Of a stretch of DNA of 64,000 bases, positions 1-64,000 are shown piece after piece. Source of the stretch: Spirodela intermedia. Lineage: Eukaryota; Streptophyta; Magnoliopsida; Alismatales; Araceae. The position numbers and the translations under genes were made by a program. The DNA lies in assembly GCA_902729315.2 (NCBI GenBank), contig LR746272.1, forward strand, positions 2,390,035 to 2,454,034, given 5' to 3'. The notes under the pieces were generated by a model, which did not search any database, had not been told where the DNA came from, and was given only the letters and a program-made list of their open reading frames with translations. Numbering within the stretch: the first letter of the stretch is position 1; every line of letters starts with the position of its first letter.

Positions 1-360
1 GGCTCGTAGCCGTGGGCGGCTGGGGCCACCCTAATGCCTCTCTGGCTGACATAGGACTCAGAGTCTCCCGGGGTCGGGAGGGGTCTGGTACCGAATCTGT
101 CGGTCTCAATGGAGATGGTGGACTCGTGTCCACTCTAGCTACTCAAGGAGTAGCGGGATCTGACGCCTCGCACGAGTGCCGTGATGATGGTGAACCTCCT
201 CGAGCTCTGGCTGAGCATGTCTCTACCATTGCTCGGTCCTACGGGTGCCTAGATGCCAATGTAATCCTATATGAATGGTCTACTGGTGGTATGGAAGCTC
301 GGTGAGCATCCTTAGGGGACCGAGGTTAGGTGGTAACCCAACCTGGCTCTGATACCAATT
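1..360 (-). mobile_element. Chromovirus leader and 5' gag fragment (element 2)
   Basis: Read on the minus strand, this is the leader and start of gag of a Ty3/gypsy chromovirus. Positions 1-185 are the reverse complement of sequence that recurs forward at 2979-3180, and 170-360 recurs at 49871-50044. The primer-binding site is at 340-357, next to the LTR end at 361. The fragment runs off the left edge of the window. No intact gag frame is visible. Undoing the inversion described in the findings makes this the internal start of the element whose 5' LTR begins at 38453. Confidence 0.8.
340..357 (-). other. Chromovirus primer-binding site (tRNA-iMet type)
   Basis: On the minus strand this reads TGGTATCAGAGCCAGGTT, the usual initiator-methionine tRNA primer-binding site of plant Ty3/gypsy and Ty1/copia elements. 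It lies three bases past the LTR end (CATCA, 365-361). This fixes the LTR boundary and the orientation of the fragment. Confidence 0.85.
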
Positions 361-1340
361 TGATGTAGGACGGGGTAAGAACCCTTGTACCTGATCAATG
401 AAACTCAAGACCTAGGATGGAGCAATGAAAAGGAGATCGGATAAGAATGTATGGACCCTAGACTCTAGGTCTGACCACCTAACCTTAGTATAAGCAGGCA
501 TACCAATATGCACAATCAACTCAAGACAACCCGGGGAAACACTCGACGATGGTAAGTGTGAGGCCCTCTCGGTCCACATTCGGATAGACAGCAAAACGAT
601 CATCGTGAAGTAGCCTAGGGCTGCAGCTCACGAGTGGTGACAAGTCTGGCGCAGCATCGGAAGTCACAACCTGATAACCCGTCCCATCCTGTCTACGTTC
701 TCCTGATGGCGGTGGAAATGAGCCGAGAAAACCCTTCGAAAGATAATTGAACTTAAGAGGAAGGGGTACGGAGCTAACCTTCAGGGCTGTGTAGCCCGGC
801 GGGTCGTGATGGAGCAGAGACTCAACATAAGCAAAGACCTCCAGGGAAGAGCAACGCTCAGCGTCGACGGTCAGTCCTAGTCGAGAAGTCACCGTAGTCG
901 TCGTCGTAAGGCGTGGCACGGTCGGCGCGGGCGTGGGCACGCTGGTGGGCCGAAGGGCACACTAGCAAGCGCGTGCGGCAAGCCACGTGGTGTACCTCAG
1001 GGCACGCGGGTGGCGGCGCCGGGTGGGTGCGCGGGGCGTGTGTGGCGGCGGTGCTTCGGGGGGAAGGCCGAGCGTCAGCGGCGCTTCGGCGGGAATGCCA
1101 AGCGTCAGCGGCTCTCGGCGGGAATGTCAAGCGTTAGCAGCGCTTCGGTAGGAATGCCGAGCGTCAGCGGCACTTCGACGGGAATGCCGAGCATCAGCGA
1201 TTAGGCGGAAACCCAATTGTCGCTGGAAGGATCGGCTTTCTCTGGCGGCGCTGGGAAGTGGAGCAGAGGAAGGAGACGATCTAGCTGACGATACTAAGGA
1301 GGGTTGAGCCCTCTCGATCTAGGCGGCGCTGGAAACGGCG
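361..1340 (-). mobile_element. 3' half of a chromovirus LTR (element 2, 5' LTR)
   Basis: This is the reverse complement of the downstream half of the roughly 2-kb chromovirus LTR seen complete at 18885-20884. The LTR ends TACATCA at 361. It stops at 1340, where the Athila LTR begins. The last five bases on + (CGGCG, 1336-1340) are one half of a target-site duplication; its partner is at 39536-39540. The upstream half of the same LTR is therefore at 38453-39540. Positions 1060-1200 hold a short GC-rich tandem repeat. Confidence 0.85.
1060..1203. repeat. GC-rich minisatellite inside chromovirus LTR, about 5 units
   Basis: Roughly 30-bp units built around GGGAATGCCGAGCGTCAGCG repeat about five times with point differences. 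The same array occurs at about 50770-50932, while the LTRs at 18885 and 36539 carry only about one unit (near 20158 and 37803). The number of units varies between LTR copies. Confidence 0.75.
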
Positions 1341-2978
1341 TGATAAGTCTTCATTATCATGAGTTAATAATTAGTAAATAATATAGTTTTAGCCTTAACT
1401 TGTGATAAATAGACTTATATTTGTGTTAAAGTGTGAAAAGTTGTTTTCAGTTGATTAATGTGATTTTTTGGGTAATTATGTGATTTTATACGAATTTATA
1501 TGATTTTTATAGTCTTACTTTTGAGATAAATGAAGAAAAAGAAATAAAACTAAAATATTGCAAAATGGGGGGACCCGCCGGCTAGCCGGGCCTGCAAGTG
1601 GGTCGGAAGCTCAGTCAGGGAGTAGCCGCGAGCAGGGGCTCAAGCGGCTTGGACCGATAGGGGCACATGTGCGCCACTCCCCTTCCACGTCACCGGTGGC
1701 TAGCCAGCTGTGGGGCAAGGAGTGGTCGTACACACGAGAGAAGGGACTTTGCTTAAAAAGCTAACATTACTATTTATTCGCCTGAAAAATCGACGCACAA
1801 CCGATGTGGGACTAAACCCACGTCACACCTTCCTCAAAAGGGGCGGACAACCGGCGCGGGTTCGAATCCTCCTAGAGTCAAAATTCATATCTTTTTATCT
1901 GATTATCGCGAGTTTCCTACAGATCGCCGGTGAAGGATTAAGCAACCAGAATCGCTGGATCATCGGCGAAAATCTCGTCAACGCGATTCGCAGAGCATTG
2001 CTACTAAAATTGCTGAACGATTCGCGATAAAAGGATCGCGAATCCATCGAGTAAATCATCTCTGATTGATCGACGAACAAGCCGTCGTCGAGAAGAGGAC
2101 GATCTGCCGGGAGACGAGTCGCCACCTCCTGAGAGCGTACCAGATGCGATGAAGAGCCTCCTCTTGCTCCGCGGACTTGAGGATGAAGCTCCCTGACACG
2201 CGCCCTACCTCCATCTAGCTCCTTTCTGTCGGGTGACAGCCGCAGGAGAGCCGCAAAGTCGCCGTTTTTCCGCTCTGCCGGGTGACAGCCGCCGGAGACG
2301 ACTCGACGACCCATTTCATTAATCTCTAGACTTTACGAGAAGATCTAGAGATTGCCCACGCCGTCCTTGTCTAAGGAGAGCCTTCGAGGCCGTGGACACT
2401 GCACGACAATCCTCCCAAACACTCAGAATTCCGGTGCATCGCCGACGCATTGCCGTCGTGATGCCGGAACTCTGTTTTCCTACTTCCAACTTACTTTACG
2501 CTTCATTTAGTGATATTTTTTGTGATTTTAATTTACCAAAATATACTTTGTTCTATTACGATTCTTCTGGCTTTTATAGATCTTAATTTGATTAATTAAA
2601 TCATCTATAATCGCTTACGTAAGAATTGTCGAGCGGAACTCTATTTCTGCCCGATTCGCATTCGTCGGGCGCTGACGTCATCCTGACGTCCGCACCCTTA
2701 TTTCCCTTTTTCGTGAATTTTAAATATATTTCCTTTTCATTTCCTAGTATACAATTCATAGAAAATCGTATTCATTGAGAAAAATTCTGAATAATTACCA
2801 TATATTATATTAAATCCTTGTGATCGACCTGGAAAATTACTACTATTTTTGGGAGTTTTATTGAATTATAATTGATATATTTGTTCAGAAATACTTCTAA
2901 ATATCTGAAAATTCGTATTTTCTAGTTTTATAAATTTTATATTTGCGTGATTTAATATACAACGACTAAGTCACATCA
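1341..2978 (+). mobile_element. Solo Athila-type LTR at inversion junction
   Basis: This 1638-bp LTR starts TGATAAGTCTTCATTATCAT and ends with CACATCA. It belongs to the same family as the LTRs at 3714, 12446, 39541, 48221 and 50961, but lies in the opposite orientation. It shares subfamily features with the 39541 and 48221 LTRs, for example CTGAATAAATAT-type rather than ATAAATAAATAT-type sequence. No internal region is attached. Its flanks do not match each other: CGGCG before it, ACCAT after it. Each flank matches a flank of the element at 39541-49870 instead, so this LTR marks a rearrangement breakpoint and not a simple solo LTR. Confidence 0.9.
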
Positions 2979-3713
2979 ACCATCATCACGGCACTCGTAC
3001 GAGGCCTTAGATCCCGCTACTCTCTGAGTAGCTAGAGTGGACACGAGTCCACCATCTTCGTCGAGATCGACGGATTTGGTACCAGACCCCTCCCGACCCC
3101 GAGAGACTCTGAGCCCTATGTCGGCCAGAGAGGCATCAAGGCGGTCCCAGCCGCCTGCGGCTATGAGCCGCCGAGCTGGGAAGGAATCCGTGCCCTACTA
3201 TCCACCGAAGAGTACTAGGGGTCATGGTAGAGGTGGCCAATGGCAACCTTTGCCCCGGTACCCTTCAAGGGATGGAGCGCGCTCCCTTCCAGATGATGTC
3301 ATGTGTAGCATGACCTAGGCTATTGAACATCTGGAGCGAGCTACCTTTGTAGCCGCAGCTCATGGCCCACCGCCACTGGCTCCACTGCTGGTTGCGTATC
3401 CGGTCGCACCACTGACCGCACCCCCTATTACATAGGCATATCAAGAGCATCGCGAGCCCCGCCGGCCTATGAGCCCCAATAGTGATCCATATGATCACCA
3501 GTACCTCGATCACGATCATCATCGAGGGAATCTTCGTCACTGCAACACACCACGTCACGACGATGGCCACGATCAATTGGGCGGTCGTTGGCCACAAGAT
3601 ACTTATGATCACCACGAGCCGGTCTACCCTGCTCATAAGGACGATCTCCCACGTCCACCACCACCGCCACCCGACCCCACTACGAGGACTATTGACCCCA
3701 CAGACGCGACCAA
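2979..3713 (+). pseudogene. Chromovirus gag segment between two Athila insertions
   Basis: This is forward chromovirus gag sequence. Its first 200 bases are the counterpart of 1-185 on -. It encodes low-complexity Pro/Ser/Arg- and His/Asp-rich peptide in more than one frame, with stops between segments, so gag is broken. Before the rearrangement it followed on from 49871-50044 (read on -), joined through an Athila insertion with TSD ACCAT (2979-2983 and 49875-49871). It continues at 14076 beyond the next Athila element. Confidence 0.75.
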
Positions 3714-5343
3714 GGACACGACTCAGTCGTTGTATATTAAATCACGCAAATCTAAAATTTATAAAACTAGAAAATACGAATTTCCGGATATTTAGAAGTA
3801 TTTATAAATAAATATATCAATTATAATTCAATAAAAGTTCCAAAAATAGCGGTAATTTCCCAGGTCGATCACAGGGATGTAATATAATATTTTGTAATTA
3901 TTCAGAGTTTTTCTCAATGAATACGATTTTCTATGAATTTTATACTAGGAAATGAAAAGGAAATATATTTAAAATTCACGAAAAAAAAAGAGGAAATAAG
4001 GGTGCGGACGACAGGATGACGTCAGCGCCCGGCGAACGCGAATCGGGCAGAAACAGAGTTCCGCCCGGCGATTCTTACGTAAGCGATTACAGACGATTTA
4101 ATTAATCAAATTAAGATCTGTAAAAGCCGGAAGAATCGTAATTGAACGAAGTATAGTTTGGTAAATTAAAATCACACAAAGTATCACTAAATAAAGTGTA
4201 AATTAAATTGAAAGCAGGAAACCAAAGTTCCGGCGTCGCGATGGCGATGCGTCGGCGATGCACCGGAATCCTGAGCGTTCGGGAGGATCATCGTGCAGTG
4301 TCCACGGCCTCGAAGGCTCTCCTTGGACAAAGACGACGTGGGCAATCTCTAGATCTTCTCGCGAAGTCTAGAGATCAATGAAGTGGGTCGTCGAGTCGTC
4401 TCCGACGGCTGTCACCCGGCGGAGCGGAAAAACGGCGACTTTGCGGCTCTCCGGCGGCTGTCACCCGACGGAGAGGAGCTGGATGGAGGTGGGGCGCGTG
4501 TCAGGGAGCTTCATCCTCAGGTCCGCGCAGCAAGGGGAGGCTCTTCATCGCATCTGGTACGCTCTTAGGAGGTGGCGACTCGTCTCCCGGCGGATCGTCC
4601 TCTTCCCGATGACGGCTTGTTCGTCGATCAATCGGAGATGATTTACTCGATGGATTGCGATCCTTTTATCGCGAATCGTTCAGCAATTTTAGTAGCAATG
4701 CTCCGCGAATCGCGTTGACGAGATTTTCGCCGATGATCCAGCGATTCCGGTTGCTTAATCCTTCACCGGCGATCTGCAGGAAAGTCGCGATAATCAGTTA
4801 AAAATATATGAATTTTGACTCTGGGAGGATTCGAACCCGCGGCGGTCGCCCGCCCCTGAACAAGGTGTGACGCGGGTTTAGTCCCACATCAGTTGTGCGC
4901 GGATTATTTGGGCGAATATATAGTAAAGTTAGCTTCGTAGGCAAAATCCTCTCGCGTGTACGACCACTCCTTGCCCCACAGCCGGCTGACCACCGGTGAC
5001 GTGGAAGGGGAGTGGCGCACACGTGCCCCTATCGATCCAAGCAAGCTGCTCGAGCCCCTGCTCGCGGCTACTCCCCGACTGCGCTTCCGACCCGCTTGCG
5101 GGCCCGGCTGGCCGGCGGGTCTCCCCATTTTGCAATATTTTTATTTTTATTTCTTGTTCTTCGTTTATCTCAAAACTAAGACTGTAAAAATCGTATAAAA
5201 TCACATAATTACCCAAAAATTCACGTTAATCAACTGAAAACCATTTTTCATGCTTTAACACAAATATAAGTCTATTTATCATGAGTTAAGGCTAAAACTA
5301 TATTATTTACTAATTATTAACTCATGATAATGAAGACTTATCA
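3714..5343 (-). repeat. 3' LTR of Athila copy 1
   Basis: Same length (1630 bp) as the LTR at 12446-14075 and near-identical throughout. On + it ends GAAGACTTATCA. The outermost bases at 3714-3720 read GGACACG instead of the family TGACGTG, so the terminus is eroded or the junction was altered. The LTR contains GGATTCGAACCC (about 4829-4840), a tRNA B-box-like motif. Confidence 0.9.
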
Positions 5344-5352
5344 CACCCCCCA
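5344..5352 (-). other. Polypurine tract of Athila copy 1
   Basis: On the minus strand this reads TGGGGGGTG directly before the LTR start TGATAAG. Plus-strand DNA priming is expected here. The equivalent tract in copy 2 starts at 41128. Confidence 0.75.
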
Positions 5353-6951
5353 ACTTAAATCATTGCTAGTCCCTTAGCAATGGAATTACGAAAATAAAAA
5401 TTTACAAATCTCAAACATCATATTCAATACAGAAAAGAAATACAATTAGAAATGATGCACCTTAAAACACTTTGGATTCTTATATCAAGTATTTAAGAAT
5501 GATGTCAAGCACTTAAATGTTTAAACACTCCTTGGAATAACAATCTAGACTTCACTTCTTCTATTCACATCTTTATCACTTCTTCACTCATAGATGTATT
5601 TACAAGATGTTCCAATTATCAATACTCATCCAAGAATAATATTGATCTTACATTTCCCTTTTTCTATGACTTGATTTTTGAAGTTTGCACTATATTTCTT
5701 CCTTCTTTTTTTTTTTATATATATAGTGGATAAGTAGCTTTTCCTGTAGACAAATTTCAACAATAAGAATGATGTCTCACACCCTCCATGTGTGCTCTTC
5801 ATTTTCAGGGCTTTCACTTTATCCACTTATTTTTTAGCAAGTGTTTTTCTATGCACGATTTTCGACAATGAGAATGATGTCTCACACCCTCCATGTGTAC
5901 TCTTCGTTTCTAGATTTTTCACATTGCTCTCTCTTTTTTTTTTTTTTTTTTGAAATAAGTGATTTCTCCTCACAAGTCCTATAGATCAGGGTGCAAAAAT
6001 CTCCATTAAACTCAAATGATCAATCAAATTTTCACATCAAGTAAATATTATCCATCAAGATCATGAAGTGAAAATCTGTAAAATCAAATCCATGTTATCT
6101 ATCATGTATCCAAGGAGTATTCCAACATTTCATGCTACTAGATCATTCTTTTGACTCAATAATAATCTTCCTAGTATCTTTTGGTATCAATCAATCTAAT
6201 TGATTTAATTTTTCATGCATGCAATATGATGTAAGGAATTTGTAAATTAGATAGTTCTGACAGTTCTGTTTTCTATTTTCAGTTCTATTTTAGGAGCAAT
6301 AAATTTATCAAAAATAAATCAAAACTATCTTCTTTATAGCTGTAATTTCGAATTTCAGTAATATATGTCTAGGGGATTGAAATGTGAGAAAAGGGTCTCT
6401 ATAATTTCAAATTTCGGGTTGTTTTTTCATCTGCTGTTTTTAACAGTCTGTTGTTCCTGACAGAAAACCAGAAAATAGATGTTGCAGTTTTTCCGAATTC
6501 GGCGATTTTTTTTTATTTTTTTAGTTGCTGTTCTAAGTTGAATAAAATGCAAACACATGTTCTTAATCGTCCTACAGCATAAATTAATAATGAATACTTC
6601 CCCCCCGACTTAAAAATGACATTGTCCTCAATGACACAAAAAAAATCGAAACAGAATATGCAGAAAATATAATTTTCAAGTAAAGCATGCATATATGCAA
6701 AGTTAAGCATTAAAAATATTGTCATAAATGATAAAGCTCAGAAAGACATCATCTCAACCTCGTTTTTAATTTTCCACTTCATCTTACACACCTCCTCCTG
6801 CACTTCTTCGAAAAAAAACAAATACAGAAACAAGTACTGCGAAATTCTAAGAAAAACAGAGCTTAAAAAAAATCAAACAGAATGAAATAAAAACCATGGG
6901 TTGCCTCCCATGCAGCACTGAATTTAATGTCTCCAGCTGGACTCCTTGATC
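5353..6951 (-). other. Noncoding 3' region of Athila copy 1, no env
   Basis: This 1.6-kb stretch between integrase and the 3' LTR is AT-rich and has no long open frame on either strand. Some Athila elements carry an envelope-like gene here; this one does not. A second polypurine-type tract (on -, CGGGGGGGAAG) lies at about 6598-6608, and the LTR-proximal one is at 5344. Near 5765-5800 and 5871-5905 a segment containing GATGTCTCACACCCTCCATG is repeated about 106 bp apart. Poly-T runs occur near 5706 and 5936. The same layout is seen in copy 2 at 41128-42720. Confidence 0.75.
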
Positions 6952-9900
6952 TTACTCTTGAATTTCTTTTAATAATAAAATTTCTTTTTCTGCAAGGCGT
7001 TCATGTTCTATGTAATGTTTAAGCCGCTGTCCATTTACCTTAAAGTTATGATCACTTTTAGGATCTTTAATCATTACAGCCCCATGATCATATGTCTCTT
7101 CCACCACATAAGGCCCTTTCCATTTTGATTTTAATTTTCCTGGAATAATTTCAGCCTAGAATCATATAACCACACTTTTTGTCCAACATCAAATTTTTTT
7201 CTGCTAATGTATTTATCATGAAAAGTTTTAGTTTTTTCTTTATATATTCTATGATTTTCATAAGCTTCATTCCTCAACTCCTCTAGTTCATGTAACTGAA
7301 AAATTCTATGCCCACCAGCTGATTTTTCATCCATACATAAATTTTTTATAGCCCATAATGCTTTATGCTCTATTTCCACAGGAAGATGACATGGCTTTCC
7401 AAAAATGAGACGAAATGGGGACATACCTATGGGATTTTTATAAGCTGTTCTATAAGCCCATAATGCATCTTGTAATTTCGTGGGCCAATCTTTCCTATCT
7501 GGTCTAACTATTTTTCTCAAAATTCTCTGAATTTCCTTATTTGCTACTTCAACTTGCCCATTTGTTTGGGGATGATATGGAGTGGCTACTCTATGGTGTA
7601 CTCCATTCTTTTTCAACAGTTCTCTGAAATTTTTATTTGTAAAATGTGTTCCTCCATCACTAATAATCACTCTAGGACATCCAAATCTCGAAAAAATATT
7701 TTCCTACACAAATTTCATCACGATTTTATGATCATTAGTTCTAGTAGGAATAGCTTCCACCCACTTCGACACATAATCAACAGCAAGCAAAATATATTCA
7801 TATTTTTCAGCTGATGGGAAGGGACCCATGAAATCTATTCCCCATACATCAAAAATTTCGACTACTAACATGTTACTCATGGGCATTTCATCTTTTTTAC
7901 TCATGTTACTTATAGATTGGCATGAAATACATGTTCTACTAAATTCTATAGAATCTCTAATGATTGTAGGCCAATAAAAACCACACTGAAAAATTTTTGC
8001 AGCTGTTTTTCGTCTAGAGAAGTGTCCTCCACAGTTAGATGAATGGCACATGTTAATAATGCTATGGTATTCTTCTTCAGGAACACATCTCCTTAAAATT
8101 TGATCATTGCCCAAGTAATATAAATCAGGATCATGCCAAAAATAATTTCTAATCTTAGAAAAGAAATGATTTTTTCTGTTCTTATCCCACTGTTCTGGAG
8201 TTTTTCCAGAAACCAGAAAATTAACAATATGTGCATACCATGGTGATGGTTGATGTTGAGCTGCCATCAATTGTTCATCTGGAAATGCGTCTTGTAAAGG
8301 TGCTGCATTTATTCCTGTGTCACTTAATCTAGAAAGATGGTCAGCAACAGCATTCTCGAAACCTTTTTTATCTTTTATTTCTAAGTCAAATTCCTGCAAC
8401 AATAAAATCCATCTTAATAAACGTGGCTTTGCATCTTTCTTATTTAACAGATATTTTAATGCTGCATGATCAGTATAAATAATAATTTTAGCTCCCAAAA
8501 TATATGATCTAAACCTTTCTAACGAAAATACTACAGCTAACAACTCTTTTTCAGTCGTGGTATAATTTAATTGAGCATCGGATATAGTTTTACTAGCATA
8601 TAAAATTACTATGAGTTTTGACTCTTTTGTTTGTCCTAGAACAGCCCCCACTGCATAATTCGATGCATCACATATTATTTCAAAGGGAAGGGACCAATCA
8701 GGAGCTTGTAAAATGGGTGCCTCAGTAAGTAATCTTTTTATTACGGAAAAAGACTCAAAACATTTCTCATCAAAATTAAAAGGCATATCTTTAGATAATA
8801 GCATGGTGAGAGGTTTAGAAATCTTCGAAAAATCTTGAATAAATTTTCTGTAATAACCTGCATGACCCAAGAAAGATCTAATCTGTTTTACTGAATTTGG
8901 AGGTTTCATTTTAGATATAATATCAATTTTTGCTCTATCCACCTCTAAACCCCTTTTACTCACAATATGACCCAACACAACTCCCTCTTTAACCATAAAA
9001 TGTGATTTCTCCCAACTCAAAACTAATTTTTTCTCTATGCATTTCTCAAGTACATGCTGTAAATGATTTAAGCATTCATCAAATGATTCGCCAAAAACAG
9101 AAAAATCGTCCATAAAAATTTCCATGCATTTTCCAATCATATCAGAAAAAATAGACAGCATACATCTTTGAAATGTGGCTGGAGCATTACACAGACCAAA
9201 AGGCATGCATTTAAAAGCAAAAGTACCAAATGGACAAGTGAAAGTTGTTTTTTCTTGATCTAAAGGGTTTATATAAATTTGATTATAACCAGAGTATCCA
9301 TCTAGAAAACAAAAAAAGTTTTTTCCAACTAATTTTTCTAGAATTTGATTAGTAAATGGTAGGGGAAAATGATCTTTTCTAGTAACTGAATTTAATTTTC
9401 TATAATCAATGCAAACTCTCCAACCGGTAGTTAGTCTTGTTTGTATTTCATCCCCATTTTCGTTTTTTATAACCGTAATCCCTGATTTTTTTGGCACTAC
9501 TTGTGTAGGACTAACCCATTTGCTATCTGAAATAGGATAAATAATATCAGCAGCCAGCCACTTTAAAATTTCCTTTTTTACAATTTCCATCATGTTAGGA
9601 TTTAATCTTCGTTGTGGTTCCCTACTAGTTCTAGCCCCCTCCTCTAAATATATACTATACATGCATACACTCATATCAATGCCCCTTAGATCGTCCATTT
9701 TCCAGCCCATAGCTTTCTTATTTTTTCGAAGTACATCTAATAATTCTTCTTCCTGTTCATCACTCAAATCAGCTGCAATAATAACAGGAAATGAATTATT
9801 TTCCTCCAAAAACATATATTTTAAACTAGAGGGAAGAGGTTTCAACTCTAAATTCAGATGATCTTCCTCTTTCTTTTCTTCTAAATTTATATTCTCTATT

Positions 9901-10844
9901 TCCTCTAATTCTTTCAGCACACAGTCATCAATAACATCTGGATCATCAAAATCATCTAGAAGATCTATGGTATGACAATCATATACTTGGGATTTCTTAA
10001 TATCATTTGATATCTCAAAAATTTTAATTTCTACTGATTGATCTCCACATGAAATTTTCGCAATACCTGTGAGAAAATCAATATTCATCTTTTCTGTATG
10101 CAAAAATGGTCTCCCTAAGATGATTGGTGTATCATAAAACTGTCCATTAAAATCCATTTTCAGTACTATGAAATCAGCTGGAAATTTACACCCTTTAACT
10201 GTCACTATCACATTTTCTAAAATACCTTTAGGATGTTTTATGGATCTATCAGCAAATTGTAAGGTAACAGTAGAAAGTTTAAGATGAGAAATATTAAATT
10301 TATCACAAATACTTGCAGGTAATAAATTAATGCTAGCACCGGTGTCAAGTAATGCATTCTGAAAAATGAATCCATCAATATCACACGAAATCAAAGGGGC
10401 ACCTGTATCTCTCAATTTATATGGTAATTGATTTAATAATAATGCACTAGCATGCATAGATAATTTTTCTACTCTAGGTGCCCTTTTTGGTGTACACATT
10501 TCTTTCAAAACTCTAGCATATTCAGGAATATGTTCAATGGCAGTAAGTAAAGGAAGACTAATTTGCACATCTTGTAAAATTTTCTTTATTTCTTCATTGT
10601 GTTCCTTTTTCTTTCTTTGTCTAGGCTCTAGAGCTTTAGGAAATGGAATGGTTGTCCTCTCTTTCGAAATTTCCTTGGTAGAATCTATAAAATCCTCTTC
10701 TACTCCTATTTGATTTTGTTTTGGGTTGTCCACGTTTTCTTTTTCTTCTAATGTTTGGGGATAAGGATCAGCTAAGATCTTACCACTCCTTAATGCATTC
10801 ACTGTCCTAACATTTTCATTTCGTGGGTTTTTTCCTAGATTCAT
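6952..10844 (-). pseudogene. Athila copy 1 pol: protease, RT, RNase H, integrase
   Basis: Pol of the copy 1 element. From the ATG at 10844 a 1046-residue frame shows, in order: aspartic protease (DTGA, residues 167-170), reverse transcriptase (about 430-610, catalytic FMDD at 577-580), RNase H (CDAS at 725-728, TDH near 792) and the integrase zinc region (H934, H941, C972, C975) with the first catalytic Asp in WGIDF (about 1004). The frame ends at a TAG at 7704-7706 where copy 2 has CAG (Gln). It continues in frame from 7670 and then shifts near 7140, because copy 2 has three C/G bases where copy 1 has two. The intended stop matches copy 2's TAA, at 6952. Pol was originally fused in frame to gag; a 17-bp deletion near 10845 separates them. 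Confidence 0.9.
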
Positions 10845-12228
10845 GCTGAAATCCTATTGTTGGGCGGTTCCCTGGATTTTCTATGGGCTGACTAGGTAGC
10901 TGTCCCTCTTCTCTCTTATTCCCAAGAGCCTCTATAATTTGTTTCTGGTGCAGCATCATTTGGTTCATAGTTTGTTGCATCATTTGGCTCATTTGCTGCA
11001 TCATTTCCATAGCATCAGGTTGGATTTGAGAGGACTGATTTTTCTGAAATCTGTTTTCTTGTTTTGGACGAAATTCAGAGTTTGAATTGGGTCTAAGTGC
11101 TTCTGGATTTTGAATATTATTTGGGTCTCTCCATGAAAAACTATTCCTCCAATTAGGATTATAAGAATTTGAAAAAGGTTCCCTGTTTCTATTAAAACCG
11201 TGAGCCACTTGCACTTGTTCTTGCATAGGGTGAAATGATTGATCTAAATTATAACATTGAAATTCAGAATAATCGTTTTCACCATACATAGGACATGTAC
11301 TATTCGAATTAAGTTGAGAGTTAAAAGGCTTTCTAATATTGTCAATAAGTAAATCAATTTTTTCTAATCTTTGATTAATCTGATTAACCTCATTTCTAAG
11401 TTTAGAATCATCATCATGATGCAATTCATAAATTCCTCTCTTCTTATCCCTGTCATATAATTCAAAAGAGGCTTGATCTCTAGAATTTTCACTTAAATTC
11501 TCATAAAGACTGTAAATCTCATCAGGAGTTTTCTCCATAAAAGCTCCTCCACATATAGAATCAACCATATTTCTATGTTGTTCTAATAATCCATCATAAA
11601 AAATTCTATTGAGCTGCCACTTGGGTATAGCATGATGAGGACACTTTCTAAGTAAATCTTTAAATTTTTCCCATGTCTCATGCAAAGTTTCTCCTGGTCT
11701 TTGATAAAAACTCCATATATGTTTTCTCATATTTTGAGTTTTTCCTAAGGGATAAAATTTTCGAAGAAAGGCCTGTTCTATATCTTTCCACCTAGTTAAT
11801 TCTCTATCTAATGTGGATAGCCAATGACTAGCTTTGTCCCTAAGTGTATGAGGGAATAATTTCATCTTAATAATTTCCGGTGTAACTTGAGAGAGATTAA
11901 CTAAATCACAGACCATATGAAATTTTTCCAAGTGCTGATGAGGTTCCTCTAAAGGCAATCCATGAAAATTAGGGAGCATTTGAAAAATTCCTGGATTTAT
12001 TTCGAATTTAATAGTGGGTGCTAATGGGACTCTAATATTGGATGCTCTTTGAAATGAATCAGGGATATAATGATTTTTCATGGCCATAGGATTGTTCTCA
12101 GTTTGACCTGTACTTCCTTCAGGATCCATCAAAATTAATTTTTCTTTCGGATTTTTCTTTTTGAATGAAATAATGAAAGGATTTTCTAGCCTTGGATGCA
12201 AGGATCTTCTACCATGCATAAAAATCAA
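10816..12228 (-). CDS. Athila copy 1 gag
   Basis: An open frame of 470 residues encoding the capsid/nucleocapsid polyprotein. The middle part carries the retrotransposon gag pattern (FHGLPLEEPHQHLEKF at about residues 88-103, then a LFPHTLRDKASHWL segment and a WEKFKDLLRKCPHH segment), which fits Athila gag. The C-terminal part is rich in Gln, Asn and Met. The zinc-knuckle position is degenerate (CPMYGENDYSEFQC lacks the second Cys and the His). The last codons are out of register with pol because of a 17-bp deletion; compare copy 2 at 46615-46640. The start at 12228 gives the longest frame and is followed by an internal Met at MDPEGS that could also serve. Confidence 0.85.
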   Translation of the reverse strand: MIFMHGRRSLHPRLENPFIISFKKKNPKEKLILMDPEGSTGQTENNPMAMKNHYIPDSFQRASNIRVPLAPTIKFEINPGIFQMLPNFHGLPLEEPHQHLEKFHMVCDLVNLSQVTPEIIKMKLFPHTLRDKASHWLSTLDRELTRWKDIEQAFLRKFYPLGKTQNMRKHIWSFYQRPGETLHETWEKFKDLLRKCPHHAIPKWQLNRIFYDGLLEQHRNMVDSICGGAFMEKTPDEIYSLYENLSENSRDQASFELYDRDKKRGIYELHHDDDSKLRNEVNQINQRLEKIDLLIDNIRKPFNSQLNSNSTCPMYGENDYSEFQCYNLDQSFHPMQEQVQVAHGFNRNREPFSNSYNPNWRNSFSWRDPNNIQNPEALRPNSNSEFRPKQENRFQKNQSSQIQPDAMEMMQQMSQMMQQTMNQMMLHQKQIIEALGNKREEGQLPSQPIENPGNRPTIGFQHESRKKPTK

Positions 12229-12422
12229 TAAATTCGAGGGAAAAAGTTAGTAACTGTTACCCTCCTTCAGGATGCTCCAGTCCTTGCCGTGCTTCTTTTC
12301 GTTCCCTTTTTCTAATAAAAATCGGCAAAAAGAAAATAAAACAAGAGTTAACTTATTATTTTTTTTTTTTTTTTGTGTACTCTAAGAGAAAAATAGAAAA
12401 ATACTAAATATTATGCAATACA

Positions 12423-12440
12423 TCCCCGGCAACGGCGCCA
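12423..12440 (-). other. Athila primer-binding site (tRNA-Asp type), copy 1
   Basis: On - this reads TGGCGCCGTTGCCGGGGA, five bases past the LTR end at 12446. This tRNA-Asp-complementary site is typical of Athila elements and supports the family call. Confidence 0.88.
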
Positions 12441-12445
12441 AAATT

Positions 12446-14075
12446 TGACGTGACTCAGTCGTTGTATATTAAATCACGCAAATCTAAAATTTATAAAACT
12501 AGAAAATACGAATTTCCGGATATTTAGAAGTATTTATAAATAAATATATCAATTATAATTCAATAAAAGTTCCAAAAATAGCGGTAATTTCCCAGGTCGA
12601 TCACAGGGATGTAATATAATATTTTGTAATTATTCAAAGTTTTTTTCAATGAATACGATTTTCTATGAATTTTATACTAGGAAATGAAAAGGAAATATAT
12701 TTAAAATTCACGAAAAAAAAAGAGGAAATAAGGGTGCGGACGACAAGATGACGTCAGCGCCCGGCGAACGCGAATCGGGCAGAAACAGAGTTCCGCCCGA
12801 CGATTCTTACGTAAGCGATTACAGACGATTTAATTAATCAAATTAAGATCTGTAAAAGCCGGAAGAATCGTAATTGAACGAAGTATAGTTTGGTAAATTA
12901 AAATCACACAAAGTATCACTAAATAAAGCGTAAATTAAATTGAAAGCAGGAAACCAGAGTTCTGGCGTCGCGACGGCGATGCGTCGGCGATGCACCGGAA
13001 TCCTGAGCGTTCGGGAGGATCGTCGTGCAGTGTCCACGGCCTCGAAGGCTCTCCTTGGACAAAGACGGCGTGGGCAATCTCTAGATCTTCTCGCGAAGTC
13101 TAGAGATTAATGAAATGGGTCGTCGAATCGTCTCCGGCGGCTGTCACCCGGCGGAGCGGAAAAACGGCGACTTTGCGGCTCTCCGGCGGCTGTCACCCGA
13201 CGGAGAGGAGCTGGATGGAGGTGGGGCGTGTGTCAGGGAGCTTCATCCTCAGGTCCGCGCAGCAAGAGGAGGCTCTTCATCGCATCTGGTACGCTCTCAG
13301 GAGGTGGCGACTCGTCTCCCGGCGGATCGTCCTCTTCCCGACGACGGCTTGTTCGTCGATCAATCGGAGATCATTTACTCGATGGATTGCGATCCTTTTA
13401 TCGCGAATCGTTCAGCAATTTTAGTAGCAATGCTCCGCGAATCGCGTTGACGAGATTTTCGCCGATGATCCAGCGATTCCAGTTGCTTAATCCTTCACCG
13501 GCGATCTGCAGGAAAGTCGCGATAATCAGTTAAAAATATATGAATTTTGACTCTGGGAGGATTCGAACCCGCGGCGGTCGCCCGCCCCTGAACAAGGTGT
13601 GACGCGGGTTTAGTCCCACATCGGTTGTGCGCGGATTATTCGGGCGATTATATAGTAAAGTTAGCTTTCTAGGCAAAGTCCTCTCGCGTGTACGACCACT
13701 CCTTGCCCCACAACCGGCTGACCACCGGTGACGTGGAAGGGGAGTGGCGCACACGTGCCCCTATCGATCCAAGCAAGCCGCTCGAGCCCCTGCTCGCGGC
13801 TACTCCCCGACTGCGCTTCCGACCCACTTGCGGGCCCGGCTGGCCGGCGGATCCCCCCATTTTGCAATATTTTTATTTTTATTTCTTGTTCTTCATTTAT
13901 CTCAAAACTAAGACTGTAAAAATCGTATAAAATCACATAATTACCCAAAAATTCACGTTAATCAACTGAAAACCACTTTTCATGCTTTAACACAAATATA
14001 AGTCTATTTATCATGAGTTAAGGCTAAAACTATATTATTTACTAATTATTAACTCATGATAATGAAGACTTATCA
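12446..14075 (-). repeat. 5' LTR of Athila copy 1
   Basis: A 1630-bp LTR with TGACGTGACTCAG at its left edge on + and GAAGACTTATCA at its right edge, so it starts TGATAAG and ends CACGTCA on -. It belongs to the same subfamily as 3714-5343 and 50961-52584. The chromovirus gag resumes immediately after it at 14076. Confidence 0.92.
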
Positions 14076-15219
14076 CTGACCCTTCCCGACGAGAGGAGCT
14101 CGATCAGCAAGCAGAGTGTCAGCCACGAGATCGCGATGATTCCTACCGCAACTACCAGCGTGCTCCAAACTTTCACTGAGCACCCCAGGATGCCCACCAA
14201 GATCGTTACTACAATCAAGGGCGTTACTCAAGTCCTCCCCACCGTGACTTTAGTGGTGACCATAGGGCCGATCGATTGGATGATCGGGATAGGCGACGTG
14301 AGGATCATAGGGCCCGCATACTGAAAAGTGTACAAGCCGATGTGGCAGTCTTTGACGGCTCCTGTGAGTCCAAGGACTTCATAGATTGGGAGTCTAGTAT
14401 GAACTCCTATTTCCGGTGGTACCACATGGATGATGATTTATGCGTGGAGTATGCGGAGCTAAGACTTGGCGGACAGGCCAAGATCTTTTGAGAAAACAAG
14501 AGCTACACGGCACACTGACGAGGGCAGCCCATCACACCATGGGTTGATATGGCATCACGCTTGAGGAACAAGTATGTTCCTCGACAGTACGAGTCGACGC
14601 TGTTCCTCAATTGGTTAGACCTCTGATAGGGCAAGATGCCTATCCGAGACTATATTCAGGCTTTTGAGGAGTGCCCATGAGGTAATGCTTTGTCAAGGAC
14701 TCACGTGTGGTTTTGGGCATTTTCACCGACGGACTTAGTTCGCGGCTTCGGAACGAGGTGCTGAAAGGCAACCCGTTTGAAGTAGATGAGGCCTATCGCA
14801 TAGTAGAGCATATGGAGCGACCCGCCGAGGACACATAGTTCACCCCACCTCCGATCACCACGAAGATCGCGTCCACACGATCTGCACAGACACCGATGAC
14901 AGCACCGATGCGTACTAGTGTAGGGAACGGACGGACTACACCGGCGACATCAGTAGGGTCTGCACCACCCCCACGTCCGCCACCAGCTGACGCATCCGAT
15001 CGTGCTACGGCCGCGTCCCAAGCCCATATCACTTGTTGCAAGTGTAAGGGTAAGGTGCACCGGATGAGCCAATGCCCATCTTTAAATCTCCTCATAGAGA
15101 TCGAAGAATTGGGTAGAGGTTCACACGAGGCTGACGTCCCTGTAGGCGATGATGTCTACATTGCTGACGAGGGTTTAGCCGAGGAGTGTGATGACACTCC
15201 TGATTTAATTGGCTACATC
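14076..15219 (+). pseudogene. Chromovirus gag (element 1), degenerate
   Basis: Continuation of chromovirus gag after the Athila insertion. The readable capsid part (DWESSMNSYFRW, then YVPRQYESTLFL and MPIRDYIQAFEEC) is interrupted by stops at 14489-14491 (TGA) and 14634-14639 (TGA TAG, where the family would have Arg-Gln). A complete CX2CX4HX4C zinc knuckle (CCKCKGKVHRMSQC) lies near 15034-15075. The frame ends TAG at about 15220, ahead of the protease. Confidence 0.8.
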
Positions 15220-18200
15220 TAGATCCGGCCAGCCACCGTACCAGCAACTGAGGCTGCCTCTCTCGCTACCTCATTGACGAGCACTTCATTGAGGAGATTG
15301 GTCAGCATCGCTGTCCAGTGTCCATCTCGAGACACGGTTCCTGCACCACAGCCTGACACCACGGCAGCTAGAGAGATCACCTCGGCACCGAGGATGACTA
15401 TGCCCACATCTTCGCCTACGACAGACGATTCCTTTCGTACGTCGATCTTCTACACCTATGTGAAGATCAACGGACACGCGTGCAAGGTGATTGTGGACAG
15501 CGGCAGTTGCGTCAATGCCGTGTCAGACTAGGTCTTGCAGAGGGCAGGGCTGAGTACTATCAGTCATCCAGCCCCTTACGACATATTGTGGATAGACGCC
15601 ACTGCACTACCCATTTGTTGACAGTGCCAAGTGCCACTTAGGGTGAGCACCTATGATGAGCACATCTTGTGTGATGTCCTTCTGATGAAAATCGACGGCA
15701 TCATACTTGGATGGCCCTAGTTATTTGACTATGACATCCAACTCATGGGAAGAGCAAACACTTGCTCTTTCATATATCGAGATCGCCGACTTGTTTGGTA
15801 TCCGCATATCAACAAGCCTGCGCCGAAGCGTGACCCTAAGTCACATATTGGGTTAATCGTGATGAAGGGACTTGCCTTTCAGCACGAGATCACGTCGGAC
15901 ATAGATGGATCCCTGACATGCTTCGCTCTCACTTTGGATACGTGAGACGACACGACCCTTACCCCGCCTTCTCCAGAAGTCGAAGGTATATTATCGGAGT
16001 ACGCCGATGTACTCATAGAGGAGCTTTCCAGAGAGCTGCCTCCATTGAGGCACATTCAGCATGCTATCGACTTGGTTCTCGGAGCATCACTCCCAAACCT
16101 GCCGCACTATCGCATGGAGTTGGCCAAGTATGAGGAGCTTAGCTGACAGGTACAAGAGCTTTTGGACAAGGGACTCATCCAGCTGAGCCTTAGTCCCTAC
16201 GCCGTGCTTGCATTACTAGCGCCGAAGAAGGATGACACTTGGCGCATGTGCTGCAACAGTCGCGTGATCAATAGGATAACGGTTAAATACCATTTTCTGA
16301 TCCCGCGATTACAGGACTTATTTGACATGATGATAGAAGCCACTATCTTTTCAAAGATAGATCTACGCAATGGTTATCATTAGGTCATGATACGTCTAGG
16401 GGACGAGTGGAAGACCACCTTCAAGATCAAGGAGGGCCTGTACGAGTGGAGGGTCATGCCATTTGGCCTCTCCAACGCGCCCAGTACATTCTAGAGGCTA
16501 ATGAACGAGGTTTTACACCCATTCATTGGCAAGTTCATCGTAGTATACTTCAACGACATCTTGATCTACAGCGGTACCCGAGATTCCCACCTCCAGCACT
16601 TATGATAGGTGTTTGAGGCACTTCGATAGGAGAAGCTTTATGCCCATCCTAAGAAGTGTAGTTTCTTTACTTCCGAGGTTACATTCCTTGGTTTTGTCGT
16701 CTCTAAGCGAGGAGTTTCCACAGACCCCGAAAAGGTCCGCGCGATAGTCACCTGGCCACGGCCATGTAGCATGCACAACATCCGGAGCTTCATTGGACTA
16801 GCGACATTCTACCGTTGCTTCATTTGGGACTTTAGTTCTGTTACCGCTCTACTTACTGATTGCCTCAAGAAGGAGACCTTCCTTTGGACAGAAGCAGCTG
16901 AACAGGCCTTTGATCGAGTGAAGGCTCTTATCACTCAGGCACCGATACTTCACCTACCCGACTTTTGGCAAGGTATTTGAGGTCGCCTGTGACTCCTCAG
17001 GTGTCAGTATTAGGGGTGTCCTTAGCTAGGAAGGCAATCCCATAGTGTACTTCAGTGAGAAGCTAAATGACGTGAGGCTTAAATACTCCACTTACGATCG
17101 TGAGTTCTATGCCGTCATTTAGGCTCTCAAACACTGGCGTCATTACCTCCTTTATAAGGAGTTTGTGCTCTTCTCGAACCATGAGGCCTTGAAGTATCTA
17201 CACTTTCAGTGGAAGTTGAGCAATCAACACGCACAATGGGTCGAGTACTTGTAGGACTTCACCTTCATCCTTCGCCACAAGAAGGGCAAGGAGAACGTGA
17301 TGGCAAATGCCTCAGTCGACGAGTCTACTTGCTGAACCTCGTGAAGGTTCAGGTGATAGGATTTGAGTCCCTACCGGATTCTTATGCAGATTGCCCGGAC
17401 TTCGGCCACGTTCTACGAGCACTCTTGGATGGTCCATCTTGAGATCATAAGGACTTCCTTGTGGTCAACGGATGTCTATTCTTTAGGAGCAGATTGTGTG
17501 TTCCACGCACATCCCTCCGTGACTTCCTCACTTGGGAATGTCACACAAGAGGTCTATTCGGCCATTTCAGTCGCAATAAGACCATCGTAGCGGTTGAGTA
17601 CCAATTCTACTGGCCGACCCTCAAGCGTGATGTAGGGAACATCGTCGCTCAGTGTCGAGTGTGCGCACTTGCCAAGCAGGTAAAGAAGAATGTTAGACTC
17701 TACATGCCACTTCCAGTGCGGACCCGCCCATGGGACGATGTCAGCATGGACTTCGTTTTGGGACTCCCACGCACTGCACGACGACACGACTTGATCATGG
17801 TGGTCGTCGATAGGTTTTCAAAGATGGCACACTTCGTGCCATGTTCGAAAACCTCCGACGCCTCCAAGGTTGCTAGCCTCTACTTTAGAGAGATTGTGCA
17901 CTTTCATGGACTACCCAAGTCTATAGTCTTAGACCATGACATACAGTTTACCAGCCACTTCTGGAGGACTCTTTGGAACTTACTTGGGACTAAGCTCAAG
18001 TTCTCTACTACTTACCATCCATAGACTGATGGCCAGACCGAGGTCGTCAATTATAGCTTAGGGAATCTGCTTCAATCATTAGTTGGCGAGAGCTTAACCA
18101 CTTGAGATCTGATCATACCATGCGCCGAGTTTGCCTATAACTCCTCGACCAACTGTACCACTGGCATGAGCCCCTTCGAGATCGCACAGGGCTTAGCACC

Positions 18201-18884
18201 CCGCAAGCCCCTAGATCTAGTACCCTTAGACCCTCATGTTAGAGTTTCTGAGCATGGTGTCGCATTCGCCCAACATGTTAGTCAGTTACATCAAGACATC
18301 CACGATAGGATACAGAGTCAGAATGCATTGTACAAGCAGGCTGCTGATATGCATCGTCGACCCCGGATCTTCCAGGTGGGAGACCAAGTTATGGTGAGGA
18401 TGAGGCCCAAGCGTTACGCTCCTAGCTCTGCTACGAAGCTTCACGCTCGTAGCGCCGGCCCGTTTCGTGTTCTTTCCTAGATAGGCCAGAATGCCTATGC
18501 CGTCGACATCCCTCCTTCGTGGGGGATTAGCTCCACGTTCAACGTGGTGGATCTGGCGTAGCACCAAGCCCCACCTCTTTCATCTGACATCGAGTCCTCA
18601 TCTATCGGCCCCTTCTTTGTGAGAGAGTTTGCCATGGAGTCCACTCCCCCCATTTTACCTCCTGATTGGCACGAGCGAGTCAAGGAGATTCTTCAGGAGG
18701 TAATTGACTTTACAGGGGATAGAGTTTCACAGAGATTCCTAGTACGTTGGCAAGGTCGCCCGTCAGAGGACGATGCTTGGATTTTGGAGGCGGACCTGGA
18801 GCGACTACGACCAGACCTGCTGGAGCCCTTGCCTTCCCCACTTGCCAACTCGTCGGAGTCAAGTTCTTTCGACCCCAGGAGGAT
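15220..18884 (+). pseudogene. Chromovirus pol (element 1) with chromodomain, decayed
   Basis: Order: protease (DSGS at 15496), reverse transcriptase (about 16130-16720; FGLSNAP then YFND at 16546-16557), RNase H (about 16770-17330), integrase (HHCC near 17545-17670; core with MDFVLGLP, then LDHDIQF and DGQTE) and a C-terminal chromodomain (about 18679-18833, VKEILQEVIDF through FLVRWQGRPSEDDAW). Protease-RT-RNaseH-IN-chromodomain order defines a chromovirus. The 2-kb LTR is suggestive of the Tekay side, but the clade is not certain. At least 15 in-frame stops are present, mostly TAG at positions where the family has Gln. There are frameshifts near 16965 (one extra T) and 17310. The RT catalytic YFDD is YFND. 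The element cannot make a functional polyprotein. Confidence 0.88.
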
Positions 18885-19153
18885 TGATGGTGAGTGGGAC
18901 CCATCTCCATCAGCTCAGGAGACACCGGCAGTTCGAGTTCAGCCCGATCGACGCACGAAGACAAAGGAGCCTGGCTTTCGCTACATGGCCTGGCCCTTCG
19001 GGACGATGACATTCCACCTCTGTGACGACGACAAGCTCGAGCTCACCCTTATCTTTCTTTGTATTTTCACACTTGTTGGGCCTCGCGTTTGTGTGTTAGT
19101 GGGCCCAATTCTATGTGTGTGTTGTTGTTTGTGTCTCCCTTTCTTTATGGTTT

Positions 19154-19183
19154 AATTGGGTCTCTCTTTTCAGGCCCAATTAA
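19154..19183. other. Inverted repeat in chromovirus LTR promoter (AATTGGG stem)
   Basis: AATTGGGTCTCTC and then CAGGCCCAATT face each other about 15 bases apart. A larger, better-paired version follows at 19307-19341. Confidence 0.5.
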
Positions 19184-19306
19184 AACTCTAAGGGGGGGGG
19201 ACCTATGTGTCTTTCCTTTTGGGCCTCTTTTGGGGCTTATTTAGGTCTTCATTTGAGGCCCACTTAAGCACCGTACGAGGGCCCTCCTCTTTCTCCTTTT
19301 AAGGGA

Positions 19307-19341
19307 GCTTATTGGGTCTCTCTTTTAGAGGCCCAATAAGC
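19307..19341. other. Inverted repeat in chromovirus LTR promoter (GCTTATTGGG stem)
   Basis: GCTTATTGGGTCTCT and AGAGGCCCAATAAGC can pair over 15 positions with one mismatch, separated by CTTTT. The same structure is present in the LTRs at 36539, 38453 and 50132-53820. It could form a DNA or RNA hairpin, or simply be paired transcription-factor sites. Confidence 0.55.
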
Positions 19342-19419
19342 CATTTTGTAGCCTTTTTGTGGCTTATGGGCTTGAGGGCCTCAAGTGGCCCCCCCTCCAC
19401 TTAGCCCACTTGTGGGCCC

Positions 19420-19427
19420 TATATAAG
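19420..19427 (+). promoter_or_regulatory. TATA box of chromovirus LTR
   Basis: TATATAAG lies downstream of a cluster of GGCCCA/TGGGCC motifs (about 19077-19419). Transcription would be expected to start about 30 bases on, near 19450-19460, giving a short U3 (about 0.57 kb) and a long R-U5 (about 1.4 kb). Equivalent boxes are seen in the other LTR copies, for example near 37070 and 38953, and at about 53275 on -. Confidence 0.65.
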
Positions 19428-20884
19428 GGGAGGTAGGACCCCCCCTCAACAAGAAGCGCCGAATTTTGTGAGAGATTATCGTTTGTGAGTTACCTTCATC
19501 GTGACCTAGGATAGGGAGGGAAGGAGGGAGAGGAAGGCCGTCGATACCCTTTAAGGACTTCGTTCATCGTGACGCTGCTGCCTAAGAAGTCCCGCCACCG
19601 CCTGAGACCAACTGTCGCCACCGGACATCTTCATTGCCGCCTGTGAGATCGCCGCCTTCACCGGATGAAACGGTCGCGGTTGCCGCTGCAACCGTTGCCA
19701 CCTCTGTTGGAACCCCGTCACACCGTTGTGACGAAAGGGGCTTGCTTCGCCTCCTTACGAGCCGTCGCCGAGCACTCCACCGGAGTCTATTGACTCCTAG
19801 TTCGACTACCCCCTCTTCCTTCGGAACTCCACCATAAACTCGCCAGAGCCACCATCCGCCGCTCCGCCCAATCGCTGGCCGTTCGCCAACGAACGCCTAC
19901 CTGCCGCTGACGTCAGAAGAGACCCTGCAGCCGTGCTGATGAGCCAGATCTAGTCCAAGCTCCGCACAGGCCCCCGCTGGAGTTTCCCGACGATCTGCTG
20001 CCGTCGCGCCGTTTCCGGCACCACCTAGACCAGGAGGGCTCAACCCTCCCTGGTATCGTCAGCCGGGATCGTCTCCTTCCTCTGCTCCACTTCCCGACAC
20101 TGCCAGAGAAGGCCGATCCTTCCGGCGACGGTTGGGCTTTTGCCCAACCACCGATGCTCGGCATTCCCGCCGAAGCGCTGCCGCTGCGTGTGCCCCCCGC
20201 GCCGGCTCCTGCGGCCTGCACACCCACCTGGCGCCACTGCCCGCATGCCCAAGGCACACCGCGGCTTGCCGTGCGCTCTCGCTAGCGTGCCCTTCAGCCC
20301 ACCAGTGGGCCCACGCCCACGCCGACCACACTACGCCTTACAACGACGACTACTACGGCTCTCGACCAGGACCAATCGTCGACGCTGAGCATCGCTCTTC
20401 ACCAGACGTCTCTACTTACGTCGAGTCTCTGCTCCATCACGACCCGCCAGGCTATGCAGCCCCGAAGGTTAGCTCCGTACCCCCTTCTTACTTAAGTTTA
20501 ATTATCTTTCGAAGGGTTTTCTCGGCTCATTTCCACTGCCATCTAGAGAACGTAGATAGGATAGGACGGGTTATAGGATCATGATTTCTGACGCTACGTC
20601 AGACTCGTCACTGTTTGTGAGCTACAGCCCTAGGCTACTTCACGATGACCGTTTCGCCGTCTGTCCAGATGTGGACTGAGAGGGTCTCACACTTACCATC
20701 ATCGAGTGTTTCCCGGGTTGTCCTAGGTTGATAGTACATATTGGTACGCCTGCCTGTACTTAGGTTAGGTGGTCAGACGTAGAGTCTAGGATCCATACAT
20801 TCTTATCAGATTGGTCCGACTGCCCCATCCCGGGTCTTGAGTTTCATTGATCATGTACAAGAGTTCTCGTCCCGTCCTACATCA

Positions 20885-23462
20885 AAACCCAATCAAACCA
20901 AGTTAATATATCACATTGTGATGATCTCTCAAGAAGAGACTACTTGAGAGTCTTTTAGTAAGAATATTTGCTTCTTAGTCCTTTGTGGAGACCAAAAATA
21001 CTAGGATTTGTTTTGATACCACTTACTCACACATAAAATATGAAGTCAATGTAGAAATGAACACATCCAAATTAACTTTATAATGTGATCTGCAACTATC
21101 TTTGTGTTATACTTTGGTGCCAGATCTAAGACTTGGACATACTTCTTACATCTTAATGACATAAGTTGTACCTTAAGAAAATAAGGTACTTGTTTGTGGT
21201 TCATTGAACGCTATCAAAACCCAACTTAACTTGCACTATTTAAAGTACCAAGTTAAAGACTAAAGTACCATCAAAGTAAACTATGTTTGATAACTTTCTT
21301 TAGAGAATACATGATGTATTTGATAATTTATCTATAGGTCGTACATGAACTGACATGTCCAATTAACTACAAATTCAATATATGAATGGAAAATATTGAG
21401 GTCCTGAAAACCTCCACATGTCTTCTATATAAATAAAATTATACATGGTTGGAAATAGTATTAAAATTTACATGTATTAATAATGTATTAATGGGTGTGG
21501 AGATGGGCTTAGAATTATCTATCTTGGCTCATTGAAATAAATGTGTTAGAATATTAAATATATAATATTTTGATAATGACATACACCTAGGAGATAAATT
21601 AAAATATTAATTTATATTTAACATCTGTGCTTAATTTATAAATAACTATTATTTATGTATGAGTTTATATGTAAATAAATATAAATTCAGAAAGAATTTA
21701 GAGTATTAACAAAAAATATTCAAATAGTAACCCAAACAATGCATGTGAATCTCATAATATTTAACTCCCAAATTTAGTAGATTTTACCACTTGAAATTAT
21801 TGTTTCATAATATTTATAGAAACTATGAATGTGGGAAAGTAATGATTAGCCCTCCATAATCAGAGAGAATTAATGAGATAAAATCTGTATAAAAGTTAAC
21901 TTAGTACACCAAATACCCATGTTTAGAAATCATTACTTTCATATAGTCTGGATATCAAATTAATCTATTGAACTGAAATCAAACAACTACTAGTCAACAT
22001 TGAAGTTATGATTTTCTATTTGGAGATCATGATCAATGTGTCTACTAGATGATCAAAATACGTTTGAGATTATTTGGATAAATTTTGATTCTTAACTCAT
22101 TAGTTTATTTTGAGATTTATTATCAATTATATTTTGATGTTAACTAATCTTTATTGGACTTAGTCAAATTGATAAGCTTCAAAAATATATTTTTGTATTT
22201 AGTGGTAGCATGTATTGATTTATTTCAGAGGATATTTGAAGTCTATAGTTCATGTATTATTACCTTTCGGTCATTTAAATATTTAAATATCTTTAGAATT
22301 TAAATATATTGCAACTAAAGACAATATGAGAGTTTTTCAATGAAGTCTCTTTATAAATTAACACCTCTTCAGTAGTTAATGTGTTCTAATTCATCACTTT
22401 TGACCATCTCAAAATTCTTGTTGGCATTTTACAAAAAACATTCTATGTGGATTCAAGAGCTTATCTTTGCTAGTGAAAAAACAAGAAGATGAGTCAAGGA
22501 ATTCAATTTAAGCCAATAACTTTTTTTACATCCAGTCAACTTCCTTATAGGAAGAGGATAGCAAGAATTGTGTCTTTACCATCATCTTCTGCATCAAGTT
22601 TCCAAACTTGTCCTAAGTCAATGCCTTCATCCAAAAATAATACATGGTGAAATACTATATAATACTTTTGGGGAAAAAATAATGATTAAATTGATGTTTA
22701 ATCATTCAAAAGAGTTGAAGCTTGTAATAAACTATTGACCTTCTAGAGCTGTAAATTTAGAAAAGAGTTTTGAGGTGAAATTCTCAAAGGGTTGAGCCCA
22801 ATAATCAACAGTACATTTGTTGAACAATTGCTCTAGTAGAGTGTAATAACACGTAGATTCTTAGATAGTGGACATAGACAAAGAGAAGAACAAAGAAAAA
22901 GAAAAGAAGAGGACAAAAATATGTCATAAAAAGGGGAAGTGAAAATTTATTCTCATATTCTATCTTCTACTTGTAATCCCATGCAAACCAATTAGAGAGG
23001 AGATGTAATCTTCAAACCCATGACCAAAAGTTAGAATGTGGATTGGATGATGAATCTAGGTACTAGATGGTTATTTAAGACAAATAGGGGGAGGATGACT
23101 ACGAATTAGAGGAAGGCTGAATTCATAAACAAGGCTAAATTAGATCAAGTATGTCATTTCGAGGAGTGTAAAACACAAAGATCTATAACTCTTTTCAAAT
23201 TGTATCTTGTGATTTTGAACCATGTGATGATTCATCAACTTTAAACAATTCTTTCTAACATTAAAATGTGAGTATTCATTTTGGGGTATAATGGTGCTAC
23301 TTATATTCAAGGATTGTAGAGTTAATGATTTTACCTTTTATAATGGCTGTGATTTAAGATTTAAGAATGAGTTTTTAAGGAAAAAATTAGAATACATGTT
23401 TTGAAGGAATGATTTAATGATAAAACATTGCTAAGTCGCTAATAATGATCCAAGTTAGCAGG
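20885..23462. other. AT-rich intergenic DNA, no gene seen
   Basis: About 2.6 kb of AT-rich DNA with no long open frame on either strand and no protein motif I recognise. It may be worn-out retroelement sequence, but I cannot assign it. A purine-rich stretch (AAGAGAAGAACAAAGAAAAA) lies near 22877. Confidence 0.5.
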
Positions 23463-25200
23463 TGTAATAAGTATTTATTATCATGAGTTTGATAGTTAGT
23501 TTAATAATATATTTTATACATTAACTCATGAAAAATAACTTAATTTACTTTAAATTGAGAAAAATAGTTTTTACATTATTATGAATTTATCTTTAATTAT
23601 GTGATTTTTATATTCATGTTTTCATATTTAAATAAAGAAAAATAAAATAAATAAATACATATTAAAAATGGGGCAACTTGTTGGCCAATTGGTAGTCAAT
23701 AATTGACCCAAAGGGCACTGTGCTCAAGGGGGTAGACCCAAATTGAACGAAACCGTGAGCTGGACTCAAGTGGCTCAAGGAACCCATATAAAGTGTGTCA
23801 CTCACCTTCCACATCACTTGAGTCAAATTGGTGTATGGGGGCAAGGTATAATCTCATCACACGTGTGTACTTGTGGGTGGACCACCCGATTTAGCCTTCC
23901 CCTAGATGGTTCTAGCCATTTTGTTTATGGGAAAAGGAACTTGTATGTATAAGAGCACCCAAACTTATATACATCCAAAACTCTTTGAAACAATTAATGT
24001 GGGACTAAATTATCAGCTATTCTTGTTGGCTAAGATAATGCCAAAAATGCCCATATATAAAGAGAAGGTTAAACTCTCATATTTTCACTATTTCAATGGT
24101 ATAAGTGAATGTTTTTTACCATTACTTATGTAACCAAGTGATCAGTAGAGGTTTGAATCTCATCGATGTCAAAATTTATGTTTTCTTCTATTTTAACTAT
24201 GTAATATTTCAGTAAAGAAATAGTTAACATAACAAGTACTAGATAGATTTTGTCGATCATTGACAAAATTTTCATTAGTTATAATCAATGATTATCTTTA
24301 GCAACTAAATAAAGATTCTAGATAGCAAAATCATGAATTATTAAAGGAAAATCATTACATGTTGGTCAACAAATAAGCCATTGTTAACGGCAAAAGAATC
24401 CGTTAAGAGATTTGTTGTAATCTCCATAGAGTGTTTTGAATGTAATCAAGAGCCTCATCTCACTTTGAGGACCTAAAGATGAAGCTCCCTAATACATGCT
24501 CCACCTCCATCAAGCTCAACTCTATAGGTGACAGTCATGAGAGAAACTTTACCACCACTTATCTTTGCTTCTTGGACTTTGCATGAAAATCTAGAGAGTG
24601 CTCACATTGTGCGCATTTAAAGATAACCTTTGAGACCATTGACATTATTAAGAAACCTTTTGAACATCAAAAATTTAGACGATCACTATTGCGATGTCAT
24701 TACTTTATTTTCCTTATTGAAACTCATTTAATCTTTAGATTAACAATCGTCTGCTTAAATTTAAGTTTGAAAACTATTTTTTAGTTCATTACAATTCATT
24801 TGGTGCTTACAAATTTAGATCACATTGACCTAAACTTTTGAAATCACTTACACAATAATTATTGAGCAGAACTCCATTTCTCCAAAATCAGCATTCGAGC
24901 GGTGGTGACTAATGCCTGAAGTAAGCGCACGAATTTTCTTCTTTATCTAAATTTTAAAAGGATTTTCTTATAATATTTTAGTTCAAAAATCATATTAAAA
25001 CATATTATTTAATAAAAATTATTAATTTTTTCTTAACATTATGTTACACCATTATGATCAATTTGAAATTTTTCTACTAGCTTTGGAGCCGTTTATTTAT
25101 TTTTGTGGATATAATTCTAAAAGTTCTAAAATTAATACTTTCTAGTTTTATAAATTTTAAATTTATATGATTTAATATACAATGAGTAAGTCACATAACA
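23463..25200 (+). mobile_element. Old, diverged Athila-like LTR
   Basis: The sequence follows the Athila LTR from end to end but with many changes. It starts TGTAATAAGTATTTATTATC (family TGATAAGTCTTCATTATC) and shares the mid-LTR block with a GGTTTGAATC motif near 24150. It ends TATACAATGAGTAAGTCACATAACA (family form ends GTCACATCA). The order of landmarks is kept. No internal region is attached and no clear 5-bp duplication flanks it. It ends 853 bp upstream of the BIOF start codon. Confidence 0.75.
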
Positions 25201-26053
25201 GACACGTCACTATCCGAAATTATCAGTTGCCGACGACGGTCAAAGTGGAGTACTACATTCATAGTACGAAAAAGAAACGTCCCCGTCAAAAGTTGACGGG
25301 CCCTTTGCCGATTCTTTTTTTATCGGGCCTTTGAACCGACTACACGGCCGTCAATTTGTTAATTTATTACGGACGCAGTGACCCAGGATAGCATGCACGG
25401 GTTCTCATTCACTGGGGCTCTTCTTCTGTCCATCATTCCTCTTAAATGAAACCAACCCCTCCGGTTCATGTAAATACTTCGGTATAGATTGATCTACCCG
25501 GCTCCCAGTTTATCCCCGAATATTTCTCCCTTTTCGAGATCTTTTTCATTTTTGCCCTTTTGTATTTGTTTTACTAGTGGTAAGCTTTGACCCTCTCTCT
25601 CTCTCTCTCCGGCTTTACCGGTCGCGAATGGTGCTAGGTTTACCGGTGGTGCCCGGCGAGCATCCATCCGGGGGTCCTACATCTCCGTCTCCATCCCAAC
25701 GGTTAGGATCCGCAATGTTCCGGCGGTCAACACTCGCGAACGGCGTTCAGGCAGCGAAACCGGCGTCCAAGTCCAAAGTGGACTGGCCGGGATTCAACAT
25801 AGGCGTCCGGAATGCGATACGTCGCCGCTATTCAACCAGAGAAGATGCTGGACCGCGGAGCCGAGAAAGTCCACGGCCCGGCGACATTCGAGGGCATCCT
25901 CCTACATAAAGAGGCAACGACGGGCAAAGGTTTGTACCCATCCGGAGCTCAACGCCTGCATCGAGCCACTACTCTTTCCTATCTCGCCAGAATCCCCCGG
26001 GCGTGAAGGCGGCCACTACGCGATCCTACCGCTAACCAGCACGACGAGCAGGC
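25201..26053 (+). promoter_or_regulatory. Upstream region and probable 5' leader of BIOF
   Basis: The last 450 bases are GC-rich, like the gene. A (CT)n tract at 25592-25609 is the kind of pyrimidine-rich element often found near plant transcription starts. An open frame at 25577-25909 (110 codons) and one at 25812-26006 lie here; I do not recognise either product. Whether this is leader, a separate small gene or a relic cannot be decided from the sequence. No convincing TATA box was picked out. Confidence 0.4.
25592..25609. repeat. (CT)n microsatellite upstream of BIOF
   Basis: An uninterrupted CT run of about 9 units, 445 bp upstream of the BIOF start codon. Confidence 0.8.
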
Positions 26054-27979
26054 ATGGCGTCCGTTGAAGCGATGTGGGAAGAGTGGGTGGTCAGGGCATT
26101 CGCGAGGGTCAACAACAACTTTTTGAGCTACTTGCCCAAGGTGTGCCTCGCCAAGCCCAGCGCCGAGGAGGATCCTCTGGCCGACGTCGAGACGTTTGAC
26201 GGCCCCGGCCCTTGGGACCGGACCTTGCTGGAGGTGGAAGTGGAGGACCCCACGGCCCCGGCGAAGGACGGCGAACCGGCTCGGAACCGGATGCTCCTCT
26301 TCTCCGCCAACGACTACCTCAACCTCAGCACCCATCCGGCCGTCCGCAAGGCGTCCGCGAAGGTAGGCTTTCGAGCTCGCCCCCGTTGGAGGTAGAATAA
26401 TGTCCGTCGCGCGTCGCGGTAATCGGTGACCGATTCTGATTCTGTACACAAATACCGAACAGGCGGCTCTGGCGTTCGGAATGGGTCCGCGATCGTCAGC
26501 TATGGCCAGTGGCCAGACCGAGTACCACCGGCGGCTGGAGAATGTCCTGGCGGAGATGCACAAGAAGGAGGCGTGCGTCGTAACCCCCACCGGATTCGCA
26601 GCAAACACTGCCTTCCTGTCGGCGCTCGGAGGCGTCGCCACTCATAACGCTGCGTCGAGGAGGCCGGCGGCGCACGAGAAGATCGCCGTGTTCTCTGATG
26701 CCTTGAACCACGCATCCATAATCGACGGCCTCCGGATGATGGAGCGGCATCATCAAACCGTCGTTTCCGTGTACAGGCATAGCGACATGCAGCATCTAGA
26801 CGAGCTCCTCTCAAACTGCCCTCTCGAGAGGAAGGTGGTCATCACGGACAGGTAACACAGACTGAGTTGATAGCGGCGACCGATCTCCGTTCGGCAACAT
26901 CTTCTTCTCGCTGCTCCTGTGAAGCTTCCGTGCTAAGAGGCCTCCTCCTTTCTTTGCATGGCGCAGCTTGTTCAGCATGGAAGGGGACTTCGCGCCGATG
27001 CTTGACCTCGTGCAACTCCGGAAGAAGCACCGGTTCCTATTCGTCATCGACGAAGTGAGTCATTCGCTTTGTGTTCTCTGGGCGTCGGGGCCGTCTTCTT
27101 TACCGTCTCCCTCTCCCGATCCGGACTGACCCTCGCCGCGTTACAGGCGCATACGGCGTTTGTGTGCGGGAGGAATGGCGGCGGTATCGGAGAGGTTTAC
27201 GGCATCGAAGATCAGATCGACGTCATCGTCGGGACACTGAGCAAGGCCGGGGGATGCCTGGGCGGATTCGTGGCCTGCAGCCAAAAATGGTCGGACCTGG
27301 TCCGGGTGACGGGCCGTCCCTACATTTTCACGACAGCTTCCCCCTTACCCGTCATCGCGGGCGCCTACGGTACTGATCGCAGCGTCCATTCCTTCCGCCA
27401 CTAGTCGTCCGTTCTTCTTCGTCAGATAGACTTAACCGCGTGATTGTCACCACTGCCCTGCGTCATATATTTAACGCAATTTTTCTCTACGCGCGTTGAT
27501 CCCCTGCAGCTGCTGTGACGGTGGCCAAGAAGGAGGTCTGGCGCAGGCAAGCGCTGTGGAACAGAGTGCAGGAATTCGCGACGTTGACGAAGCACCCCGC
27601 AACCAGCCCCATCCTTTCGCTGGTGGTCGGCTCCGAGGACGCCGCTATCTATGCCAGCAAGCACATGCTGGAGCGTGGCTTCCACATCATCGCCATCAGG
27701 CCGCCGGCTGTCGCCCCCGACGCCTGCCGGTGAGTTCTCATTTCCTCTCCCTTCCTCTCCCATCATTCTTCATTTTTCCTGCCACTGCCCCCCCCCCCCC
27801 CTTCCCCCGCCGTCTTCCAGTACCCCTGACCCTAGTCGATGATTTTTGCGTCTTCCAGGCTGAGGGTCACCCTGACGACCGGGCATTCTTCGGAAGACGT
27901 GAGAAGGCTCGTGGCCGCACTCTCGGAATGCATCCCCGGACTCAACCGCCCCGCAGATCAAGTCGTGGCGAGGCTGTGA
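26054..27979 (+). CDS. BIOF: 8-amino-7-oxononanoate (KAPA) synthase, left-arm copy
   Basis: A pyridoxal-phosphate enzyme that joins pimeloyl thioester and alanine to give KAPA, the first committed step of the biotin ring pathway. Six exons with GT-AG introns: 26054-26362, 26463-26851, 26967-27054, 27147-27369, 27510-27729 and 27859-27979. They join in frame to 449 residues, close to the 476 of Arabidopsis BIOF. Visible features: FSANDYLNLSTHP (about residues 84-96), the N-H-A-S-I-I-D-G motif in exon 2, a VIDEAH motif (D261, H264), and GTLSKAGG with the cofactor lysine at K295. The C-terminus ends LRVTLTTGHSSEDVRRL and then ...VARL. The terminal ARL fits a plant peroxisomal targeting signal. 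The start at 26054 is chosen because the N-terminus lines up with plant BIOF (WDRTLLEV). No stop or frameshift is seen. The exon GC content is high. Confidence 0.92.
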
Positions 27980-30470
27980 GGAGCTAAGTAGACGAGCGCC
28001 TGAAGACTCCGCTCTCCAAGGTGGCTGGACGGCTCGATGACACAATCCGGGGATTCCCGCCGGAGTCTTCCCATATGATTATTCTTACTCTTTCTTCTTT
28101 AAAGGGTGCGCGTTTGAACATCATAATCGAATGGGCCTCCGCGAGTTTCTTGGGTTTCAAAGCGGATGGCCTGTATTTGTTCATTACCTTCTTACAAATT
28201 TCTCAACACTTCCCGGAAGCCCGGACGTCGAGGAAGGATACGCACCCAGACACGCGCTCACGCACAAAGAGACGCACACTCATAATTGCATGTGCATGTC
28301 TCTGTTTCTTCATATAGAACGAGACAGAGACGCAGAGAGAGAGAGAGAGAGAGAGACAAAGATGAGATCTGAGAGGGAGATTGTGTGTGCGAGGGTGATG
28401 GCTCTTTTCAACGATCCTCATCTTCATCTTTTATATACATCGATCCACGCGTTAGAACCCTCACTTTTTTCGAATTTGTTTTACAGAACTGATATCTTTA
28501 TCTCTGGCGCACCCAATAGCTCATCCGTATTTCTCTTTCAATAACATTGATTTCCTGATTTAAAACCTTCTCCCAATCTTTATCCTTGACATGCCTGCAA
28601 GAGTCGAATGTCTTAAATATTTAGTGTTAAATGTTGAACTAACCTTAGTCAACCATGGTGGAGTAGGTTTTGATGATTAAAACATATTGAATGCAGACTT
28701 GGTGATGTAGTTATTGTCAATTGTGGGGTTTGCGATATTTCCAATACCTTGATGGTCTCTCATCCAAGGAAACATCTATTTTGTTCTCAAGTTTTATACT
28801 GCACAACTATTCCATAATCTCTTGATAGGAATTAAGGGCAGCAAGAAAATAAAATTTTGAATTTCATCATCATCCAAGGAATTTCATTAGCCCCTTGGAC
28901 TGTGGGTTCCTCCACTCCTTTCATCGCCTCTTTGACTATTATTTATTCCCATCATTATTTTATTCTCTTATTTTTACTATTCCTCATTTACACATTTTTC
29001 TCTCTTATATTTTTAAATTATCCAAATACTTCGTGGACCTTAACTACCCAACCCAAATCACTCATTTTCTTGAATCATCACCCATTAAAAATTCCTCAAT
29101 AAGGCTTCTGGATCTCAAGCCACTTGAACCAACAATAATCTTCAAGATATCACAATTCTTTTTTGCAAAGGTGTATTGATTTTTAAATTATTTGTAAAGT
29201 TGGCCATTATTTTTAAATCTTTGCTCTTAGAATTTGTGAGATTCATAGAATAGCCACCTGTGTGTGAAAGATTGATGGTCCTAACCCTACTTGAGAAGCC
29301 TTGTTTGATTCTTTGAATTAGATAACCTAATAGGTAATTAATGATCTTAATTCTCCTAAAATTATAAAATTATCTAAATATGAAGCCATTAAAATTCTAA
29401 TTTTAATCACCTTTAAAGATTAATGTGTAGCTCTTTTTAAAGGAGATCTATTCTCACTCTTTATCTCGCATCATTTTGGGTTGGTTGTTTGCAGCCATTC
29501 CAATAAGTTGCTCAGAAACAACAAAGATCAGTTTATGTTTTATAATGCATTACTTAGTGGCAATTGATTTTCTTATTTCCTTTACCTCTTAGTAACAATT
29601 GTGTAGACTCCCCTACCCTAAATATTAAAAACACCCACAATTATATATATCCGACCTAATTTTTTGTAGAAAGTAAAAAAAGATAGATAGCTGGTTTCAA
29701 GTGATATAACCATATATGTAACTATTCATGTACTTCATGATGTCACAAAATATTTGTGTAGTCGTGATGGTTGACTTTCCATGTCAACATGAACGAAATC
29801 CTGAATAATTTCAACATTGAATATGTAGAGCCCCAAACATCTTTGAATGAAAAAAATAATGGTGTTATAAAGAACATGACATTGGAGCTAATAGCAAACA
29901 TCTCTAACCATGAATATTGTGCAACTCAGAGCCAGCCTTCACTAATAATGCTTTGGTCCACAAAAAGAGGCTCATAGAGTGGTTGCCTTGAATGCACACA
30001 ACATTAGTGCATTTATGCTGCTTGATCTAGTCCACTGGCCTCTTCACTTTAGGCATCTAAGTCCCAGTGACCTGGGTCTAGCTCATGCTTTTTGCTTCAC
30101 ACCAGTTCTCAATAGTGATTGGCCTCCATGACTATAAGCCAAAGAGTTTAAAGATGAGCTCAATAAGACTTTTTAATTGTTGATACTATAACCTATTTGT
30201 TCTCTCAAATGTGTGGAAATCTTATTGGCAATAGGTGTTCTAGAGCTTCTAAATTGATCTTTTATTGCTTGGTAGCTCATTGGGTCATCATTCTCTCTTT
30301 GAATTTTGAATTTTATCTTATATATGAAATGTTTGCTATATTTCATCTAGTGTTCACTAGTCACTCTACAATATGTCTAATCGGGAACCTGCTCTAGTGT
30401 TATTTTTAACTTAGAAAAAAAGAAGCTTTTAATTAGGTTGTAAAGTTTACAAAGAAAATACAAAATGATC
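27980..30470 (+). other. BIOF downstream region
   Basis: Includes the 3' end of the BIOF transcript, whose exact end is not resolved. A (GA)n tract lies at 28336-28356. Beyond about 28550 the DNA becomes AT-rich. Small open frames (for example 28131-28544 and 29771-29977) recur in the right arm but have no recognisable product. Part of the 28.6-30.4 kb stretch may be the 5' part of the copia relic that follows, but I see no motif that proves it. Confidence 0.45.
28336..28356. repeat. (GA)n microsatellite downstream of BIOF
   Basis: A run of GA units, also present in the right arm as (CT)n at about 61974-61994. Confidence 0.8.
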
Positions 30471-30479
30471 TACATATAC

Positions 30480-33400
30480 ATTTAAGAAGAAAAAATAATC
30501 ACAAAGGTAAATTTTAAATTACTTTATTTTAAAAATTCTTTGATGAATTAGGAACTTTACTTTATTTTAAAAATTCTTTGATGAATTAGGAACTACACAC
30601 AAATTTTCAGTACCTAAAACTCCTTAACTAAATGGAGCCATTGAGAAGAAAAATATGGCCTTAATTGATCTATCTAAAAGCTTGTTGGCAAAATAGTGAT
30701 ATATGTAAACACTTATGGGTTGAGAGTATTAACATGGTATGTTATGTTATAAATAGAGTTTAGATTGGATCAAAGTTGAAGAACATTCGCTATTTCAAAC
30801 CATTCAGATGTAAATGTTTTATTCCCAACAATGGTAAAGAAGAGTTAGAAAAAGCTGATTAGTAAAGTGATGAGAGAACATTTTAAACTCTGGTGGTTAA
30901 AGAATGGATTCATATTAAACTCTTAGAATATATTAAAGTGATTGTGTCAACATAAATTTCATACATAATAAAGAAACTAAAGAAGGACAAGAAGAATTAC
31001 TTTACTTAAAATCGAACACTGATCATGAACATTAATCTAGAACATAGAGATATACTAAGAGTCATCTAACGGACAGTGCCATTGAAGATTTAATTGATAG
31101 AGTTAGAACTAGATCATAAATTAAAGGAGCAAACTTACATGAAATTCACCTCTCAAATTGAATCATAAAATATTAATGTTGGTCTCATAGATTGTGATGG
31201 AATAAGTGCTATATAAGATGAATTTGAATAATTTGAGAGGAATGATGTATAGCATTTAGTTTCAAAACTTGAACATTAAAATATAATCAGATTTCTTGTT
31301 TAGGGATATGTTCAGAAAAAAGGAATAGATTATGAAAAAACTTGTCTCTCTTACTAGACTTGATGCAAGTAGAATCATTTTATTAGTTGCATGTGCCAAT
31401 AATTTTAAAATGAATTAGATGTTAAAAGTGTTTTTCTAAACATACTAATCAAAGAAGAAGTGTAGAAACTTCAATGTTCATTAGAAGTAGATAAAAATAT
31501 ATTTTGATTGTTCAAATATACATTAATAATATTATCTTTGGTTTAAGTGATGAATCATTATGTAATGAATTTTCAACATTGATGAAAAACGAATTCAAAA
31601 TTAGTATGATGACTTAACTGAATTTATTTCTTAGATTGTTAATCAAATAGTTGCAGAATGAAATTTTAATATCTGAAGAAAAATATACTAGAGAACTACT
31701 TAATATTCAAAATGAAAGATCTAAAGTCCAAAAAAACACTAATAGGTACAAACACGAAATTAGAATCTAATGAATATGGAAAAGAAGTAAATCAAAAATT
31801 TACATAAGGATGATCAGATTTTTATTGTATGTAACAGCTAGCCAGCCTAACATTTTATTCAGTATTTACATGTGTGCTAGATATTAATCAAATTTGAAAG
31901 AATGTCACCTTACTACCCTTCAGAAAATCTTTAACTCTCAATTAACATAGGTATTAAGTGAATAGTATCTCAAAAACATAAATTTAAATCTTTTAAGATA
32001 CCGTGATTCAGATTTTTCAAGTTGTAGGATTGATCGCAAGAGCACAAGTGGCTCATGTTTGTTCTTAGGCATAGTTTAATCTTTTGGAATTCTAAGGAAT
32101 AGAACTTCATTATTTTATCCACTAGAGAGTTCGAGTATGTGTCTACAAGAAGCTATTGCACACATATACTTTGGATAAGGTATCAATTGACAGATTATGG
32201 GTTGAAATTAAAATTACCAGTGTATTGTGAAAATATTAGTGCACTAATCTAGCCAAAAATTTGATTATCTACTCTAGAACAAAGTATATCAAGATCATAC
32301 ACCATTTTATCATGGATCATATAAAAAAAGGGATATTGAACCACAATTCATTAAAACATCAAAATAGTTCATTGACATTTTCACAAAACCCTTTCATAAA
32401 AATAGATTTAATTCAATTATCTATGAAGTTGGTGTGTGCAAAATGACTGATATTTTACCTTGAGTTCTTGTTAATAGATGAATGAATGATGAAGTCAATC
32501 ATTTATTTAAAAAATATAGATGAGTCTACTAAAAGAGGGATCAGCCTCATTGTTTCACTATCATTTTCTATTATATTTCATTGTTTACTTTGTGCAGATG
32601 AATTTTTTAAAACATTCAATTTTACAATGTTATTTTAGTTTTATCACAATAGTCCTTTAAAGGAATGAATGACACGTGTTATATTATTACATATCTTATA
32701 AAGTTTTTATATTGTGTTTATAATATTTCATCTATGAAAAGGGTGAGGCTTCACTTGTTCCAAAACTCATCTTTTCACTGTTACTTGTCACTTCAAAAAT
32801 TATCTTCTTACTCTCTCAACCATAAATCTTATGAATATTGTTTATGAGATTTCTACTTGCATCTCGTAAGTTGTCTAATACATAAATGTATTCTTATTGC
32901 ACTTTTTCTACATTACAATCTAGCTATCTTCTCTCACACCAAACTTTGGAACCAAGATGGTTTACACTTGTCATTCCACCCTTCTAACATCCCCTTTTAG
33001 AGAATCTAGATTTCATAATCTTTCTGAGAAAAATAAAAACAAAAATATTATAATTGACTCTTTACATGATAACTTTGGGCTGTCCTCTCCAATGCATACT
33101 CAATCGTCTTTTTCCATTTTAACACTACAAACATTCTATATTTTCAAACAATCACCAATTCTCAACACATCAAATAAAGCACTTTGAGCCCTTCACAAAT
33201 CACTCTCCGAAGTCATTAATCAATCAACTTAGAGAACATCAAATATTTTCTTAAGACTCAACCATCTATGATCTCTCCTACATACACAACAATAGACCCC
33301 ACAACAATCTCCAAACAAATTTATTACCAACCATAGAAACATAACCCTTTATGTCAATTTTTACAACCTTTCCATCAACTACAGAAATAAATCTTCAACT

Positions 33401-34749
33401 AGCCGCAACTATTGAAATTCCTATTCCACTAGCCACTGAAAATTCAACTCCTACTATAAACACTCCCACTCTACTTGTCACAAAAACTACCTCTCTATGG
33501 CTATAGATATTATCTCCCCTCTGAAATAGGAACCCAAGTCCTACGAATCAATGACTGACCTTCTTGACTTGTACCTAACACCTCTTGTAGAACTAAAGCA
33601 CCCACTAAATCACCTTGGCCCAAGAAGACATCCACTATAACTTCATGAAAAACAAGACTTGTAGAGGAAATTCATTTGAAAGCCTCTCATCTCAAATATC
33701 AACCAATTAAACGTTGATGAACCTAACAGCCTTCCTCTTCTCCATCTCATACATATCATTCTCTATTCTTCTCAACTAAGACTCACAAAGCCAAATTCCA
33801 ATATATATTTAAGGACAAAAAAAGTCATTTATTTCAAAATTATTAACTTGAACTTTTTTGTATCTCAGCATATAAATATGAAATAATTCTTCAATGCCCT
33901 TCAACTCACAACTTTTGTTTCTTCTCCAACTAAAAATTATCCAAATCTGGTCTGACTATTATACAACAATGCCACCAAATACCCTACTAACATTACCTAT
34001 GTCAAAGGAATCCTAATTGGTGCTACCCTCAAAGTTATAAATGTAGTCCTTGATTTACCCTCTGGACCTTCGCTCACTATTGACTGAATTATTTTAAATA
34101 TTTTTTTGTCAAAGTTGGTTGGCATGTAGAATGTACTAAGACATTTTATATTCCATTGTCCTACTGAGTCATGTATTTTCTCATCGGCCATGTCATATGG
34201 CACAAAAGTAATACATTTGATATGATATTTGATAAATTCATGCCAATCTTATATTACCTAGTTAATTGCATTAACTTTGACCTCGGTTCTATCTTCTTGG
34301 ATCAAATGAGGATAGTCCTCAAGTATGATCTCACTCTTCTCCTTGGTGTCATCACCACTTACATATTTCAATACTTCAATGTAGACATCTCTGCCAAATA
34401 ATCAATCAATAGTTATCCTCATGATCTCAATGATAAATTTACTATTCACCTAATAGATTATCTTTAAGTTGATGATTAGTGGCTCCATCATCTTTCTTTT
34501 CTACCTCAACATATTTCTCTCATGCTCTTACATTCCTTGACATCCTACCAATCATTGAAAAATTCAACAAGAGTATAGAACAAATAGAGTAGCAACTTAA
34601 GGCAATTGAAGAATGATTTCAAAATCAATTTCGAAGTTCAAATCAGTTTTCTCATGATCTCACATCAGACTAGAATATTTACATAGTTGATTGTTCTCTT
34701 AAACTTCTTTTATGTATCTATTTTTGATATTTACAAAAGGGGGAGAAAA
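30480..34749 (+). pseudogene. SIRE/Maximus-like Ty1/copia relic, left arm
   Basis: Badly decayed but readable in pieces. Integrase: NGAIEKKN (about 30630-30660), then a MACYVINRV-like stretch. Reverse transcriptase: KGYVQKKGIDYEKT (from about 31302), ARIILLVACANN-like, then SDESLCNEFSTLMKNEF (about 31545-31600). RNase H: DRKSTSGSCLFLG (about 32030), GSYKKRDIEPQFIKTSK and DIFTKPF (about 32370-32395). Integrase before RT marks Ty1/copia. After RNase H there is about 2.3 kb of weak frames, possibly the extra 3' gene region of SIRE-type elements. It ends in a polypurine tract AAAAGGGGGAGAAAA (34735-34749). Stops and frameshifts occur throughout. It is mirrored in the right arm at 55605-59840. Confidence 0.78.
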
Positions 34750-36480
34750 TAATGATAAAAGGTGTGAAAACTGGATGAGTGCATGGACTTAGAGGGAGCA
34801 CTTGTTTAGGGGGAGGATTATATATAACCAAATGATTATTATTTATTATCTAATTATATCATATGACTATTTTGAATGTTTGTTTATTTAATATTGGAAT
34901 GTTCACATACACACATATTGATAATGTGTGTATCTACTATAATCGTGTGAACCCTTGTGTCATCATAGTGGTACTTATTTATATGGATGCAAATTAAATG
35001 TGATGAACTGATTGATGAACTTAATTGATTTCTCATCTGTGTTGAATAGATTGTCATGTAAATAAATTTTATTGAATCAATATTTTAGGTGTCAAAAAGC
35101 AAGATGCCGTTGATTTTGATGCTACTAAGCAAAAATTTATTCACAAAATATTTACATCAAATTTATTGAACATTTGTTTAGTAATAAATTTATTTCATAA
35201 ATACATGTTACAAGTCTAATATCTTAGAGAAGCGTTCTAAAATATATTGATGATACTCAAATAATCTTATACCTAACAATGAATTCAAAGAGTTATATCC
35301 TTGAGATATGCTTATGTTAAATATAATGTAACATCATATAAATTGAACAGAAGTTCAGAAAAAAAAAGTGTCTGCATATGTGACTAAGTATTTAGAAAAT
35401 CATAAAAATACAAACTCACTTGCAAGATTTGAAATAATGATCTAAGTGGGGAAGTTGAAAGTCTCAACAAGAAAAACACTTGAGAGATCAAAGTATATGA
35501 AGTCAAGTGTAAGATTCAAACTCAAAACTTAAGCAACAAAAGGACGAAACTCACAATAGGCAAAATAGTTGAAAATTACAGAAAAACTAAGTCATTGGCA
35601 AGATTCAAAATTGAAACCCTAGCAACAACACACAAGAAAGTTGATTAGAGAGATATGAATAATATCAAAATTTCAATGTCTAAGATATCATTCAAATTAA
35701 AAACCTACTCAATTATAGAAATGAAGCACCCTTGTGAAAATGATCCTCAATAGATAATATGAATAATTTTAGTGAAATACATGGACAAAATGATATATCA
35801 AATAAATTTTTTTGGACTCAACCCTAAAAGCAAAAATGATCCTTTCAAGTGCTGCAGCTGTACGAACAATGAGTTTCAAAATCATAAATGAACAAAAATC
35901 AATGCCAGGCATTCTGGATAGTAACAAATCAACAAAATATGTAAGGATAACAAACAAGCTCAATGACCTTATTTGAGCTCGACCTCAGAAGCAAAGATAA
36001 CTATTGATGAATCACAAATTTTTAAACTAAGCTTCACACATAATTTATGAGAGAACAGTAAGCCTCCAAGTAATGATCAGAGGTCAATGCCACGCATTTT
36101 AGATAGTCTCATGTAAGTAAAATAAGTGGAGAAAATAATAAAGTCAACAATCTTATTTGAGCTCAACCTTGAAAGAAAAATATATTTTTTAATATATTAT
36201 CAATCTTTAAATAAAATATCAAGGACAACTAACATGTGAATAGCAAACTTTGAACTAAAGAAAAAAAATACAATGGTGAATTTTGAGATGGAATAATATA
36301 CTTGATGTGGAGTCCTCAAAAGTGAATGTAGGTCAATGGAGTTCACCAAACCACTCTAAAATCTAGTATGAACTATTTTTTATTTGCTTGCTTCTTTATA
36401 TTACTATAAAGATGTAAATGAGATATTCTTTAAAAAATTAAAAGATGATTCATCCCCCTCCTCTTGAATTATTCAGTCAT
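34750..36480 (+). repeat. Probable 3' LTR of the copia relic, left arm
   Basis: The AT-rich sequence after the polypurine tract ends in a TTCATCCCCCTCCTCTTGAA stretch (about 36450-36469), a pattern I associate with the end of SIRE-type LTRs. Inside it, a degenerate unit of about 160-185 bp repeats roughly three times (landmarks GACTCAACCCTAAAAGCAAA near 35814, GAGCTCGACCTCAGAAGCAA near 35975, GAGCTCAACCTTGAAAG near 36159). The exact LTR ends are not resolved. Confidence 0.5.
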
Positions 36481-36538
36481 TTATGGATTGACATAAGAGA
36501 CTATTCTCATAGAGGGCATTGGGTTTCATTTACACACC

Positions 36539-38452
36539 TAATGGCGAGTGGGACCTGTCTCCATCAGCTTAGGAGACACCGGCAGTCCGAGTTCAGCCTG
36601 ATCGACATGCGAAGACGAAGGAGCCTGGCTTTTGCTATACAGCCTATCCCTTCAGGAGAACGACATTCCACCTCCGTGACGACGACAAGCTCGAGCTCAC
36701 CCTTATCTTTCTTTGTATTTTCATGTTGACTTGTTGGGCCTCGCGTTTGTGTGTTAGCGGGCCCAATTCTATGTGTGTGTTGTTGTTTGTGTCTCCCTTT
36801 CTTTAAGATTTTATTAGGTCTCTCTTTTGAGGCCAAATTAAAATCCTAAGGGGGGGGACCTATGTGTCTTTCCTTTTGGGCCTCTTTTGGGGCTTATTTG
36901 GGTCTTCATTTGAGGCCCACTTAAGCACTGTAAGAGGGCCCTCCTCTTTCTCCTTTTAGGGGAGCTTATTGGGTCTCTCTTTTAGAGGCCCAATAAGCCC
37001 CTTTTGTAGCCTTTTTGTGGCTTGAGGGCCTCAAGTGGGCCCCCCTCCCCTTAGCCCACTTGTGGGCCCTATATAGGGGGAGGTAGGACCCCCCCTCAAC
37101 AAGAAGCACCGAATTTTGTGAGAGATTATCGTTTGTGAGTTACCTTCTTCGTGACCTAGGATAGGGAGGGAAGGAGGGAGTGGAAGGCCGTCGATACCCT
37201 TTAAGGACTTTGTTCATCGTGACGCTGCTGCCTGAGAAGTCCCGCCGCCGCCTAAGACCAACTGCCACTGCTGAACATCTTTATTGCCGCCTGTGAGATC
37301 GCTGCCGTCACCGGACGAAACGGTCACGGTTGCCGCTGCAACCGCCGCGGCCTCTACTGGAACCCCATCACACCGTCGTGACGAAAGGGGCTTACTTCGC
37401 CTCCCTACGAGCCGTCGCCAAGCACTCCACCGGAGTCTATTGACTCCTAGTTCAACTGCCCCCTCTTCCTTCGGAACTCCACCATAAACTCGCCAGAGCT
37501 GCCATCCGCCGCTCCGCCTAGTCGCTGGCCGTTCGCCGATGAACGCCTTCCTGCTGCTGATGTCGGGAGAGACCTTGCTGCTGTGCCGATGAGCCAGATC
37601 CAGTCCAAGCTTTGCACAAGCCCTTGCTAGAGTTTCCGACGATCCGCCGCCGTCGCGCTGTTTCCGGTGCCGCCTAGACTAGGAGGGCTCAACCCTCCCT
37701 GGTATCGTCGGCCAAGATCGTCTCCTTCCTCTGCTCCGCTTCCCGGTGCCACCAGAGAAGGCCAATCCTTCCAACAACGGTTGGGCTTCTGCCTAACTGC
37801 CGACGCTCGGCATTCCCGCCAAAATGCCACCACCGTGCGCGCCCCACGCACTGGCTCCTACGGCCCGCACGACCTGGCACTGCCACCAGCGTGCCCTAAG
37901 GCACGCCGCACGGCTTGCCGCGTGCACCTGCTAGGGTGCCCTTCAGCCCACCAGCGGGCCCACGCCCACGCCGACCACGCCACACCTTACGACGACGACT
38001 ACTGTGACTCTCGACCAGGACCGACCATCGATGCTGAGCATTGCTCTTCACCAGACGTCTCTACTTACGTCGAGTCTCCACTCCGTCATGACCCACCGGG
38101 CTATGCAACCCTGAAGGTTAGCTCTGTACCCCCTTCTTACTTAAGTTTAATTATCTTTTGAAAGGTTTTCTCGGCTCATTTCCACCGCCATCTAGAGAAC
38201 GTAGACAGGATAGGACGGGTTATAGGATCGTGACTTCTCACGCTGCGTCAGACTCATCACCGTTCGTGATCTGCAGCCCTAGGCTACTTCACGACGACTG
38301 TTCCGCCATCTGTCCAGATATGGACCAAGAGGGTCTCACACTTACCATCGTCAAGTGTTTCCCTGAGTTGTCTTGGGTTGATAGTGCATATTGGTACGCC
38401 TACCTGTACTTAGGTTAGGTGGTCTGACCTAGAGTCTAGGGTCCATACATTC
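36539..38452 (+). repeat. Chromovirus LTR truncated by a second chromovirus (outer LTR)
   Basis: A forward chromovirus LTR starting TAATGGCGAGTGGGACC (family TGATGG) next to the end of the left arm. It runs to ATACATTC at 38452, about 90 bp short of the normal end. The next LTR starts at once with TGATGGCG. The missing tail, preceded by the same CATTC, is found on - at 50131-50045. So another chromovirus inserted here with TSD CATTC. Confidence 0.85.
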
Positions 38453-39540
38453 TGATGGCGAGCGGGACCCATCTCCATCAGCTCTGGAGACACCAGTAGT
38501 CCGAGTTCAGCCCGATCGACGTGCAATGATGAAGGAGCCTAGCTTTCGCTACACAGCCTAGCCCTTCGGGACGACGACATTCCACCTCCACAACAACGAC
38601 GAGCTGGAGCTCACCCTTATCTTTCTTTGTATTTTCACGTTGACTTGTTGGGCCTCGCGTTTGTGTGTTAGCGAGCCCAATTCTATGTGTGTGTGTTGTT
38701 GTTTGTGTCTCCCTTTCTTTAGGATTTTATTAGGTCTCTCTTTTGAGGCCCAATTAAAACCCTAAGGGGGGGACCTATGTGTCTTTCCTTTTGGGCCTCT
38801 TTTGGGGCTTATTTGGGTCTTCATTTGAGGCCCACTTAAGCTTATTGGGTCTCTCTTTTAGAGGCCCAATAAGCCCCTTTTGTAGCCTTTTGTGGCTTAT
38901 GGGCTTGAGGACCTCAAGTGGGCCCACCTCCCCTTAGCCCACTTGTGGGCCCTATATAATGGGAGGTAGGGACCCCCCTCAAGGAGTGCCAAATTTTGTG
39001 AGAGATTATCGTTTTGTGAGTACCTTCTTCGTGACCTAGGATAGGGATGGAAGGAGGGAGAGGAAGGCCGTCGATACCCCCTCTGAGGGCTTCGTTCGTC
39101 GTGACGCTGCTGCCTGAGAAGTCCTGCTGCTGCCTGAGACCACTGCCGCCGCTAGACATCTCATTGCCACCCCGGAGATCACCACCGTCACCAGACGAAA
39201 CGGACGCAGTTGCCGCTGCGACCGCCGCCGCCTCTATTGGAACCCTGTCACGCCGTTGTGATGAAAGGGGCTTGCTTCGCCTCCTTACGAGCCGTCGCCG
39301 AGCACTCCACCAGAGTCTCTTGACTCCTGGTTCGACTGACACCTCTTCCTCTGGAACTCCACCATAAACTTGCCAGAGCCACCATCCGCCGCTCCGCCCA
39401 ATTGCTGGCCGTTCACCGACGAACGCCTACCTGCCGCTGACATTAAGAGAGACCCCGCTGCTGTGCCGACAAGCTAGATCCAGCCCAAGCTCCTCACAGG
39501 CCCCGCCAGAGTTTCCCGACAATCCGCTGCCATCGCGTCG
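38453..39540 (+). repeat. 5' half of chromovirus LTR (element 2, inner)
   Basis: Starts TGATGGCGAGCGGGACCC and follows the LTR of 18885-20884 to CATCGCGTCG at 39540, where the Athila element begins. The rest of this LTR is on - at 1340-361. A roughly 60-bp stretch containing AAGCACTGTAAGAGGGCCCTC in the other copies is missing near 38838. It contains the promoter motifs and a TATATAA box near 38953. Confidence 0.85.
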
Positions 39541-41127
39541 TGACGTGACTCAGTCATTGTATATTAAATCATGCAAATCTAAAATTTATAAAACTAGAAA
39601 ATACGAATTTCCAGATATTTAGAAGTATTTCTGAATAAATATATCAATTATAATTCAATAAAACTTTCAAAAATAGCGGTAATTTTCCAGGTCGATCACA
39701 AGGATGTAATATAATGTCTGGTAATTATTCAGAATTTTTCTCAATGAATACGATTTTCTATGAATTTTATACTAGGAAATGAAAAGGGCATATATTTAAA
39801 ATTCACGAAAAAAAAGGAAATAAGGGTGCGGACGTCAAGATGACATCAGCGCCCGGCGAACGCGAATCGGGCGGAAACAGAGTTCCACCCGACGATTCTT
39901 ACGTAAGTGATTACAGACGATTTAATTAATCAAATTAAGATCTGTAAGAGCCGGAAGAATCGTAATTGAACGAAGTATATTTTGGTAAATTAAAATCACA
40001 CAAAGTATCACTAAATGAAGCGTAAATTAAAGTGAAAGCAGGAAAACAGAGTTCCGGCGTCGCGATGGCGATGCGTCGGCGATGCACCGGAATTCTGAGC
40101 GTTCGGGAGGATCGTTCTGCAGTGTCCACGGCCTCGAAGGCTCTCCTTAGACAAAGACGACGTGGGCAATCTCTAGATCTTCTCGCGAAATCTAGAGATC
40201 ACTGAAATGGGTCGTCGAGTCACCCGACGGAGAGGAGCTGGATGGAGGTGGGGCGCGTGTCAGGGAGCTTCATCCTTAGGTCCGCGCAGCAAGAGGAGGC
40301 TCTTCGTCGCATCTGGTACGCTCTCAGGAGGTGGCGACTCGTCTCCCGGCGGATCGTCCTCTTCCCGACGACGGCTTGTTCGTCGATCAATCGGAGATGA
40401 TTTACTCGATGGATTCGCGATCCTTTTATCGCGAATCGTTCAGCAATTTTAGTAGCAATGCTCCGCGAATCGCGTTGACGAGATTTTCGCTAATGATCCA
40501 GCGATTCTCGTTGCTTAATCCTTCACCAGCGATCTACAGGAAAGTCGCGATAATTAGATAAAATTATATGAATTTTGACTCTGGGAGGATTCGAACCCAC
40601 GCCGGTTGTCCGCCCCTTCTGAGGAAGGTGTGACGCGGGTTTAGTGCCACATCGGTTGCGCACCGATTTTTTGGGCGAATATATAGTAATGTTAGCTTTC
40701 TAAGCAAAGTTCCTTCTCTCGCGTGTACGACCACTCATTGCCCCACAGCCGGCTGGCCACTGGTGACGTGGAAGGGGAGTGGCGCACACGTGCCCCTATC
40801 GGTCCAAGCCACTCGAGCCCCTGCTCGCGGCTGCTCGCGGCTACTCCCCAACTGAGCTTCCGACCCGCTTGCGGGCCCAGCTAGCCGGCGGGCGGGTCCC
40901 CCCCTCATTTTGTCTTATTTTTATTTCTTTTTCTTCATTTATCTCAAAAGCAAGACTGTAAAAATCATATAAATTCATGTAAAATTACATAATTACCTAA
41001 AAATTCACATTAATCAATTGAAAACCACTTTTCACACTTTAACACAAATATAAGTCTATTTATCATGAGTTAAGGCTAAAACTATATTATTTACTAATTA
41101 TTAACTCATGATAATGAAGACTTATCA
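39541..41127 (-). repeat. 3' LTR of Athila copy 2, with 65-bp deletion
   Basis: A 1587-bp LTR. Compared with 12446-14075 it lacks about 65 bp near 40220 (equivalent to about 13130-13194), a loss flanked by short GTC/ATC-type similarity. It otherwise resembles 48221-49870 and 1341-2978 (subfamily with CTGAATAAATAT and AAACTTTCAAAAATAGC). Confidence 0.9.
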
Positions 41128-42720
41128 CACCCCCTAAGTTAAATCATTGCTAGTCCCTTAGCAATGGAATTACGAAAATAAAAATTTAAAAATCTCAAAC
41201 ATCATATTTCAATACAGAAAGAAAAAAAATACAATTAGAAATGATGCACCTTTAGATACTTTGGATTCTTATATCAAGTATTTAAGAATGATGTCAAGCA
41301 CTTAAATGTTTAAACACTCCTTGGAATAACAATCTAAACTTCACTTCTTCTATTCACATCTTTATCACTTCTTCACTCATAGATGTATTTACAAGATGTT
41401 CCAATTATCAATACTCATCCAAGAATAATATTGATCCTACATTTCCCTTTTTTTATGGCTTGATTTTTGAAGTTTGCACTATATTTCTTCTTTCTTTATA
41501 TATAGCGGATAAGTAGCTTTTCCTGTAGATAAATTTCGACAATAAGAATGATGTCTCACACCCTCCATGTGTACTCTTCATTTTCAAGGCTTTCACTTTA
41601 TCCACTTATTTTGCAGCAAGTGTTTTTCTATACACGATTTTCGACAATGAGAATGATCTCTCACATCCTCCATGTGTACTCTTCGTTTCTAGATTTTTCA
41701 CATTGCTCTCTCTTTTTTTTTTCGAAATAAGTGATTTCTCCTCACAAGTCCTATAGATCAGGGTGCAAAAATCTCCATTAAACTCAAATGATCAATCAAA
41801 TTTTCACATCAAGTAAATATTATCCATCAAGATCATGAAGTGAAAATCTGTAAAATCAAATCCATGTTATCTATCATGTATCCAAGGAGTATTCCAACAT
41901 TTCATGCTACTAGATCATTCTTTTGACTCAATAATAATCTTCCTAGTATCTTTTGGTATTAATCAATCTAATTGATTTAATTTTTCATGCATGTAATATG
42001 ATGTAAGAAATTTGTAAATTAGATAGTTCTGACAGTTCTGTTTTTTGTTTTCAGTTCTATTTTAGCAGCAATAAATTTGTCAAAAATAAATCAAAACTAT
42101 CTTCTTTATAGCTGTAATTTCGAATTTCAATAATATATGTCTAGGGGATTGAAATGTGAGAAAAGGGTCTCTATAATTTCAAATTTTGGGTTGGTTTTTC
42201 GTCTGCTGTTTTTGATAGTCTGTTGTTCCTGACGGAAAACCAAAAAATAGATGTTACAGTTTTTCCAAATTTTATTTATTTATTTATTTTTTTAGTTGTT
42301 GTTCTAAGTTGAATAAAATGCAAACACATGTTCTTAATCATCCTACAGCATAAATTAATAATGAATACTTCACCCCCCAACTTAAAAATGACATTTGTCT
42401 TCAATGACACAGAAAAATCGAAACAGAATATGCAGAAAATATAATTTTCAAGTGAAGCATGCATATATGCAAAGTTTAGCATTAAAAATGTTGTCATAAA
42501 TGATAAAGCTCCGAAAGACATCACCTCAACCTCGTTTTTAATTTTCTACTTCGTCTTACATGCCTCCTCCTGCACTTTTTCGAAAAAACAAATACAGAAA
42601 TAAGTACTGCGAAATTCTAAGAAAAACAGAGCTTAAAAAAATCAAACAAAATGAAATAAAAACCATGGGTTGCCTCCCATGCAGCGCTGAATTTAATGTC
42701 TCCTGCTGGACTCCTTGATC
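41128..42720 (-). other. Noncoding 3' region of Athila copy 2
   Basis: Counterpart of 5344-6951. No env frame. A polypurine tract lies next to the LTR (from 41128) and a second tract (on -, TTGGGGGGTGAAG) near 42371-42383. Repeats containing CACACCCTCCATGTGTACTC lie near 41568 and CACATCCTCCATGTGTACTC near 41662. Confidence 0.72.
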
Positions 42721-45700
42721 TTACTCTTGAATTTCTTTTAATAATAAAATTTCTTTTTCTGCAAGGCGTTCATGTTCTATGTAATGTTTAAGCCGCTGTC
42801 CATTTACCTTAAAGTTATGATCACTTTTAGGATCTTTAATCATTACAGCCCCATGATCATATGTCTCTTCCACCACATAAGGCCCTTTCCATTTAGATTT
42901 TAATTTTCCTGGGAATAATTTCAGCCTAGAATCATATAACCACACATTTTGTCCAACATCTAATTTTTTTCTGCTAATGTATTTATCATGAAAAGTTTTA
43001 GTTTTTTCTTTATATATTCTATGATTTTCATAAGCTTCATTCCTCAACTCCTCTAGTTCATGTAGCTGAAAAATTCTATGCCCACCAGCTGATTTTTCAT
43101 CCATACATAAATTTTTTATAGCCCATAATGCTTTATGCTCTATTTCCACAAGAAGATGACATGGCTTTCCAAAAATGAGACGAAATGAGGACATACCTAT
43201 GAGATTTTTATAAGCTGTTCTATAAGCCCATAATGCATCTTGTAATTTCGTGGGCCAATCTTTCCTATCTGGTCTAACTATTTTTCTCAAAATTCTCTGA
43301 ATTTCCCTATTTGCTACTTCAGCTTGCCCATTTGTTTGGGGATGATATGAAGTGGCTACTCTATGGTGTACTTCATTCTTTTTCAACAGTTCCCTGAAAT
43401 GTTTATTTGTAAAATGTGTTCCTCCATCACTAATAATCACTCTAGGACATCCAAATCTCGAAAAAATATTTTTCTGTATAAATTTCATCACGATTTTATG
43501 ATCATTAGTTCTAGTAGGAATAGCTTCCACCCACTTCGACACGTAATCAACAACAAGCAAAATATATTCATATTTTTCAGCTGATGGGAAGGGACCCATG
43601 AAATCTATTCCCCATACATCAAAAATTTCAACTACTAACATGTTACTCATGGGCATTTCATCTTTTTTACTCATGTTACCTATAGATTGGCATGAAATAC
43701 ATGTTCTACTAAATTCTATAGAATCTCTAATGATTGTAGGCCAATAAAAACCACACTGAAAATTTTTTGCAGCTGTTTTTCGTTCAGAGAAATGTCCTCC
43801 ACAATTAGATGAATGGCACATGTTAATAATGCTATGGTATTCTTCTTCAGGAACACATCTCCTTAAAATTTGATCATTGCCCAAGTAATATAAATCAGGA
43901 TCATGCCAAAAATAATTTCTAATCTTAGAAAAGAAATGATGCTTTCTATTCTTATCCCACTATTCTGGAGTTTTTCTAGAAACCAGAAAATTAACAATAT
44001 GTGCATACCATGGTGATGGTTGATGTTGAGCTGCCATCAATTGTTCATCTGGAAATGCATCTTGTAAAGGTGCTGCATTTATTCCTGTATCACTTAATCT
44101 AGAAAGATGGTCAGCAACAGCATTCTCGAAACCTTTTTTATCTTTTATTTCTAAGTCAAATTCTTGCAATAATAAAATCCATCTTAATAAACGTGGCTTT
44201 GCATCTTTCTTATTTAATAGATATTTTAATGCTGCATGATCAGTATAAATAATAATTTTAGCTCCCAAAATATATGATCTAAACCTTTCTAACGAAAATA
44301 CTACAGCTAACAACTCTTTTTCAGTCGCGGTATAATTTAATTGAGCATCGGATATAGTTTTACTAGTATATGAAATTACTATGGGTTTTGACTCTTTTGT
44401 TTGTCCTAGAACGGCCTCCACTACATAATTCGATGCATCACACATTATTTCAAAGGGAAGGGACCAATCAGGAGCTTGTAAAATGGGTGCCTCAATAAGT
44501 AATCTTTTTATTTCGGAAAAAGACTCAAAACATTTCTCATCAAAATTAAAAGGCACATCTTTAGATAATAGCATGGTGAGAGGTTTAGAAATTTTTGAAA
44601 AATCTTGAATAAATTTTCTGTAATAACCTGCATGACCAAAGAAAGATCTAATATGTTTTACTGAATTTGGAGGTTTCATTTTAGATATAATATCAATTTT
44701 TTCTCTATCCACCTCTAAACCCCTTTTACTCACAATATGACCCAACACAACTCCCTCTTTAAACATAAAATGTGATTTCTCCCAACTCAAAAATAATTTT
44801 TTCTCTATGCATTTCTCAAGTACATGCTGTAAATGATTTAAGCATTCATCAAATGATTCACCAAAAACAGAAAAATCGTCCATAAAAATTTCCATGCATT
44901 TTCCAATCATATCAGAAAAAATAGACAGCATACATCTTTGAAATGTGGCTGGAGCATTACACAGACCAAAAGGCATGCATTTAAAAGCAAAAGTACCAAA
45001 TGGACAAGTGAAAGTTGTTTTTTCTTGATCTAAAGGGTTTATATAAATTTGATTATAACCAGAGTATCCATCTAGAAAACAAAAAAAGTTTTTTCCAACT
45101 AATTTTTCTAGAATTTGATCAGTAAATGGTAGGGGAAAATGATCTTTTCTAGTAACTGAATTTAATTTTCTATAATCAATGCAAACCCTCCAACCGGTAG
45201 TTAATCTTGTTTGTATTTCATCCCCATTTTCATTTTTTATAACCGTGATCCCTGATTTTTTTGGCACTACTTGTGTAGGACTAACCCATTTGCTATCTGA
45301 AATAGGATAAATAATATCAGCAGCCAGCCACTTTAAAATTTCTTTTTTTACAATTTCCATCATGTTAGGATTTAATCTTTGTTGTGGTTCCCTGCTAGTT
45401 CTGGCCCCCTCCTCTAGATATATACTATGCATGCATACACTCATATCAATGCCCCTTAGATCGTCCATTTTCCAGCCCATAGCCTTCTTATTTTTTCGAA
45501 GTACATCTAATAATTCTTCTTCATGTTCATCACTCAAATCAGCTGTAATAATAACAGGAAATGAATTATTTTCCTCCAAAAACATATATTTTAAACTAGA
45601 GGGAAGAGGTTTCAACTCTAAATTCAGATGATCTTCCTCTTTCTTTTCTTCCAAATTTATATTCTCTATTTCCTCTAATTCTTTCAGCACACAGTCATCA

Positions 45701-46614
45701 ATAACATCTGGATCATCAAAATCATCTAGAAGATTTATGGTATGACAATCATATACTTGTGATTTCTTAAGATCATTTGGTACCTCAAAAATTTTAATTT
45801 CTACTAATTGATCTCCACATGAACTTTTCGCAATACCTATGGGAAAATCAATATTCATCTTTGCTGTATGCAAAAATGGTCTCCCTAGGATGATTGGCAT
45901 ATCATAAAACTGTCCATTAAAATCTATTTCCAGCACTACAAAATCAGCTGAAAATTTACACCCTTTAACTGTCACTATCACATTTTCTAAAATACCTTTA
46001 GGATGTTTTATGGATCTATCAGCAAATTGTAAGGTAACAGTAGATGGTTTAAGATCAGAAATATTAAATTTATCACAAATACTTGCAGGTAATAAATTAA
46101 TACTAGCACCGGTGTCAAGTAATGCATTCTGAAAAATGAATCCACCAATATCACACGAAATTAAAGGGGCACTTGTATCTCTCAATTTATATGGTAATTG
46201 ATTTAATAATAATGCACTAGCATGAATAGATAATTTTTCTACTCTAGGTGCCCTTTTTGGTGTACACATTTCTTTCAAAACTCTAGCATATTCAGGAATA
46301 TGTTCAATGGTAGTGAGTAAAGGAAGACTAATTTGCACATCTTGTAAAATTTTCTTTATTTCTTCATTGTGTTCCTTTTTCTTTCTTTGTCTAGGCGCTA
46401 GAACTTTAGGAAATGGAATGGTCGTCCTCTCTTTCGAAATTTCCTGGGTAGAATCTATAAAATCCTCTTCTACTCCTATTTGATTTTGTTTTGGTTTGTC
46501 CACGTTTTCTTTTTCTTCTAATATTTGGGGATAAGGATCAGGTAAGATCTTACCACTCCTTAATGCATTCACTATCCTAACATTTTTATTTCGTGGGTTT
46601 TTTCCTAGATTCAT
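42721..46614 (-). pseudogene. Athila copy 2 pol: protease, RT, RNase H, integrase
   Basis: From 46614 an 884-residue frame carries protease (LLDTGAS), RT (FMDDFSV) and RNase H (CDAS, TDH) as in copy 1. It stops at a TAG at 43960-43962, where copy 1 has CAG. The reading continues in the same frame from 43884 with the whole integrase: the HHCC zinc finger, a [10 protein letters not shown] core, [15 protein letters not shown], and a C-terminal segment to the TAA at 42721-42723. Apart from that single nonsense codon, pol is open over about 1297 codons. It therefore shows the natural end of pol that copy 1 lost. Confidence 0.9.
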
Positions 46615-46629
46615 GCTACTAGACTCCCC

Positions 46630-48016
46630 TTGCTAAAATCCTATTGTTGGGTGATTCCCTAGATTTTCTATGGGCTGACTAGGTAGCTGTCCCTCTTCTC
46701 TCTTATTCCCAAGAGCCTCTATAATTTGTTTCTGGTACAGCATCATTTGATTCATAGTTTGTTGCATCATTTGGCTCATTTGCTGCATCATTTCCATAGC
46801 ATCAGGTTGGATTTGAGAGGGCTGATTTTTCTGAAATCTGTTTTCTTATTTTGGACAAAATTCAGAGTTTGAATTGGGTCTAAGTGCTTCTGGATTTTGA
46901 ATATTATTTGGGTCTCTTCATGAAAAATTATTTCTCCAATTAGGATTATAAGAATTTGAAAAAGGTTCCCTGTTTCTATTAAAACCGTGAGCTACTTACA
47001 CTTGTTCTTGCATAGGGTGAAATGATTGATCTAAATTATAACATTGAAATTCAGAATAATCATTTTCACCATACATAGGACATGTACTATTCGAATTAAG
47101 TTGAGGGTTAAAAGGCTTTCTAATATTGTCAATAAGTAAATCAATTTTTTCTAATCTTTGATTAATCTGATTAACCTCATTTCTAAGTTTAGAATCATCA
47201 TCATGATGCAATTCGTAAATTCCTCTCTTCTTATCTCTGTCATATAATTCAAAAGAGGCTTGATCTCTAGAATTTTTACTTAAATTCTCATAAAGACTGT
47301 AAAATCTCATCAGGAGTTTTCTTCATAAAAGCTCTTCCACATATAGAATCAATCATATTTCTATGTTGTTCTAATAATCTATCATAAAAAATTCTATTGA
47401 GCTGCCACTTGGGTATAGCATAATGAGGACACTTTCTAAGTAAATCTTTGAATTTTTCCCATGTCTCATGCAAAGTTTCTCCTGGTCTTTAAGAAAAACT
47501 CCATATATGTTTTCTCATATTTTGAGTTTTTCCTAAGGGATAAAATTTTCGAAGAAAGGCCTATTCTATATCTTTCTAGTTAGTTAATTCTCTATCTAAT
47601 GTGAATAGCCAATGTCTAGCTTTGTCCCTAAGTGTATGAAGGAATAATTTCATCTTAATAATTTCCGGTGTAACTTGAGGGAGATTAACTGAATCACAGA
47701 CCATATGAAATTTTTCTAAGTGCTAATGAGGTTCCTCTAAAGGCAATCCATGAAAATTAGGGAGTATTTGAAAAATTCCTGGATTTATTTCAAATTTAAT
47801 AGTGGGTGCTAATGGGACTCTAATATTTGATGCTCTTTGAAATGAATCAAGGATATAATGATTTTTCATGGCCATAGGATTGTTCTCAGTTTGACCTGTA
47901 CTTCCTTCAGGATCCATCAAAATTAATTTTTCTTTCAGATTTTTATTTTTGAATGAAATAATGAAAGGATTTTCTAACCTTGGATGCAAGGATCTTCTAC
48001 CATGCATAAAAATCAA
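46630..48016 (-). pseudogene. Athila copy 2 gag, broken
   Basis: Follows gag of copy 1 closely, but is split into frames at 48016-47723, 47473-47288 and 47310-46996 by stops and at least one frameshift (near 47300, one extra base compared with copy 1). The gag-pol join is preserved here: read in frame, gag runs through a CAG-like position (now TAG, near 46635) and GGGGAGTCTAGTAGC into the pol ATG. This shows gag and pol were one frame in the ancestor. Confidence 0.85.
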
Positions 48017-48197
48017 TAAATTCGAGGAAAAAATTTCGTAATTTTTACCCTCCTTCAGGATGCTCTAGTCCTTGCCTTGCTTCTTTTTGTTCCCTTTTTC
48101 TAAAAAAATCGGCAAAAAGAAAATAAAACAAGAGTTAAATTTTTTTTTGTGTACTCTAAGAGAAAAACAGAATAATACTAAATATTATGCAATACAT

Positions 48198-48215
48198 TCC
48201 TTGGCAACGGCACCA
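48198..48215 (-). other. Athila primer-binding site, copy 2 (mutated)
   Basis: On - this reads TGGTGCCGTTGCCAAGGA, three transitions away from the intact site in copy 1 (TGGCGCCGTTGCCGGGGA). All three are C-to-T/G-to-A type. Confidence 0.8.
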
Positions 48216-48220
48216 AAATT

Positions 48221-49870
48221 TGACGTGACCTAGTCGTTGTATATTAAATCACGCAAATATAAAATTTATAAAACTCGAAAACACGAATTTTCAGATATTT
48301 AGAAGTATTTCTGAATAAATATATCAATTATAATTCAATAAAACTTTCAAAAATAGCGGTAATTTTCCAGGTCGATCACAGGGATGTAATATAATATATG
48401 GTAATTATTCAGAATTTTTCTCAATGAATACGATTTTCTATGAATTGTATACTAGGAAATGAAAAGGAAATATATTTAAAATTCACGAAAAAGAGAAATA
48501 AGGGTGCGGACGTCAGGATGATGTCAGCACCCAACGAAGGCGAATCGAGCGGAAATAAAGTTCCGCTCGGCGATTCTTACGTAAGCGATTACAGACAAAT
48601 TAATTAATTAAATTAAGATCTATAAAAGCTAGAAGAATCGTAATAGAACAAAGTATATTTTGGTAAATTAAAATCACAAAAAATATCACTAAATGAAGTG
48701 TAAAGTAAGTTGACAGCAGGAAAATAGAGTTCCGGCGTCGCGACGGCAATGCGTCGGCGATGCACCGGAATTCTGAGTGTTCGGGAGGATTGTCGTGCAG
48801 TGTCCACGGCCTCGAAGGCTCTCCTTGGACAAGGACGACGTGGGCAATCTCTAGATCTTCTCGCAAAGTCTAGAGATTAATGAAATGGGTCGTCGAGTCG
48901 TCTCCGGCGGCTGTCACCCGGCAGAGCGGAAAAACGGCGACTTTGCAGCTCTCCGGCGGCTGTCACCCGACGGAAAAGAGCTGGATGGAGGTGGGGCGCG
49001 TGTCAGGGAACTTCATCCTCAGGTCCGCGCAGCAAGAGGAGGCTCTTTATCGCATCTGGTACGCTCTCAGGAGGTGGCGACTCGTCTCCCGGCGGATCGT
49101 CCTCTTCCTGATGACGGCTTGTTCGTCGATCAATCGGAGATGATTTACTTGATGGATTTGTAATCCTTTTATCGCGAATCGTTCAGAAATTTTAGTAACA
49201 ATGCTTCGCGAATCGCGTTGATGAGATTTTCGCCGATGATCTAGCGATTCTCTTTGCTTAATCTTTCACCGGCGATCTGCAGGAAAGTTGCGATAATCAG
49301 ATAAAAATATATGAATTTTGACTCTGGGAGGATTCGAACCCGCGCCGGTTGTCCGCCCCTTCTGAGGAAGGTGTGACGCGGGTTTAGTCCCACATCGGTT
49401 GCGCGCCGATTTTTCGGGCGAATATATAGTAATGTTAGCTTTCTAAGCAAAGTTCCTTCTCTCGTGTGTACGACCACTCCTTGCCCCACAGCCGGCTGGC
49501 CACCGGTGACATGGAAGGGGAGTGACGCACACGTGCCCCTATCGGTCCAAGCCGCTCGAGCCCCTACTCACGGCTGCTCGCGGCTACTCCCCGACTGAGC
49601 TTTCAACCCGCTTGTGGGCCCGGCTGGCCAGTGGGCGGGTCCCCTCCTCATTTTGTCTTATTTTTATTTCTTTTTCTTCATTTATTTGAAAAGCAAGATT
49701 GTAAAAATCATATAAATTCATGTAAAGTCACATAATTACCTAAAAATTCACATTAATCAATTGAAAACCACTTTTCACACTTTAACACAAATATAAGTCT
49801 ATTTATCATGAGTTAAGGCTAAAACTATATTATTTACTAATTATTAACTCATGATAATGAAGACTTATCA
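48221..49870 (-). repeat. 5' LTR of Athila copy 2
   Basis: A 1650-bp LTR of the same subfamily as 1341-2978. Chromovirus leader on - follows at once at 49871 with ATGGT, the reverse complement of ACCAT at 2979-2983. Confidence 0.9.
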
Positions 49871-50044
49871 ATGGTGAACCTCCTTGAGCTCTGGCTGAGC
49901 ATGTCTCTACCATGGCTGGGTCCTATGGGTGCCTAGATGCCAATGCAATCCTATATGAATGGTCTACTAATGGTATGGAAGCTCAGTGAGTATCCTCAGG
50001 GGATCGAGGTTAGGTGATAACTCAACTTGGCTCTGATACCAATT
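49871..50044 (-). mobile_element. Chromovirus leader (element 1) with PBS
   Basis: Reverse complement of the chromovirus leader and first part of gag, matching 170-360. A primer-binding site of iMet type lies at 50024-50041 with one change (TGGTATCAGAGCCAAGTT). Before the inversion it was joined through an Athila insertion to gag at 2979. Confidence 0.85.
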
Positions 50045-50131
50045 TGATGCAGGATGGGGCAAGAACCCTTGTACTTGATCAATGAAACTCAAGACCTAGG
50101 ATAGGGCAGTCGGACCAATCCGATAAGAATG
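50045..50131 (-). repeat. Last 87 bp of outer chromovirus LTR, with CATTC duplication
   Basis: On - this reads CATTCTTATCGG... to the LTR end CATCA at 50045. It directly follows a complete LTR end (CATCA at 50132). It is the missing tail of an LTR interrupted by a chromovirus at CATTC, as seen from the other side at 38448-38452. Confidence 0.8.
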
Positions 50132-50769
50132 TGATGCAGAACGGGGCGAGAACCCTTGTACCTGATCAATGAAACTCAAGACTCAGGATGGAGTAGTGAA
50201 AAGGAGATCCGATAAGAATGTATGGACCCTAGACTCTAGGTCTGACCACGTAACCTAAGTACAGGCAGGCGTACTAATATGCACTATCAACTCAGGACAA
50301 CCTGAGGAAACACTCGACAATGGTAAGTATGAGGCCCTCTCGGTCCACGTCTGGACAGACGGTAGAATGGTCGTCATGAAGTAGCCTAGGGCTGCAGCTC
50401 ACGAGCGGTGACAAGTTTGGCGCAGCGTCGGAAGTCACAACCTGATAACCCGTCCCATCCTGTCTACGTTCTCCTGATGGCAGTGGAAACGAGCCGAGAA
50501 AACCCTTCGAAGGATAATTGAACTTAAGAGGAAGAGGTATAGAGCTAACCTTCGGGGCTGCATAGCCCGGCGGGTCGTGACGGAGCGGAGACTCGACGTA
50601 AGTAGAGACGTCCAGGGAAGAGCGATGCTCAGCGTCGACAGTCGGTCCTCGTCAAGAAGTCGCCGTAGTCGTCGTCATAAGGCATGGCACGGTCGGCGCA
50701 GGTGTGGGCGCACTGGTGGGCCGAAGGGAATGCTAGCGGGCGCGCGCAGCAAGCCGCGTGGCGTGCGTG

Positions 50770-50932
50770 GCGGCGGCGCTTCGGCAGGAAGGCCGAGCGT
50801 CAGCGGCACGTCAGCGGGAATGCCGAGCGTCAGCAGCTCTCGGCAAGAATGTCGAGCGTTAGCAGCGCTTCGGCGGGAATGCCGAGCGTCAGCGGCGCTT
50901 TGACGGGAATGCCGAGCGTTGGCAGTTGGGCG
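50770..50932. repeat. GC-rich minisatellite inside chromovirus LTR, second array
   Basis: About five roughly 30-bp units (GGGAATGCCGAGCGTCAGCG type). It is the counterpart of 1060-1203, with different unit-level substitutions. Confidence 0.7.
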
Positions 50933-50960
50933 GAAACCCAACCGTTGCCGGAAGGATCGG

Positions 50961-52584
50961 TGACGTGACTCAGTCGTTGTATATTAAATCACGCAAATCT
51001 AAAATTTATAAAACTAGAAAATACGAATTTCCAGATATTTAGAAGTATTTATAAATAAATATATCAATTATAATTCAATAAAAGTTCCAAAAATAGCGGT
51101 AATTTCCCAGGTCGATCACAGGGATGTAATATAATATTTTGTAATTATTCAGAGTTTTTCTCAATGAATACGATTTTCTATGAATTTTATACTAGGAAAT
51201 GAAAAGGAAATATATTTAAAATTCACGAAAAAAAAGAGGAAATAAGGGTGCGGACGACAAGATGACGTCAGCGCCCGGCGAACGCGAATCGGGCAGAAAC
51301 AGAGTTCCGCCCGACGATTCTTACGTAAGCGATTACAGGCGATTTAATTAATCAAATTAAGATCTGTAAAAGCCGGAAGAATCGTAATTGAACGAAGTAT
51401 AGTTTGGTAAATTAAAATCACACAAAGTATCACTAAATAAAGCGTAAATTAAATTGAAAGCAGGAAAACAGAGTTCTGGCGTCGCGACGGCGATGCGTCG
51501 GCGATGCACCGGAATCCTGAGCGTTCGGGAGGATCGTCGTGCAGTGTCCACGGCCTCGAAGGCTCTCCTTGGACAAAGACGACGTGGGCAATCTCTAGAT
51601 CTTCTCGCGAAGTCTAGAGATCAATGAAGTGGGTCGTCGAATCGTCTCCGGAGGCTGTCACCCGGCGGAGCGGAAAAACGGCGACTTTGCGGCTCTCCGG
51701 CGGCTGTCACCCGACGGAGAGGAGCTGGATGGAGGTGGGGCGCGTGTCAGGGAGCTTCATCCTCAGGTCCGCGCAGCAAGGGGAGGCTCTTCATCGCATC
51801 TGGTACGCTCTCAGGAGGTGGCGACTCGTCTCCCGGCGGATCGTCCTCTTCCCGACGACGGCTTGTTCGTCGATCAATCGGAGATGATTTACTCGATGGA
51901 TTGCGATCCTTTTATCGCGAATCGTTCAGAAATTTTAGTAGCAATGCTCCGCGAATCGCGTTGACGAGATTTTCGCCGATGATCCAGCGATTCCGGTTGC
52001 TTAATCCTTCACCGGCGATCTGCAGGAAAGTCGCGATAATCAGTTAAAAATATATGAATTTTGACTCTGGGAGGATTCGAACCTGCGGCGGTCGCCCGCC
52101 CCTGAACAAGGTGGAGGTTTAGTCCCACATCGGTTGTGCGCGGATTATTCGGGCAAATATATAGTAAAGTTAGCTTTCTAGGCAAAGTCCTCTCGCGTGT
52201 ACGACCACTCCTTGCCCCACAGCCGGCTGACCACCGGTGACGTGGAAGGGGAGTGGCGCACACGTGCCCCTATCGATCCAAGCAAGCCGCTCGAGCCCCT
52301 GCTCGCGGCTACTCCCCGACTGCGCTTCCGACCCGCTTGCGGGCCCGGCTGGCCGGCGGGTCCCCCCATTTTGCAATATTTTTATTTTTATTTCTTGTTC
52401 TTCATTTATCTCAAAACTAAGACTGTAAAAATCATATAAAATCACATAATTACCCAAAAATTCACGTTAATCAACTGAAAACCACTTTTCATGCTTTAAC
52501 ACAAATATAAGTCTATTTATCATGAGTTAAGGCTAAAACTATATTATTTACTAATTATTAACTCATGATAATGAAGACTTATCA
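50961..52584 (-). mobile_element. Solo Athila LTR with perfect 5-bp duplication
   Basis: A 1624-bp LTR of the same subfamily as Athila copy 1. It is flanked by ATCGG at 50956-50960 and ATCGG at 52585-52589, a clean 5-bp target-site duplication. It is inserted in the chromovirus LTR. The internal region was lost by LTR-LTR recombination. It serves as the control showing what an undisturbed Athila insertion looks like here. Confidence 0.95.
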
Positions 52585-53884
52585 ATCGGCCTTCTTTGGC
52601 GGTGCCGGGAAGCGGAGCAGAGGAAGGAGACGATCCGGCCAATGATACCAAGGAGGGTTGAGCCCTCCCAATCTAGGTGGCGCTGGAAACGGCGCGACGT
52701 CGGCGGATCGTCGGGAAACTCCGGCGGGGCCTGTGAGGAGCTTGGACTAGATCTGGCTCGTTGGCATGGCAGCGGGGTCTCTCTCTACGTCGGCAGCAGG
52801 TAGACGTTTGTCGGCGAACGGCCAGCGACTGGGCGGAGCGACAGATGGTGGCTCCGGCGGGTTTATGGTGGAGTTCCGGAGGAAGAGGTGTCAGTCGAAC
52901 AAGGAGTCAATAGACTCCGGTGGAGTGCTCGGCGACGGCTCGTAAGGAGGCAAAGCAAGCCCCTTTCATCATGACAGCGTGACGGGGTTCTAGCAGAGAC
53001 GGCGGCGGTTGCAGCGGCAACCGCGACCGTTTCGTTCGGTGACGGTGGCGATCTCACGGGCGGCAATGAAGATGTCTGGCGGTGGCAGTTGGTCTTAGGC
53101 GGTGGCGGGACTTCTCAGGCAGCAGCATCACGATGAACGAAGTCCTCAAAGGGTATCGACAGCCTTCCTCTCCCTCCTTCCCTCCCTATCCTAGGTCACA
53201 AAGAAGGTAACTCACAAACGATAATCTCTCACAAAATTCGGTGCTTCTTGTTGAGGGGGGGTCCTACCTCCCCTTATATAGGGCCCACAAGTGGGCTAAG
53301 GGGAGGGGGGCCCACTTGAGGCCCTCAAGCCCATAAGCCACAAAAAGGCTACAAAAGGGGCTTATTGAGCCTCTAAAAGAGAGACCCAATAAGCTCCCCT
53401 AAAAGGAGAAAGAGGAGGGCCCTCTTACAGTGCTTAAGTGGGCTTGAAATGAAGACCCAAATAAGCCCCAAAAGAGGCCCAAAAAGAAAGAAACATAGGT
53501 CCCCCCCCCTTAGAGTTTTAATTGGGCCTCAAAAGAGAGACCCAATAAAACCCTAAAGAAAGTGAGACACAAACAACAACACACACATAGAATTGGGCCT
53601 GCTAACACACAAACGCAAGGCCCAACAAGTCAATGTGAAAATACAAAGAAAGATAAGGGTGAGCTCGAGCTCGTCATCGTCGCGGAGGTGGAATGTCATC
53701 GTCTCGAAGGGCTAGGCCATGTAGCAAAAGTCAGGCTCCTTTGTCTTTGTGCGTCGATCGGGCTGAACTCGGACTGCCAGTGTCTCTTGAGTTGATGGAG
53801 ACGGGTCCCACTCGCCATCATATGTAAATGAAACCCAATGCCCTCCATGAGAATAGTCTCTTATGTCAATCCATAAATGACTGA

Positions 53885-55604
53885 ATAATTCAAGAGGGGG
53901 ATGAATCATCTTTTAATTTTTTAAAGAATATCTCATTTACATCTTTATAGTAATATAAAGAAGCAAGCAAATAAAAAATAGTTTATACTAGATTTTAGAA
54001 TGGTTTGGTGAACTCCATTGACCTACATTCACTTTTGAGGACTCCACGTCAAGTATATTATTCCATCTCAAAATTCACCATTGTATTTTTTTTCTTTAGT
54101 TCAAAGTTTGCTATTCACATGTTAGTTGTCCTTCATATTTTATTTGAAGATTGATAATATATTAAAAAATATATTTTTCTTTCAAGGTTGAGCTCAAATA
54201 AGATTGTTGAGTTTATTATTTTCTCCACTTATTTTACTTACATGAGACTATCTAAAATGCGTGGCATTGACCTTTGATCATTACTTGGAGGCTTATTGTT
54301 CTCTCATAAATTATGTGTGAAGCTTAGTTTAAAAATTTATGATTCATCAATAGTTATCTTTGCTTCTAAGGTCGAGCTCAAATAAGGTCGTTGAGCTTGT
54401 TTGTTATCCTTACATATTTTGTTGATTTGTTACTATCCAGAATGCGTGGCATTGATTTTTGTTCATTTATGATTTTGAAACTCATTGTTCTTACAGCTGC
54501 AGCACCTGAAAGGATCATTTTTGCTTTTAGGGTTGAGTCCAAAAAAAATTATTTGATATATCATTTTTTCCATGTATTTCACTAAAATTATTCATATTAT
54601 CTATTGAGGATCATTTTCACAAGGGTGCTTCATTTCTATAATTGAGTAGGTTTTTAATTTGAATGATATCTTAGACATTGAAATTTTGATATCATTCATA
54701 TCTCTCTAATCAACTTTCTAGTGTGTTATTGCTAGGGTTTCAATTTTGAATCTTGCCAATGACTTAGTTTTTCCGTAATTTTCAACTATTTTGCCTATTG
54801 TGAGTTTCGTCCTTTTGTTGCTTAAGTTTTGAGTTTGAATCTTACACTTGACTTCATATACTTTGATCTCTCAAGTGTTTTTCTTGTTGAGACTTTCAAC
54901 TTCCCCACTTAGATCATTATTTCAAATCTTGCAAGTGAGTTTGTATTTTTATGATTTTCTAAATACTTAGTCACATATGCAGACACTTTTTTTTTCTGAA
55001 CTTCTGTTCAATTTATATGATGTTACATTATATTTAACATAAGCATATCTCAAGGATATAACTCTTTGAATTCATTGTTAGGTATAAGATTATTTGAGTA
55101 TCATCAATATATTTTCGAACGCTTCTCTAAGATATTAGACTTGTAACATGTATTTATGAAATAAATTTATTACTAAACAAATGTTCAATAAATTTTATGT
55201 AAATATTTTGTGAATAAATTTTTGCTTAGTAGCATCAAAATCAACGGCATCTTGCTTTTTGACACCTAAAATATTGATTCAATAAAATTTATTTACATGA
55301 CAATCTATTCAACACAGATGAGAAATCAATTAAGTTCATCAATCAGTTCATCACATTTAATTTGCATCCATATAAATAAGTACCACTATGATGACACAAG
55401 GGTTCACACAATTATAGTAGATACACACATTATCAATATATGTGTATGTGAACATTCCAATATTAAATAAACAAACATTCAAAATAGTCATATGATATAA
55501 TTAGATAATAAATAATAATCATTTGGTTATATATAATCCTCCCCCTAAACAAGTGCTCCCTCTAAGTCCATGCACTCATCCAGTTTTCACACCTTTTATC
55601 ATTA
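53885..55604 (-). repeat. Probable 3' LTR of the copia relic, right arm
   Basis: Mirror of 34750-36480, including the CCCCCTC stretch near 53890 and the degenerate repeats near 54180-54540. The boundary is uncertain. Confidence 0.5.
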
Positions 55605-58600
55605 TTTTCTCCCCCTTTTGTAAATATCAAAAATAGATACATAAAAGAAGTTTAAGAGAACAATCAACTATGTAAATATTCTAGTCTGATGTGAGATCAT
55701 GAGAAAACTGATTTGAACTTCGAAATTGATTTTGAAATCATTCTTCAATTGCCTTAAGTTGCTACTCTATTTGTTCTATACTCTTGTTGAATTTTTCAAT
55801 GATTGGTAGGATGTCAAGGAATGTAAGAGCATGAGAGAAATATGTTGAGGTAGAAAAAAAAGATGATGGAGCCACTAATCATCAACTTAAAGATAATCTA
55901 TTAGGTGAATAGTAAATTTATCATTGAGATCATGAGGATAACTATTGATTGATTATTTGGCAGAGATGTCTACATTGAAGTATTGATATATGTAAGTGGT
56001 GATGACACCAAGGGGAAGAGTGAGATCATACTTGAGGACTATCCTCATTTGATCCAAGAAGATAGAACCGAGGTCAAAGTTAATGCAACTAACTAGGTAA
56101 TATAAGATTGGCATGAATTTATCAAATATCATATCAAATGGATTACTTTTGTGCCATATGGCATGGCCGATGAGAAAATACATGACTCAGTAGGACAATG
56201 GAATACAAAATGTCTTAGTAGACATTCTACATGCCAACCAACTTTGACAAAAAAATATTTAAAATAATTCAGTCAATAGTGAGCGAAGGTCCAGAGGGTA
56301 AATCAAGGACTACATTTATAACTTTGAGGGTAGCACCAATTAGGATTCCTTTGACATAGGTAATGTTAGTAGGGTATTTGGTGGCATTGTTGTATAATAG
56401 TCAGACCAGATTTGGATAATTTTTAGTTGGAGAAGAAACAAAAGTTGTGAGTTGAAGGGCATTGAAGAATTATTTCATATTTATATGCTGAGATACAAAA
56501 AAGTTCAAGTTAATAATTTTGAAATAAATGACTTTTTTTGTCCTTAAATATATATTGGAATTTGGCTTTGTGAGTCTTAGTTGAGAAGAATAGAGAATGA
56601 TATGTATGAGATGGAGAAGAGGAAGGCTGTTAGGTTCATCAACGTTTAATTGGTTGATATTTGAGATGAGAGGCTTTCAAATGAATTTCCTCTACAAGTC
56701 TTGTTTTTCATGAAGTTATAGTGGATGTCTTCTTGGGCCAAGGTGATTTAGTGGGTGCTTTAGTTCTACAAGAGGTGTTAGGTACAAGTCAAGAAGGTCA
56801 GTCATTGATTCGTAGGACTTGGGTTCCTATTTCAGAGGGGAGATAATATCTATAGCCATAGAGAGGTAGTTTTTGTGACAAGTAGAGTGGGAGTGTTTAT
56901 AGTAGGAGTTGAATTTTCAGTGGCTAGTGGAATAGGAATTTCAATAGTTGCGGCTAGTTGAAGATTTATTTCTGTAGTTGATGGAAAGGTTGTAAAAATT
57001 GACATAAAGGGTTATGTTTCTATGGTTGGTAATAAATTTGTTTGGAGATTGTTGTGGGGTCTATTGTTGTGTATGTAGGAGAGATCATAGATGGTTGAGT
57101 CTTAAGAAAATATTTGATGTTCTCTAAGTTGATTGATTAATGACTTCGGAGAGTGATTTGTGAAGGGCTCAAAGTGCTTTATTTGATGTGTTGAGAATTG
57201 GTGATTGTTTGAAAATATAGAATGTTTGTAGTGTTAAAATGGAAAAAGACGATTGAGTATGCATTGGAGAGGACAGCCCAAAGTTATCATGTAAAGAGTC
57301 AATTATAATATTTTTGTTTTTATTTTTCTCAGAAAGATTATGAAATCTAGATTCTCTAAAAGGGGATGTTAGAAGGGTGGAATGACAAGTGTAAACCATC
57401 TTGGTTCCAAAGTTTGGTGTGAGAGAAGATAGCTAGATTGTAATGTAGAAAAAGTGCAATAAGAATACATTTATGTATTAGACAACTTACGAGATGCAAG
57501 TAGAAATCTCATAAACAATATTCATAAGATTTATGGTTGAGAGAGTAAGAAGATAATTTTTGAAGTGACAAGTAACAGTGAAAAGATGAGTTTTGGAACA
57601 AGTGAAGCCTCACCCTTTTCATAGATGAAATATTATAAACACAATATAAAAACTTTATAAGATATGTAATAATATAACACGTGTCATTCATTCCTTTAAA
57701 GGACTATTGCGATAAAACTAAAATAACATTGTAAAATTGAATGTTTTAAAAAATTCATCTGCACAAAGTAAACAATGAAATATAATAGAAAATGATAGTG
57801 AAACAATGAGGCTGATTCCTCTTTTAGTAGACTCATCTATATTTTTTAAATAAATGATTGACTTCATCATTCATTCATCTATTAACAAGAACTCAAGGTA
57901 AAATATCAGTCATTTTGCACACACCAACTTCATAGATAATTGAATTAAATCTATTTTTATGAAAGGGTTTTGTGAAAATGTCAATGAACTATTTTGATGT
58001 TTTAATGAATTGTGGTTCAATATCCCTTTTTTTATATGATCCATGATAAAATGGTGTATGATCTTGATATACTTTGTTCTAGAGTAGATAATCAAATTTT
58101 TGGTTAGATTAGTGCACTAATATTTTCACAATACACTGGTAATTTTAATTTCAACCCATAATCTGTCAATTGATACCTTATCCAAAGTATATGTGTGCAA
58201 TAGCTTCTTGTAGACACATACTCGAACTCTCTAGTGGATAAAATAATGAAGTTCTATTCCTTAGAATTCCAAAAGATTAAACTATGCCTAAGAACAAACA
58301 TGAGCCACTTGTGCTCTTGCGATCAATCCTACAACTTGAAAAATCTGAATCACGGTATCTTAAAAGATTTAAATTTATATTTTTGAGATACTATTCACTT
58401 AATACCTATGTTAATTGAGAGTTAAAGATTTTCTGAAGGGTAGTAAGGTGACATTCTTTCAAATTTGATTAATATCTAGCACACATGTAAATACTGAATA
58501 AAATGTTAGGCTGGCTAGCTGTTACATACAATAAAAATCTGATCATCCTTATGTAAATTTTTGATTTACTTCTTTTCCATATTCATTAGATTCTAATTTC

Positions 58601-59840
58601 GTGTTTGTACCTATTAGTGTTTTTTTGGACTTTAGATCTTTCATTTTGAATATTAAGTAGTTCTCTAGTATATTTTTCTTCAGATATTAAAATTTCATTC
58701 TGCAACTATTTGATTAACGATCTAAGAAATAAATTCAGTTAAGTCATCATACTAATTTTGAATTCGTTTTTCATCAATGTTGAAAATTCATTACATAATG
58801 ATTCATCACTTAAACCAAAGATAATATTATTAATGTATATTTGAACAATCAAAATATATTTTTATCTACTTCTAATGAACATTGAAGTTTCTACACTTCT
58901 TCTTTGATTAGTATGTTTAGAAAAACACTTTTAACATCTAATTCATTTTAAAATTATTGGCACATGCAACTAATAAAATGATTCTACTTGCATCAAGTCT
59001 AGTAAGAGAGACATAAGTTTTTTCATAATCTATTCCTTTTTTCTGAACATATCCCTAAACAAGAAATCTGATTATATTTTAATGTTCAAGTTTTGAAACT
59101 AAATGCTATACATCATTCCTCTCAAATTATTCAAATTCATCTTATATAGCACTTATTCCATCACAATCTATGAGACCAACATTAATATTTTATGATTCAA
59201 TTTGAGAGGTGAATTTCATGTAAGTTTGCTCCTTTAATTTATGATCTAGTTCTAACTCTATCAATTAAATCTTCAATGGCACTGTCCGTTAGATGTCTCT
59301 TAGTATATCTCTATGTTCTAGATTAATGTTCATGATCAGTGTTCGATTTTAAGTAAAGTAATTCTTCTTGTCCTTCTTTAGTTTCTTTATTATGTATGAA
59401 ATTTATGTTGACACAATCACTTTAATATATTCTAAGAGTTTAATATGAATCCATTCTTTAACCACCAGAGTTTAAAATGTTCTCTCATCACTTTACTAAT
59501 CAGCTTTTTCTAACTCTTCTTTACCATTGTTGGGAATAAAACATTTACATCTGAATGGTTTGAAATAGCTAATGTTCTTCAACTTTGATCCAATCTAAAC
59601 TCTATTTATAACATAACATACCATGTTAATACTCTCAACTCATAAGTGTTTAGATATATCACTATTTTGCCAACAAGCTTTTAGATAGATCAATTAAGGT
59701 CATATTTTTCTTCTCAATGACTCCATTTAGTTAAGGAGTTTTAGGTACTGAAAATTTGTGTGTAGTTCCTAATTCATCAAAGAATTTTTAAAATAAAGTA
59801 ATTTAAAATTCACCTTTGTGATCACTTTTTCTTCTTAAAT
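55605..59840 (-). pseudogene. SIRE/Maximus-like Ty1/copia relic, right arm
   Basis: Mirror of 30480-34749 with the same stops and motifs: polypurine tract at 55605-55620, RNase H motifs near 57960-58330, RT motifs near 58750-59055 and integrase remnants near 59690-59730. It is as decayed as the left copy and shares its lesions. The element had therefore already died before the duplication. Confidence 0.78.
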
Positions 59841-62347
59841 GTATATGTAGATCATTTTGTATTTTCTTTGTAAACTTTACAACCTAATTAAAACCTTCAT
59901 TTTTTCTAAGATAAAAATAACACTAGAGCAGGTTCCCCATTAGACATATTGTAGAGTGACTAGTGAACACTAGATGAAATATGGCAAACATTTCATATAT
60001 AAGATAAAATTCAAAATTCAAAGAGAGAATGATGAGCCAATGAGCTACCAAGCGATAAAAGATCAATTTAGAAGCTCTAGAACACCTATTGCCAATATGA
60101 TTTCCACACATTTGAGAGAAAAAATAGGTTATAGTATCAATAATTAAAAAGTCTTATTGAGCTCATCTTTAAACTCCTTGGTTTATAGTCATGGAAGCCT
60201 ATCACCATTGAGAACTGGTGTGAAGCAAAAAGCATGAGCTAAACCCAGGTCACTGGGACTTAGATGCCTAAAGTGAAGAGGCCAGTGGACTAGATCAAGC
60301 AGCATAAATGCACTAATGTTGTGTGCATTCAAGGCAACCATTCTATGAGCCTCTTTTTGCAGACCAAAGCATTATTAGTGAAGGCTGGCCCTGAGTTGCA
60401 CAATATTCATGGTTAGAGATGTTTGCTATGAGCTCCAATGTCATGTTCTTTATAACACCATTGTTTTTTTCATTCAAAGATGTTTGGGGCTCTACATATT
60501 CAATGTTGAAATTATTCAGGATTTTGTTCATGTTGACATGGAAAGTCAACCATCACGACTACACAAATATTTTGTGACATCATGAAGTACATGAATAGTT
60601 ACATATATGGTTATATCACTTGAAACCAGCTATCTATCTTTTTTTACTTTCTACAAAAAAATTAGGTCGGATATATATATATAATTGTGGGTGTTTTTAA
60701 TATTTAGGGTAGGGGAGTCTACACAACTGTTACTAAGAGGTAAAGGAAATAAGAAAATCAATTGCCACTAAGTAATGCATTATAAAACATAAACTGATCT
60801 TTGTTGTTTCTGAGCAACTTATTGGAATGGCTGCAAACAACCAACCCAAAATGATGCGAGATAAAGAGCGAGAATAGATCTCCTTTAAAAAGAGCTACAC
60901 ATTAATCTTTAAAGGTGATTAAAATTAGAATTTTAATGGCTTCATATTTAGATAAATTTATAATTTTAAGAGAATTAAGATCATTAATTACCTATTAGAT
61001 TATCTAATTCAAAGAATCAAACAAGGCTTCTCAACTAGGGTTAAGACCATCAATCTTTCACACACAGGTGGCTATTCTATGAATCTCACAAATCCTAAGA
61101 GCAAAGATTTAAAACTAATGACCAACTTCACAAATAATTTAAAAATCAATACACCTTTGCAATAAAGATTTTTGATATCTTGAAGATTATTTTTGGTTCA
61201 AGTGGTTTGAGATCCACAAGCCTTATTGAGGAATTTTCAATGGGTGATGATTCAAGAAAATGAGTGATTTGGGTTGGGTAGTTAAGGTCTACGAAGTATT
61301 TGGATAATTTAAAAATATAAGAGAGAAAAATGTGTAAATGAGGAATAGTAAAAATAAGAGAATAAAATAATGATGGGAATAAATAATAGTCAAAGAGGCG
61401 ATGAAAGGAGTGGAGGAACCCCCAGTCCAAGGGGCTAATGAAATTCCTTGGATGATGATGAAATTCAAAATTTTATTTTCTTGCTGCCCTTAATTCCTAT
61501 CAAGAGATTATGGAATAGCTGTGCAGTATAAAACTTTGAGAACAAAAATAGATGTTTCCTTGGATGAGAGGCCATCAAGGTATTGGAAATATCGCAAACC
61601 CCACAATTGACAATAACTACATCACCAAGTCTGCATTCAATATGTTTTAATCATCAAAACCTACTCCACCATGGTTGACTAAGGTTAGTTCAACATTTAA
61701 CACTAAATATTTAAGACATTCGACTCTTGCAGGCATGTCAAGGATAAAGATTGGGAGAAGGTTTTAAATCAGGAAATCAATGTTATTGAAAGAGAAATAC
61801 GGATGAGCTATTGGGTGCGCCAGAGATAAAGATATCAGTTCTGTAAAACAAATTCGAAAAAAGTGAGGGTTCTAACGCGTGGATCGATGTATATAAAAGA
61901 TGAAGATGAGGATCGTTGAAAAGAGCCATCACCCTCGCACACACAATCTCCCTCTCAGATCTCATCTTTGTCTCTCTCTCTCTCTCTCTCTCTGCGTCTC
62001 TGTCTCGTTCTATATGAAGAAACAGAGACATGCACATGCAATTATGAGTGTGCGTCTCTTTGTGCGTGAGCGCGTGTCTGGGTGCGTATCCTTCCTCGAC
62101 GTCCGGGCTTCCGGGAAGTGTTGAGAAATTTGTAAGAAGGTAATGAACAAATACAGGCCATCCGCTTTGAAACCCAAGAAACTCGCGGAGGCCCATTCGA
62201 TTATGGTGTTCAAACGCGCACCCTTTAAAGAAGAAAGAGTAAGAATAATCATATGGGAAGACTCGGGCGGGAATCCCCGGATCGTGTCATCGAGCCGTCC
62301 AGCCACCTTGGAGAGCGGAGTCTTCAGGCGCTCGTCTACTTAGCTCC
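59841..62347 (-). other. BIOF downstream region, right arm
   Basis: Mirror of 27980-30470. It contains a (CT)n tract at about 61974-61994 and small open frames also seen in the left arm, with no recognisable product. Confidence 0.45.
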
Positions 62348-64000
62348 TCACAGCCTCGCCACGACTTGATCTGCGGGGCGGTTGAGTCCGGGGATGCATT
62401 CCGAGAGTGCGGCCACGAGCCTTCTCACGTCTTCCGAAGAATGCCCTGTCGTCAGGGTGACCCTCAGCCTGGAAGACGCAAAAATCATCGACTAGGGTCA
62501 GGGGTACTGGAAGACGGCGGGGGAAGGGGGGGCAGTGGCAGGAAGAATGAAGAATGATGGGAGAGGAAGGGAGAGGAAATGAGAACTCACCGGCAGGCGT
62601 CGGGGGCGACAGCCGGCGGCCTGATGGCGATGATGTGGAAGCCACGCTCCAGCATGTGCTTGCTGGCATAGATAGCGGCGTCCTCGGAGCCGACCACCAG
62701 CGAAAGGATGGGGCTGGTTGCGGGGTGCTTCGTCAACGTCGCGAATTCCTGCACTCTGTTCCACAGCGCTTGCCTGCGCCAGACCTCCTTCTTGGCCACC
62801 GTCACAGCAGCTGCAGGGGATCAACGCGCGTAGAGAAAAATTGCGTTAAATATATGACGCAGGGCAGTGGTGACAATCACGCGGTTAAGTCTATCTGACG
62901 AAGAAGAACGGACGACTAGTGGCGGAAGGAATGGACGCTGCGATCAGTACCGTAGGCGCCCGCGATGACGGGTAAGGGGGAAGCTGTCGTGAAAATGTAG
63001 GGACGGCCCGTCACCCGGACCAGGTCCGACCATTTTTGGCTGCAGGCCACGAATCCGCCCAGGCATCCCCCGGCCTTGCTCAGTGTCCCGACGATGACGT
63101 CGATCTGATCTTCGATGCCGTAAACCTCTCCGATACCGCCGCCATTCCTCCCGCACACAAACGCCGTATGCGCCTGTAACGCGGCGAGGGTCAGTCCGGA
63201 TCGGGAGAGGGAGACGGTAAAGAAGACGGCCCCGACGCCCAGAGAACACAAAGCGAATGACTCACTTCGTCGATGACGAATAGGAACCGGTGCTTCTTCC
63301 GGAGTTGCACGAGGTCAAGCATCGGCGCGAAGTCCCCTTCCATGCTGAACAAGCTGCGCCATGCAAAGAAAGGAGGAGGCCTCTTAGCACGGAAGCTTCA
63401 CAGGAGCAGCGAGAAGAAGATGTTGCCGAACGGAGATCGGTCGCCGCTATCAACTCAGTCTGTGTTACCTGTCCGTGATGACCACCTTCCTCTCGAGAGG
63501 GCAGTTTGAGAGGAGCTCGTCTAGATGCTGCATGTCGCTATGCCTGTACACGGAAACGACGGTTTGATGATGCCGCTCCATCATCCGGAGGCCGTCGATT
63601 ATGGATGCGTGGTTCAAGGCATCAGAGAACACGGCGATCTTCTCGTGCGCCGCCGGCCTCCTCGACGCAGCGTTATGAGTGGCGACGCCTCCGAGCGCCG
63701 ACAGGAAGGCAGTGTTTGCTGCGAATCCGGTGGGGGTTACGACGCACGCCTCCTTCTTGTGCATCTCCGCCAGGACATTCTCCAGCCGCCGGTGGTACTC
63801 GGTCTGGCCACTGGCCATAGCTGACGATCGCGGACCCATTCCGAACGCCAGAGCCGCCTGTTCGGTATTTGTGTACAGAATCAGAATCGGTCACCGATTA
63901 CCGCGACGCGCGACGGACATTATTCTACCTCCAACGGGGGCGAGCTCGAAAGCCTACCTTCGCGGACGCCTTGCGGACGGCCGGATGGGTGCTGAGGTTG
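62348..64000 (-). CDS. BIOF: 8-amino-7-oxononanoate (KAPA) synthase, right-arm copy (partial)
   Basis: A second BIOF copy on -, with exons at 63958-64000 (end of exon 1, cut by the window), 63469-63857, 63266-63353, 62951-63173, 62591-62810 and 62348-62468. All splice sites match the left copy. The translated exons 2-6 read the same as the left copy, including the NHASIIDG motif, the GTLSKAGG cofactor lysine and the C-terminal ARL. No lesion is seen. The main difference found is in intron 5, where a C run is shorter by several bases. It faces the left copy (convergent, about 34 kb apart). The start codon and promoter lie beyond the window. Confidence 0.92.

Follow-up and report, generated by a model that had tools for sequence, protein, structure and literature searches.

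A 36.6-kb inversion in Spirodela intermedia, probably produced by recombination between two oppositely oriented Athila-like retrotransposon copies

LTR retrotransposons have often been proposed as the cause of inversions in plant genomes. To our knowledge, it has seldom been demonstrated for such inversions that both reciprocal products survive with readable target-site duplications (TSDs) and a mapped crossover. The closest described system is inversion 2z3 of Drosophila buzzatii, which arose by ectopic recombination between two copies of Galileo, a DNA transposon, and for which non-inverted chromosomes were sequenced (PMC2775673, 2009). That report gives three signs of an element-mediated inversion: opposite orientation of the copies, exchanged TSDs and reciprocally chimeric copies. 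In plants, unequal recombination is described as a source of solo LTRs and of elements that lack TSDs (PMC7251063). Athila is the largest Ty3/gypsy lineage in the repeat table of S. intermedia, making up 7.23% of the clone 8410 assembly (PMC7645714).

We describe a locus of S. intermedia in which a solo LTR (S1) and a full-length element (B) display all three of the signs given in PMC2775673, here in a retrotransposon. The likeness to the 2z3/Galileo case lies in opposite orientation, exchanged TSDs and reciprocal chimeras, but the fly elements are replaced by a plant LTR retrotransposon that is nested in other elements, the segment measures 36.6 kb and the chromosome examined is the rearranged one. 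With the plant cases outlined in PMC7251063 the locus shares homologous recombination between LTRs and mismatched flanks; unlike those cases as outlined there, it has kept both reciprocal products and its flanks match crosswise. The mechanism is already known and the locus is a well-preserved plant example of it, where a single genome suffices to order the rearrangements through exchanged TSDs and LTR mosaics. No publication on this locus was found in the titles and abstract beginnings among the matches listed.

The window is the whole stretch of 64,000 nucleotides that was analysed; plain numbers are window positions and the prefix C9 marks chromosome 9 coordinates. Our reading, to which we assign a probability of about 0.8, is that 36.6 kb of it was flipped by recombination between two oppositely oriented Athila-like copies. 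Two crosswise joins matter for this reading: J1 links the reverse complement of 49871-50270 to 2984-3383, and J2 links 39141-39540 to the reverse complement of 936-1335. The features are as follows.

1..444, minus strand: leader/gag side of chromovirus-like element X, leftward; uninterrupted at the ACCAT site; J1 at C9:2390452-2389821
445..1340, minus strand: right part of the 5' LTR of element X (LTR matches C9:2390479-2391374; J2), ending at TSD copy CGCCG (window CGGCG 1336-1340)
1341..2978, minus strand: recombinant solo LTR S1, whose ends derive from two different insertions
1947..2321, no strand assigned: crossover interval in the solo LTR (LTR columns 663-1037)
2979..39540, no strand assigned: inverted interval, 36,562 bases
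2979..3722, plus strand: gag side of chromovirus-like element Y; TSD copy ACCAT 2979-2983
3723..14075, no strand assigned: later Athila-like insertion C; coding on the minus strand, flanked on the right by CTGAC and trimmed at its left end
14076..18886, plus strand: internal part of element Y, carrying integrase and a weak match to a chromodomain
18887..20802, plus strand: 3' LTR (V') of element Y
20846..36461, minus strand: unit U4, inverted relative to U3 and U5
36540..38452, plus strand: chromovirus-like LTR W
38453..39540, plus strand: left part of the 5' LTR of element X; TSD copy CGTCG 39536-39540
39541..49870, no strand assigned: Athila-like element B; LTRs 39541-41127 and 48221-49870, the left one chimeric
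40200..40509, no strand assigned: crossover interval in the left LTR of B
49871..50215, minus strand: leader of element Y; TSD copy ATGGT 49871-49875
50216..53817, minus strand: 5' LTR of element Y, interrupted by a solo LTR at 50961-52584 (TSD ATCGG)
53896..64000, plus strand: unit U5, continuing beyond the window end

The solo LTR at 1341-2978 is flanked by CGGCG and ACCAT, and element B at 39541-49870 by CGTCG and ATGGT. As the initial annotation had reported, neither element has matching flanks of its own and the two match crosswise: ACCAT and ATGGT pair exactly, and CGCCG and CGTCG pair with one change. The solo LTR at 50961-52584, which it had offered as an intact control, indeed carries ATCGG on both sides. 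By our own arithmetic, the chance of one 5/5 and one at least 4/5 crosswise match between such 5-mers is about 1.5e-5. We take CGTCG to be the mutated side because CGCCG occupies the TSD site in 7 of the 13 uninterrupted LTR copies of the region (CGCCA in 3, CGTTG in 2, CGCTG in 1), a count that includes assembly duplicates.

Chromovirus sequence had also been said to run continuously over both crosswise joins, and comparison with other chromovirus-like copies throughout the genome agreed. Joins were tested as 400+400 bases in 240 kb and as 120-base joins genome-wide, the two own-side joins (P1 and P2) serving as controls. In the 240 kb as assembled, 2 places span J1 and 12 span J2, and no place spans P1 or P2 as 400+400-base joins. 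Genome-wide, 26 of 32 matches read through J1, three of them within this array; the remaining six comprise four solo-LTR copies, the element's own flank and one partial match on C10, and all but the last end exactly at the 5-bp duplication. Read-through of J2 was found in 40/40 scored matches (187 candidates). Neither control was crossed with at least 15 bases on each side in any of its 40 scored matches, the longest overhang being 10 bases for P1 (107 candidates) and 13 for P2 (138 candidates).

Solo LTR S1 and element B are both chimeric, with a reciprocal switch. Fixed informative sites, at which both paralogues were required to agree, number 34, and all 34 obey one switch, as do 0 of 20000 shuffles: the 14 sites up to LTR column 663 group the solo LTR with the right LTR of B, and the 20 from column 1037 group the left with the right LTR of B. 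In trees built from half-LTRs, the left half joins the solo and right LTRs (99) and the right half joins the left and right LTRs (100). When paralogue agreement is not required, the switch fits 40 of 46 sites for S1, BL and BR (6 misfits) and 43 of 45 for S3, AL and AR (2 misfits). As to spacing, 11 of the 20 right-half sites are packed into 20 bases and may reflect a single event; the other 9 are scattered. The divergence K of the parts assigned to one element's LTR pair is 0.061 and 0.056 for S1/B and 0.066 and 0.040 for S3/A; between the two insertions it is 0.094-0.106. The exchanged TSDs, the continuity at both crosswise joins and the LTR mosaic thus support homologous recombination between inverted copies, and bear out the original proposal that 2979-39540 was inverted by such an exchange. 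It is probable that both joins and the reciprocal mosaic are the product of one reciprocal crossover.

The window sits in a large inverted-repeat array that the initial annotation had missed. Un-inverting 2979-39540 turns U3 (plus, just left of the window), U4 (minus) and U5 (plus), local units of about 15 kb each, into a head-to-tail series. We propose that the locus began as such a series, each member consisting of a unit U and a chromovirus-like element. Two Athila-like elements would have inserted in opposite directions, one into the LTR of X (TSD CGCCG) and one into the leader of Y, the element that follows (TSD ATGGT). One homologous crossover within their LTRs, in columns 663-1037 and inside one chromosome, would then have inverted the intervening 36,562 bases and left two chimeric products, a full-length element and a solo LTR, with their TSDs exchanged. 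Later events may have included a block duplication, the insertions of C and of the solo LTR at 50961-52584, and further tandem exchange and deletion in a related element, copy A. The related copy at C9:2470580 lacks insertion C. Against a series made by simple tandem duplication, LTR W and the LTR of Y occupy corresponding ends of U and are 10-16% different, whereas U copies differ by less than 1% overall and reach about 3% at most in 1-kb windows; such a duplication does not predict this.

The mosaic is consistent with the earlier suggestion of a partner that was a solo LTR before the exchange. It falls short of proof, since the same pattern would arise if the left LTR of a full-length partner had taken part in the crossover and this partner had become a solo LTR afterwards. 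A model with three LTRs, in which the right LTR of one full element crosses with the left LTR of the other to give the solo LTR directly, had its source in a 686-base internal stub after the right LTR of copy A. Identity of the stub is 99.1% with the internal parts of A and B and 93.6% with that of C, which suggests a tandem exchange of later date; for this reason, and because the LTR mosaic contradicts it, the model was rejected.

In copy A and the solo copy next to it, the orientation is direct instead of inverted. This implies at least one flip of a centre between inverted U units, and either state could have come first. This direct arrangement is what would be yielded by a one-unit circle (U plus Y with its Athila-like insertion) that integrated by one crossover into an Athila-like LTR in X, and copy A and the solo copy at C9:2356506 are ordered as a single-crossover insertion expects. 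Recombination between inverted U copies would afterwards have flipped the centre into the arrangement of the window. By 126 diagnostic sites U4 is a mosaic, resembling mostly U1 over its inner 7.4 kb and mostly U2 between about 8 and 15.2 kb. A U-by-U flip of this kind would leave such a pattern, but an inversion-first order fits it too, so the mosaic does not speak for the circle. We consider this route unlikely, as it requires both a circle and a second step where one inversion explains the window directly. Slightly more doubtful is the wider proposal that the array was built by a one-unit circle via LTR homology and keeps flipping between isomers through the inverted 15-kb units; if so, the window would be one state of a locus that is still switching in a clonally growing plant.

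The junctions might instead be assembly switches between near-identical repeats, with no inversion at all, a concern raised at the outset. The region is highly repetitive, the array adjoins a 10-N gap, about 110 kb of its surroundings is probably assembled twice, and the published assembly is described as filtered for duplicated heterozygous sequence (PMC7645714). For clone 8410 that paper gives 307,111 Oxford Nanopore reads, 10,000-425,377 nt in length. Yet the solo junction recurs at C9:2468221 in a 2.3% diverged copy (254 mismatches over 11,032 bases), and copy A, 2-3% diverged, has the left flank and rightward leader as in B, its right TSD not being preserved and about 80 leader bases being missing. 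Because both junctions recur in diverged copies, which are alleles or paralogues, neither is a single assembly error; moreover, the TSDs fit to the base and both products carry the LTR switch, in reciprocal form. An assembly chimera is therefore very improbable. This answer covers the junctions but not how many times the surroundings are present, and the locus draws attention to about 110 kb that are probably represented twice in the assembly. Two unrelated LTR-LTR deletions between different elements, with a crosswise match by chance, would have a precedent in the solo LTRs and TSD-less elements of PMC7251063, but would hardly restore gap-free continuity at both sites together with a reciprocal mosaic, and we give this explanation almost no weight.

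Elements B and C are Ty3/gypsy LTR retrotransposons. Element C has gag, RT, RNase H and integrase between its LTRs, ordered as in Ty3/gypsy; RT, RNase H and integrase lie on the minus strand of B, in which gag gave no match in the two frames tested. The label Athila comes from the initial annotation and is a putative one: the name is absent among the 120 listed of 7220 homologues, and Pfam gave no Athila family for six short frames beyond integrase. The likeness of the window elements to the S. intermedia Athila of PMC7645714 is one of Ty3/gypsy domain order. For element Y, the Pfam Chromo family matches the frame 18562-19152 with an E value of 1.1e-4 and 22.5 bits, under the curated cut-off of 25.1, and this frame comes after the integrase frame at 17443-18021.

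The window (C9:2390035-2454034) is part of an array of a unit of about 15 kb, U, in which Athila-like insertions interrupt two chromovirus-like elements, X and Y. From left to right it reads as follows (plain coordinates are window positions; those prefixed C9 are contig positions):

just left of the window (+), U3, a copy of the unit
element X (-), chromovirus-like
1341-2978 (-), solo LTR S1
element Y (+), chromovirus-like, with the Athila-like insertion C inside
20846-36461 (-), U4
LTR W, a further chromovirus-like LTR
LTR of element X
39541-49870 (+), element B, a full Athila-like element
leader and LTR of element Y (-)
53896-64000 (+), U5

A 1.5-kb piece of U has eight full matches as assembled, all within the array, the remainder being short (40 of 120 candidates scored), and two U reading frames gave no Pfam match at E 0.001. 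Spirodela intermedia proteins (84-91% identity) make up five of the top six polymerase homologues. At 38440-38460 LTR X follows LTR W almost immediately, with about 3 bases between the inferred end of one LTR and the start of the next; this resembles a two-LTR junction, yet W and X are about 15% different.

The initial annotation proposed an inversion of 2979-39540 (36,562 bases) between two oppositely oriented Athila-like copies, S1 and B, and its flank sequences agree with our re-reading at both. Four joins were examined: two own-side, with the flanks as assembled, and two crosswise, J1 bringing together the leader and gag side of Y (ACCAT/ATGGT) and J2 the halves of the X LTR (CGCCG/CGTCG). 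Within 240 kb, as assembled, J1 is spanned elsewhere at 2 places and J2 at 12, and neither own-side join has a spanning copy. The genome-wide searches covered 136,496,439 bases in 32 contigs, with 13,401,826 bases in C9; the published assembly of clone 8410 is given as 136.6 Mbp in 18 pseudomolecules, the largest scaffold, Si09, being 13.4 Mbp (PMC7645714). Genome-wide, J1 is continuous in 26 of 32 matches and J2 in all 40 scored of 187 candidates, while each own-side join is crossed in 0 of 40 scored matches when 15 or more bases are required on either side; the crosswise pairing that had been proposed is thus borne out. Five of the six J1 matches without read-through are the interrupted copies themselves, which end exactly at the five-base duplication. 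The second site, at J2, is CGCCG in 7 of the 13 uninterrupted LTRs of the region as assembled, so the left copy, CGTCG, bears a C-to-T change, as had also been claimed; copy A, a relative of B, has a further C-to-T change in this target-site duplication.

When 2979-39540 is flipped in silico, U3, U4 and U5 form one collinear series with the two chromovirus-like elements, X and Y, each of which is made whole; this supports inversion rather than deletion or duplication. The LTRs themselves carry a reciprocal mosaic. We compared the solo LTR (S) and the left (L) and right (R) LTRs of the full element, two related copies of each, with eight other LTRs as outgroup, and counted the informative sites that are fixed within each pair. 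Of 34 such sites, the 14 at columns up to 663 without exception unite S with R, the 20 from column 1037 onwards likewise unite L with R, and none unites S with L; this one-switch pattern was equalled in 0 of 20,000 shuffles. Eleven of the 20 right-part sites lie within 20 bases and may represent a single change. Taken alone, S1 and B give 19 S-R, 1 L-R and 3 S-L sites in the left part and 1, 21 and 1 in the right; the related solo copy S3 and copy A give 21, 0 and 2, then 0, 22 and 0. Trees by part concur (supports 99 and 100). The switch falls at 1947-2321 in the solo LTR and 40200-40509 in the left LTR of B. Between parts assigned to one LTR pair, K is 0.061 and 0.056 for S1 and B and 0.066 and 0.040 for S3 and A; the two insertions differ from each other by 0.094-0.106. 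Such a mosaic is what must result when a lone LTR with the duplication CGCCG crosses over with the left-hand LTR of a full-length element whose duplication is ATGGT. That one partner was already a solo LTR, as the initial annotation held, agrees with the mosaic and is likely; a partner that was full-length at the crossover and lost its body afterwards fits as well. Continuous crosswise joins, the LTR mosaic and the collinear U units together uphold the inversion, and the three signs by which the Galileo inversion in Drosophila was recognized (PMC2775673) are all present at the duckweed locus. The mechanism is ordinary; its state of preservation is unusually readable.

Solo LTRs with the same recombinant flanks number four as assembled, in two identical pairs 2.2% apart, and the one neighbouring copy A is in direct orientation. 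Copy A, assembled twice and with identical LTRs, has its left flank and right-hand leader in common with B. Past its right LTR lie 686 bases of tandem internal sequence (C9:2330413-2331098), 99.1% identical to its own internal part, after which about 80 leader bases are absent, so that its right target-site duplication is gone. Because A and B each lie between U copies in inverted orientation, the centre of either can flip, and a one-unit circle that inserted before such a flip would also produce the window arrangement. U4, which combines U1-like with U2-like parts, is compatible with the flip, but with a flip in either order; the circle therefore stays a candidate, though we consider it rather unlikely.

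Under the inversion between Athila-like copies, insertion C (3714-14075) helps to order events. Its right flank is CTGAC; at its left end the LTR has lost 6 to 9 bases and the target 25, with GAC at the break, and its empty site is at C9:2470580-2470640. C lies beside S1 and is missing beside the diverged copy of S1, and its LTRs differ by K 0.0225, near the 0.0224 that separates the two solo groups. These observations suggest, in relative order and not in years, that the inversion came first, that a block duplication would have followed, and that C would have inserted after it.

A 10-N gap lies at C9:2359027-2359036. Directly to its left, 56.8 kb (C9:2302194-2359026) align in reverse complement to 2467338-2524164; this alignment has 10 mismatches and 3 gap openings. 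Directly to its right, 53.7 kb (C9:2359037-2412759) align likewise to 2523432-2577163, here with 109 mismatches and 18 gap openings. Insertion C accounts for 82 of the 109 and a 1.3-kb stretch (C9:2411499-2412751) for 19, which leaves 8 at other positions; the opening 16 kb after the gap show 0 mismatches and a single alignment gap. Window positions 1-22725 fall inside the duplicated stretch. Most simply, about 110 kb in inverted orientation were probably assembled twice, and the true order would then hold five U copies, two such solo LTRs, one A and one B. The published clone 8410 assembly had itself been filtered for duplicated heterozygous sequence (PMC7645714). Double assembly leaves the junctions standing, because the copies that carry them differ too much to be a single sequence. 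The control solo LTR at 50961-52584 lies inside the LTR of Y with the duplication ATCGG, and the counterpart of its site at C9:2331702-2332501 is empty (95.9% identity over 800 bases).
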